Below, one piece after another: positions 1-64,000 of a stretch of 64,000 bases of DNA; positions within the stretch are counted from its first letter, which is position 1, and the number at the start of each line of letters is the position of its first letter. The stretch comes from Heterotrichella gracilis. Taxonomy: Eukaryota > Sar > Xanthophyceae > Tribonematales > Xanthonemataceae. Below the pieces are notes generated by a model, which was given only the letters and a program-made list of their open reading frames with translations, was not told where the DNA came from and did not search any database. Where the stretch lies: positions 4,329 through 68,328 of the forward strand of contig JAULBX010028382.1 of assembly GCA_032358255.1 (NCBI GenBank), in the 5' to 3' direction. The position numbers and the translations under genes are program-made.

Positions 1-227
1 ACCGTAACCAAGGGTGTTTTCCTTCTCAGCTTGGGCACTCAACAGGCCTACCTCGATGCTCTGTGTGGCATGGTGAACCTTCAGCACCCTGAACCCTAAA
101 CCGTAACCAAGGGTGTTTTCCTTCTCAGCTTGGGCACTCAACAGGCCTACCTCGATGCTCTGTGTGGCATGGTGAAACTTCAGCACCCTGAACCCTAGAC
201 CGTAACCAAGGGTGTTTTCCTTCTCAG
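1..227 (+). repeat. 99-bp tandem copies of the exon-2 edge of F-box gene A
   Basis: Two copies of a 99-bp unit start at 1 and 100, and a third begins at 199 and runs into the real exon at 228. Each unit holds a polypyrimidine tract ending in ttctcag, about 60 bp resembling the start of the exon (caacaggcctacctcgatgc), and a linker with a telomere-like piece (gaaccctaaaccgtaac). The copies are almost identical to each other but clearly different from the true exon, so they amplified after an older duplication. Gene B has one homologous copy at 4621-4710. Confidence 0.9.
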
Positions 228-487
228 GTGGGACACCCAGCAGGCCTATCTCGATGCTCTGTGTGGCATGGTGAACCTGGAGCACCTGGAGCTGGAGCTG
301 CGGGTTGTGTCAGAACCCCAATCTGACATGGAGGATGATGGGAGGACTCTGATGTGGAGGAGGACTATGCCAGGGCCTCCCAGATGGCTCTCCATTGCCT
401 GCAGGTGTGTCCTTGTGGGGCGGGTGGTGCATCTGGTGTCTGCATGTCACTTGCCTGGGGCTTGCATGTGATTGTTTGTGACAATGG

Positions 488-660
488 TACCGAGTGAAGC
501 TGATCAATTATTATCAGCTTCACTCGGTAACATGTGTACCATGTATGTACACATAAGGGGTGTACATGTTCACCCCTTATGTGGTGAACAAGTACATCAT
601 GTACATGTGTACATACATGGTACACATATATACAATGTACGTATATATACATTGTACATA
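488..660. repeat. Cluster of perfect inverted repeats in an intron of gene A
   Basis: Three nested or adjacent palindromes fill this stretch. 488-504 pairs perfectly with 513-529 (17 bp, 8-nt loop). 532-552 pairs perfectly with 607-627 (21 bp), enclosing a second hairpin, 551-562 with 571-582 (12 bp, 8-nt loop). 631-639 pairs with 648-656. The DNA is AT-rich in an otherwise GC-rich gene. No terminal repeats or target duplication mark it as a known MITE. Confidence 0.9.
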
Positions 661-695
661 TTATAAACATGTAATATTATTACCAGCGTTACCAG

Positions 696-876
696 ACCAG
701 AAGGGGCCAGTACGCAAATCAAACTGCGCATTGTCACCGAGTGATGCCGTCAGTTCGCCATGGTTTCAGTTGCATAACACTAGCCCCTTCTTGGTCCTAG
801 TAAAGTCGGCTGCCTTTTATCAATCCTATTGGACCAGAAGGGGCCAGTACGCAAATGTAGCTGCAATTGTCACCGA
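696..876. repeat. Direct repeat pair, 137 bp apart, in the same intron
   Basis: A 24-base sequence beginning accagaaggggccag occurs at 696-719 and 833-856. The downstream motif ttgtcaccga recurs at 731-740 and 867-876. The block is therefore a local tandem duplication, adjacent to the palindrome cluster. Confidence 0.85.
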
Positions 877-2671
877 GCGACGGAGGAGGAAGCACCCCCG
901 AGAATTTTGCGTTACGCGTTGATACCCTTGTAATCCCCCCCCCCCTCCCTCTTGCAGGGTGTGTGCCGGCTGACCAGGCTGCGCATCCTGCGCTTGAAAC
1001 TGGTAGACGTCTCTCAACCACTGGACACAGACCCTAGTGCGCTGTCGTCCCTGGGATCCCTCACCTCCCTGGAGGACCTACACCTGGCCCTCAAGGGCAA
1101 GCAGTCATGGCGGGAGGCGCTGGGTGCGCTGGCCCCCCTGTCCCGCCTCGCCCGCCTGGAGCTGGGGGAAATGGACGACCTGGGTGTGTTGGCCAGCCTG
1201 CCGCCCCTGCCCAGCCTCACTTCCCTGGAGACATCTGCTGTACACCATCCACTCTTCCTGGCTGGGGGGTGGGATGGGGCACTGGCTGCGCAGCCCCGGC
1301 TTAGCAGATTGTCCATCGCCTTTCAGTCTGATCTTCAGTTTGATTTGGATCTGGAATGGTCTGAACCAGTCAGCTTCTTGGCCCTGGCGGCGCTGACCAG
1401 GCTGGTGGTGTGCCGTGCGCCAGTCATCGTCGTTAGCCTACCCATTTGCCTCCGGGAGCTGAGCCTTGACGGGGGTATTAAGCCAATAATGCATGTGAAC
1501 CAGCTGATCCACCTCACCCTCCTGACCTCCCTCACCATTGGCCCCTTGGTGCCGGGGGCGGGCATGGAGCAGGCGCTGGCAGGTAAAACCCCGGGCTGCT
1601 GCTTGTCCATGCATGGCGCGACTTGCGCTTGCATACCTTGGGAACTGCTCTGCATGGGACTTGCCTGTGAATCTTCTCCCCTGTTTTTGGCCGCTTAATT
1701 TATTTTAAAATTTAACTTTGTTGATTTTTTTTTTAAATTTAACTTTATTGACTTTATAATCGACGTGTTAACTTTAATCGTTTTTATTTTATAAACTTTA
1801 CTATCGACATTTTAACAAATTTTAAATTTATTTGTCATCCTACAGGCTTGGCCCATCTGGAGGAGCTCGTCCTGCGCTGCCGCCCGGCTACAGCCGCGGT
1901 GAAATCACCCGCCTTTGACCTGGGCCTCTGTGAAGATGCAGGGGCGGCACGGCAAGTGCGTGGGTACTCATGGGTTTTGTCATGGTGGGGTGCCTCGGCC
2001 ACACTTTGTGTGCTTGCAACTTGTGTGCAATGCAAGTCTTGTTTTGCCTAGCTGGGCTATAAGGAGAAGGCCGCCTTTTTTCACCTTCCTTCATGTCCTT
2101 TGCCTTCAAGTGAATGGGCCTGTGGATGGCCGTTGCGTTGCTGCTCTTAACAGTTTTGTATACAGCAAGAGGCCCTGTAATGTTATCCGTACCTGTTGCG
2201 GGCAGCAATGCCCAGGCCATCCACAGTGAGCGGATTAACAAGGGCACTTGAAAGGGACATCAAGTCCCCAATTGAAAGTTGCTAGGCACCCTTTGTTGAT
2301 ATGGAATCAATGAATAGTGACAAGGGTTAATTTGGTTAAATTGCTTGGTTAATTGGGTTTTTCCCTTCCTTCCTTTCAGGTGGTACGGGCTGGAGGTGCC
2401 GCGGCATATGCCGGGGGATTTCTCGCAGGGTCCTCCCTCACGGGTGCCAGTATGGTGGCGTGGAAGGCACCTGGTGTGGGGCAACGCTGCCGAGTGCAGC
2501 AGGCGCCTGGCTGGCTGTCGTGGGTACCCGCGGGTGAGGGGCGCCTGCATGCTGGTGGGGGGCGAGGAGGGGACTGGGGACAGTGGTTGTCTGGATGTTG
2601 GGGATGAGGCGCTGGCGGAGGCGCTGGCAGTGGACAGCATGTTTGTGGCCAGCTTCACAACAACATGTTGA

Positions 2672-3912
2672 GTTTTGTAGAGACGATGTATTTGCACTCA
2701 GCTTCACAGCCCAGGATGGAGATGCAACACTGCTGCACAACCTGCGTAGAATCTTTTACTACTTTTTCCATTTGCCCTAGGGGCTTCCATGTGGTCTGCG
2801 ATGTCACTGGAACAAACACATGACTAACACCTTTCGCCTCTCAAGCTCACATATGCCAGCCAACCCGGGGCAATCCGTGGACTATGCTTTCTTGTGGCCA
2901 GTTCCATAGGCTACGCCGGGGATTGACCTGCATCACTGCTTGCCATCGCCATGCATGCAACCAAGGTGCATGGTGGGTGGCTAGCTCTTGGCCAGACTGA
3001 CACCTTGCAAAAGCCAAAGCTTGCCATAGTACACAACAGTTCTTCTTCTGCAACTTCACACAGAAGAGGCCTGCCTCCTACGTTGCACCAGGATATTGGG
3101 TTCTTCCCGGCTCTGCTAGGAGCTGACCTACAGCATACCCAATTGCAAGGAGCAGGCATGCAGTTGGGGTTGACTTGTAGGAGGGCAGCTGCTAGGGGGT
3201 TTTTCTGTACAAGGGGTAAGCGGTTGCGACTTGGAGAGGTATCTGGATCGAAAGGGTATGTTTCTGTAACTGATGGGTGGATGAATGTTGGAGAATACTT
3301 TACCCTACCGCCGTCACGGTAGACCGGGTCTTCAAATCGTGTAAGGACATCGAGTGAGTCAACCCCTGTGGGGTGAACACATGCATGCATGCCGTCGGTG
3401 CGTTCAGGGTGATCTCTCTTACACCCAATACATCGGCATAAAACGTTTCGTATATTCCACTGGTTCATATAGGGGGCTATTGCTGCAGGAGCTCATCGAG
3501 GCGTCGCCAATTGGCCTGCATGCATGCGTGTTGCTTCCTATGCTGTACCTTTCTCTCCCCTTGCTGTACCAGTCCACAGTTTAGACCTCCACACACACGT
3601 TGAGGGCAAACGCAAGTGGGGGTCACAGTGATATATACGAGGGCAGTGCCTCAGGACTACCAACCATTGGTAACCACAACTGTGTAATGTCTTGATAACG
3701 TACACCGACACCGCTACTTCCCTTGAGATCACCCCCCCGTCGGGAGTACATCTCGGCTCTTCGGTCGGACCCATCTGGCAACTTTACAACGTGATTCCCT
3801 TTACCAAACCCTTAGCAAAGGCGTTCGTGGCGTTGTGATTGCAAGGCCTGGGCGTGTCCGGTCCACGCCTCTTGCATCGGAAAACCTTTCCCACCAACGA
3901 GGCATCGGCGCA
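2672..3912 (+). other. Spacer between units A and B, homologous to the spacer between B and C
   Basis: No gene is seen. The 3' flank of A (around 2695-2760, cagcccaggatgga...) matches the 3' flank of B (around 7305-7360). The 5' flank of B (about 3345-3640) matches that of C (about 7960-8260), including acatgcatgcatgcc, tgctgcaggagct and gatatatacgag. The whole gene unit, flanks included, was thus duplicated with a period of about 4.6 kb. Confidence 0.8.
3629..3641 (+). promoter_or_regulatory. Conserved TATA-like element upstream of F-box gene B
   Basis: The sequence gatatatacgag lies about 275 bp before the chosen ATG of gene B. The same element (gcgatatatatacgag) lies about 260 bp before the ATG of copy C. 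Conservation in two diverged upstream regions suggests a core promoter. This is inference only. Confidence 0.45.
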
Positions 3913-6900
3913 ATGGAGCCCAGCCATCCACAGGGCACCACCCTGCAGGACTTTCCCACGGAGGTCTTGGAAGCCGTGCTTGGCCGGTTGCCCTTGGAGG
4001 AGAGGGTGGGGTCTCAGCTGGTGTGCAAGGGGTGGAGAGAGGCGCTGCAGAAGCCAGGGCCAGCGTGGGCAGACGTGGACATGAATCAGCTGCACACCAG
4101 CCTGCTGTACAGACACTTCCTGCGCCCGAACAAGGGCCCGAACGAGTTACAGGCGCCGAACTTGTGGGGCAAGTGGAACAGCGCAGTAGGGCAGCTGTTC
4201 AGTTTCCTGGTGGATGATACCTTGGGGGTGGAGGCCAGCACAGGGGAGGGCAAGCCACGCCTGGCAGCCACCACCAGCCTGCGCATGGGCCTCATGCTGG
4301 GGGATTGGGGGACGGATAGCCTGCTGCAGGCCGTGGATCCAGCTGTCCTGCGCAGCTTGAGCGGTGCGCTCCTGCGAATTGGGGTACTGGACAGTGTGGA
4401 GAGGTGGGATAAACAGGTTCTCATCATAACCTTGTCTAGCACCCATTACTATCACCCCCCTCTTTGCACTGACATTCACGCTATTTCATCTGCGTTGGTA
4501 CTCTCTGTTTCTATGTACAATAATAAGGGCTGGCTGCTTGCCCACTGTCCGGCCTTTGCCCACGCCGGAATACTTTTTACTCTTCTTTACTCCCCTGAGG
4601 GCGTTCCCTTCCCACCATTCTCAAGTGGGGGACCCAGCAGGCCACCCGTGATGCGCTGTGTGGCCTGGTGAACCTGGCGCAGCCTGAACCCTAAACCCTA
4701 ACCAAGGGTGATGTTCCTCTCAGGTGGGACAGCCAGCAGGCCTCCCTGGACGCGCTGTGTGGCCTGGTGAATCTGGAGCACTTGGAGGTGCAGCTGCGGT
4801 GGACGCACGATGACCATGGACTCCTGGCACTGGGGAGTGAATCTGATGTGGACGATCAGGAGGGTCCTGCTGAGGAGGACCAGGCTAGGGCCTGTGAGAT
4901 GGCCATCCTTGCCATGCAGGTTAGTCCTTGATGTCGTGGTGCCTTTTGTACCTTGTGTTCAGCCCAGGTTGTCACGGGTGTTGTTAGTTCCTTCCCTCCT
5001 TCGTTCCTTCAACAAAATGAAGCAAAAAATGGACTTTGTGCCCCATGTCACTTGCTATTGCATGGGTAAGGAGGCCAGTTGGGGGATTTAGCTTTGTCAC
5101 TGCTGACGGCTCCCCTTTCATTGCAAGGGGTGTGGATTTTGATGTATTTGGAGCAGGCTGCAAACCTGGAATATCCACCGCTCAATCACATTGAAAAAAA
5201 ATAATGTTATGAACCCAGTATTACATCTGATGTATTACAAACATATTCCCTGCAGGGTGTGTGCCGGTTGCCCATGCTGCGCACCCTGCGGTTATACCTG
5301 GTGGGCGAGTGGCCAGCAGTGGTCAGGGACCCATGTCCGCTGTCATCCCTGGGATCCCTCACCTCCCTGGTGGGCCTGGAGCTGCAAATACGGGGGGACC
5401 AGCAGTGGCGGGAGGCGCTGGGGGCGCTGGCGCCACTGTCACGCCTTGCCCATCTGCAATTTAGGGCTTTTGCCGCCGACCTGGGTGTGTTGGCCAGCCT
5501 GCCGCCCCTGCCCAGCCTCACCTACTTGAAGGCATTTGCTTTGAGGTGTCCATGCGTGGATGATTGGGTGGTGGCCCTGGCTGCGCAGCCGCAGCTCAAC
5601 AGCCTCTGGATCGAGTTCCAGGACATAGGCGGGTGGAATGAGATTGCGCCCGAGCTGTTCAGCTTCTCGGCCCTGGCGGCGCTGACCAGGCTGGTGGTGG
5701 AGGGGCCGCTGATCATCGGCGACCTCCCCACCTCCCTCAGGGGGCTACGATTGGACAAGTGGGAGGGGAGAAGGCACCCAGAGAACGTGCGCCAGCTGGC
5801 TGCTTTGCTGGCCACCCTCACCCACCTGACCGCCCTCGATCTGAGCCCCTTTGTAGTCGGGCAGGACCTTGAGCAGGCGCTGGCAGCCATGACCCAGCTG
5901 GAGGTACTGAAAGTTCAATGCAGCCACAGGGTCATTGATGGGCCACCCACCTTTGACCTGGTGCTCCCCGAGCTGCCATGCCTCCGCACCCTGGATGTAA
6001 AGCACGCCAGCTGTGGCCCTTCTTACTTGGATGCCGAGGATGACAAAGGCGGGGAGGTAAGGCAAGACCCCACCTCGAAAACCTAACACCTTGGATATCT
6101 TACCTGCATGTGTGCAAGAAGCCTACATATGCTCCGCTATGTGCCCTGCCTCCTCACTCTGAACATGGACGTTTCTGGAACCCTGCTGTGCAAAAGTCTA
6201 CGTCCTACCTTCACTCGCCTGTCTGCTCTGCCCTTGCACCCTGAATGTGCAGCTCACCCCTTAGAGCTCTGCTTCCTACCAGGTGGAGGGCGGTGATGAT
6301 AACAATGCCGATGGAGAAGACGGCAAGCATGATCCAGTTGGAATGCGTGCGGCCTCTGATAGCCTACAGTCGCTGAGATGCAGCAGTGAGGGTGACTACG
6401 AATCCAGTGTCTACGACTCGAGCGATGACGATGATGATGACGAGGAGGAGGAGGAGTGGGGGCTGGAGGAAGAGGAGGAGGAGGAGGGGATGGTGCCCCC
6501 AGTGGACGCCCAGCCTCCAGTGGTTAACCGACCTCCAGTGGTGCCTACGCCTCTGTCACAGCTGAGCCTGACCATGCACCTGCCCACAGATGTGGCCAAG
6601 CTGGTGTGCATTGTGCGGTGGAGCCCAGGGCTGGCGGGGGCATCGGTGAAGATGACGGGGCGGCACGGCAGGTGCGTGGGTACACATTTGTAAAATCAGG
6701 GCGGCATTGCAACAGTGGGGGTGCCTCGTCTGCACATTGGCCTGCATATGGATCTTGCAATCTTTGCCCACAGCCTGTGCCGCTATTGGCAAAGCAGCGC
6801 CCCAATATATTTATTTTTTTACAAATAAATTAATCATCTTTGTACCGTAAGTATCGCTGGTAGTATGCCTTTGCCCTTGGAGATGGGCTCTGGAGATTGC

Positions 6901-7226
6901 CTTAGCAATGCTGCCCTTGAATAAAATATATGTATTATTTCCTCCCTTGCAGGTGGTACGGGTTGAAGGTGGCGCCGCATGTGGCCACCGCTCTTCCACG
7001 CATGCCAGGATGGCGGCATGGAAGGCAGCTGGTGTGGGGCAACGCCGCCGTGTGCAGCAGGCTCCTGGCTGGCTGCCGTGGGTACCCGCAGGCGAGGTGC
7101 GCATGCACGCTAGTGGGGGCCGAGGAGGGGGCTGATGGCGGTGGGGGTCTGAAGGTTGGGGATGAGGCGCTGGCGGAGGCGCTGGCAGTGGACAGCATGT
7201 TTGTGGCCAGCTTCGTTACAACATGA
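3913..7226 (+). CDS. F-box/leucine-rich-repeat protein B (intact member of the tandem family)
   Basis: Exons 3913-4403, 4724-4919, 5256-6056, 6283-6671 and 6953-7226 join in phase to 716 codons plus stop. Residues about 10-45 form an F-box (LQDFPTEVLEAVLGRLPLEE, then VCKGW), the Skp1-binding module of SCF ubiquitin ligases. Exon 3 carries degenerate leucine-rich repeats (LTSL, LPSLTYL, LTALDL types), presumably the substrate-binding part. Exon 4 has an Asp/Glu-rich acidic linker (about 6415-6490). The last 130 residues form a Trp/Cys-containing domain (SVKMTGRHGRWYGL..., LVWGNAAVCSRLLAGCRGYP) that I do not recognise and that is conserved in A and C. The ATG at 3913 has a good context (gcgcaatgg); an in-frame ATG at 3835 is possible. 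Likely role: substrate receptor for ubiquitination; the substrate is unknown. Confidence 0.87.
4621..4710 (+). repeat. Echo of exon 2 of gene B with telomere-like linker
   Basis: Just upstream of exon 2 (4724), this stretch repeats its first 60 bases (gacccagcaggccacccgtg, then gctgtgtggcctggtgaacc). It is followed by ctgaaccctaaaccctaacc and a second acceptor tract. It corresponds in position to the 99-bp copies before the same exon of gene A, so the duplication predates the gene duplication. Confidence 0.88.
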
Positions 7227-8507
7227 TGATTCAATACTTCTATACCACTAATGGCCAGCTTCACTACAAGAGATTGAGTCAGTACATACATTACCAATGG
7301 CCACTTCACAGCCCAGGATGGACATGCAATATTGCTGGGCAACCTGTGTAGGATTCAATTATATCTTCTAATTTGTGACTTGTCCCACAGTCTCCATGTG
7401 GTTTGCAATGCCCTTGGACCACTCAACACTTTAGTAGCACCTTGCACCTATCAAGCCTAGATGCGCCGCCAACCGGGGGCAATACAGGGCAATGCTTTCT
7501 TGTGAACAGCTTCATAGGCTGAACAGGGTATTGCCTGCAGCATTGCTTGCCAACGCAGTGCATGCAATCATGGGGCGTGTTGGGTGGCTTGCGCCCTGCA
7601 TAATATCTTGCAGTTGGTGCGGTAGTTTGTACACACCAATATCTGCTTGATTGCAACTTTGCACGGCAGCCCGGCCTGCCTCCCACATTTTATCAGCATA
7701 TTGGCCATCCCCACTCTGCTGGCCGTCGATCTACAGCATACGCATTTACAAAAACAAGCATGCTGTTGGGGTTGACTTGTGTGATTGTGTCGGTATCACA
7801 CTGTGATAGAGCAGCGAAGTTTTGCGCGGGAAGTAAGCTGATCAAGGAATGTGCGTGTTCAGGAGGAGTCACCCATGATGTGCGAGCAACTGGTGGCTGG
7901 GGTGCATGATTTAGAATACTTGTCAAGTACTGGTACCGTACTGGGTCCGTGAAGCGCTGTAAAAAAAGTCAACCCCAATTGCAATGGTGCACATGCATGC
8001 ATGCCTTTTCCCACGACCAGGTTGCACCACGGTGCAATTCTCGACGGTTGAACACTTAATATATCGGCAGTTAAAGGTTTTCATATCTTCCAGTGGTTCA
8101 TAAAGCAGGCTGCTTGCTGCAGGAGCTTATCGGGGCGTCGGCCACTTGACGCATGCATGCATGCTGCCCCACAAAGTTTCTGCCTCCCTTTGCTGACACC
8201 AGGTTGCCAGTCCACGCACACGCAGATTTAAATGGGGTTACTAGGCGATATATATACGAGGTTACCCCACCAATATCCTGTGCAGGTTTCGTACGAGGGT
8301 GATGTACCTCGAGTGGATAGGGGATGTTGGAGTCCTCGGTTGGACCCAACGTGTGTCCCCTGGGCAAACCCTCCGAAAAGGGCTCGACAAAGCCTTTCCC
8401 AAGATAATCGTGTTTGTATCTTGTATTGTATCGCAAGGCTCGGGAGTGCCCCGTCCACTTTCACACGCTACAGTTATTCAGCCACAGTGGCTCCACCCAC
8501 CCCCATC
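7227..8507 (+). other. Spacer between units B and C
   Basis: No gene is visible. It contains a repeat of the A-B spacer in order: a 3' flank with gcccaggatgga, a diverged middle, then the promoter-like segment with acatgcatgcatgcc at 7990-8010 and gatatatatacgag at 8247-8260. Confidence 0.75.
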
Positions 8508-11500
8508 ATGCATGCAATAACCATCAAGGAAGCCTCGGCCATCCCCACCCAGGCCACCACCATGCAGCACCTTCCCACAGAGATCATTCAAGCTCTTCTT
8601 GGCCAGCTGCCTTTGGAGCAACGTATCAGATCACAGCTGGTGTGCAAAGGGTGGAGGCAGGCGTTGAAAGGGCCTGGCCCAGCATGGGCAGACGTGGACC
8701 TGGCCCAGCTGCACTTGACACACGCTCCACATGGTGCCGAAATTTTTACCCTGCTGGACAATACAAGCTTCGACTGTTCAGATCCGCACTTCTGGATGAA
8801 CCGGGACAGTGCCTGGCTCGAAGCAGCAAAACAGGTGGTCCATTTCTTGTCAGCGGATGCATGCACAGGGGAGGTCAAGCCACGCCTGGCAGCCACCACC
8901 AGCCTGTGCTTGGGGCCTCCATGGGCGGATTCCCTGCTGTTGACTGTTGAACCAGCTGCCCTGCGCAGCCTGAGGGGTGTGTGCCTGGATTTCGGGGTTG
9001 AGGCGAGCTGTGGAGGTGACCCAGCGAGCTGGGAACAATTTTAATGCCGTTCTGTCCTAAATGTCTCTATTCCTGATGGATCCAAGCCATGGGTATACAA
9101 TATGATTCATAATCCCTCAGCGGGATTCCAGGACTTTTGCGCAGCGCTGCTTCCCCTTCTTGCCTTCTGTTCCCTTGTTACCTTTCCCCTGACATCTCCA
9201 TTAGGTGTGCTCTATTAGGGTGCACTTATACCCTTCATGCAGTAAGCACGTGCTTGTACTTCTCAGGTGGAACACCCAGCAGGCCAACCGTGACGCAGTC
9301 TGTGGCCTGATGAATTTGGAGCATCTGGATCTGAAAGTGCAAGATGTGACAGATTACGACTCTGATCTGGAGGAAGAGGAAGAAAGCTGTGCAATTTCAG
9401 CTGAGATGGCCATCCATGCCCTACATGTAATTGCTGATGCGCCTGGTCCTGGCAGGTCACGCTGCCATCCCATCACATGCACGCATGCTGTCACAGTGTT
9501 TCACCCTGTGGTGCTGTTGGCATCTTACCTGATTGGCAAGGATCCACAAAGAACGGCTTGAGCTTTGGACTTGCGCCTTGTTGAGTTGCCTTTTCCCCCC
9601 TGCAGTGTGTGTGCAAGCTGCCCATGCTGCGTACCCTGCGCCTGGACCTAGTGAACATCTGCCATGCACTGAACATGGAACCGCATGCCCTGTCACACCT
9701 GGCCAGCCTCACCTCGCTGGTAGACCTGGCGCTGTCTGTCAGCCACCAGCAGTGGCAGGAGGTGCTGAGGGCGCTGGCCCCCCTGTCCCGCCTCGCCCGC
9801 CTGGAGCTGGGGCATCTTGACGACCTGAGTGTGTTGGCCAGCCTGCCGCCCCTGCCCAGCCTCACTTCCCTGGAGGCACCTGCTCAATCTTGTGCGACTG
9901 AGATGGGGTGGGTGGAGGCCCTGGCCGCGCAGCCCCAGCTCAACAGCCTGACCATCATGTGCAACACCGGTCCCAGGGATGGGGATAGCGATGGGGATGG
10001 AATTGCGCCAGTCAGCTTCTCGGCTCTGGCGGCGCTGACCAGGCTGCTAGTGGTGGGGGAGTTGACCATCATCAGCCTTCCCGCCTCCCTCAAGGAGCTG
10101 CATTTGAACAGGGGGTTTGCACTGCCAAAAGAGGTGCACCTGATGGCTGCGGCAATGGCCCCGCTCTCCAGTTTGACCTCCCTTGCGTTGAGCCACGAGG
10201 TCCCAGGATCGGGCATGGAGCAGGCGCTGGCAGGCATGGCTTGATGCTCATTGTATTGAGCATATACTGCATTTTCATTCTATTACATAATGCTGTAATG
10301 TTATTTATAATTTTATTTATGAGAATTTGCCTCGCCTCTGCATGTTGCGCATGTCCTGCTTTCGCATGCCTCCCAGTGACCAAACCCTGCTCCGCAAAAG
10401 AGTCTCCTGCCGTCCTTCCTATGCACTTCAGGCTTCTGACTGATTGACTCATGCTCATCACTCATCTGTCACCCTGCAGGCATGACCCAGCTGGAGACGC
10501 TCTGCCTGCGGTGCCAACCAGCCACCGCCCAGGCTGGATCCCCACCCACCTTTGACCTGGTGCTCCCAGACCTGCCCCGCCTCCACCCACTGGATGTGCA
10601 TGTTGACATCACCAGCCTCAGCCCAGGGCCTGCTCTGTATGGGAAAGGGGAGGAGGGGCTGGTGGATGTGTGCGAAGCCAGGGCGCAGCCGCAGCTGCGT
10701 CTCACAATGCCCCAAAACGTGGCCAGGTTGATGTGCAATGTGCGGTGGCGGCCGGGGCACAAGACTGCAGTGGTGAAGATGCTGGGGAGGCATGGCAGGT
10801 ACGCCTAGTGTGGGTGCCTCACCCTTGGGTGGCAGTAAAATGTAATACTGGTTGATAAGCGTGACGTCCTCTTAGGGTTCTTCATTATTTAATCTATAAT
10901 AAAACTTTATAATTGAAGATGGATATCCATGCGGGTTTTCCATGTGAGCAATCTAAGCAATAAAGGGTATTCGGATTTGTTATCTCCTGCTTCAGTTAAA
11001 GATTTATTGCATTCAATCGAACGCACCGTAAAATTGTACACACTTTTCTACCAAAATCGCTGCGGTCATTGGGACATGAAGAACCTAAAGAAATACATGA
11101 GAAAATACATAATACATCTAATTTGGTACCTTATCACCCCATGTCATTTGCCTGTGGCATAATTTCAAATTATCCCGGGGGTGAGGAGTTCAAGGGATGG
11201 CACTGGTACTAGTAATAAAAATGAAAAGGAATAAGAAAAGTTGTAACGCCTGGGCAGAGAGACAATAACCTTTGCAAATGGATGCCTGCTTCCGTTCCTC
11301 CAGGTGGTATCGGTTGGAGGTGGCGCCGCGCATGCCCAGCGGCCTCCCAAACTGGGTCGACATTGAAAGCCAGCTGGTGTGGGGCAACCCAGACTGGTGT
11401 ACCAGCCGTATGGCCGGACCGGGCTGACGCAAGTACCCAGGTGGAAGGTGCGCATGCACACTGGTGGAGAGAGGGTATGGAGGCGCTGGTGGTCTGGAGA

Positions 11501-11574
11501 AGGAGGAGGACGCGCTGGCAGAGGCGCTGGCGATGAATGGCATGTTTGTGGCCAGCTTCACAGCCAGAGGCTGA
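8508..11574 (+). pseudogene. F-box/LRR family copy C, with a frameshift and an in-frame TGA
   Basis: Exons 8508-9015 (F-box: MQHLPTEIIQALLGQLPLEQ), 9267-9426, 9606-10233 (leucine-rich), 10480-10798 and 11304-11574. The natural exon-1 donor (tgtggag|gtgacc) leaves phase 1, whereas exon 2 requires phase 2 as in B and D: a net one-base loss at the end of exon 1. In the last exon TGA at 11425-11427 stands where A and B have a Cys codon (GGC TGC/TGT CGT). The frame stays open beyond it to the homologous stop at 11572-11574, ending MFVASF. The intron 10234-10479 has a GC donor (CAG|gcatgg) and is absent from B. Two lesions make a pseudogene likely. Selenocysteine at the TGA is possible but less likely. 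Confidence 0.75.
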
Positions 11575-13305
11575 ATCAATAGATCAACCATGATGGCTTT
11601 CAGAAGCCTACCGAGTCCATTTTGTTTGGTGGGCGCGGGACAGCGCGCTGCGGGGAGGCCCAGGCTGGAGCCACTGTGGCATGGACAGCACAGTTACTGT
11701 ACTGTACTGTAACTGACCTTGCTGTACTTTTATTGCGCACTGGCAGTGCGATTCAGCTGCGTGGAAACAGCTGACCCAGGTGTAATTAGGGTGTACGCGG
11801 TGCCAGGTGTCACCCCACAGGAGCCGACAGGCATACAGCGTATGCCCACACAGCCGCAAAAATTGCGCGCCTCGTGGATAGCTGATATACAAAGTGTAAT
11901 GCTGGTAGTGGCAAGGACTCACTTAGTCACAGCTGCTATGGGAGGGCCCATGAAGCATAACATACCATGACGCAGGACACCAATGTATGATGCAGTTCTC
12001 ATGTTACAAGCTGGGCCAACAGCCACATCACAAAGCCAAGGGCCAACAACAATCAACAATCACGCAGCACTTCCCCATATTTGGGCAGCACTTCGTTATA
12101 AACAGGCAGCTTTTCCCCAGACAAAAAGGGGTTGACACATCAACACGCATGAACGCACATACAAAACAGGGTGGAAGTAAAAAGGCCGGTACGTCTTGGG
12201 CTTCTACGGGCTATTTATAGTGCCAAAATGGCTTTGACCGCCTGTCCAGCTGGAACCTTCCCTACGACTGCGCATGCACCTGCCATGAGCTGCCAGCAGC
12301 TGACAGCCCATGCAGTGTAGGTTCACCCAAGGTGCCAACTGTCCATGAAACAGTCTAGAAGGTCCTAGCTTAAAGCAGATACGTGTCACAGTAATGCATA
12401 AGGCATTAAATAAACAATATTCACAATATATTCATAAATTCAGCCAGCAACTGCCATTGCGTTCCAGAATTAACAGGCTGACATGACAAAATAATCAAAA
12501 TGTGTTTTGACCAATTCAGTGATCAGTCTCTTCAGTTGATCATTGTCAGCAGCTTGACACAAGCTGTACATGACATGCGCCATACTGTCACACAGGACAG
12601 GGCGCCCAGCACTGGTGGGCGCAAGACTAGGTTGGCATACACTGTACTAGGCAGCCTGAGGCTGAGTCAGTCGTCAGACGATCAGTTTGCTAAGGTAGAT
12701 TGTATCCGGTTGTATTGCTGAGCTGTTACACATATGAGTAGTACGCTTTACGCTAAAGGTTTGATTCTCTGACAAGTAAAAGGCAGTAGTGCTGAAGTAC
12801 TGAACATTACTGCCCTAATATTAGTATCGCATCACATATTAGTATCGTATCCGTATGTCTAGCCAAAGAGTAATTGCAGGTACTGTTAGTCAAACAGGAT
12901 TTCCAGCACTTTTGCGCAGTGCGGGGCACCAACTTGCCAAGCTTAAACTTGCATATTGCAGGGAACCAACTTGAAGCTGTATCAGATAGGGAAAGGATCA
13001 CCCATGAGTACTTTGGTACAAGCAATATTCATAGTTGATAACTTTGTTGATTTCTGTCAATGGCACACGCACTGCCATGTGGACACAATCTGTACTGTTT
13101 GCGAGATCCATTGTGGTAGTATAAGCCAGACATGTTGGTTGATTGTACTGGCCAGCATGGCCCATGGGCTGTGTGCTGTTAGGGGCTGTAACATTGGCGC
13201 CAAATTTAAGCAATGGTAACCCGCAGCCTCACCACCAAACCCTCGTGAGGAGTAGCAGCCATGGTCTTGCAGCCAAAAAACCTCCCAAAGGTATCCACCA
13301 TACCC
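11575..13305. other. Non-coding stretch between the F-box cluster and HflX
   Basis: No convincing exon on either strand. It contains a short tgtact run at 11697-11712 and AT-rich unique sequence. It probably holds the 3' ends of copy C and of the HflX gene. Confidence 0.6.
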
Positions 13306-16300
13306 TCACAAACGGTTGTAGAGCGCCTGCAGCTCAGGGCTCCAGTGGTCCTGCCCAGGAGGAGGGGTGGGGCCCCGGTGGGGCCCGCGTGGGCGGTGCG
13401 GGGCGGCGGCTGGCACCACATTTGGCCCCATCAGGCTCTGTGACAGCAGTCGGGGGCCCATGCGCGCCGCCATGTCGCTGATGTCGCGCACCGCACATGT
13501 GACCGCCACCTGGCAGGGGGCAGGGGAGTGGGCGGGTTCAGCAGGGTGCGTGGAAACCCTACATGAGGGCTTTAGGGTCCATGCGGCACGTTGGAAATCG
13601 CACAGGCATGTGCTTCCGCACCCCCACTGGGCTGGGCAAGTGGTACCCTGAACATACAGCGCTGTCTCAAGATTGCCCAACGCTGCGCACCGAACCCCGT
13701 GAATATAAACCACTGAGAATGCAATCCTCACCTTGCGGTCTATTTCAGCCAGCAGCTGCTTCAGCCCCTGCTTCTTAGCCACTGATGCAAACACCTGCAC
13801 AGGCCCCTCATCCCCCGCTTCCCCCCCCTGCAGCGTCGAGTGATGTCCCAACCTGGCCTTGGCACAGCCCACCATGTGCGCATACTCATCCTCCCCTTGC
13901 AAACTGATGCCGCCATCCCCCTTGGGGATATGGGCCCCTGGGGGGGTCAGCAGGTCGATCTTGTTCCAGACCTCGATGGTGTGGTGCTGCAGGCGGGATT
14001 GGGAGATGCCAAGCCCTACAAGGGAAGTTTACAGGGGATTAAAGGATGGGGGGGTGCAGCTGGGGAACAGGGCCAAGGGCTTCTATGCCATGGCGTCTGA
14101 TGCAGAATTGAGTGCTTTTCATGCTAGGGCTTTGGGTCCACAGCTTAAGGATTGTAGCGGGTTTTGGGTTCTTTAGTGTACCTGCCAACACCTTGAGCAC
14201 CGCAGTGCGCTGGCGCATCACTCCCGGTGCCCCCGCATCGAGTACGTGCACTAGCAGATCGGCGTGGACTACCTCCTCAAGGGTTGCCTGCGGGGGGTAA
14301 GGGGGTGGGGATCAGGGTTCAGGGCGTGGGGTGTGCGCCAACAGGTCGGCATGAACAACCTCCTCTCGGGCGGGGAGGGTGTATATGGTTAGAATTGATA
14401 TCAGGGCGTGACACCGTGGCACACATCTGCTCAGATTATCATCTATGAAGTGGTACCTTTGATGACCTTGACCCTAACCACAGGTGCGTCAGTGTGAACA
14501 GGGTTTGAATTGGTGTCGGGTCCCCACCTGGAAGGCATCGATCAGTTGGACGGGAAGGTCAGATATGAAGCCCACTGTGTCTGAGAAGATGACGTGGCGG
14601 TGAGAGGGGAGCAAAACCCTGCGTAGGGTCGGGTCCAGGGTTTTGAACAGCTTGTCCTCCACACCCACATCTGACTTGCTCAGCGCGTTGACCAGGGAGG
14701 ATTTGCCGGCATTGGTGTAGCCTGCAGGGGTAGTGTGATCCATACGTAATCAAAACTGTGTGAATATATGTAATCGCAAGCAATCGCTGTCACATGCAAT
14801 CAGGCGCAATCACATCAGCGCAACATGTAGTGGTGGTATGAAGCACGTGGAGGTCCTAGGACATTGTGGTGGTGCATATGGTGCTGTAACATATATGCCC
14901 CATGACCCTATCATCGGGTTCCTCACCCACTATTGCCACCACTGGTTTGCCCGCCCGCCGTCTGGCCTCGCGCTGGGTGGAGCGGATGCGGCGAACCTGG
15001 GGGGATGAGTACATGTGTGAAGAAAGGGTCTGCTTGCTCATGGGGTACAGATGCGGAAGAATTTGTGGGGGGGACAAGCAAAAGGTATGTGTGCCAGGCA
15101 CATCTCTACTCAATTCCTCACCTCCTCCACCATTGCCCTCAGCGCCAAAGCTAAAACCCTACCCAAACCCTATCCCAAGCCGTACTCAAAACCCCATCAA
15201 ACCTCTCACCTCCTCCAGCTTTGACTTGAGCGCCCTGCGCCTGGCCGCCAGCCTGCCCCGCTGCAGCACCAGCTCGCTCTCGCCACCACCACCACCGCCA
15301 CCCAGGCCACCAGCGCCGCTGGAGCTGCGCCCTCGCTCCCTGCGGTGGAGGGTGAGGGAACGAGTTGCGTGATGGTGGTGTGCGTGAGAGAAGAGAGGGA
15401 GGGGTGGTGGTGCTCATGCAGTGTACTGCCCGGTGGTGGTGGTGATGTCTGGCGCTTTTGATTAGAAAGCATACCATCCATGCGTGTCTAACACTGGAAT
15501 TGTTTCGCAGAACCATGATGAAAAGCAAGCCATGATTGCAAAAACACCATGCTGAGCCGTCCACTGGCATTTGACCCCTCAATGCAGCCCGTTCTCTCCC
15601 CTTCCAGTCCAATTGCATTCCTCACCTTGCCGACACAACCTCCACCACCCCGCCCTCCCCAAACCCCTTGCGCCTGCCGCTTGCGTCCAGGCCACGCACC
15701 AGGCGGGAGGATTGGTACTCAAGGGAGGCAAGCTCAACCTGAGAGACAGGGGATGGCGCATTGCTTGACCTGGCGCCAATGCGGCAGGTGGGCGCTTCCA
15801 ACCGGTACAGGTTACTACTGCATATGTTTGATTTGTAAAGCGACTGTCTTTGTGAAATTTATTTAAATTTTGCTTTGAAAAATGGCATATTGAACCTAGC
15901 CGACAGGGCAGCACATGCACGGTTTCACCAGGGCGGAGCTTGTGTAGTTTCACCTAGCCACCCCACCCCACCTGCAACCGCGCCTCACGCGTGCGCGCCC
16001 GCTGCCCGAAAATGTCGATGATGAGTCCCACCCTGTCCACCACAGGCACGCCGCAGGCCGCCTCAAGGTTGCGCTGCTGTGCGCCGGTGAGCTCGGAGTT
16101 GACGAAAACCCTGCAAGGAGGGTTCCACAATGGGGTGCCACAAGGGTTTTTGTGGGATGGTGCAGGAGTTTATGCGAATGTTACAAGCAGCTGAACCACT
16201 GCTGGCATGCAATGGAAAGCCACCGAAACATGGTATGGTGCCCCGTGTCGACCCATTCAACCTCAACACCCCTAAACCCTCGCACCTGGCGGCGCCAATC

Positions 16301-16962
16301 CCTGCACAAACACCCTGCAGAGTTTCCACAGCGCCCTCCCCCAGAAAGGTGGCAGGCGACAGCCCCCGCCTGCTGCCTGGACCCAGCACCACGTGTGGGC
16401 AGGGGGTCCCGGTGTATGCCTCAGCCAGCCTCAGGGCCTCCTCCAGGGGTGCTTGCTTGCGCAGGTGCCTCGGGTGGACCACTAGGAAGGCGCCAGCTGG
16501 CGGGTGGGGGGTGGAGGACATGGCGCGCGTGTGGTGGGTGGCGGGGAGGGTGGGGGGTGGCGGGTGGCGGAAGGTTGTCCTCGTGGTGGGGCCATGGAGG
16601 GAGGGGACGGGTGGATACTGGGGTACCGCCGGGTCCCACAGCCACCTCCAGGGGTGGGGAGCGGGGTGTGGGGCTGTGGTGGGTGTGTGGCTGGTGTGGT
16701 GGGGGTCTGCCCATATGCAAATGTCGCGCTGTGTGGTGGCACGGGTGTCAAGGCTGGCCGTGTGGTGGTTGCTGTGCGGCTGGAATGCTACAGCGCTGGA
16801 GCAAGGTGCCGTGTGCTGGCAGCTGTGCAGGTTGTCCATATGTGTGAGGCTGGAGATGGCTGGTGCTGCTGTTGTTGTTGCCGCATGGCAGGCCGAGCGC
16901 AGCATGCTGGTGGTGCGGCTGAAAGCGGCGTGGCACAGGCGCGTGGCTGGTTGCATGCCCAT
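13306..16962 (-). CDS. HflX-type GTPase, probably organelle-targeted
   Basis: Nine exons in minus order, 16962-16286, 16110-15972, 15738-15626, 15339-15210, 14996-14927, 14721-14528, 14287-14182, 14015-13732 and 13509-13306, join in phase to 638 aa. HflX proteins are ribosome-associated GTPases that split stalled ribosomes. Visible: the HflX N-domain ([40 protein letters not shown]), the helical linker ([15 protein letters not shown]), G1 [10 protein letters not shown] (from residue 377), G3 DTVGF (424) and G4 NKID (494). The usual GTRGPGE-type glycine loop is replaced by a run of glycines before [10 protein letters not shown]. The N-terminus is long and rich in Ala, Ser, Arg, His and Pro, resembling a plastid or mitochondrial transit peptide. 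It is divergent with the IMPDH gene, 744 bp away. Confidence 0.94.
14332..14370 (-). repeat. Echo of the start of HflX exon 7
   Basis: It lies upstream of exon 7 (14287-14182) in gene sense. Over 11 codons it encodes [11 protein letters not shown] against [11 protein letters not shown] in the exon. Five of six codon differences are synonymous (GTA/GTT, GTC/GTT, CAC/CAT, GAT/GAC, CTA/TTG). No acceptor site directly precedes it. Confidence 0.85.
15116..15175 (-). repeat. Echo of the 3' edge of HflX exon 4 with telomere-like linker
   Basis: The + strand segment ctcacctcctccaccattgc...cagcgcc resembles 15205-15235, the end of exon 4 plus its donor. The two are separated by aaaaccctacccaaaccctatccc, a degenerate CCCTAAA-like tract. 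Confidence 0.65.
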
Positions 16963-17706
16963 GGTGATGTGATGCCCTGGTGAAGGGGTTGGGCACCAGG
17001 AGGTTGAGGTGGAAGAGTTTTGAAGCGCTTTTTAGGCTATGTTTAATAGCAACGGTGGTGTTCTACTGTCAATGCAGCTTCATAATAAATGGGTCCCTAA
17101 AAAGTGACTGCAAAACCCTGAAGTGAACCAGGCACTTGTCCATGTGCATAGTATTGCTTTGGCGAAGCGTCTGGTCACCAGAGAGGCTGAATGACGGTGA
17201 GCGTGGTGGTGTCCTGGCGGCATTTGCCTAAAGCTACACGAGGGGCATGCCATGCAGTATGCATGCATACGCACTTTGTCAAGCCGGGTAAGTAACCGTG
17301 GATGGCTGCGTTTATACCTCAAGCACCTAGTACAAAACAGTATGTGGTACTCGTAAGTGGCTGAAAATATGTACCGTCGTCTGCGGTTATAAGGCTGGTG
17401 CATGCATTAGTGGGCGAATCACGTGGGCACGTTATGGCGGGAGAGGAACGGGTCACGTCTTTGGTTGCAACAGTGCGGCGTAGTGCTTGTGTAAGCCTTT
17501 AACAGTAGTATTAGGACAGGGTGGAATAGCTGACGCTTGCCTCTACAGCACTGCAGAAGCAGTACAGCAGTGCAGAAGCACACCAAACACGCTGTTTTCG
17601 AATTCAGCGAGTGCCGCCATTCAGGCACACACCGCTGTTTGTGTCATACACGCGAGAGGCCTTGGCTTGGAAAAAGTGCAAGACACGGTGCAAGGCGCTT
17701 GCAGCA
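16963..17706. other. Divergent promoter region between HflX and IMPDH
   Basis: No exon is seen. The two flanking genes are transcribed away from each other, so both promoters should lie here. It contains atgcatgcata near 17258 and no clear TATA box. Confidence 0.55.
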
Positions 17707-20700
17707 ATGGCAGCGAACGGCCCAACCGTGCTGAAGTTCGATGACACTATCTCAGACGGTGTGGTTTTTTCTGCACCATCTTGCATGCACCTTTCGCCTG
17801 CCGCTCCGACAGCTGTACCCTTCCCTATGTGGCAGTTGCTATACATGCATTGCACGCTGGTGATGCGCCTGAGACTCCTAGAAACGCTTGTCAATTGCCG
17901 CTAGGTTTGGGCTTATAGCTGGGTTCCCTCTGCAGGCTACCCCGCATCCAAGTTGTTTGGCCAAGGCGTGAGCTACACCTATGACGATGTCATCTTCCAC
18001 CCGGGGCACATCAACTTCGCGGCCAACGAGGTGATAGTATACCGGTGCTTGACGACTGGACACCGCTGGGGCTTGTCAGGACCCGCATTGCAACATGGCC
18101 ATGGCTCGTGTCACGTGTTTGAATATGGCCGCTGAGTCAGCCTCGTGCTGGCAATTGTACTCGTCACACGCCGAGCCAGCTCCCTTGTCTCACCATCTGG
18201 AGCTGGCTAGTGCACCAAAGGGTGATATCTCAACGCCTTTCCTGTTGCTGCATACAATGCCGTCAGCCCATTGCTGGGCACTTTCGATTGTGCAGCCATT
18301 GTAGCTGATACTGCACTGTACAGCAGTAGGCAACAAACCTATTTTCCACCGTCTACAAAACATACACCTCACCGGACTAAACTTTACCCCAACCCTTGCA
18401 TCCCACCCATCCAATGCATGCATATAGCCATTTCCCTCCCCTTGACCCCCCCTCCACCCTTTCCTCCCCTTGACATCCCCCTTTCCCCCCCCTTTCAACC
18501 CCTTGTGCAGGTCAGCCTGTCCACCTATGTCACCCGCAACATCAAGCTGCGCACCCCCATAGTGAGCTCACCCATGGACACAGTCACCGAGGCAAACATG
18601 GCAATTGCAATGGCGGTGGTACGCGTCCACCCACCTTACCACCATGGAAAACCCTCCTGCAACTCATTGCTACATGGCACCCATCTCCTGTCAGGCATAC
18701 CCATCACTCATACCCACCCACATCCCAAAGTTGCAACAAATCCACCTGCCACAGAGTCGCCAGGCCCCATTGCACCCCTCCTGCCAGCCATGCCCACTCA
18801 GCCCCACGTGCATGCAATTTGAGCACAATAAGTATGCAAAGACATCGCATCTGAGCAGGATCCCCCCCGCACACGTGCACGTTTGCCCAGCAGCACCCAC
18901 CCACCCACCCACCCGCTGTGCAGTGCGGCGGCATGGGTTTTGTGCACTACAACATGAGCCTGGAGGACCAGGTGGCGGCTGTGTGGCGGGTGAAGGACCA
19001 CATACCGGGGTTTGTGGTGGACCCAGCGGTGCTGCGGGCAGACAACACGGTGGAGGACCTGTACAAGATCAAGGTGGGCGGAAGTACAACCCTAAATTTA
19101 AAACCATAAACCCTAGGGCTAATCCTGAAAGCAGAGAGAGCGTGTCAGGCACATACACCACCTTCCTTAGGATTTTTAACCCGCCATCAAATCTGCTGCT
19201 GGCCACCTTGTTACACCCATGGAATTGGCTGCTCATCTGCCTGCACTGCCACATGGGGGCATGCGCTAATCATCCCACTCCCCCGCCTCCCCGCACCCCA
19301 CCACTCACCCCCCACCCCCCGCACCCCACCACCCACCCCAGGAGGAGCGCGGCTACTCGTCCGTGTGCATCACCGACAACGGGTCAGTGGGCGGCAAGCT
19401 GGTGGGCCTGGTGACCACCCGCGACTACGACTTTGTCACAGACAGGCACACGCCGCTCAGCGAGATCATGACAACGTGAGTAATACGTGTGTGTTGGTTT
19501 GTGGGTGGGGTGGGGGGTATTGGCCAGCGGCTTGGTTTGTGGGTGGGGGTGGGGGGTATTGGCCAGCGGCAGAGGAATGGTGATTGCGCGGGGGAGGGCC
19601 GCGGGGCCGAGTGTGTTGTTTTGTGGATAATCAGTTGGCGGGGGTGCCTTGTGTGACTTTGGGCTGTTTCCCTTAGCATGAACAGCTTGGCGCGTCACTT
19701 GGCATGCATACATGCATGTGCTGACTTGGCGGTGGTGTACCCCCACCACGGAGATATGATGTCCGTTTTGGAGATGAGGTGGCGTGTGAGATGACATGGT
19801 GTGTGGATGTGGGTGGGGGTATTGGCCAATGGAATCCCTGTGCTCCCATTTGTCCACATGCAATTAAGTGTTGGCGCTGCCTTTTCCCCTCCACTGATCT
19901 CACCTGATCACACAGTTAATTACATTTGATTTGCATGCACCCCCAGGGATGTGGTGACCCTGACCGTGAGCGACACCTCTGTGGAGAAGGCGATTAACCT
20001 GCTCAAAACCACAAAGAAGGGGAAATTACCAATCGTCAACGAACAGGGCGAGCTGGTGCGTGCCCCTGCTATTCACACTGCACTATGTGAAGTACCACAT
20101 TGCTCCCTGTGGGTTGGCCAGCGCTGCGCCCCTCCTTGCATGCTTCGTCAATTTCATCCACCCCGCAGCACAAGAGCTGCCTTTCCCCCATTATCGCCAC
20201 ATGGCGTATGTACATCTCACAATACCCCCTCCCATCCCCCATTCCCCCCTTTACCCCACCCCTCACATGCCAATGCCCTCCCCACATTCCCCGCATGCAC
20301 CCTCCCCGCACATGCACCTCCCACCTCCAAACCCCCCTCCACCCCCCCCACCCACATAGGTGGCGCTGGGCACCCGCCAGCTGTTCCGCGAGCAGCGCCA
20401 CATGCCCAACGCTGGCCCCGCATCCCTGGGACCCGACGGGCGCCTGCTGGTGGGGGCTGCGGTGGGGACCCGGGACAGCGACAAGGAACGGCTGCGCGCA
20501 CTGAGGAACATCGCACACCTGGATGTGGTAATTCTGGACTCAAGCCAAGGTGTGTGGGTGGGAGTGGGTGTTCAGGCATCGTTCAACTCTGTGTGGTGAA
20601 GGGTGGGTGGTGGGGTTACTGACACACATCGCACCTGGATGTGGTCATTCTGGACTCCAGATAAGGACTTTGGCGGGGGCGATGGGGTGTGGAGGGCATT

Positions 20701-22640
20701 TCTGGGTACGCAGTGGGTGGGTGCAGCGGGAGCGTCTGTGTGTGTACCGATTCCTCCTCAGTGCTGGGAATCCACGTCCAAACTTTAAAACAGGGCTGGC
20801 AGTTCGCGATCCAAATCACCCTTTACAAACGCACTTGTGCCCCACCAACTTATTCCACCCATGCATCACAAATTCTAACGCATACTGACACCCTCACATC
20901 TGCCAAGCCACCCACCTACCAATACCCTCCCGGGCCCAGGCGTCTCCACCCACCTACCAGAGGAAGCTTGCTTGAGCTTGACAGGAACCCTAGCAACCCC
21001 TAAAACACACCCTTGCGTCCCTTACCCCCCAGGCGACTCCACCTACCAGATGGAGATGGTGTGCTGGATCAAGCGGGAGCTGCCCGAGCTTGACGTCATC
21101 TGCGGTAATGTGGTTACCAGCGGCCAGGCCAGGCGGCTCATTGAGGCGGGGGCAGATGGGCTGAGGGTGGGCATGGGCTCAGGGTCGATCTGCACAACGC
21201 AAGAGGTGGGTTGGCCTAGGGTTGGGGCTCAAGTTGCCCTAAATTAGAGTTGTGGGGGTTGGTTTTGGGAATGCGCTACCTGCAGCAATGTAGTGATCAG
21301 TTGCCAGGCAAGGCGGCTCATAAGGTCGGGAACAGGCTCAGGGAAGTAGGGAGGGCGAAGTGGGTGGGTCCGTGTGAATATACAAGGTTACATCATCAGG
21401 AATACCCAGGTCGACTACGCACGCCATTGTGCATTAAGTAGACGTGGATGTAAATAATTGAAAGGAAAAACACAATAATTGTATATTGACATCGATTTAA
21501 ATACCAACGCCAGTAAACAAACTTTATCTCATCCGCAGGTGTGCGCCGTGGGCCGCGGCCAGGCCACCGCCGTCTACCACACCTCCCGCCTGGCCAACTC
21601 CCTGGGGGTGCCCGTCATCGCAGACGGGGGGGTGCAGAACAGCGGCCACATCGCCAAGGCGCTGTCGCTGGGCGCATCCACCGTCATGTGCGGGTCGGCG
21701 TTTGCGGGGACCAGCGAGGCCCCAGGGGAGTATTTTAATGTGAATGGGCAGCGGGTGAAGCGATATCGGGGTATGGGGTCGCTGGAGGCCATGGCCAAGG
21801 GGAGCGAGACCAGGTGGGTGGGCAGGGGAGGGGGGGGGATAGAAAGTTGGGAAGACTATTTTTGAGACGGAGGGTTTGAAATTCTTGAGGGGTGAGGAGG
21901 GTATTAATGCGGGGACGTTTTAGGTGAATAGGCAGCGGGTGAAGTGATACCTGGGAATGGATTTGATCATGCCATTTTTTTAATGATTGAATTTCTACAA
22001 GGTAGAATTCACTACTTCTGTCATGAGTAAGGTCAGTTTTCTCATGTGCCCTCCACCCCTCCCCTGCCCCCTTCAGGTACCACAGCGACACCCAGTCCAT
22101 CAAGATCGCGCAGGGGGTGTCGGGCACGGTGCGCGACAAGGGGAGCGTCAAGCGAATCGTGCCATTCCTCACGCAGGCAGTCAAGCAGGGCTTCCAGGTG
22201 CGCCACCAAACCAAACCCTTGCATTAACCCTGGACACAACTCTTGACCCTGGCCAGAGCCCTGGCCCAAAACCCTTGTAACACCCTATCCTCTGCCCTGA
22301 CGTCACTCGACCGACCAGCAGCTTGACCCTTGCTGGCGTAGCAGCGTATATGCCATGTGTGCCCAGAGCATGCAGTTCAGTGTTACACCTGAATCCTCTT
22401 CTCCCCATACTACCCCCAGGTGCCATCCTTTGCCCCTGTACCCCCGCCCACCCACAGTTCCCCCACCCCACTCGACCCTCACCCACCACCCCACCCGTGC
22501 AGGACCTTGGTGTGCGCAGCATCTCTGAGGCCCACGCGCACCTTGCCAGCGGGGCCATTGGGCTGGAGTGCCGCACAGGGGCCGCCATTCACGAAGGGGG
22601 CGTCCATGACATGCACTCCTTTGACAAAGTGAGGTGGTAG
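17707..22640 (+). CDS. Inosine-5'-monophosphate dehydrogenase
   Basis: Exons 17707-17758, 17936-18030, 18511-18615, 18924-19073, 19342-19475, 19947-20055, 20360-20549, 21033-21205, 21539-21813, 22077-22197 and 22503-22640 give 513 aa, the usual family length. The enzyme oxidises IMP to XMP with NAD+, the committed step of guanine nucleotide synthesis. Motifs: [20 protein letters not shown] at the N-terminus; barrel strand [20 protein letters not shown]-pair region in exons 4-6 (SSVCITDNG...[23 protein letters not shown]); [10 protein letters not shown]; catalytic loop [10 protein letters not shown] with Cys332; [16 protein letters not shown]; flap YHSDTQ. The C-terminus MHSFDKVRW matches the family end. 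Start ATG context is gcagcaatgg. Confidence 0.98.
20621..20668 (+). repeat. Echo of the 3' end of IMPDH exon 7
   Basis: The sequence repeats catcgcacctggatgtggtc and attctggactccag, matching the last 40 bases of exon 7 (20506-20549). It has a 2-base deletion and a degenerate donor. Two of the in-frame differences are synonymous (GTA/GTC, TCA/TCC). Confidence 0.88.
21277..21345 (+). repeat. Echo of IMPDH exon 8
   Basis: About 65 bases resemble 21095-21175 of exon 8; gccaggcaaggcggctcat corresponds to gccaggccaggcggctcat. It remains in frame over 16 codons, with five synonymous and five replacement differences. Confidence 0.8.
21899..21960 (+). repeat. Echo of the middle of IMPDH exon 9
   Basis: ttttaggtgaataggcagcg followed by ggtgaagtgata resembles exon 9 at 21730-21770 (ttttaatgtgaatgggcagc, ggtgaagcgata). 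It carries TAG and TGA in the original frame, so it is decayed. Confidence 0.85.
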
Positions 22641-23827
22641 GCGCTGCTGGGGGGGGTGCTCAAGCGCTGCTAATGGGTTTGGGTGTAAAGAGGAGGGGGT
22701 GGGATGGGGGAGAGGACCCTCGGGAAGGGTGCTGCTAAGGTGGCAGGGCTATTGTGGTGTGTGGGGGATACCCTATTATAGGGTGTGCGCTCCCTACTGT
22801 GTGGTGGCTGCTAAGGACTTGCACGTGCTCCGTGAATGCCTATATAAGGGTTTTGGGCGGGGAGGTGGGGAGGATACCCTTGTAGCGCGTGTGCGCTCAA
22901 AGGGTAGGGAGTGGCTAGGGCTCTCAGAAACCCTGACGTAGGGTGTGTGAGCTGCTGGGGCACGCAGCATGCAGAGGTTTATCCTTTGTGGCGGCAGCAG
23001 GTTTTGGCTGCTCAATCTAGTATTTTAGAATATGCCTCTAGGGTTTTGGACACGCTGTGTGCCTTGAGAGTCCGCGTCTAGGGTAGGCGCCATGTGCTCA
23101 TTGCGCGTATGCATGGCATGGGCGCGGCCCTTGGGCGCACAGTTGGATTGTGCTCAGCGGCGCTAGCTTTGCGTAGTTCCACACACAAGCGTGACTTCAC
23201 ACAGCACAGCACAGTGTGCTCTGGTGCCAATATCAGCAGTGCAGTACAACTGGCAGCGCCAGGCGTTCAGCTGCTGCTGGGGTCTACCCTCACGCTGCAT
23301 TAGGTTAATGCGCCAAATAAGCGCGCAGTGCGCCAGATGAGCGCCCAGGATGCACAGTCTTCACATTCCTCGAGCGCAAAGCAACCCAAGGGGTTTGGGC
23401 ACTGAGTGGTCCACCGGGGGGCCACGTGCATGGGCTGACGTAAAGCTTCAAGTAACCTTGCACAGCTGTACAGCACGATCTGCAAGGGGACAAGGTCACA
23501 TCCTGCAGGCAAAGTGCAGCGTAGGGTTGGTGTATGTTTTGATGTCGACTGGTTATGTACCTGGGGTGCTTGGAGGATCGCCCCAAACACACCTTACCCA
23601 CCACAAACGACACCAGTGGTGAATGTCTTCAGCTGCCTGCTGGCGGTTGGTATGTTTGAAGGCTCAAAGCCAACTTTTATATGCTAATATTCGAGCAGCT
23701 TGCAACGATCGTACCGTGAGGAAGCGAGGCAACCAGTTGCTGTACGCCCGCGCCTTGCAGTTGGTTTGAAGGCGTGGGGAACAACCGGGCCCAATGTGCC
23801 CCGCATAGGCGAATACGTAGCGGCAAC
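22641..23827. other. Non-coding spacer between IMPDH and the ABC transporter
   Basis: I see no supported exon. There is a G-rich stretch at 22680-22960 with loosely repeated gggtgtgygctcc-like words. The ABC transporter promoter should lie in the last few hundred bases. Confidence 0.55.
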
Positions 23828-26800
23828 ATGGCGCAGGATTCAAACGCCAGCCCAGCTAAAGGCGGCAGCGACAAGGGCAAACAACAGGCTCCAGACACCG
23901 ACACTCGCCTTATCCCGCACTGGCGACTGTTCAGGTACGCACCCTCTACAAGCCATGTGCGTTACCAGGGCTGTGGTATTGGGCGAGCACTGCTTGTATT
24001 GCCACATGTGTTTCTGGCTGCGCGACCTAGGCTAACTGACGTGCCCCTCTTCTGGGTCAATCCAGATATGCGGAGCGGAAGGATGTGGTGCTCATGGTTG
24101 TCGGCAGCACGGGCGCGGCTGTCGCAGGTTCGTTTCCCTCGGGGGCGCATATGCATGCATACATGTGTGTATGTGTGTGGTATGCCAACCCTTGCAAACC
24201 CTTCACCACACACTACACGTGCGTGCGACGCCCCTAGTGATTGTGGACCTTCCTGGACACATATGCATGCATATGTCGAGGGTTGCCCATGCCATCCCTA
24301 GAAACCCTACCCCGCCTTGGCTCCCCCCCCAAATTTTGAGTCCGCCATGCTTGCATCTGTGCATCAGGAGGTTGCCATTCAGCAGCGCCGCCCCTCGGCA
24401 GCGCTGCCCCTCCAAAGAATCCCCCTTTTTGCCCTCACAACCACCTTCAGCCACTGTTTAGGGTTTTCTTCCTGCTGCAATATCCCTCGGGGCCTCATGC
24501 GGGGGATCGTGGCGTCTGCAACGTGCCACGATTCCCTGTGTCCTCCATCACTTTCGGCAACTTGTCAACCCCAATCAGGGTTTTTCCCTGCTGCAACACC
24601 CTTGGGCTCTCCCACCCACACCCACACCCACACCCACCCACAGCCCTGTGCCCACCCCCCACCAACCCCATCGCAGGCGCCACACTCCCCGTGGCCTCCA
24701 TCATTTTTGGCAACCTCATCAACGACTACGCAGCCCTCATGACAGACCCCACCAAGCAAGGGGCAGTCAACAGCACGCTGACGTGGTTCCTATATCTGGC
24801 GGCAATTACCCTAGTAGGGTCTTTTGTGGAGGTGGCATTCTGGATGGCCACTGGCATCAGACAGGCCAACCGGATCCGGAAGGTGTATTTATCGGCATGC
24901 CTGCGGCAGGAGGTGGCGTTCTTTGACATCCACGCCACAGCAGGTACGGGGATGGTATCAGCAGGGCAGGTCACGTATGCAGAGGTGGTGTACCGTACAA
25001 AGTACCGCAATGCAGAATTGACTAAGTCAAAGTACTGCCTTGCTTCACTAACTTTGTGGCGATGAGACTATCGGTGCGGAGATGTTACAAACAGTGCCAG
25101 GACAGGGCTGGCTAACAGGGCATGCAGCCAATCACTATTTTTACTGGCTACTGAATGCAGGGGGGTTGTTGCAAGGATTGAACGAGGACACGACAGACAT
25201 CCAGTATGCAATTGGGGAGAAAGTCGGCAACTGGATACATCATATATGCTGCTTCATATCAGGCATTTCTATAGGTGCGAACATCCTACAGAACCCTACT
25301 TGTGCCGTCGACCCCATACCCGCAATCGCCACATCTGCTGCTGTATAGCCTGCAATGCCATGGGTTAAAAGACTTAGAGACATTTTTAAACCTCACAGAA
25401 CCCTAGCGTGCACCTGCCATTGGCATCTTCGCTGTGGTGGGCCCTACGATACCCTACAATAATCTGGAAACCCCAGCAAGGGTATGCACCTAATACCACA
25501 ACATGAGGACCCCTCCCCCCTCCCCACCCCCCACCCACCCACCTCCCCCCACCACCGCAGCCCTGTGGCGGGGGTGGGACATGACCCTGGTGCTGCTTGC
25601 GCTCACCCCTGCACTGGCGGGTGCCGGCTTCATCCTGTCGGGCCTGCAAGCCAAGATGTCTGCCAAGATGTCGGAGAGCTACTCGCGCGCAAACTCGATC
25701 GCCCAACAGGTAGGCGTGAATGCCGCATGGTTAATGATCAACGGTTTTTTCAGAAGTATTGATGTAATTTATCAAATGTTGGGCAGCTGTGCGGGAGAAT
25801 TTCATCCCACAACAGGTGGATGGGTAACGGTTTAAAATCAACAAGATAAACAATTGACTTGTAAGTGGAGCTGTTACATTGTAGGGGAAATCAGTGGTAA
25901 AAGGGCAATACTTCTCCATGCATTTTTGCATACTGCTCAAGCCGCGCATCTATTACTAATATCATTTATTGCAATTTATTGCAATATAATTAAATTTGAC
26001 TTACTCCCCATCAGGCGTTCAGCAGCATCCGCACAGTGGCCGCCTTCACTGGGGAGGAGAAAACGGTTTCCGAGTATGCCGCCTCCCTAGCACCCTCGGT
26101 ACAAACCGGGATCAAGCAGGGGATCCTGAGCGGACTGACCCTGGGGACCACAAACCTGGTCATATACTGTTCCTATGCCGCTTCATTGTGGTATGGAGCC
26201 ACCAGGGTGCAAGCAGGGACCTACACAGGTGGGTGCACAGGGGTAACAGGTTAGGGTTTAAGGTTTTTAAAAGTTCAAGATTCAGGGTCTACTGCTCCTG
26301 CGCTGCCTCGCTGTGGTACGGCGCCAAGCATGCATCTTAGGCTTGAAAGCTGAAACGGCTATCTATGCAAGGGGGGTGTACCTACTATTGATCATGCGAC
26401 ATTTGCGCCTGCAGGGGGGGATGTCATGAATGTGCTTTTCTCTGCATTGCTGGGGGGGGTGGCGCTGGGCCAGGCGGCCCCAAATCTGCAGTATTTCCGC
26501 AAGGGGCGGGCCGCGGGGTCCAAAATCTTCCGAGTGATTGAGCGCCAGCCAGCGATCAACGTGGACGATGCGTCAGGGGATGAGCCTGAAAAAGTAGAGG
26601 GGAGGTTGGAGCTGCGAGGGGTGGATTTTGCCTACCCCGCGCATCCTGATCGCCTGGTGTTTGACCAGCTTAGCCTGGTGGTCCCGACAGGTACTGTATG
26701 ACATTTGACCCCATGCTTTCTTGTCATACAGCCAGATTGACGTTGGCATTTGCATTGGCAGTGGTAAAGGTATAGTGTGTGGCATCATTAGTGGAATTCC

Positions 26801-29800
26801 CAAGAATTAAGAAATTGCAAATGTACTTCGCCATCTCAATCTGCACTTACACTGGTTTGTCTGCACTATTTGGCGCAATATACACACGTGGCAATGCATG
26901 CACAACCCTGACTAACTGCAATTCTCCATCTCCACCACTGCAGGTCAGACGGTAGCCCTGGTTGGGGAGTCTGGCAGCGGCAAATCCACAGTGGTACAGC
27001 TGGTGCAAAGGTTCTATGACCCTCAAGCAGGGCAGGTGTGGAAATGCCGCAGCTAGGGATATCTTAGGGAAAAGTCCCGGAAAACCCTGGCAACCTTGAA
27101 GATGCTGCAAGTTATCTGCCCATTCAGCTTCACGCATACAACAGCTTCTATCAGAACCATGCCAGTTTTTGTGGCAACCCTGTGCTACTCGCCCACCATC
27201 ACCACCCCATACGGCCCATCATCTTAATCACCCTCAACCTCCTTGCCATCCACCATTGCAACAATCGCTAAGGTAGCCCCCCATCCTCACTACCAGCCCC
27301 CCTCTCCCCTTCCCCAGGTCCTCCTGGACGGCAGGGACCTGAAAACCCTAAGGGTAAAGTGGCTGCGCTCCCAGATGGGCCTGGTATCCCAGGAGCCCAC
27401 ACTGTTTGCCACCTCCATCTTGAACAACATCTGCTTCGGCAAGCCGGGGGCAAGTCGGGAGGAGGTGGAAGCTGCGGCACTGGCTGCCAATGCGCACAAC
27501 TTTGTGGCGGCGCTGCCCATGGGGTGAGTGGGAGTTGGGGTGGGTGGATGGCTTGCGGTGGGGATTGTTGTGGGTGGGTGGGTGACTGTTCGTCATGATG
27601 GGTGCCTTGATGACATGTGGGTAGCAATAAGGACTTCCACAACATGGGGCATGGGACAATGCAGCTTTGGTAACCCCCTCCATACCCCCGTCCCCCCCAA
27701 AACCAACAAATGATGTAACAAGCGTTGTACCTTACAGCCTCTATTGTTTTCCAGGTACGACACCCAGGTGGGCGAGAGGGGTGTGCAGCTGTCAGGGGGT
27801 CAGAAGCAGCGCATTGCAATCGCGCGCGCCATACTGCGCAACCCCAAGATCCTGCTCCTTGATGAAGCCACATCTGCCCTGGACAACCAGAGCGAGAAGG
27901 TGGTCCAAAACGCGCTGGACCGGCTGATGGTGGGGCGGACCACGGTGGTGGTGGCGCACAGGTAGGGTTTAGGGTTTATAACCTGGGGTGTAGGGTGTAG
28001 GGGGGTGTGGGGATGAAGGAGGGGAATTCTTTTCGGCCAACTCCTCTTTGTTGAACAAGTATATGTTGAAGGAAGAGCTGAATGGCTATCTTGTTATTTG
28101 CGCAAAATTGCTTTGGTAGTGCGACTTGCCGGACTCCAATTGTTTGATTGAACAAGGAATTTGATGGATACCCTGCTACAGTAATTGGATATGATCATGA
28201 TATATGTGGCGCACAGGTTGAGCACTATCCTGTAACTGTAAATGGGTATGATTATGCCTTTGTGACATGTGATTTTTTGTTAACTCGATCTGATTATGTT
28301 TTTTTCTTGGCGCACAGGTTGAGCACCATCGTGGGGGCAGACATCGTGGCAGTGGTGGGCAAGGGGAGGATAGTGGAGCAGGGGGGGTATGATGAGCTGC
28401 TGGGGAGTAACGGCGCGTTTGCTGCCCTGGTGAGGGTGCAGCAGGGTATTGCCAGGAGCACTTCGGCTGCTGTGGAGAGGGTCAAATCGGGGGGTGCGGG
28501 GATGGCAAAGGTGGAGGTCCAGGTGAGGGGGCCGGGGATTTGGACCCCGTCAACAAAAAAAATAATATATATATCTATATATATATCTTGGTGGGAACCA
28601 AGGATAATATGATAATAATATAGGACCTTTTTATGACTTTAATACCCCTGTTGTTGCCTTGGCATGGGTTTCGACCTACATGAGATGTTGACCCTGGCAG
28701 GAATTTGTAAGTAGCAATTGGGGACAGCGCCTGAATATGGGGGCCATGTGCTGTGTCATCCATCAGCTGCGCTCTACTTGGTTGATTTTATCACCAGCCT
28801 TTCCCTCCTATGCAGGACGTAGACGTCGACGACCCCCCCTTGCCCCCCTTGGCCAGTGTCACCAATGGCACCGCAGTGCAAGATGCATTGAACGCCAACC
28901 TGGCAATGGCAAAAACTGCCGAAAAGGTCTCGGAGCAATTAGGGGGTCCCGGTGGTGCTGATGGGGAGGGCAAGGGCCCTAAAGTGGGGTTCAGGAGGCT
29001 GCTCAACCTCAACAAGCCAGAGTGGCCACTCATCCTGGCTGGTAGGTGAACTTGGGCAGAGAACTCCAATCTAGGGGTAAAAAGACCAATGCATCTCAAT
29101 GCTCATAAATCCCCACACAGCATGCTTGCGTTCACCCTATCCAACAAAACCGCAGCTCTCAAACCCTAACCAAAACCCTCCCCTGCCCTGCAGGCAGGGT
29201 GGCCTCCATCGGCATGGTCTATGTCAACCCTACCTAAAAACCCTGATAAAAACCCTCCCTTGGCCCCGCAGGCAGTGTGGCCTCCATCGGCATCGGCTGC
29301 GTCAACCCCATCTTTGCCCTTGCAATTTCCAACATCATCGACACATTTTTTGGGCTGGTGCCGGGGTCCTCAATGAGCGGGCCCCGGAAATGGTGCCTGG
29401 CATTTGTTGGAATTGGGGTGGGGTGGCTGGTGGCGGGGCTGGTCCAGCAGTACTGCTTTGGGTTTGTGGGGTCCAAGTTGGGGCAGAGGCTGCGGGTGAT
29501 GTCCATGCGCGCCATTTTGCGGCAGGTGAGCGGGGTGCAGGGGCCATGCCAATTTTGGGCTAATTTTGGATTTGAGTTCTGCACTCAAGGGCATGTGTGG
29601 CAATGAAGGGGGTGCAATGGCTCTGTTTGAGGGTTGAGGGGTGCTCTATGCAGGGAGATGTGGGGTGGTGCGCCCTGCAAATCAGGGTCTGACAATGGTC
29701 CCCACAGGCATTTGATTTGTGCTTAAGTTCAAAGTTAGCCCAACAATGGCGAATGTTTTGGAAGCAATCTGGCTGCTCCTCATGCCCCTCAGCTCTTCTT

Positions 29801-32554
29801 TGCCACACTCCTCACCTCCACCCCCCACCCCCCGCAGGACATCGGCTGGTTTGACTCGGACACCCACTCCTCAGGCATGCTGTGCACACGCCTGTCAGCA
29901 GACGCGCTTGTGGTGCGCGGGGCAGTGGCCGACACCATAGGCGCGCTGCTGCAGGCTGCGGTGACTGTCACTGCTGGCTATGTGATTGCGCTGGTCAGTG
30001 GGTGGAAGCTGACCCTGGTCATGACCGCAACCATTCCGCTGCTGGCGGCGGCGGTGGTGGTGCAGACGCGCTTCCTGGTGGGCTTCTCAAGCGCGGTGTG
30101 TGGTGAAAACCCTAAACCCTAGGCTTTGAACCCACAGGAAGCGATGTGCGTGGTTCCTATTGGGCTCCTCAAGAGCGTACATATAAAAATAAACCCTATC
30201 CCACACAAAAACCCAAAAACCTAAACCTGAAAACGCACAGGGGACATCTATCTGAATGTGCGTGTTATCTGTCATGTAATGTTTATTTTATGTTTTTCCC
30301 TTGCTCACAGGCGGACAAGCTGTACGCCTCTGCCAACCAGACAGCCACAGAGGCCTTCCTGGCCATACGCACCATCGCATCATTCACAATGGAGCAGCAA
30401 ATAGTGGACCTGTATTCGGGGCTGCTGTCAGGACCCACAGCCACTTCGGAGCGCCGATCTTTCATCCAGGGGGCAGCGTATGGGGCATCCCAGGGATCGT
30501 TGTATGTTATTTATTGCCTCATTTTTTGGTATGGCGGGAAGCTGCTGGGCAAGGGGGAGATGACATTGACGGATGTGCTGCTGGTAAGCCCGGAAACCCT
30601 AATGGAAACCCTAAAGCCTAAGGAACATGTTGCTGACCCATGTGCTGCTCATGAGACTGGAAGCCCTACAAGGGATCTAGGGAACCCCCAGGGAGATGTC
30701 GCTGACAGATGTGCTGTTGGTGAACAACCCTAGTGAATTCCCTGGAAGCTCTGTGGGAAAAGTGGTTGATATTTGCGCTGACGAGGCTGGAACCCTAATG
30801 TAAACCTAGGAAACCCCAGTGGAGGTGTCACCAATAGGAGTGTGCTGCTGATGAGGCCTCCCCATTCTCCCCCAGGTGTTTTTTGCCATCCTGCTGGGCG
30901 CATTTGGCGCCTCGGAGGCCCAGCTCACTTTCCCTGAGGTGGCCAAAGCCGGCCCCGCAGTGCAGCGCCTCTTCGCCATCATCGATCGGGTCCCCCCCAT
31001 CGACTCCTCCTCCCCCGCAGGGGGAGTAATGGACAAGGTGGAGGGCAGGGTGGAGCTGCAGGGGGTGAAATTCGCCTACCCCTCGCGCCCCGAGGTGGCG
31101 GTGTTTTCGGACTTCAGCTTGGTGGTGGCGGCGGGGGAGATGGTGGCGCTGGTGGGCCAGTCGGGGAGCGGGAAATCCACCGTGGTGTCGTTGATAGAGC
31201 GGTTCTATGACCCTCTGGCTGGCAAGGTGCGGGGCTCCCCTGGTTAGGGTTTTAGGATTAGGGTTTAGGGTTCTATGACCTCTTGCCTAACGAAGTGCGC
31301 CTGAGTACCGGTATATAGTGTGTAGGGTTTGGATCTCAGGGTTTTACGGTTCTGTAGTCGTTCTGGATAGCTAGGTGAGAGCTGTGACAGTCACAGCTTG
31401 CACTAGTGCATTGGCAGGCCTTGGCGTACAGTTGTAAAATGTTCTTCTGAACAGGCCACGGTGACGCTCATCATTGCCATTGTGCACCAAAACCCTGTTT
31501 TTTTTTACAGCGAACCTGGAATCGCACAGTGTTTTTCTCCTTCACAACCTCACCCAGGACTTCTATCCCAACCCTAAAACCCTACCGTAGGTTCTTCTGG
31601 ACGGAGCCGACATCCGCACCCTCAACCTGCGCTGGCTGCGCCAACAGATCGGGCTGGTGAACCAGGAGCCGGTGCTGTTCACGACCACATTGGAGGGGAA
31701 CATCCGGTACGGGAGGGAGGACGCGACCCATGAAGAGGTGGTGGCTGCCGCTGCTGCTGCAAATGCCGCTGCCTTCATCGAGCAGCTGCCCCAGGGGTAT
31801 GACACCAAGGTGCGTGGGCGTGGGAGGGGAGGGGGGGAGGGAGAGGAGGTGTTGGAGCCGGGCTGTATGGGGTGTTGGAGAAAGCGGCAGAAGTTCTTTC
31901 TCCATGTTGCAGAAATCTATGGAACAGAAATCCATGGGACAGAAATCTCCATCCCCCATATCCTCTTAACCCCAGCAACCCAACCCAAATTATCCAACCC
32001 CAGGTTGGAGAAGGCGGCATCCAGCTGTCAGGGGGTCAGAAGCAGCGCATCGCCATTGCGCGCGCCATGCTACGAGACCCTAGGGTATTGCTCCTGGACG
32101 AGGCCACGTCAGCCTTGGATGCCGAGAGCGAGCGGCTGGTGCAGGAGTCCTTGGTGACGCTCATGCAGTCCCGGACCACCATCGTGGTTGCGCACAGGTT
32201 GTCCACGATCAGGTAATACCCTTACTAAGGGCAACGCCCATCTGTTTGCACCTCCTGTTTTTCTAAGGGTAACGCCCATCTGTTTGCATCTCCTGTTCTT
32301 CCAGTAATGTGCGTGTTCAAGGACAGGCTTACAGTTATCTGGGCTATGTAATTATTTATCTATGTGAGTATTTATTTGGGGTGTCTGCCTGATTATTAAT
32401 ATGTCTGTTTCCCATCAGGAATGCGGATGCGATTGCGGTGGTGCTCAAGGGGGAGATAGTGGAGAAGGGCACGCACGACGAGCTGATGAACATTCCAAGT
32501 GGCCACTACTCCAATTTAGTGGCGCACCAGCATGGAGGGGTGGTGGGGGAGTGA
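23828..32554 (+). CDS. Full-size ABCB (MDR/P-glycoprotein-type) transporter
   Basis: Nineteen exons: 23828-23934, 24066-24127, 24677-24943, 25161-25274, 25561-25709, 26015-26228, 26415-26690, 26944-27035, 27318-27523, 27755-27961, 28318-28522, 28816-29041, 29272-29525, 29838-30095, 30311-30583, 30876-31226, 31591-31809, 32004-32212 and 32419-32554. They join in phase to 1274 aa, typical of full ABCB proteins (TMD-NBD-TMD-NBD). NBD1: Walker [10 protein letters not shown] (404), LSGGQ (508), Walker B LLLDEA (Asp532), AHRLST H-loop. NBD2: Walker [10 protein letters not shown] (1064), LSGGQ (1168), LLLDEA (Asp1192), AHRLST. Both sites look catalytically competent. Expected role: ATP-driven export of lipophilic compounds or lipids across a membrane; the substrate cannot be read from sequence. 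Start: gcaacATGgcg, followed by a short hydrophilic N-terminus. Confidence 0.97.
26286..26328 (+). repeat. Echo of the 3' part of ABC transporter exon 6
   Basis: It encodes [13 protein letters not shown] against [13 protein letters not shown] in exon 6. Of nine differing codons, seven are synonymous. It is separated from the exon by ggttagggtttaagg, a telomere-like linker at 26248-26272. Confidence 0.92.
28202..28232 (+). repeat. Middle copy of the exon 10/11 junction inside ABC intron 10
   Basis: tggcgcacaggttgagcact repeats the joined exon 10/exon 11 sequence of the NBD1 H-loop. The intron end (28309-28317, ggcgcacag) also repeats the exon 10 end (27953-27961). The unit is therefore present three times across the intron. 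Confidence 0.9.
29185..29226 (+). repeat. Echo of the start of ABC exon 13
   Basis: ctgcaggcagggtggcctcc followed by atcggcatgg copies the acceptor and first 25 bases of exon 13 (29272). aaccctaaccaaaaccctcc-type tracts lie before and between the copies. In frame it soon reaches TAA. Confidence 0.9.
30620..30855 (+). repeat. Three echoes of the 3' edge of ABC exon 15
   Basis: Copies near 30628-30652, 30692-30725 and 30815-30852 resemble gagatgacattgacggatgt gctgctg|gtaag. The middle one, gagatgtcgctgacagatgt gctgttg|gtgaac, keeps frame and donor and differs mainly at synonymous sites. ggaaaccctaatggaaaccc-type linkers separate the copies. Confidence 0.85.
31242..31303 (+). repeat. Telomere-like tract plus echo of ABC exon 16 end
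   Basis: Within 16 bases of the exon 16 donor the sequence becomes gttagggttttaggattagg gtttaggg. It is followed by ttctatgacctcttgcctaa cgaagtgcg, a copy of the exon end ttctatgaccctctggctgg caag|gtgcg. Confidence 0.92.
31910..31952 (+). repeat. 15-bp tandem repeat in ABC intron 17
   Basis: The unit cagaaatctatggaa is present about 2.7 times, with small changes. A sequence resembling the start of exon 18 (gttggagaaagcggca) lies just upstream at 31874-31889. Confidence 0.85.
32225..32300 (+). repeat. 38-bp tandem duplication in ABC intron 18
   Basis: Two copies, 32225-32262 and 32263-32300, of ctaagggcaacgcccatctg tttgcacctcctg with few differences. It does not copy exon sequence. Confidence 0.9.
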
Positions 32555-32803
32555 AAGGAGAAACTACACTATAAGGGGTGAAATCACCATTCCAGGAGGG
32601 AATAACCTTGTAGGGAATAACCTTGTTAGGAAGTGGTAGTTTGATAGGTCTTGCGATAAATGCGTGGCATATTCTCGTTCAACTGCTCAAAGTACAGTTT
32701 CATGCTACAACTGATGCCACCTATGAGTATTATCGGCTGACAACAGTTTTTTGACAAGAGTTTTATTTTTATTTTTTATATCTAGTGAATACACCGGACA
32801 AAC

Positions 32804-33696
32804 CTGCAATGCCTGGCACACCATCTCTTCGGCTCTCGCGCGGCCATCCGCGGGGTGACCCCCAGCCTCACTATGTGGCGCACGCACTGACAGCTTCAGC
32901 TCCAGGTGCTCCAGGTTCACCAAGCCGCACACAGCGTCCAGGGCGGCTTGCTGGGCATCCCAACTGAGAAAGAGGCGTAGTAGTTGGGAAGTGAGGTTTA
33001 AAACTGAGCATGCTTACGGTGCAAAAGAGGTGTGGCAAGAGGTGAGATGCACGAGGTACAAACGAGCGCTCGCCTGAGAACTAGCCCAACCCGGGGGCCA
33101 TGATCCTGTAAGGGCAAGAGCAGACAGAAGGGATGCATTCATATGAGTACTACACTGGGGTGTGCTGCACGGACCGGTGTCCCACCTCACTCCACCACCC
33201 TTGCTATGGGCCCCAAAAGGCAGGAGCAACCCCTTCAGGCTGCTTAGGACAGCTGGTTGCACAGCCAACAGCAGAGGACGCGTCTTAAGACCTCCCAGGC
33301 ACAGGCTGGTGGTGGCTGCCAGTCGTGGCGTACCCTCCCCGGTGTCTGCACCCACCCAGGTCGCGTCTGCACCTGACAGGAAGCCGACCAGCTGCGCTGC
33401 TGTTCTGTTCCACGTGTTTTTCCGCAGCTCAACAAGGTCCTCCTCCATGTGGGCGAGTTCTGATCTTGGCCAACGTTGTACCGCAGGCCAAAGCTTGGGT
33501 TGCTTTTCAAGCTAGAGTGCAGCTGACCCAGGTCCACGTGTGCCCATGCTGGCCCCGGCCCCTTCAGCGCCTTCATCCAGCCCTTGCACACCAGCTGGGA
33601 CCTGACACGTTCTTCGAAGGGCAGCTGGCCAAGCACGGCTTGCAAGACCTCCGCTGGAAGGTGCTGCATGGTCACCTTGTTCGAACTGTGCTGCAT
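32804..33696 (-). pseudogene. F-box/LRR family fragment D (5' two exons only)
   Basis: Exon 1 is about 33696-33186 and exon 2 is 32963-32804. Exon 1 has the F-box (MQHLPAEVLQAVLGQLPFEE, VCKGW). The homologous reading frame changes near 33440-33455: upstream it ends NVGQDQNSP, downstream it resumes as ELRKNTWNRTAAQLVGFLSG. Exon 2 (WDAQQAALDAVCGLVNLEHL...) is open, is the same size as in C (160 nt) and ends with a donor. No leucine-rich or C-terminal exons follow; within 250 bp the 3' end of the convergent ABC gene begins. A 27-bp direct repeat (33661 and 33688) duplicates the sequence around the start codon. It is a truncated, frameshifted relic. Confidence 0.8.
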
Positions 33697-36555
33697 GGTC
33701 ACTTGGCGAACTGTGACTGGACTGGACTTAAATGTACTTGGCGGGCAGCGGCAGCAAATATGGAACTTTTCAACCACGCAAGTGCAAATATGGACTGGGC
33801 CCACACAGAGTGTTGGGCCTACGACTACAACTCTCCACTAAGGGTGGTGACATTATGCATGCATGCATGCTTCTGGCACTTCACATTACTCACAGAAGTG
33901 AAGATAAGAACAGAACCGCTGATCACGCTATGCATACAGGCATTGTGGCATATCGTCAAGACGTGTATACAACGCTTTCGTCAAACATATAACGCTTTCG
34001 TTCAGACCTGCCCTGGGCTACTTTGACTGGTCAGAGCAACCCCACCCGGGGCCGCAGCCTGCGGCGCAGCCGCCAGCCTCGGACATCGTCAACCCGCCGC
34101 CGCCCGCCCGAACGGAGCGAAAGCGGGGCGGGTGAGCAGCTGCCCTTCCGGCCCCTGCTCCCACCCCCGCAGGGCTCGAAGGGCAGTATGCCAGCATGGC
34201 GGACAGCGTGGCACAGGCAGTGGGTACACGTGATACTATGACGTAAGCAGAGTGCGAGACCCCTGTTCCCGCCTTTCTCATGCACCCAGAAAATGACGTC
34301 ATAAAGCGCTGACTCAGCACGGAAACGGACGTCCGAGGAAGGTCCCCACCCCCACGCTGGCATTTGGGGGGCATTCGGCACCCCCGGATATCCGGGACAT
34401 TTCGAATGGCGGTCCGAGCCGCCGACGGAAAGCCCTCGGAGCTCGGCTTGCCGCAGCCCTCCGCCCTCGCTCCGCTCGGCCGGACCCCTGCACCCCACCC
34501 GGGGCCGCAGGCCGCCAGCCTCGGACATCGTCAACCCGCCGGCCCCCGCCCTTGCCTCTGGGGAATTACGCCCCTCGACCCAAATGCAAAACCCCTGCCC
34601 TTCAAGCCCCGCCGGGGTCGGAGCGCAACCTCCCAAATTAGCGTTTTTTACGGTAGTTCAGGGGGAAAGTGGAGAGTGTGTTCCAGTGACAGCTGCAAGT
34701 TTCGTTTGGGTACCAACCTGAGGGAATGGTTGTGGTAAAACACACAGCTTGTCCACAATCCACGCTATATAAAAGAAAGAGGGAAGAAAGGGAACGCACT
34801 GAGGCGAAATTAGGGGGCCACTGGCTCGCACCAGGGCACATGCTGCACTGACGAGGTTTCAATGCAGCACCGCCTAGGCATTAGGTAGCCCAGCTGGCAA
34901 CACGACGACACACAAGGTGCAAAATTAAAGGCGGCTACTGGTTACAGTGCAGTGTCATGTGGTTCCAAGTGTACACACAGTCGCAGAAGCAAACCCTACA
35001 GGGCAACAGGGTCATACACGTAGTCACAACTTGTAGGCCTGCAACTTGTACCTAGTTACCCACATATGCTATCATGGCTTATACCTAGAGCATCCAGACT
35101 ACCTAGTGCGGCGCTATTCCAACAGTCATTGTAGGTGACAAGACGCTGTGCCAAACACACAAAACTGCACTAGCGCACTCAGTGAGGATCTAATGGACTA
35201 AGTGGTGCCATGAAATAGTGCCCCAGCAATAATCGATCAGCAGCTGTTAAACAACTGTCTCTGCAAATTACTTAATCCTCGTTGATAAAATGAGGGCCCA
35301 CAGCGCATTAAACCACAAGTTCAGCCCACAAGAACAGGCAACACATGCACGCCGCAAAGCCCTATTCATCCAACACGCATGATATGTGGGGGGGTTGAGA
35401 TGCAATACTGATACATCAGAGGCCGGGCCTCAGGTGGTGCAAAACACTGCTTTGCAAGAGCGTGCTTTTATTTAGGAGGCAAAAAAAATGCAAAACATTT
35501 TCCTGCAACAGGCCCCGGGATGGGCTTGCAGTCATCATCGGGATCTTCGGCAGCCCAAGTGCCGCAAAAAACATGCCTGATGCCGAACCTGGTGCTGTGC
35601 TACAGCCAGAGAAAGCAAACAAAACGATGGTAAGTTGAAAAGGCCATCCATTCTCCCTAGTGGGGTAAGTCTTCCACGCACTCTAAAGTTCTCCTCTCAA
35701 AATGTACAATATATATCACCAAGCAGTAGAGATGACTGTCTACACATACGCAAATGGGAACCGTGTGTTTGCCTGGCAGGCAAATACAACACCCCGCTTA
35801 CTGACATACTGACCCTGGCTCTTGCAGCCAGGGGGTATCGATACATAACACGCTGAACGAGGCAGGGCGCATTGTTGAGCCCCGCCATCCAGGGGCGGAA
35901 AAGGACAAAAAAAGGACTCTGGCAGCCTCACACACTGGCATGCACACGATGGCTTGGATGCCATGCGTACCCTAAAGCAAACCCTACCAATGGTCATTGC
36001 CATGATGGTCTAGCAATGATATGCTCCCTCAGCCCCCTGTGTGGAACCAAGGATTATAATGCCTCTGCACGGGGGGGAGGGTAGGAAACAGCACCGGGTC
36101 CATCTGCGAGTGGTCAAGCAGGTAATTATTGAAAATTGGCTTGGCCAAGGGAGAACAAGCCTGCCAACCCTGCTGCCCTACAGAGCTGATTGGAAACGAA
36201 CGACGGAGCAATACCGACTGACATGGCCTGTGGGGTATTGTGGGTGTAAAAAAAGGTGTAACCCCCCTTTTAACCCTGTATACCCCTCTATGACCTCATC
36301 ACCACAAGACAACGTGCGCCAACTCCTGGTTAACCCTAAACCCTACGCTAACGCCTGCCAAAATCAAGCCCATCTCTTCCCACCCTGCGGCGCAAAACAC
36401 CGCGCAATGCTGCGCAGCATGCCACAGGTCCTGCCCCCCGCCCCCAACCCCAGCCACACCCCAGCAGGCACAATGGAGGCCCCTCCCAAGGGGGCTCATC
36501 GCATGCGAAAGTCCATCCAAGGGAGGGAGGTGCAGTGTACCCAAGGGGAGGCGCG
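33697..36555. other. Long non-coding stretch
   Basis: No supported exons. It includes the GC-rich block at 34022-34625, a catgcatgcatgcatgc run at 33857-33872 and otherwise unique sequence. Part must be the 3' flank of the WD40 gene (stop at 36556). Confidence 0.55.
34022..34625. repeat. GC-rich block with an internal 60-bp direct repeat
   Basis: Unlike the flanks, this block is very rich in G+C and CpG. The phrase cccggggccgcag...gccagcctcggacatcgtca acccgccg occurs at about 34045-34100 and again at 34497-34545. Short palindromic words (ctcgctccgctcggcc, gaacggagcgaaagcggggc) resemble the dispersed repeats of GC-rich algal organelle genomes. No coding frame is convincing. An organelle-derived insert or a non-autonomous element are both possible. 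Confidence 0.5.
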
Positions 36556-39500
36556 TCACGTGAGGAAGTGCACTGAGCCGTGCTCATCCGCAGCCACCAG
36601 GTAGGCCCCCGAGGTCATTGCGGGGTGGGCAAAGGCGCAGGAGGTGAAGGCGCCGTCGCCCGCAAAGAAGGCGGCGGGCAGGCCTGCGGGGGGCGAAGGG
36701 GCAGTTCAGGGTTGGGGCTGTGAAGGGCGCATGTGCACCCCATCCCCAAGGTGCAGGGTGAGGGTACGAGCTGGATCAATGTGCAATGCTTCAAACAGGA
36801 GCAGGATTAAAGTTTCACTCCATTTTCCATGGAGACGCAAATCGGCAACATCAGGGTCAAACAGTACATTTCCCCAGCGTGCAACAAGAATTAAACACCA
36901 TTCTGGGTTCCCCAGCAGCAACGCCCCAAACCCCCACCACCATCCCTTCCCCCACCACACCGCCACGCACCACTCTCCGACGCCCACAGGCGCAGGCTGC
37001 AGTCCCCCCTGCCCAGGCTCGCAAACTCCTCCTGGTTGGGGCTAAACGCAAGCTGCGCCACCTCGCCCTTGTGCCCGGGAAGCACCGCCACCTTGCCCCC
37101 CGTCCCCAGGTCCCACAGGGTCAGAACCCCATCGTCGGTGGCGGTCACCGCGCGCTCGTGGGACACCGAGATGGCGGCCAGCATGACGGGCGCGTCATGG
37201 TGGAGGGTGTGGAGGAGCTCGCCCGAGTCCAGGTGCCACACGCGCGCGGTGGCGTCGAAGGACACGGTGATGGCCAGCATGTCGTCCTCCGAGATGGCGG
37301 CGCAGGTGACGCCGTCGGTGTGGCCTGGGGGGTGGGGATGTTGAGGGTTTGAGGGAGGGTTCCATGTAGAGGGTGCAATTCGCATTGCATTGCATTGCAG
37401 CGGTTGGTGGCCAGATCCACAGCACCTAACCACATTCCATTCCAACCATACCCCCTGTGGTTTGGCCAGTTGCCATTGGGTCACACAGGCATCAGACAGG
37501 CATCAGTGGACTCCATCAACACTGTGAACGCACACAACACCCTACCCAAACCCTACCCTTCCCCACCTTGCATGACCCTTGTGCAGCGGCCCGTGCCCAG
37601 GTCCCACAGGCGGGCAGTGCAGTCCTTGGATACAGTGAGGGCAGACAGCCCATCCCGCGTCAAAAACACGCCATTCACGCCGCCCTGCAAAGAGAAGAAG
37701 GGTTTGCTTAGGGTTTTCAGGCTTGGGAGGAGTGCCCTGCGGGGCTTGGAGAGCAGGCTGACTCAATGCATGGCACCAGTGCAGGCCAGGCAGCAAAACA
37801 ACTGCAGCCCAGCACCAGGCACCCACCCAACAAACCCCAGCTCAACACCCAACCCCTTGCCCAGGGTTTCCAGCGCACCTGGTGGCCCTGGCCGTCCACG
37901 TGCTTTTGCAGCGTGCGCACGCACACCATGCTCTTCAGGTCCCACACCGAGATGCTGCTGTCAAACAGCGCCGACACCGCCACCCCGCAATCCACAGAAA
38001 TGGCCACCGCCTTGGCCCTGCTGTGCTTCCCCGCGGGGGCGGACCGCAGGCACGCGCCCGACTCCAAATCCCAGACCCTGATGGCGCCGTCCCCAGAGAC
38101 CGTCACCGCGCACTCCCCGCTGGGCGAGACCCGCGCCCACTTCACCGCCGCGCCGTGACCCTCTAGGGTTTTCCTGTGCCTCCCGGTGGTCAGGTCCCAC
38201 ACCCGCACGCTGTAGTCCTCGCCGCCGCTGATCGCCACGTCAGCCGCCACGCAGCACGCCACCACATCCACCTTGCCCTTGTGCGACTCGCGGCGCGCAG
38301 GGGTGTGCGAGAGGATGTCCCACACGCCCACCGTCCCATCCTCGCACCCTGTGACCGCGAATCTCCCCTTGCGGGTGAGGACCACGCTGGTGAGCTCGGC
38401 GCTGTGGCTGTTCATCTGGATGAGCAGCTTGCCGGTTTTCAAATCCCAGGCGATGGCGGTGCCATCCCCGGAGGTTGTGACTGCCAGCTTGCTGTCTGTG
38501 CTGATGACCACATCGGTGATCCACCCCTCGTGGCCTGCGCAAGTGGGGATCATATATTTTCGATTTTGATGGTTGTGTAAAGTTTGATATCATCTTTGAT
38601 AACCTGCAGCAGATTGTAACTGAGACTTGTAGCTTTTGACAACACCAGGAAAGCGCACAGGGAGCAGCAGCATTTTGGTGCAGGGTCTAGGGTTTTACAA
38701 GGCAGACAGATTCCTCCTGTCCCGCCACTGACACAGAAACTCACAAAAGGAATTGGGAGCGCACAAACCCCACACCAACTCCTCTTGTGACACTCCACAC
38801 ACCACACAAACAGAACGCGCCCACCTTCCCAACCCCTATTCCCACCCTCTCCCAGCCAAGACCCCACCCCGCACCTTCCAGCAGGTGCATGCACAGCCCC
38901 GACCCTGCATCCCATACGCGCGCGGTGCCATCATCCGACCCCGTCACCACCAGCGCCCCATCCTTGCTGATCTTGACTATGTTGATCCTCCCCTGGTGCC
39001 CGGTCAGCTCATGGAGGCACTTGCCGGTGCGCAGGTGCCAGATCCTGAGAGGATGAGGGGGATGCGATTAACAACGGCAAGGGGAGTAAGATCAAGAATA
39101 GGGAGAGCGGCAAAAGGGATGTGAATAATAGTGGGGGAAGAGTGGCAGCGAGGGAAACTGGGAAGTAAGTGTCAAGGAAGCAGCGAATGAATTCACTTAA
39201 GTGGACCTCCCCCCTCGTCTTTACTGTCCTCACCACCCGCTCCCTTCCCATCTTAGGAAAATTCACCCACCTTGCAGTGGAATCCGTGGAGGCAGTCACC
39301 GCTATGTTGCCATCCTCGCTCATGGCTGCATCCACCACCCAGTCCTTGTGCCCCATGAGGCTGGCCAGGCAGCGACCCCCCACCACGTCCCACAGGCGCG
39401 CAGTGCAATCGTCGCTTGCGGTGATGGCGCACTGCGAGCTGATGTTGAAGGCCACGCGGAAGATGGAGCCTGGGTAGGGTAATCAGGAGGGTTAATTTGG

Positions 39501-42500
39501 CCACGGTTTAAGCTTTTGCAGGTGAAGTTGATGAGGCGCAGGGTTAACGAGTGAGTGGGGTGCAGGGTGTGCAGAGCAACAGCCCGAGGGGCACTGACGA
39601 GGCTGTGCATTGTTAGGGAGACACATCAGCATCAGGTTCTAGGGTTCATCCTGTGTCAGGTCAAGGGTGCGCTGCAGTAGCGTTGCCCCATCTGCCTTTA
39701 GAGTACATGAGGTGAGAAAAAGGGTCCTAACTCACCCATCCGCTGCATAGGCGTTGCACCGTTTGCCGCCAGCACGTGCACACACACCCCTTGCTGCAGG
39801 TCCCACACGCGCGCAGTGCAGTCCGATGATGCGCTCATGGCCAGGCGGCCCCACGAGCCCACCGCCACACAGTTGACCTCAGCGGTGTGGCCCTGCAAGG
39901 GAATAAGAATAATTATAAGAATGAGAAGAAATATGAGGAGACCATAAATAGTTATGTGCCCGTCGCGCCCCTACAAGGGGAGTGTGCGGGGGTGAGGGGT
40001 AAACCAAAAGCAGGTATGGTCCCACAGTTCCTTCTACGCGGCGAGGCCCTGCATGGTTAAAGGGGAGAGAGGAAGTCCCTCCTAACCCCATCAAATCCCC
40101 AATAAGCGTGTATCACTCCCAAGTGTCCAATGGCTGTCGTCCTCCACACTGGACAATTTACCCCATGCAAACCCATTCCCACAACCCACCTCGAGCACCG
40201 CCCCACAGGCGCCGGTCTCCAAGCTCCACACCCTCAGCGTGCAATCCCCAGACGCCGTCACCAGCAGCTTGCTATCCCCAGTCACCGCCACATCCCGGAT
40301 GCCGTCCCGGTGCCCCTCCAGCACAAGCACACAGTCCCCAATCTCCATATCCCACACGCGCGCGGTGCAATCAGCAGAGGCTGAAGGATGGGGAAAGTGC
40401 AGGGTCAGGTGTGTAGGGTATCGGTAGGGTAGCGTGACTGACTTGGCCTGGTTGGCTTGTGGCAAACTGGCATACAGACCCCAGCAAACCCTACGCGTAG
40501 TGTCATCACTTCAATTGTGACAGCATGAAACATCCACCCATATGTTTCCCCATTCGCACCTGTGACCAGGTCCACCCCATTTGGCGCCAGGCACACGCGC
40601 GTGATCCTGCCTGTGTGCCCCCTGAGGACCATGCGCTGCAGCCCCCCCGCCTGTCCTAGGCTAGGGTTTAGCGGCAGCAGGTGGCGCACCAGGCCCTGCT
40701 GCTGGCTCAGCGCGTTCTCCATGCGCAGCAGGTCAAGCTGGTTGCGCACCCACTCCTGAGGGAAAAGGGGTGGACAGGTTTCAGGGTTGAGCGCCACGGG
40801 GATGATGCATTGCAGGGCTTGGTGTTCAGGTTCAGAGTTCTCTGCGCAGACCAGATCACAATTCACTGGGCAATGGTAGAGGTGAGAGGGATGTGTCAGG
40901 CGGGAGGACATACGGGCTGGAGGAGCGGTTGAGGCAGTGCCTATATCTGTGTAAATTACACTTGACCACAAACCCTCACCTGGATGAATCGCGAGGACCG
41001 CACCGCCATGAGCCTGCTTGCCATCTGTGCGCGCAGCAGCGAGGGCTGCTCACACAGCTGCCAGGGGCCGATGGCCATTTGCAGCGCCTCGAGCAGCAGC
41101 TTGACCTCGGGGTTGGGGCCCTGGCCCAGGAACCTGGGGACCACAGCGGAGAGAGGGGGTCAGCGCTGGTGCTTCACTTGTGGAATCTCGTCCCCACCAA
41201 ATGCAGCAAATGCAACTTGTGCCAAAATTGTGGATCACTTTCGAATTCCACCCGTGTATGAACAACACAAAATTTCCCATTCGATTCTCAGCACAAACTG
41301 CATGTATTGAGCATTATGACCCTGCGCACCTCCTGAAGTCCGCCACCACCCCCGCCATGCCATACACCCGCAGCTTTGCCTCCAGCCACCCTGGGTCGCA
41401 CAGCAGCTGGCGGAAGACCTCTATATCCCCCGCGCCAACCAGGTGGTACCCCAGGTTCTGGACGATGTAGCCGTCGTCGGGCACCGCCGCAAAGCTCGCC
41501 CTGCCCTCCAGGTATGCGCGCAGCAGCAGCGCGTGCAGGCTTCGCATGCGGCTGGCGGCGTGGGCCTGCGGGGGTGTGTGTGACGTGCAGGTTTAGGGTG
41601 TAGGTTCTAGGGTGCAGGGTTTAGGCTGCACGTCCTGCTGGAGGCCAGGGATGGAGGAAAAGGAACAGAGTGCTGTCAGGCACTGTGCATAGGTTACTCC
41701 AACCGCCTCAAAACCCCATCGCTACAAGACACACAGCTTAACATGGCTACTCTCCAAACATGGCATCCAGACACAGGCACCATAGCTCCACAACAACCCC
41801 GCGGCATCCAATAACCACCCCACAGCACATCAAACCGCCCCCAAAAAGCCACACAACCCCTGGCAAAACCCTCCCACTCACCCTCAGCTGCGCCAGCTGG
41901 CCCGGCTGCACCAGGCACCAGCAGGAGCCATCAAAACATAACACCAAAACCAACCCCGAATGGACCTCAGACTCTTAAACCCTCCGGCCCTTAAACCCTA
42001 ATCCCTGAACCCTTCCCACTCACCCTCAGCTGCGCCAGCTGCCCCGGCTGCACCAGGCACCAGCAGGAGCCGTCAAACACGCGCGCCATGAGCACAATGC
42101 CCGCATCCTTCAGCCGCTCACACACACACTCCGTCTCGTACAGGTCGGGGCACCCCCACAGCTTCTGCAGCGTGGCCAGCGGCACCGGGGTGTTGTTGGG
42201 GAACACCGCCAGGCGATAGTATTGGTCAAAGAGGGGGGGCGAGAGACCTGATTGGGCGTCCGAGAGGGCCGCCAGCCGGGTGGCCCCCGCGACAGGGGGG
42301 AGGAGCACGCCTGTGGAGGGGAGGGGAGCAGGCATTAGCGTGGATGCATGTGGGGTTCTATTGGCAGTGGGCTAATACTTAGTTGCTTGTATTCTGTATA
42401 TGTCCTTGTGAGCATCCATTTTTCCCTTGTGCATGTCGGGTGCGTGCTGCTCTTGCAAGCTTTGCCGGGATGGGCCTGCGGTGCCCTGGGGTTGATTGAT

Positions 42501-44381
42501 TATGGTTCTGAAGCGCACTGGGGTTTCATCGATGTTATGCCATGCTGCATGTGATGCCAGTGCCGTGATTGCGGGCCGCGCCAGGCGGCCTGGTATAGGC
42601 CCCATATATTGTGAAGCAAGCTCCATGCTGAACCCTTTTGCCAATTTTGAAAATGTTGCATGAATATTCCTTCACCACCACCTCCAGTGTTATGAGCTGC
42701 TTGTACGTGAACCCTACCCGCTGTGTCCTCCCCTTCCCCATGCTGCCCACCTATGCTGACCGCCACTACCCTGCTTCCCCCTCTCCTCCTGAGCTGATTG
42801 CCTCCCTGCCCCTCCACCCCCTTGCACCCACCTGCCTTGACTCCTCCACGCTCTCCTCACCCATGCCTTGCCCGCTCCATGGAAAATAAGCTCTGCCCCC
42901 AACCCCAACCCATCCACCCTTCCACACCACCCCCCTGCATTAAACACCTCCATGCGAAGCCTGCCCCATGGCAAACAAGCCCCCTCCCCTGCCCCCCTTT
43001 TCCAGCCCCCCACCCCACCCTACCCACCTGCATTGAACACCTCCATGCTCTCCCTGCCCATGTCCAGGCTGGCCCGCTCCATTGCAAAGGAGCTGCGCGC
43101 AGAGTCATGCGCAGAGTCGGTGCTGGAGCGGTGGCTTAGAGGGCCTGCAGGTGGGGGTGGGCGGGTGTGTGAGGGGGCAAGGGAGGAGGGGGTCAGTGGC
43201 GCAATTGCATAGGGTGCAGAGGCTTGGGAATTTTAGGAATCGTTCAGAAGTGGATCCTGTTTCTTTTGTTAGGCGAGCCCGCCCTTCCCCGGCTGGCACA
43301 CAACTGCACACATGTGTGGAGCCACGTGCACATGTGCATGCTATTGGACTACCACACTATTAAGCCCCCATGCACCGCACTGGACTGTAGTGTGTGTACG
43401 CATGCACGCCTGTGTGTGCAGATTGGGGTATCACACCCTGGGACCACGCACCGCACTGGTCCTGTGAGCTGCGCTCCGAGGGGCGCTGGATGTCAATGCT
43501 GCTGAAGCGGCGCCGGGAGCCAGACGCAGTGTTGCTCAAGCCCGCCGGGGAAGCATCTGCAGGGGGGTAAGGGGTTGAGTGCAGGGCGTACGTATCGTGG
43601 CGCACAATAGCGCGGCGCAACCATATTTATAAGTAAGAACGGCAGGTTGCACCTCACACCACAAAACCTACGCTAGGTCACAATACCCTGTCTTTCAGCA
43701 CGTGCCAGCTCCCGCTTGTCGTCCAAGCCACCCCCACCCCTCAACCAACACCCCCCTCCCCCAAATTGCAAATCACAAGTCAGGGTTCTCCGCACCTTCC
43801 GAGTCGCGAGCGTTTCTACTAGGCGCCGTTGATGCCGCGCCAGTGGACATGGCGGTGTTGTACGCCATGCGGCCGCCTGCAGGCGCCCCCCTGTCATCTG
43901 ATGCACGCGCACTGTCGCCATCGTCCTGCCGCTGACCGCCCCCACTGATGGGGGGCTTGGAGGCGCTGCACCACTGCTTGTTCTGCAGGAGGTGGGTGGG
44001 TGGGTGGGTGGGGTGGTGGTGGTGGGACGCTTGGGTGGTAGTCATGACCTAAGGAGGGTACTTAAAATGGCATATATCTCCATTCCGTGAGCAAGGGAGA
44101 GTGGTGCACTACAGTGGCAAGAAGAAACCACTTCCATCAGTTTGTGCAACTGCAATTCTGCAACAAAGTAAGAAAAAGCACGCATAGATCCCACAAGATT
44201 GTGTGCGCAAAAGCGAGGTGGGGTAAAGGAAGCTGTAAGTGACAGGGGGCTGTACCATTTCAGGGTCAGTGCTGCTCTGCTCTGCTTGTTTCTGCTGCAA
44301 GTGCTGCTGGGTGCTGGTGAAGGGAGGAGAAGAGGACTGGTCGGGGGAGAAAGGCAAATGTTTGGAGTTGGTACCTCCCAT
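36556..44381 (-). CDS. APAF-1-like helical/WD40 protein with N-myristoylation motif, lacking NB-ARC
   Basis: Sixteen exons in minus order: 44381-44256, 43982-43796, 43556-43452, 43144-43028, 42310-42024, 41565-41330, 41133-40980, 40755-40560, 40380-40190, 39892-39736, 39469-39271, 39044-38875, 38534-37879, 37684-37567, 37324-36971 and 36683-36556. They close in phase to 1126 aa. The N-terminus MGGTNSK fits the N-myristoylation consensus MGxxxS; residues 8-175 are Ser/Gln-rich and probably disordered. Residues 179-440 resemble the winged-helix and superhelical arm of APAF-1 (YYRLAVFPNNTPVPLATLQK, GYHLVGAGDIEVFRQLL...WLEAKL). From about 445 there are roughly 15 WD40 repeats (GH...DCTARVWD), enough for two propellers. 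No P-loop is present in any exon or between exons. Likely a membrane-anchored scaffold or sensor; function unknown. Confidence 0.88.
41884..41934 (-). repeat. Near-identical echo of the 3' end of WD40-gene exon 5
   Basis: It matches exon 5 plus donor at 42019-42075 with very few changes (GAC/GAT and GGG/GGC, both synonymous) and keeps AGG|gtgagtggg. The linker between the copies contains cttaaaccctaatccctgaa. Confidence 0.93.
42832..42975 (-). repeat. Two echoes of the 3' end of WD40-gene exon 4
   Basis: Copies at 42832-42884 and 42935-42975 resemble 43028-43085 (ctgcattgaacacctccatg ...). They are spaced about 100 bp apart. The second keeps the codons MEVFNA up to the exon end but lacks the GT donor. 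Confidence 0.87.
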
Positions 44382-46251
44382 GGCTCACACTGGAACTAGG
44401 TGCTGTGTAAGGCCGGTGCAGCATCGAACCCGGGACCTCGGCTGGCAGTAGGCACTCACGTCAGGGGCCTGTGGGGCCACAGCAACAGGGGTGAAGGGCT
44501 GGGGAGATGGGGCATGTTGCATTTGTACACATGGGCAGGTGACACCCTCCCAGTAGAGGAAAACAGCCAAATTGCTGCACAACGACGCAGCAACGCCAGG
44601 ATGGTGTGGTAGAGGGTTGCATAGGGAGTGGGGAAGCTGGCAGGCAACATAGTGAGTGGTTTCTCCGATACCGGACGACACCGACAGCTGAAACGTGCCT
44701 GGCGTGAGCTAGAACGCGACAGGGCAAAGCAACGACGTGATAGGCCTTTGAAGTTTACCAGATAAGTGGGCTACAGAGCCTGGGTATCCCGTTCGCGCCT
44801 CGCAAACCGGAAAGTCCCCGCGGCTGTTTCGTTGTATTGACAAGTAACAGGGCTCAAGCCAGCAATGGGCGTATACAGTACGGTACAGAGCCAGATGGGC
44901 AGTGAGTGCTGACGTGCCCGGGTTACGCGAGAGAAACTGCAACCTGTCGTTCCTCATCAAGAACATAAATCTGGCAACCTATCACGAGATCGGTTATGTG
45001 GACATGATACGCGGACGATACGTCTGGCAGCTGGCATCGCCAAATCAGGCAACCAACGATGGGTCAAATCAGTAGCTGCCAGCGATGGGTGGTGAAACAG
45101 GGTGATGGATGCTGATGTGGGTATGCGTCCACTGTGTTGTCGTGGCGATCTTGTCGTTGCATCTAGCAGCTTTGTCCGGGCGTGTTTTCACTTCGCACCT
45201 TTCAGCTCCCTTGCTTATTGGGTGTATCTGGTTCGCGTGCCTGAGACGTGGAAAGGTGGTACTGGCTCGGTTTTGAAGCGAAAAAGTCCAGCAGCTGGAG
45301 TTGCGGTTGAGGGCAACGCTTGTGATAGCAAAAGCCAAGTCCCAAAGCGCGGGTTAAAGCAAAAGGTGGGCAGGTCTCGAGGCGCTTTCCTTGCAAAGGT
45401 GCTCGTTTCAGCCGCAGAGAAGGTTTTTGGCAGCGCGCCTCCGAACTTTCCAGCCACATGCAGGCAGAAACGTTGCCAGGTCAGCATGGGCATGAACACA
45501 TGTCAGATAGCAATCTCGTTATTGGTCATCCAATCATCGATGACTAGTCGCTAATCACTGATGACTAGTCATGCATGATTAGTCCGGATCAGTTACCAGA
45601 TCATTTGTGATCAACCCGGTCTTTACAAAGCACAATGCATGCATGCAACATTGGTGTGGGCATCACTTGGACAACAGTCCAAACTCGTGCACCCTGCTCA
45701 GTTATATACGCGGGCATTCCCTTGGGCCCCACCTCCTTGGATAGCGTGCGACATTGTTCAAAGGCTGTGGATGGTGCCTTGTGCAAGTGGCATTAGCGTG
45801 TGCATGCAAACTTGGCTATGCACCATACTATACCAACGTGTAGGGTTTCGTAAACCAGTGTTAGCCGATTGACTGTGATTTCTTACACCAGCCTAGCACT
45901 GCCGGTTAGCTTGCGCACTAGCCAAAGTTGCCAGTGTTGGTTGACAACCCCTGGGCATGGGTGCAGCGTCATGGCCTTCAACCCTCTGACAGGGCTGAAG
46001 TGGGTCTTGGGGAGTTTCTGCAGTGCTACCCCTCACTGCTTTACCGCTCAGGCATCCTAGTTTCAACAGAGGGCGAATGGCACAGCGCCCATCACCAACA
46101 GCAGCAGTCACGCCCTAACCACACAGCCCCAGCCACACACATGTCCAGTGTGGTGCCCTCAGCAAAGTCCGCACCCCATCAGAGGCAGTACCCAACCCTG
46201 GCGGAGCAACACTCCAGCCAGTGGCACCCTCTCTGTGCCTGACGAGGCGCC
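44382..46251. other. Divergent spacer between the WD40 gene and the signal-peptidase gene
   Basis: Both flanking genes start at the edges, so promoters should be here. An open frame at 45102-45554 (+, 150 codons, basic second half) has no recognisable domain and no supporting feature; I do not call it a gene. ctaatcactgatgactagtc-type short repeats occur at 45535-45580. Confidence 0.5.
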
Positions 46252-47544
46252 ATGTCTCGGGCGGGGTCCCGGTTCGGACAGTACTTCCAGCGAGCCTACT
46301 GGCAGGAGAAGGTACAGCGCTCCAGCTCCAGCACTCTACCCAGCAAGGCCTGGGATGTGGTCAAGTGGGGCTGCCTGGCGCACTTCCTCCGCGATTACTT
46401 CCTGGAGCCCACTGTGGTACGGTACCTCTGGCTACCCATCCAGCTTGTGATGGGACGCTGGCTAGCAACAGCTGGCAGCACACCGTGCTGTGGGTTTCTT
46501 TGTGCTGAGAGCATATGGTCCCTTGTCTACAGTGCCAGGGTCCGAGCATGCTGCCTACCCTTAACAGCCGCGGGGACATCGTACTGTTGGAGCACCCTTC
46601 GGCCTGGACCAACAACATTCAAGTTGGTGCGTGCAGTGCCTGCCATGTAATGCATCAGTGTGCACAAGCTCAGGGAGTTGATGTTGGTTAGTCACAGGCG
46701 TTCCACAAATGCAGCCAGATCTGCAGTCTACTCTTCATGCCTTGCGCCAGCCAGCCCTGTCCTGCCAGTGCCATATCTTCTCAGCATCAGTTTTGGCAGT
46801 TTCAGCTCTGCTTGCTACCGGACCCTATTCTCCATAGCACACGGGGGCAGTGTGGAGGGCAGATTAGCATGCCCACACAGATGCATTCAAGTAGCAGCGC
46901 AGATCAGTGGCCCTGTGCCAACAAAGAATGGCACCATTGAAACATCATTCTGGCAGCAAGTTGGTGCCAAAGGTGGTTGGTTTGCCATCTGCAGGTGACG
47001 TTGTTGTGGCAAACAGCAAGCAGAACCCTCGGCACTGGGTGTGCAAGCGGGTGCTGGCCCTGGAAGGGCAGCAGGTCAATCTTGTCCCCGCCAGGCAACT
47101 TAGCGGCATCCAAACCATAACGGTGCGTTCGAATGCTCATACTGGGGTGTTCATTGCAAAGCAAGGCACAACAGCTGAGACGCTACTGGGTTGGGGCCGT
47201 GCTGACCACTGGGGCTTAACCTTCCTGCCTGTCTTTGTAGGTGCCCAAGGGCCATGTATGGCTGCAAGGAGACAACGTCAACAACTCAACGGATTCTCGG
47301 CAGTACGGACCTGTGCCATATGCAATGGTGCGCGGCAGAGTATTCTACAAGGTAGGTTGCTGCTAGTTGTAGCTCTTACGACCCGCCTTGTGTAGAATCA
47401 GCGAGACGCGGTATGGTAGAAAGGGCTTGTTGGTTTGCTTGCTGATGGGTTTGTGTCACGTTACAGATGTGGCCACTGCATCAAATGGGCCGCGTGGACA
47501 ACAAGGTGCCAAAGTGGCTGGAGGTGTATATTGTCAATGACTGA
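46252..47544 (+). CDS. Mitochondrial inner membrane protease subunit-like signal peptidase (S26)
   Basis: Exons 46252-46416, 46533-46626, 46995-47122, 47241-47351 and 47467-47544 give 191 aa, the normal size for IMP1/IMP2-type peptidases. The enzyme removes targeting presequences on the outer face of the mitochondrial inner membrane. Catalytic Ser60 lies in [10 protein letters not shown] and Lys104 in CKRVLALEG; the conserved box [17 protein letters not shown] and GRVFYKMWP follow. A hydrophobic stretch before Ser60 ([18 protein letters not shown]) would be the membrane anchor. The gene ends 152 bp from the convergent minus-strand gene. Its introns show no exon echoes or telomere-like tracts, unlike its neighbours. 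Assignment to IMP1 rather than IMP2 is not certain. Confidence 0.93.
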
Positions 47545-47696
47545 AGGTGCTTCAAGCAGGGTTCTTTGCAAAACACAGCTTTACCACTATAACTTCTGAA
47601 TGTCTGATAGTAAAATTTCTATTAGGAAGGGGAAACGTGTGCACTGCCAGTCTTTATGCGCCAGCTGAACGACGCATGGCACTTGCGCTTGTATTC

Positions 47697-48656
47697 TCAG
47701 CTGTCGTGCAGTGGCCTCTTTACCCTCCTGAGGCCAGCAACCCTGATTTTGGGACCAGCGCTAGGAAACTGCAGCTTGCCCTTGTTCACAGCCAGTGGCC
47801 TGGGACCTGCTGGTGCAATCACCTGCTGGGGTTGGTGGCTGACTTTGGTGCCCTTGTCTTTGGTAACCGGCAGAGTAGGTGCCTGTGCCCCCGCCTTGCG
47901 TGACTCGAGTTGCTTGAAGCTGGGTGCATCGGCCATTGTTGGACTCTTGCTGTGGGCAGGCACCTGGGTTTTGCTGGCAGTGGGCTGGGCAGGCACCTGG
48001 GTTTTGCTGGCAATGGGCTGGGCTGGGACTTGGGCTTTGCTGGCAAAGGCAGGGACGCTACCTTCTGGCCGGCTGCCTGTGCTTTTGCCTGATGTAGCTT
48101 TGCCGGTGTTAGATGGCCTAGCTGGTTTTTGAGCCGCAGCTTTGCTTGCAGCCTTGGGCTGCCCAGGTTTGTTGGCTTTGCTTGAACCAGGGATGGTGGT
48201 CCCACTGGCCACCTTTCCCTTCTTTTTTGGCCGTGCTTGTTCCTCGTCTTCGCTTTCTTCAAAGTCATCTTCAGACTCACTGTCCTCCTCCTCGTCTGAG
48301 CTGCCACTGTAATCTGATGCTGAACCGTGATCCACACCACTATCGCTGTCACTGTCACCTTCAGCCTGTGCAGGCTTGCGGTTCTCCTTGTCCTTGGCAC
48401 TGGTGGTTGGAGCAGGCTCAGGTTTTGAAACCGGTGCCTTTCCCGCCAGTTTTATTGCTGTGCCCACTGGTGCTCTTCGCAAGGCTTCCACTTGTGCCGT
48501 GTCCAGTTCGAAGTCATCGAACGAGTCATCAGGCTCCGGTGGTACTGTGACGCCACTGGTGCCTGCACTGGGCGCAGCACGACTCCTTGCACTGCGGGAC
48601 GTGCCTGTCATGATGGGGGTGGCCCTAAAGCTATCAACACGGACGACTGCACTCAA
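47697..48656 (-). CDS. Intronless acidic/basic disordered protein with RAD51AP1-like C-terminal motif
   Basis: A single open frame of 319 codons; ATG at 48656, or alternatively in-frame ATG at 48611 (MTGTSRSARSR). The N-terminal third has PEPDDSFDDFELDTAQVEAL, then a serine/acidic tract (SDSDSG..., SSDEEEDSESEDDFEESEDE). A Lys/Ala/Pro-rich middle follows with three 11-residue repeats (SKAQVPAQPIA, SKTQVPAQPTA, SKTQVPAHS). The C-terminus, IRVAGLRRVKRPLHDS, resembles the RAD51-binding end of RAD51AP1 (GLSRxxRVKPLH type), and the N-terminal acidic DDDF-like segment is also reminiscent. If so, it would promote homologous recombination in the nucleus. Similarity rests on one short motif, so the function is tentative; the frame itself looks real. 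Confidence 0.65.
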   Translation of the reverse strand: MSAVVRVDSFRATPIMTGTSRSARSRAAPSAGTSGVTVPPEPDDSFDDFELDTAQVEALRRAPVGTAIKLAGKAPVSKPEPAPTTSAKDKENRKPAQAEGDSDSDSGVDHGSASDYSGSSDEEEDSESEDDFEESEDEEQARPKKKGKVASGTTIPGSSKANKPGQPKAASKAAAQKPARPSNTGKATSGKSTGSRPEGSVPAFASKAQVPAQPIASKTQVPAQPTASKTQVPAHSKSPTMADAPSFKQLESRKAGAQAPTLPVTKDKGTKVSHQPQQVIAPAGPRPLAVNKGKLQFPSAGPKIRVAGLRRVKRPLHDS

Positions 48657-49627
48657 ACTCTATTTGGAAATTGCGTCTTAAAATCTTTCTCGTGCAGTCA
48701 CGAAGCCACGGCGTTGGTGTCAGCGTTAAAATGGGTCAGATACAAAACTATAGAACAAGATGTTGCTGTTTCGTTTCAAATCACCCTGTTGGTGCCAGCA
48801 ACAATTACGTTGCTGAATGACGAGACACGCGGAAAACAAGGGCTACAGTCGATTGCAAGTTGACTACGCCTGTATGTACCGTATAACGTTGTTCACCAGG
48901 TTTTTGTTGTGAATTATTCAACCCAATTCCGGAATATTGAATATTTTCCAGTGCCTGACTGCTTGCTTGTTACAGGTAAACCACTTTTAAGTTGAAGCTT
49001 CTTGAACACAGGTGTACGTTTCCAACGATACAAAGTGCAATATGTTATGTTTGCCCTCCGCTGCTGTTATGACATGGAGTGTATGCGAGTTGCGCCAGAG
49101 TAGCGCTGAGCTGGCTTTGGTAGATGGGCACAAAACAACAAAGACAACAAAGACAACAAAAACCCCACAGCCCAAAACTCCTATTCAGCTAGCTTGTTGG
49201 GTGCCAGCCTCAAGGCCTGGGTCTGCATGCTGGTGGCTGGTGGGCAGCTCGTGCTTCTGCATCCACGCCCGCATGGCAAGCGGTAGCCACTGCCGGTACT
49301 GCCTAGGTAGCCTACCCGCCACCACACCCACAACCTCCTTTAGGCCCCCTGCGCAGCACAGGCGAAACGGTGCTCAGTGAGAAGAAATGCACAGCGCAGG
49401 CGAGATGCAGTGTGGCCAGCGGGCAACATGGGATGCTGTTGGAATAAATGCATTAAGCGCGCCTATAAGGGTCTGTCAGAATGGTGCACAAATGTTTCAA
49501 TTTAACACTTCAATCCCGCATTCAGAGGTTTTTCCTGGACACCACGTGCGCCTGCCCATATTTGCACACCAAGCACAACCTGACGTTGAACCGCACCTCC
49601 CAAACGCATACTACCGGAAGCAAACAG
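48657..49627. other. Non-coding spacer with an acaaag microsatellite
   Basis: No exon is supported. A short tandem run (acaacaaagacaacaaagac) lies at 49133-49165. It should contain the promoter of the RAD51AP1-like gene and the 3' end of the NIPA-like gene. Confidence 0.55.
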
Positions 49628-52215
49628 TCACGCTCTTGACAATTGCATGTGCACATGTAATGCATCACCTTGCAATGCATGGGTCTTTGCCTCACCAGGC
49701 CCATTCGACAGCCCCGACACCCCCGCCAGTATCAAGAACCAGCTCAGCAGGCGCAGCGCCCTCCCCGACGTGCTGGTGGGCAGCGCCTCCCCTAGCGCTA
49801 GCAAGCCAACCAGAACCCCTGCACACACACACATCCTGCAGTGGTTTGCCGTCGGCTACTGCAGATGGTCACCTCAATGGAACGACATACAAGTTACAAC
49901 AATTGAGCAGCACAGTTCAATTAAATACCTCATCGATGCAACTCGGTCTCATGCTACAACAATGGCTTGTTCACCCTTGAAACCTTGGGTTTAGCCATGA
50001 AACCTAGACCCTGTGCACCCACCTGTGACCATGGACGACACCGCTGCGCACGTGCACACAATAACTGTGTTCCCGTCCTTGAGCCCTAGGGTCTGGAACA
50101 TGAACCCTGTGCTGGTCAGGCCGATGCTGCTCATGATGCCAAAGGGCACACCCAGGGTGAAGGTGCTGGCCAGCAAAAACCCTACACAGGGGACATCAAA
50201 ATTCACATGGTTTCTGTTTGATTCCAGGTAAGCAGGATTCGCTCATGCACCAATGTGCGGACCACCAATCAACTAGGCAGGATAAACACCCACACAAAGG
50301 CATGCGGGCCCCACTCCCACGAGCACCCCTCATCCATGCACCAAATGGTGCAATGCGACGCATCATGTAGGGTATGCAATGCAGCGGCCTGTACACCTGC
50401 CGTGCACGCTGCTGCTGACATACCAAAGCAGGACCCAGCCAGCAGGCCACAGATACACCACCACCACCACCATGTATGCGCCGCCACACCATCTGGTTGG
50501 AGTGGCGGTGGCAATGGCGCATGTGTGTTGGTGGTGACGAGTGCATGCATATGGTTGGGTGGTGCATCCTTGGTAGCATGCACACCTGTCCTGCACGCTG
50601 CCGCCGACATGCCGAAGCATGACCCTGCCAGCAGACCATAGCCCACAGACGCCACCCTCGGCTCTGGGCGCCGGTGCTTGGGCAGCCGCCGCTGCAGTAG
50701 GGCTGCCGCCACCCCTGCGGGGAGGCAGGCGCTGCAAGTTGGCAGGTGCAGTGGCGCAGCTATGGTGGTGCGCTGGTGCGATGGAGCATTCGTGCTGTTG
50801 GTGTGTTGTTGTGGGGTGGCGCAGCCATGTTCATTGATTGTGGTAGGGCATCCTTTGTGGCGGTGGTGCTTCATGGTAACGGTGGTTGTGGTTGTGCTTG
50901 CGGTGGTGGTGGCGCTGGTGCACCCTTGCATTGAGTGGTGGGAGTGCGTTTTCGCTGCACTCATCGCCTCCAGCACCATCGCGCACACCACCACAGCGGC
51001 CAGCAAGTCCATTACCTCTAAACCCTAGACCCTAAAACCTTGCACCACACCTATTGCCGCCAGCACCACAGCAAACACCACCACTGTCGCCAGCAGGTCC
51101 ACTGGCGGCTGCACCTCCTGCTCCTGTGCAGTGGCACCCAGCAGGAAGGTGCCCACGGCTGAGATGGACACAGCAACCCACTCTGGGGGCTGTAGCCGCT
51201 CCTGGGGACAGAAACGAGCGGGGTTGTGGGTGTTTGTGGGCATTCCTTTGCTCAATGCCCTCAAATGACTTGCTTGCTGTCACAAAGCAGGCTTGCAGCT
51301 GGACTGGTGTGTGGTGTGTGCAACGTTTTGGAGAGGGCGCGTGGCGCTACAGAAGTGGGTCAGGAGATTCTGACGGGGTGTACCGCTGGCAGTGCTGTGC
51401 CACATGCTACACAGATGGAGCTACTATGCCTTGGATATGAAGCAGTGGAGAGGTATGGCATGCGCTGCTGCAGAGGTTGCGGTGTGGTACGGTGGGGGTG
51501 CCGGGTTCCAACATGCAAGGGACAAGCAAGGGACCATGTGAAAGCCTTCCTTGTACTTAATTTGGCAGGCGAGGGGTGGTGCGCACGTCAGCAAGGGCTC
51601 ACCTGAAGGTAGAAGTGCGAAAAGACCGCCAGCGTCACCAGGCCGACGCCCGACACAGGCTGCACCACTGACACCTGCAGCCCACAAGGGGGGTGAAGCC
51701 TGCAAGACGCTTGCCTGGGTATCATAGTCTGGCACACTTCTTTGCTCACTAGGTGCCGTGCATGGCTTCCTGAAACTGACACCAGTCCGCCTTGCGGGGA
51801 TATGCGCATGGCTCAACCCAACGCGGGGGCCTTTCCATCACCTATGGTTTGGGGTATGGACTAAGGTGTATGGGGTGACCCCCAACAGATGAGGTGGACA
51901 ACAACAGTCAGCACACAAACTAGCAAGGCTGAACCTACATGCAACAGGGCATCCCTTCGAGCCATCCTGGTTGGCTATGGGGTGTTCAAGGGGTTGTGGC
52001 TTTACCGGTGCCAGGGCAAACGCAGCAATCATAAGCAGGCCCCCCGTCAGGTCAGCCAGGAAGCCAGTCAGCCAATCCCTGGACAGAAAGTACTGCTGCA
52101 CGATCTTGAACTCCAGGCTGAGCCTGGGCAGCGATTTGGTGGCATCTTTCTGCAGCGCCTTGCCGATGTTGTTGCCCGTGGAGGCCAACAACGTGATGGC
52201 GATGGCGAGCCACAT
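49628..52215 (-). CDS. NIPA/DUF803 family membrane protein (probable Mg2+ transporter)
   Basis: Exons in minus order, 52215-52006, 51674-51603, 51201-51051, 50714-50586, 50181-50023 and 49818-49628, join in phase to 303 aa. The family belongs to the drug/metabolite transporter fold and includes magnesium transporters of endomembranes. Visible: MWLAIAITLLASTGNNIGKA in the first helix, GLLMIAAFALAPVSVVQPVS, FYLQERLQPPEWVAVSISAV, GYGLLAGSCFGMSAAACRTG, FMFQTLGLKDGNTVIVCTCA and a last helix LLSWFLILAGVSGLS, giving eight or nine membrane segments. The tail after GPGE could be an intron reading through (donor-like cctg|gtgagg at 49689), so the last 20 residues are uncertain. Divergent with the JMJD5-like gene, 661 bp away. 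Confidence 0.88.
50392..50454 (-). repeat. Echo of the 3' end of NIPA-like exon 4
   Basis: It encodes CGLLAGSCFGMSAAACTAG against YGLLAGSCFGMSAAACRTG, followed by a donor-like gtgtac. Of 18 codons, seven differ synonymously and three by replacement. It stays in frame with the exon through the intervening 130 bases, and no acceptor lies directly before it. Confidence 0.93.
50945..51046 (-). repeat. Telomere-like tract and echo of the 3' end of NIPA-like exon 3
   Basis: Directly after the exon 3 donor, in gene sense, comes ggttttagggtctagggttt agag. It is followed by 60 bases encoding VMDLLAAVVVCAMVLEAM, resembling VDLLATVVVFAVVLAAI of the exon. Confidence 0.9.
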
Positions 52216-52876
52216 GGCATTCGCTCTCCGCTGGCTTCACATGACTGGGGAAAAAGCACTCGCGACAGCATGCACTCGTGTATAATGTCACAGGAGAGAC
52301 GCGCGCCCGTCCCCTCTTAACCCCTGCCCTTGTATTCTGTAAGCATGCAACCAGTTCTTGGAGCAGCAGGTTCAAGCAGTTGAATACTGATACTGCCCGC
52401 TGGCAACAGAAGAAGAGTTGAACAGATACACGCACGGCGCAACGTTGTCGATACCCAGGGCCTCTTTACACCTGGCGTCAGCCCACTGTATGTAGTTGTG
52501 CACGTTTTGCTTCTTTGAAAAAACAGGCATGCACGATAGCAGGCACTGTGGATTCTGCACCAAGATGTGCTTACCAAGATGTTTCCCCTCGACTTGGAAG
52601 AGAAGGGCCTGTTCCAAACAAAGTCTTGCCTTTTACTGCCGTGACGCACGCCACCTTCAAAGCAGCTAGTAGGAAATCTCCCCTAAATATACGGCATGCA
52701 TAGGCAATGCATGCATATTACCCTGGTTTCACCATGGCAATGTCATGCGCAGTCTCTCGTCTTAACTGGTCGCCCGGTCGTAATACGTAGCCCATCTCAT
52801 TAATTCTCTGAACCAAGCATGCAACCGAAGAACGGAACCGCACCTTAAGGGGTACAACTTGCGTATCACCCAGACA
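52216..52876. other. Divergent promoter region between NIPA-like and JMJD5-like genes
   Basis: No exon is seen. gcatgcataggcaatgcatg cat lies at 52693-52715, about 160 bp before the JMJD5-like ATG. Confidence 0.5.
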
Positions 52877-55587
52877 ATGCGGCATGTTGGGAGTCGGGCG
52901 CTGCGGCTGGCCCCCCACCGCAGCCACACCTCCGCCGCGCACTCGCAGCAACACGGGTTGGCATCGCCTGTACCACGGTTTGAACTGGCACCCGACTGCG
53001 ATGTCGAGGAGGGCCTGCCCACACTGGGGAAACAACCCTTTGTCCTCCAAGGTACGACCCTCGGGAGGGTACTGCCATATGTATGGGGTACCACTTGCTA
53101 GTATACATCCCTGCTGTTTCAGACACACGAACCTACTGGATTCATCACCTAGCCCTGCTCAGGTCCTGCAGGCGTACTGCACACTGTGTCTATGGCTCAT
53201 ATTGATGGCCACACCCGCTGCAGGGTCAATGACTGACTGGCCAGCTATGGCGTGGACAGTTGAGGGCCTGCGAGCAGCATACGGTATGCAATCGGAAAGT
53301 CCCTCCACCTTCCCAGCACTCACCACCTTTGGCATCACATGCTGGGCACTCCCAAACCCTAAACCAACGAACAAGAACCCTAAACCCTAACTTTAAAGGT
53401 ATAACCTGCTGCACGTGCCCGCCTGGAGGAGCGCCAAATCCTACACCCCCTGCTGTTAAACCCTGGTCCCAGAACCTGCTCCAAGCAGGTGGCTACCCAG
53501 AGGATAGCTCACCCCTAAACCCTAAAACCCCCACCCCACGCAGGCGCCTGCCTGATGCCGCTACAGCAGCCTGTCCAACCCCTCAGGGGAGCCCAAAACC
53601 CTACACCCAAAAACCCCTGCCTGAGCATTCAACCCTGACCCCAGGCCTTGTCCCTGCTCCCCCCCTGGCAGGTGCCTGCCCGGTTCCTGTTGAGTCCAGC
53701 AGCGGTGGTGCCGACTACCGCAGCATGTATGACCCCCTCAGGGCACGCAGGGGCCATTTTGAGGAGGGGAAGCTGGTCCCCCTGGCCACGGTATTGGACC
53801 AAATGGCGCCACCCGGCGGCAACATCCTACGGAGTAGGTGTGCCGGTGGCTGGGGGGAGCGTTTGAGTTTCCCCTAAAATCCGAAGGCTAGTTGCTTGGG
53901 GACAATAACATGTCGCCAGAGACCAGATGCATAGGGACAATACCTATGTGGCTGGTTCCCCAACTGTACCTGAGTTTGCGTTGTCGACGTTGCGCATGGC
54001 CCCTTCCAAAATCACCTGTGCTACACTTGTTCGGCAGCCTGCCATGCACCATTTGGCAAAAGGGCAACAAATGACACCATTTGGCAAATGCCACCCTCCA
54101 TTTTGGCACATGCTTGGGGCAGCACTGTGCACAATCAAATTACGCAATAGCATCAATTCAAGAGGATACCACATTATTATATCACAGTAAATATATCCTC
54201 CTGCAGTCGCTACCTGACATCCCCATCCCCTTCAAAGGATCAAACACCCCCGTGCCCCTCCCCGCTCCCTGCCCTTCCCCACTCGATTCCCCACCGCCTG
54301 CAGCCCCACCACCCCCACCTACTACCTAGCCCAAACCGACATCCTGCGCCACATCCCTGAGCTGGCACCCGCCATACCGCTCCCCCCTTACCAACAAGTG
54401 GCGCAGCGCCTGCACCGATGCAACGCCTGGCTGGGGCCCGCAGGCACAGCCACCCCCCTGCACAGGGACCCATACCACAACCTGCTGTGCCAGGTGAGTC
54501 CTTGCGGAGGCAGAAAGAACAATAATGCATGTATTTCTTAGTGCAAAGGGTGTATGCACAGTGTTGTAACAATCGCAGTCCTAATTGACTTATAAGCTTG
54601 TGAGCTGGTTACCTCTGGCGCAGAGTGCCACTGTGGTAATTTTGGCTTTGCGGATTTGGTGGATTTGGTGCATTATGAGATTGACCCTTTAACCCTATAC
54701 TCTTAAGTGGCTGCCTGTCCCTAAGGGTTAAGCTCTAAGTAAGAACCTTTAGTGTTGGCTGCTTGTCCATCAGATACAAGGCACCAAGGGGTGTGCGCCT
54801 GTACCATGGGAGTATACCCTAAAAGTTAAGACCCTAAGTAAAACCCCTTAATTACAGACCCATTGATTACAGACCCTAAGTAAACCCCCTTAATTACCCT
54901 TAAAGTCAAGACCCTAAGTAAAACCCCTTAATTGATTTTCCCGCAGGTGTGGGGCAGCAAGGGAGTGCGCCTGTACCACCCGCGCCACCACCAGCACCTG
55001 CACCCCTACACGCACATACCATTCCTGCGGAACACGTCCCAGGTGAGATTTATGTGTGTGTGTGTGTGTGTGTGTGGATGGGCTATGTAACGCACATGTG
55101 CGTGCCATGCTTGTTGCAATCGGCAAACGGTGTATCAGCAAATGTGGTATTCAGACTCGCCAAGTGGCACATGGAGCACTCGGTAGGTGTGAGGTATGTA
55201 AATGGCATGCAGATGGTATTGTGTTTGTGGTACTTCGAGTTGTAGGGCGCTTGCCATGCAAACCCAAGTTGAGGATCTCCATGTGGATGATCCCCAGTGG
55301 ATGATCCCCGTGTGGGTGCCCCAATGCTGCATAAACTGCACACCTGCACCAAAGTACCTCGCCAGTAGCCCTGTAGTCTCACCCCCTTGCTGTGCGCGCA
55401 GGCGGACGTGGTGTGGGATGCACACCCTGGCCAGCACCCTAGCGATACTGGGCCCCTCAGCCTGGCGGGTGTGCCCTACTTGAAGACGGTGCTGGAGGCT
55501 GGTGAGGTGCTGTACATGCCCCGCCACTGGTGGCACCACGTAACCGCGCTCACTCACAGCCTGTCCATCAACATGTGGTGGACATGA
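52877..55587 (+). CDS. JMJD5/KDM8-like JmjC 2-oxoglutarate oxygenase
   Basis: Exons 52877-53051, 53224-53283, 53672-53837, 54304-54493, 54947-55042 and 55402-55587 give 290 aa. JMJD5-type enzymes are Fe(II)/2-oxoglutarate hydroxylases acting on protein side chains. Order matches JMJD5: VPRFELAPDCDVEE...PFVLQG, SMTDWPAMAWTVEGLRAAYG, CPVPVE, YYLAQTDILRHIPEL, NAWLGPAGTATPLHRDPYHN, VWGSKGVRLYHP, GEVLYMPRHWWHHVTAL and a Trp-rich end. Predicted iron ligands are His187, Asp189 and His274. The N-terminal helical domain of animal JMJD5 is missing. Instead about 30 Arg/Ser/His-rich residues (MRHVGSRALRLAPHRSHTSA) could be an organelle presequence. The exon 3 donor (gtag|gtgtgc) was chosen because only it keeps the frame. 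Confidence 0.9.
53354..53660 (+). repeat. Telomere-like tracts in JMJD5-like intron 2
   Basis: ccctaaaccaacgaacaaga accctaaacccta at 53356-53391 and cccctaaaccctaaaacccc at 53511-53530, plus single ccctaca/ccctaaa words. They are dispersed, not a long array. Confidence 0.8.
54640..54940 (+). repeat. Echo of JMJD5-like exon 5 and ccctaagtaaa repeats in intron 4
   Basis: 54769-54808 (catcagatacaaggcaccaa ggggtgtgcgcctgtacca) resembles the acceptor and first 35 bases of exon 5 (54947). It is followed by three copies of gaccctaagtaaaacccctt aatta between 54826 and 54936. Confidence 0.85.
55052..55077 (+). repeat. TG microsatellite in JMJD5-like intron 5
   Basis: About eleven consecutive tg units, 10 bases downstream of the exon 5 donor. 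Confidence 0.95.
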
Positions 55588-56761
55588 TGGCGGTGGCGTG
55601 GACCATCGGCAGCCATTTTGACCCTGTTTTGGCGGCATGGAATGGGGTTTGTTCCTGGTTGTGCAGGTTCATGGTGTCTGGTTCGGATTGGCTGGTGCTT
55701 GGACTGGTGTAGCTTCAACTGGAGACTTTGCATCAGAAACAAAAGGGTCCACCGTTGCCATGGTTGGTTAGAGTCCAAACTGTGCTAGTGGGTATTAGGG
55801 TTTTAGGGTCTTGGGTGGGCCATGTTTTGGTGGCCACCGGTTCAGGGTTTGGGGTTTCAACTTGAAATTCAAGCTTTTGGAATCCGATTGTTTTGTGTTC
55901 TTGCACCCTCCTTTGTAAAAATAGAGCTCCTGCAGTCAGAGTAGGTGTTATGACGTGTGTTTCGACTCCGTCTCCGAGGCGACTCTTCCACTGAACGGGA
56001 TCCCGGGCATGACATTGCAACTACAAAATACACTAATGCTTTTGGGTTACAAGCAGGCTCAATACAAAGTGCCTTCGCCCAATTGAACACAGGTTACCCA
56101 ACGGGACCCACTGTTGGGTTCTGGTGCACGTCTGTTGGCATACTCAGCCCCGAAAGGCTACTTGACCTAGGGGCAGTTTGAAAGCCTAATTTGGATGTTT
56201 GGAGGCCCTGCGACGTTTAACACCCCTTGTCCGTCCCTTTTGGGTGCGGTCCCTGCTACGAGGTTGTGGGATCTAACATCTTCGGCGTGACGTCCACCGG
56301 GTGACTGTCCTGATGAGGGAGTCTACATAGGTGAGGTTCAATACACACTGGGTACGCACGCTGTATATCGAACTTCAACCCACCCACAACGTCCTTTGCG
56401 TCGGCGTTCGCCCTTTTCATGGTCTCCTCCGTCTATGGGTGCTGGCATTTCAGACACTGAAGCAGCAATTCTTGAAACATCCAACATCCTATTATGCCAT
56501 CCACCATGCATGCAGCTGCACAGCACACCGCAGTAACCCCCACCAGCTCCCAACAGTCCCACCACACGGGAAAAACAACCAAACAACCCCACCAGGGTTC
56601 TGGTTTGACCTATGGCAACCCCAGCCCTTTCCTGAAACACCCAACGCCCTCATCCACCAGGAAACCCACTTCCACCATCCATGGCGCGTCAAAACCCACC
56701 CCAATAACCCACCACCAGCTCCACACCAGCCCCACCTCACGGGCACAACCACCCCTCAGCC
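55588..56761. other. Non-coding spacer
   Basis: No supported exon. The first part after the JMJD5-like stop is its 3' flank, containing ggtattagggttttagggtc at 55791-55812. The segment 55960-56330 is unique and unexplained. Confidence 0.55.
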
Positions 56762-58667
56762 ATGGAGACCCGGGCCAGCAAGGATGCGACCCAGGACACC
56801 CCCTTCAGCCTGCACACCCCACCCCTGCTCAGCACCCTGGCCAAGCTCACCCCCCTCAAGCGCTCCAGGAGCCCGATGGAGGTCAGGCTGCAGGAGGTAG
56901 CTCGTGGGTCCTCAGACGTGATGGACGACGACATGCTCCTGGACAACTTCCGGGCGCAGAAGCGGTACCTGAGTGAGGTAAGGGTTGCGCAAAAAACCCT
57001 AGGCTTGAAGCACGCTGGATGTACAACAGTGCTGCATCCACCCTTGCTCCATAGGTAACCTACAGCATGACCCCGCACACCATGGAAACCCCGGCATCCA
57101 GACGCAGCATCCCAACTCCCCCACCCACCCGCCCCCCACAGGTGATGTCAGGCGGCCTCACAAGGTTCCGCCTGGACGAACCCCCCCTGCTCCAGTCCCC
57201 GCCCGCTGCTGCATCCCCCACGGGGGCCAGCATGATGACGGACCGGGATGCGGGTTCCCTCCCCACCAGCCCCTCCCCTCCCTCCCCCTTGCTCAGCCCT
57301 ATGGACACGGGGGTGCTGCAACCACACCCCCACAGGCACCCCAGCACCCACCACACAGGTAGGTCTGCGCTCAATGCAAGATGGGTACCGTACACCCCAC
57401 CGCTTTGTGAAGGGCGGTGATTGTCAGCCACTCTCAGGACCGCAGCAGAAATGGTCGCCTAGGGTGATGGCAGTGCTTCAAAGATGTGCATAATGAGCGC
57501 ATTGCTGGGTTGTGTTGCATTAATGAAAAATTGCAATCAGCGCTTTTTATCCAGCTTCACAGGGCCACAAATTTACAAGAATTAACCATGGATAGTCATT
57601 GTCTCCTGTTTATGTCCCCCCGAGAGCAGAGGTTGAACTCCAGACAAGGAGTACAGTATGGAACGTCAGCCATCGCGGCTCCAGTTCAGCCCCGGCCCCC
57701 ATCCTTAACCATGCACAACCCCCCCCATTCCGCAGGCTGCCACACCCCCCCCTGCCCCTCCTTCGCCTCCGCCCCCCCCTCCAGCGTGGCGGCCAAAGCT
57801 CGCGAGCTGGAGCGCCTGGAGAGGATGCCCCCCTCCCCCTCCGACCCCCAACTGGCTGGGTCAGACCTCCGCAGGGCAGCCCTCTTGCGCTCCCTCATGC
57901 TGCGGGGCCAAGGGGGGCACACCCCGGAGGCGCTGCGGGTGCACACTATGGGGGGTGGGGGCAAGGGTGGGGAGGGCGAGGGGGAGACGCCGCGGGGGGG
58001 GATGCGAGGGGAGGGCACGGGCGCGGGCGGGGCAGGGTTTTGCGAGGACTCGCCTGGCGGGTCGTGTGCGGGTGTTTCCCGGTGGGCGAGCAAGGGGAGC
58101 AGTATGAGCGTGGACGGGAGCATAGGGACAGGTGGGCGGTGGGGTGGGTAATGATGGTTGTGTGGGGTGTGTGCTGAGGTGGTGGTGGGGTATGGGGGGT
58201 GCAAGCCGCTCCACCCTTGCGATGGAGTTGTGCTTGTAACCCAGCATATCATCAGCTTTGCCATCCACCCCAGACTTGCATACCATACTCTGCACCCTGC
58301 AGCTGTACAAAGCATGTCAACCCCTGCACCATCCAAAGCCCTGCACCAACACCCTAAACCCTAAACCCAAATATACACGCCCATTTACTGTGACTCCCCC
58401 ACGCCTCCATCGACCCCTTGACACATCTGTCAAATCCATGTGCATAGCTCCCCACCACTTACCACCACCACCACCTGGCTTCCCCCCTCCCCCCGTCCCA
58501 CAGCCAGCTACGATGGCGAGATCCAGAGCAGCGCGCGCCCCCCCTGCAGCCCGCGGGTGGGGGTTGGGGGGGAGGAGGGGGGCTTCAGCTTCCGGCTGCA
58601 GCCAGAGCGGTCCTTCGAGGTGCAGGGGGCGCTGCGGGAGGAGGGGGGGAGGGGGCGGGAGAGCTAG
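56762..58667 (+). CDS. Unrecognised protein, proline/serine/glycine-rich
   Basis: Exons 56762-56977, 57142-57358, 57736-58131 and 58504-58667 join in phase to 330 aa; start context cagccATGgag. The most structured part crosses the first splice site: SDVMDDDMLLDNFRAQKRYL, then SEVMSGGLTRFRLDEPPLL, predicted helical. A second conserved-looking segment is AAKARELERLERMPPSP followed by SDLRRAALLRSLMLRG. The rest is low-complexity Pro, Ser, Gly and Thr. LTPLKRSRSPMEVRL may be a basic phosphorylated segment. I recognise no family. Clean phase, codon bias and splice sites support a real gene; earlier 5' exons are possible. Confidence 0.72.
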
Positions 58668-61188
58668 CAGAGGGGAAGGGCGGTGGTCACATGGCAGGCA
58701 AGGGAGTCGCCAAGTTATCGCACTCGCAAGGGGTTTGAATTTTCAATGCAAGCCCCGTGCCTACTAATACAAGGTACTGCAAATTGCTTACAAAGAAATG
58801 TGCACTGTTACAACTTACAGAGAAATGTGCACTGTTACAACTGATGGCCCTTGGTATGCGAACCTTGAGGAGGCAGGAGGACTTGAATTGCGCTCGGGAT
58901 CCCAATAGAAGCTGCTGCAGGGTGATGTATTAAAGCCCTCCTGGCTGAGGGCGCCCTGTCCGTGAATCCCAATGGAAGCAGCGTGATGTCTTGAAATTAT
59001 ATCATTTCCTCCTGCTGGAGCGCCGCCACATTTCCATACACACTGCGCATTTTTGCAAGCACCAGCGTTCCACATTCTGCTCCCAGCCGGTGTCACTGAC
59101 AGCAATGCTGCAATGCGTTTCCCTTCCTTTTTCTTCCTTTATTTCCATTTTTTTCTCGGCTGCCATTGTCACAGTGGGCACACTCCTGTGCTGCCTCAAT
59201 TCTTTCCCCATGGGCAACTAGCCAGTAACTGTGCCGGGTGACACGGGTGTTACAAATGCGGAGTGCCACGTACCACTGGTGCACACATGCTTATTAATAA
59301 TGAATTCATACCCATCATGCATGATGCATGTACTGCACCAAACGTTGAAATCAGCCAGCTGGACCGGGTGTTGATCCCCTTTGCAACATTTAATTGTGCA
59401 AAGTGGTACTCAGTATTGAATAAGGGGTATGTACCATGGGAAAACCTGCCCAGGTCGCCTACCAGGTAATGGAGGCATTGCCAAGCCGGTTTGATCAGTG
59501 TAAAACTCTTAAAATTTAATAATATTCAATATGATATTGAGACTAATCATTGTTTCAAGCTGACAGTTCCCCGCACTACACTTTGGAACCTGGTTTGCAG
59601 GGCCCGGCCTGGCGCTCTGCCATGAAACCCTAATGTAGGGTACAAACGCACACCATATATGGACCACAGTCCTGGTCACCAGGACCTGGTATTGGCCCTA
59701 AACATTATTCCATAGTACATAAAACAGATTAACATGGCGAACCGTTTGATCTTGGCCAGGGTGGGATCTCAATATCCAGATTGAGCCGATTCAGCTTGAC
59801 ACGGCGTGATCCAATGATGCACGCGCTGGAAAAAACAGGGGAAAAGTCCGACAGAAGTTGCAATGTTGAGCCACACCCACTTGCAAACAGTGACTGCTAA
59901 TGGCAATTTAATCAGAAATGGCCATACATAACCTGGCCACCCAACCAGCAGTTCAAAACCAATTGGAGGCATCGGGAGCGCTGGATGTCAAGAGCAATCC
60001 TATCCATTGCCCACTAACCACACCTAAGAACCTAACCCATCAACTCGAGTAAGCAGCAACCATTTAAAGCGGGGGAGGGCTGCTGGGCACCACCCGCTAT
60101 GCACGCATGACTTGCAACAGCAGCATGCATGGTACATACACCGCCACTACCCACCCCTCGAGAAGGAGGTTCATTCGCCCAAGGGTTCCATGTGGCCCAG
60201 CCTCACGATACGAAAAATCACCCTAGAACCCTAAAGAAACGCCCCCCGCCGCCGGCCACCAGTACCGCAGCACGGCAGCCCTACTCAAAATCAAATGGGC
60301 GCTTGCACAGACATGCATGATGTGGTGCGTTGTATGCAAGCCTGGCCTCCAGAGATCCATCATGCTTCGCTGCAGGTGACGTGTGGCAGCTAGGCTGGGG
60401 GCACAGTTTGGAAGAGGGGGGAAGGGGTAGAGAGCGTCGTGGGAAAAGTTGGGTGACAATGAGCTAGAAAGTGGAGAGCTTGCGAGGGGTTGGACCCCAA
60501 AAGATGGTGCCTGTTGTGCACGTTGAGAACATCTAAAGGTACATGATGCTACCGGCGGTAAGAGCCACCATTCCTTGCCACGCACCCTACCTGAAGAGAT
60601 GCGTGTGTTTAAATGGGCTGGGCGGCCTACGAGCGCTCGCACAAATCACCGAGGGTGCTCTAATTGGGGCAGCGTTGAGGGAGATAAAGTACCTAAAGCT
60701 TGGGATCGGTACCACATCCAGAGGGGATGAGACTATGATAAGAAGAAAAAATATGGCGCACCTCACAGTCCTGCACTGTGTGCCTGAGGCTCGCGCAGCG
60801 TTCCCAAGGGAGGAGCAAGAGTAATAAATAAACGCCACCCGCCTGCGTATGGCCCCCTCAGGGGCCATTTGGTGGATGCGTGGGGGGGCACCGAATGAAC
60901 CATGCAGGCGGTGGGGCGGGGTAGGACACCGGCGAATGGCCGCTGCACCTCAGAGACCCTGCTCCATCCTCCCTTTGAAGCTGCACGTGTGACCGTTCCA
61001 GGCTGCGCTGGCACACTCCAGCTCTGGCTGCCCCCCAGTGTACGCCCTGAACCCTAACCCTAAACCCTACCCAGGGGCCGCCCCAAACCCCTGAACCCCA
61101 CCCAGGGGCCGAACCCCTGAACCCCAATCCTAAATCCTACACAGCCGCGCAGGGCCTCGCCACCCCCAACACCCCCCACCGGTGGTGG
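58668..61188. other. Non-coding spacer between convergent genes
   Basis: No exon is supported. A 25-bp tandem duplication (agaaatgtgcactgttacaa ctt) lies at about 58793-58843, atgatgcatg-type palindromes at 59315-59332, and aaccctaaccctaaacccta at 61046-61066 beside the 3' end of the last gene. Confidence 0.55.
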
Positions 61189-64000
61189 TCACTGCTGCTG
61201 CGGTGACCTGAAGAGTGTGAGCCACGGGTAGTGCATGTGTTGCAGCTGCAGGGATGCCTCCATCATGGCAGTGACCACATAGGCGTACTGGCAGGTGGGC
61301 ATGAACTGGGCGGTCTCCTCGAGGAACTGCTCCCACACCAGGTCCGCCTGCAGGGTGGAAGGGTATAAATGAGGGGTAGGGGTGCGGCAGGAGAGAGGGT
61401 TCAAACAAATCTGTGTAAATGTGGGGTGTGTGCATGAAAAATAGCCCTTGCTGTTGAGACAACAAACGGCTGTGTGTGTGCACTTGCTTACCGCCCATTG
61501 TTAGCATCACACTTCCCTGCCGTCCCCCCCTCCAGCCCCCTTCCCGTCTCCACCACCACACCCACACCCACCTTGAGCAGCAGCGCCTTGATGGTATCCA
61601 GCTTGCCGATGCTCTCAGGCGCCTCCCCACCACCACCACCACAACAACAACAACCTGAATTACACCACCGCCACCCCACAAAACACCACACCCACCACAT
61701 CACCACACCCACACCCGCCCACCTTGAGCAGCAGTGCCTTGATGGTATCCAGCTTGCCGATGCTCTCAGGCGCCTCCCAGCACCTGCTGATGGCGGTGGG
61801 ATAGGCGGAGAGCGAGGCAGGCTCCTGGTTGGCCAGCTGCTGGAGATCGTCCAGCAGCTCGTAGTATGCGCGGCCAAGGATCTGCTCCTGGGTGCGCAGC
61901 GACTCCTGCGGGGGGGGTTGGGTGGGTGTGAGGCGGTGGGGTGGAGGGGCCAAGGTTGTGTTCCAAGGGGGTACACACACCCCTATTGTGTGCAGGGGAT
62001 GACGATGTCTTATTTCACGTGATTTAATGAAAGTAAGCGGATGCACAGGCGTCCTTATGAGACACCCCATGCGCATCATCCGAGGAGCTCCCATTCCCTC
62101 CCCTCATACCCCCACAACCACCACCCAGCAGGCAACCCCCATATCCCCACCCCGCCACCCCCCATCCCCGCACACCTTGAGCGCCTGCAGCTTGAGCCTG
62201 TGCAGCGAGGACAGCCCCGGCCCCAGCTTGTGCAGCACCCCATGGGCAGCATCTGAGGGCCGCAGGTTGCCCAGCCAGGCAAAGGGCCGCTCCGCTGGCA
62301 GCAGGTGGTCGAGGAACATGATTCCCGTCACCCGCTCGCTGCCGATGACTGCTTTTTTGAGTGCCAGGAGGTTGGCCAGCTGGGTGCGGGCGTCCTCCAC
62401 GGGGCCTCTGCAGGTGTGTGGGATGGGTCCTCATGTATTATTTCTTATTTATCATTATCATTATATTAGTATTAACCTTATTATCTTCCATCAACCCGTG
62501 TTTGATAGTAATTGCGACGTTTCGCCCTGGTGTACATTCCCTCAAAACAGTGGTGTTGCTCTGTATATGCTTGTGGAGGGATTTGCATTGCAACTCACAA
62601 GCCACACCTCCCCACCCACAACCCCCACACACCCACCTCCACCAACCACACCATCACCACCACCACACCCCTCCACCCACCTGAGCGCCACATCCGAGGC
62701 ATCATGCTCCAGCAGCTTGCGGATGCTGAGCACAGTGACCAGGTGCTGCGCGCGCCACTGGTCAAAGGCCGCCTTCACATCATAGCTGCCACTGGTGGCG
62801 TCGGTGGTGAGGGGGGGCGGGGCCAGGCCCAGGCCGTCGTGCGCAAACATGGAGGGGGGGCGGTCAGGAGAGACCTCGCCTGCGGGTGGGGAGCGGGGGT
62901 GAGGTGGAGTGGGCAGGCGGGTTGGGGTGGGTGAAGGAGGGGGAAAGTTGCGGTGCCCAAGGGGACTAAAAGCAGGATTATTTTCTGGTGTGGTTTCTCT
63001 GCGGTGCTCTCCATGTGACAGGGTAAAGACGGGACTCGCACCCTGCCAAGTGGTGCATGCAACAGCGGGTGAGTGCTACCCATTGGCGACAAGGAGGTGG
63101 TGACAAGTGTACTCCCGACATTGCCCTACCTAGCGGCGCCGAGGAGGGCACTGCGGTGAACGCCGAGCGCTCCCCTCCCCTCCCCCCCTGTCCCCTGTGC
63201 GAGGTGTGGATGAGCGGCTTGATTGGGCCAGGCGACTTGGTGGCAGCCGCCATGCCGTGCATGCGCCCCATGGAGAGCAGGTCGGGATCCGGCAGCAGCT
63301 GGGGATAGCTGCAGGGGGAAACAATAATACATTATTCGATGAAAAATATCACTATCAATTATAGTCAATTATAGTAAATTTATCATTCGAAAATACTACA
63401 CATGATACGGTGGTGGTAAAATTGAATGTACATCAGTTGCACTGGGCTTGGCGCCGCATGCGAAAGGCTGAATTTTGATCCGACGGTATCGGTGGGACGC
63501 CGCGCATTCCCAAGCTCAAGCGCCACCCCTTGCCTCTCCTTCCCACCCCCACGCCCCACCCCCTGCCCCCACCTGTGCTCGCCGTGCGCGCTCCCGCTGT
63601 GGCGCTGGTGCAGCGGGTGGCCACCCCCCTCCAGGGTCAGGGGGGGTGCGGCGGGTACCTCTGTGGATGCCATTCTGGACAGGTGGGGCACCACACCCAG
63701 CTGCTGCTGCCTCAGCTGGCGGACCTGCAAGGGGTGGGAGAGGAATTAAGTATGTGTGTGTGTGGGTGAAAAGGGGGGGTGAGGGTGATGCGGGGGCAGG
63801 CATCAGCTGCTGCTGTCCCCTCAGTTTGCGGCCCACAAGGGGCTGTGTTGAATGCATGCATTTAGTGGATATCAAATGTACCACCCAACAATCCCCCTCT
63901 TTGCAGCTCCCATGTCCACTCCTCTCCCAAGTGCACAGCTCCAGATGAACAGCAAGCGCACCATCCGCTGGGTGTGCACATTGCTTGCGCCGCTGCATGC
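61189..64000 (-). CDS. Unrecognised helical protein, C-terminal part; 5' end outside the window
   Basis: Exons in minus order, 63724-63573, 63308-63130, 62879-62681, 62407-62176, 61905-61723 and 61347-61189, join in phase to the stop at 61189-61191, about 300 residues. Another exon may lie at 63900-63960 (RMVRLLFIWS). The first exons are low-complexity; the rest is strongly helical: AAFDQWRAQHLVTVLSIRKL, EDARTQLANLLALKKAVIGS, HGVLHKLGPGLSSLHRLKLQ, YYELLDDLQQLANQEP, DLVWEQFLEETAQFMP. This looks like an alpha-solenoid or vesicle-tether type protein, but I cannot name the family. A downstream exon is possible, since a donor-like ttcag|gtcacc lies just before the stop. Confidence 0.75.
61572..61628 (-). 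repeat. Nearly identical echo of the 3' end of the 61905-61723 exon
   Basis: 57 bases match 61723-61779 with one difference (GCG for GCA, synonymous), including the donor. The flanking cacacccaccttgagcagca is shared too. It lies in the downstream intron and is the youngest echo in the window. Confidence 0.95.

Follow-up and report, generated by a model that had tools for sequence, protein, structure and literature searches.

Breaks in DNA can leave short copies of their surroundings behind. In plants, templated insertions by polymerase theta and tandem duplications from paired nicks both place short, same-orientation copies of nearby DNA at repaired breaks, and we know of no splice-site preference in either class of event. 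Introns can be gained by tandem genomic duplication at AGGT, in which case the new repeat spans both ends of the new intron (PMC3443670). In mammals, telomeric repeats are inserted during double-strand break repair, sometimes with flanking duplications (PMC2246262), and introner elements form repeated families, some of which carry target duplications of 3-9 bp (PMC9860276). Here, we analyzed short copies of exon edges that lie in the neighboring introns, which we call echoes. A search of an open-access literature subset found no description of exon-edge echoes with telomere-like spacers, the spacer being the sequence between an echo and the real edge.

The window, the whole stretch of 64,000 nucleotides that was analyzed, comprises bases 4329-68328 of contig C586 in a genome of 68.5 Mb and 903 contigs. 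We sampled exon edges from the window and from 17 further 10-kb contig-start stretches of the same genome (L numbers denote stretches of this genome outside the window). Three stretches, L004, L007, and L020, were left out before counting because they were unlike the alga, with a GC content of 0.36, 0.37, and 0.65 and a predicted coding fraction of 0.89, 0.78, and 0.88, respectively. With their deviant GC and 78-89% predicted coding sequence, these starts of contigs C1 (894 kb), C100, and C750 are likely bacterial or other non-nuclear sequence within the assembly. Gene models for the window and 20 contig-start stretches were made with a small, self-trained gene-finding HMM; they have no transcript support and fuse neighboring genes in places (e.g. 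17707-34246). The output comprised 316 exons of at least 60 nt and 305 introns with a median length of 273 nt, and the splice consensus in these models was G/GT[AG]NG for donors and TGCAG/G for acceptors (the slash marks the junction). Pfam searches bore out several gene names given in the preliminary description, namely F-box, HflX-like (a ribosome-binding GTPase domain), ABC transporter (membrane region), WD40, and cupin-like (JMJD5-like), whereas IMPDH stayed below the cut-off (18.7 versus 25.6 bits) and a NIPA-like exon was tried without a match. Specifically, the F-box domain lies in exon 3913-4401 of F-box gene B and ABC_membrane in 30311-30583. The genome contains 43 matches to chlorophyll a/b-binding proteins; the large subunit of RuBisCO was searched for in the genome and not found, perhaps because the plastid lies outside the assembly, and we infer that the source is a photosynthetic alga. 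CCCTAAA telomere repeats open contigs C70 and C140, a telomerase RNA-binding domain is encoded at C626, and interstitial tracts of the same repeat type are numerous (209 exact four-unit matches, overlaps counted).

Exon-edge copies in neighboring introns are genuine, occur far above chance, and extend beyond the window. When the window was compared with itself at 34 bits or more, 22 direct-repeat alignments were spaced less than 500 bp apart, versus 1-2 per 500-bp bin between 500 and 3000 bp, and a second excess at 4-5 and 8.5-9.5 kb equals the spacing of the F-box paralogs. In most of the short-spaced window pairs, one member sits on an exon edge of the HMM models. A wider 270-kb sample at 38 bits or more gave 89 repeats spaced below 250 bp, 22 at 250-500 bp, and, beyond that, 0-1 in each 250-bp bin to 1250 bp. 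Each exon edge was also scored against the 300 bp next to it and, as a shuffled pairing that the preliminary description had suggested as a check, against the corresponding stretches of other loci. At a cut-off score of at least 36, copies were found for 37 of 259 donor edges and 24 of 263 acceptor edges in the window and the 17 stretches, as opposed to 0 of 5622 and 1 of 5700 shuffled pairings. For the window alone, the counts were 8 of 83 donor edges and 5 of 85 acceptor edges, one of these five being the 61.7-kb echo itself, called as an exon. Since at least 6 of the 61 sample rows resemble echoes miscalled as exons, the true rate is nearer to about one edge in ten. The density of copies in the window had been taken as a hint of a genome-wide process, and the recurrence of the excess in contig-start stretches from other contigs agrees with this.

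About 18 echoes had been counted in the window by the preliminary description; 14 were accepted here. On the forward strand, two echoes of the acceptor edge of F-box/LRR gene A occupy 1-198 as 99-bp units next to the real copy at 199-286 (units 98% alike, third unit 85%, by self-alignment), and the acceptor edge at 4724 of F-box gene B is echoed at 4619-4681 (84% over 63 nt, spacing 99), with a telomere-like CCTGAACCCTAAACCCTAACC in the spacer. By eye, the combination of echo and telomere-like spacer is common to both F-box genes; a further F-box paralog lies on C856. Other forward-strand acceptor edges are echoed at 24525-24561 (edge 24677; 84% over 37 nt, spacing 154), 28182-28232 (edge 28318; 77% over 53 nt, spacing 99), and 29161-29230 (edge 29272; 85% over 71 nt, spacing 77), the last with AAACCCTAAC at the echo start, and forward-strand donor edges at 20618-20666 (edge 20549; 82% over 51 nt, spacing 118) and about 30691-30723 (edge 30583 of an ABC transporter exon; 84% over 31 nt, inside a weak longer repeat). 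Most copies include the splice site, as had been described; the exceptions, also on the forward strand, are the echoes at 21280-21321 and 21918-21960, which repeat exon sequence 21100-21141 (81% over 42 nt, spacing 180) and 21734-21776 (84% over 43 nt, spacing 184) and stop 64 and 37 nt before the donors at 21205 and 21813, respectively. On the reverse strand, echoes of donor edges lie at 41867-41935 (edge 42024; 96% over 70 nt, spacing 141, with donor GTGAGTGGG in both copies), about 42922-42992 (edge 43028; an old echo, 72% over 71 nt, donor row score 52), 50387-50452 (edge 50586; 82% over 66 nt, spacing 189), 50963-51011 (edge 51051; 80% over 49 nt, spacing 90), and, in the last gene, 61551-61627 (edge 61713; 93% over 81 nt). 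This last one is the youngest echo of the window and contains the near-perfect copy that had been quoted before: 61567-61627 and 61718-61778 differ at 1 of 61 positions, at a spacing of 151.

The earlier list of genes with echoes thus holds for, among others, F-box A, F-box B, the ABC transporter, and the last gene, but the HflX-like gene (13306-16962) has no echo at the thresholds used, and the cupin/JMJD5-like gene contains only intron-internal repeats. These are an array of ~38-bp units with telomere-like CCCTAA words at 54815-54933 (repeat scans and self-alignment) and a repeat at 56500-56753 directly upstream of the predicted acceptor 56760 (78% over 83 nt, spacing 171), both on the forward strand. 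Another forward-strand repeat, at 695-744 and 832-880 (88% over 50 nt, spacing 137), is likewise internal to an intron and holds no exon-edge echo. Repeats among the WD40 exons (37107-40381) are protein repeats rather than echoes, and the 33-bp and 39-bp tandem arrays at 47953-48046 and 19494-19570 lie away from exon edges in the HMM models.

Two features of the echoes are new. One is that their exon part reaches 10-98 nt (median 55, IQR 37-69, with six whole-exon-match rows set aside), but their intron part mostly ends 0-18 nt past the splice site (45 of 61 rows), stopping short of it in 13 rows and running beyond 18 nt in 3 (median 7, IQR 2-11). At donors, identity to the real edge is 24-27 of 33 at +4 to +6, 18 of 33 at +7, and about one third from +14; at acceptors, it is 15 of 23 at -8 and 7 of 23 at -9. 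The other is that, also among young pairs, few spacers match what follows the echo. Most repeat-to-repeat spacings are 75-120 or 135-210 bp, the post-echo stretches stay intron in the HMM models, and composition is donor-proximal on both sides, in the spacer as well as after the echo. Matches to other loci were found for 19 of 54 spacers versus 4 of 123 control introns, many of them to telomere-tract loci, not each of which was checked. All four spacers tested were single-copy in genome searches, which argues against a mobile element, and repeats of at least 5 nt at the echo ends, of the kind left by target-site duplication, occurred in 2 of 35 cases versus 0.5 expected, which we count as a negative outcome. 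On these two results, an introner or transposable element was rejected as the source.

Identities range from about 98-100% to about 75%, consistent with the graded ages noted earlier. Across 65 exon/echo pairs, mismatches at codon positions 1, 2, and 3 numbered 109/1030, 99/1025, and 218/1020, which is the ratio of about 1:1:2 expected between a free echo and an exon changing only at silent sites; echoes decay roughly as neutral sequence. Their donors are not specially kept either (G in 27 of 33 and T in 27 of 33, like the surroundings). The near-neutral codon pattern and the unconserved splice sites together indicate that the echoes are real old events, most of them without visible function. 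Functional decoy exons were accordingly rejected, because echo splice sites are kept no better than their surroundings. When the pairs are split by age, those with at least 85% identity have 25/449, 13/447, and 70/449 mismatches at the three codon positions, and older pairs 84/581, 86/578, and 148/571. The young pairs are thus more biased towards silent sites than 1:1:2, which goes beyond neutral decay alone and counts against the reading that we favor below.

Telomere-like repeats are enriched around echoes. The density of telomere-like 7-mers is 43 per kb in 56 spacers versus 7 per kb in 232 echo-free introns (both strands summed), and at least two such words are present in 24 of 55 spacers and 17 of 55 post-echo stretches, versus 213 of 2850 control windows (about 7.5%). 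In the youngest spacer class, telomere words were found in 2 of 15 spacers and 3 of 15 post-echo stretches, so the telomere link may be secondary. Acceptor spacers carry them on the C-strand (46 to 1) and donor spacers lean towards the G-strand (81 to 51); the bias of the acceptor spacers may reflect branch-point or pyrimidine needs. Starting instead from 32 distinct interstitial tracts (L024-L053), we found a flanking direct repeat scoring at least 33 at 16, a count for which the same-locus null is contaminated by other echoes. At L027, L033, and L052, the flanking repeats directly abut the tracts. Telomere coverage has no peak at the duplication junction. The tracts may favor such events, may mark where telomerase acted in some of them, or may do no more than lie in the same introns. 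We also observed arrays in which edge copies alternate with telomere tracts two to four times (L026:1420-1740, L039:1380-1660, and L052:1250-1950), and at L049:2700-2900 the spacer and its flank seem, by eye, to derive from a telomere tract located further along that intron, in the manner of template switching.

Tandem duplication at exon edges had been brought up as a route of intron gain or growth, and only growth finds support. Introns with a donor echo are longer, with a median of 436 (n=27) versus 281.5 (n=204), where length-biased sampling alone would give 372. Intron birth, by contrast, should leave a direct repeat at intron-length distance spanning both splice junctions, and 0 of 297 sample introns have one at a score of at least 26. 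At lower scores, such birth-type repeats numbered 17 versus 9.5 expected (at least 14), 2 versus 1.3 (at least 18), and 1 versus 0.23 (at least 22), and among 82 introns near telomere tracts only L038 has one. With the signature absent from the sample and found once near tracts, birth was rejected as a general explanation. In the L038 intron (1489-1678, in region 1380-1770), two copies of the exon-exon junction enclose a telomeric core, which makes it a candidate for intron birth through telomere-filled duplication. Whether the echo or the spacer is the inserted part, intron lengths fit both geometries (281.5 + 150 versus 372 + about 60), and composition does not discriminate between them.

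We tentatively propose that exon edges are recurrently copied by local break repair, which leaves the copies in introns, a reading to which we would give somewhat less than an even chance. An intron break or a stalled fork close to an exon would be repaired by copying a neighboring piece of exon edge, about 25-110 nt long, usually with its splice site and in the same orientation. This piece would remain in the intron, usually at a distance of 30-130 nt from the real splice site. Since the real splice site and exon would be intact, the event would be tolerated; the intron would lengthen and the copy would then decay as non-coding DNA. The proposal builds on what was observed, that is, the copies, their excess over shuffled pairings, their ages, near-neutral decay, and ends, the longer introns, and the excess of telomere tracts. 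Break or fork repair would be the maker of the copies, and the telomere-like tracts would be fragile sites or traces of telomerase at breaks. A point against the proposal is that generic repair gives no reason for copies to end at splice sites.

Plain tandem duplication followed by decay, which was favored at first, we now regard as an unlikely origin of the copies. It supposes that duplications of 75-300 bp arise anywhere in genes and that only edge-spanning ones stay recognizable: exon-internal units would be purged, intron-internal units would decay in both copies, and at edges the selected exon copy would keep the repeat visible, so that the echo ends with the constraint. Ends at donor +6 and acceptor -8 agree with splice-site constraint, older window paralogs also lose similarity 1-12 nt from the splice site, echo introns are longer by about the repeat spacing, and the donor-like composition flanks the echo on both sides. 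A minority of pairs fits fully, with a spacer/post-echo similarity of at least 22 in 16 of 55, such as L011 6027-6440 (95%, 106-bp units). In addition, residual spacer/post-echo similarity beyond the first 12 nt reaches at least 20 in 42% of 55 pairs versus 6% (same-locus) and 4% (other-locus), and the spacers of 11 of 18 young pairs match within 800 bp versus 11 of 94 in the null, several of these matches being arrays or telomere-like. Both results fit partial tandem duplication and weigh against break-repair copying. However, in pairs with at least 94% identity the spacer/post-echo similarity averages 0.22 of the maximum score (n=14), with 1 of 14 above 0.4, whereas simulated tandem duplication predicts 0.78-0.82 at 4% echo divergence and 0.56-0.67 at 8%; nor is this similarity correlated with age (rho 0.13, p 0.34). 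Such a mismatch between spacer and post-echo sequence even in young pairs argues against duplication and decay for most pairs. If units were placed at random, 32% of the tolerated events would fall on edges, whereas 54 of 71 observed events lie there, and 14 of 19 among pairs with at least 88% identity; F-box A is entered as intergenic in this analysis since the HMM misses its exon. Moreover, one non-local repeat pair (L016, 76-83%) stays similar 106-199 nt into predicted introns. The age test and both simulations thus speak against plain tandem duplication with decay for most pairs: it accounts for a minority, and the majority arose in another way or not by it alone.

A larger role for telomerase is also rather doubtful. 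Staggered breaks at exon edges could be extended by telomerase and then joined, giving an edge, a telomeric filler, and an edge, which would amount to the mammalian process of interstitial-telomere insertion with larger duplications. Exact joins of this kind are present at L027 and L052, and the enrichment of telomere words in spacers, their strand pattern, the greater frequency of cross-locus matches among spacers than control introns, and the matching telomere repeat and telomerase domain of this genome all suit it. Insertion at breaks with duplications is known in mammals, but duplication is minor there, at 6 of 130 rodent and 4 of 25 primate loci (PMC2246262). About half of the spacers lack telomere words, which are rare in the youngest class, and the missing peak at the junction is a further point against telomerase.

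Accounts that invoke splicing address the ends of the echoes more directly. Copying could be aware of splice sites, with exon-edge pieces delimited by the splicing machinery on nascent RNA or on a DNA-RNA hybrid at the exon border and copied at breaks near telomere-like tracts, which we consider improbable. Alternatively, an echo could stem from pre-messenger RNA: splicing factors would set the end of a fragment at the splice site, and reverse transcription would place it in a break within the gene it came from. Ends just past splice sites on both exon sides follow naturally only from a process that senses these sites; against the RNA route, local placement in the same orientation requires no RNA, and two joined exons were, as an incidental observation, noticed in no echo. 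We hold this route to be quite improbable. Exchange with a diverged allele or strain, or gene conversion from exon to echo, could explain why echoes look younger than the flanking intron halves and why young pairs are biased towards silent sites, and match runs are indeed slightly longer than permuted ones (18.6 versus 16.6, sd 0.6). Nevertheless, adjacent mismatches are not clearly clustered (95 versus 84.5, sd 7.5), searches with two window stretches revealed no second haplotype, and the account would require the intron halves to diverge much faster than silent sites do, which makes exchange or conversion very unlikely. An assembly artefact is hardly credible, given that the copies are present on many contigs and differ by 1-25% with a codon-position pattern of the kind that evolution produces, not assembly error.

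Intron lengthening, unlike intron birth, is rarely caught in the act, and one genome here offers a graded series of events at about a tenth of its exon edges, each dated internally by its conserved exon. Because the copies stop so sharply at the splice site, a connection between splicing and DNA repair can be put to the test, and if copying were aware of splice sites, the splicing map of a gene would steer its own mutation. There is also a practical consequence: echoes keep good splice sites and the gene finder called 16 of them exons, so false mini-exons can be expected in annotations of such genomes.

Compared with known systems, the echoes are, like the products of polymerase theta and paired nicks, short same-orientation copies of nearby DNA. 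They resemble intron gain by AGGT duplication in being local, in the same orientation, and inclusive of AG/GT, but differ in that one edge is copied into an existing intron (PMC3443670). With mammalian telomeric insertion they share interstitial tracts, some with flanking duplications (PMC2246262); here, however, the association is with exon edges, 20-100 nt duplications are frequent, and many of the spacers consist of non-telomeric sequence. Finally, as with introners, introns are remodelled en masse in an alga-like genome (PMC9860276), except that here all four spacers tested were single-copy and introns are not newly made.
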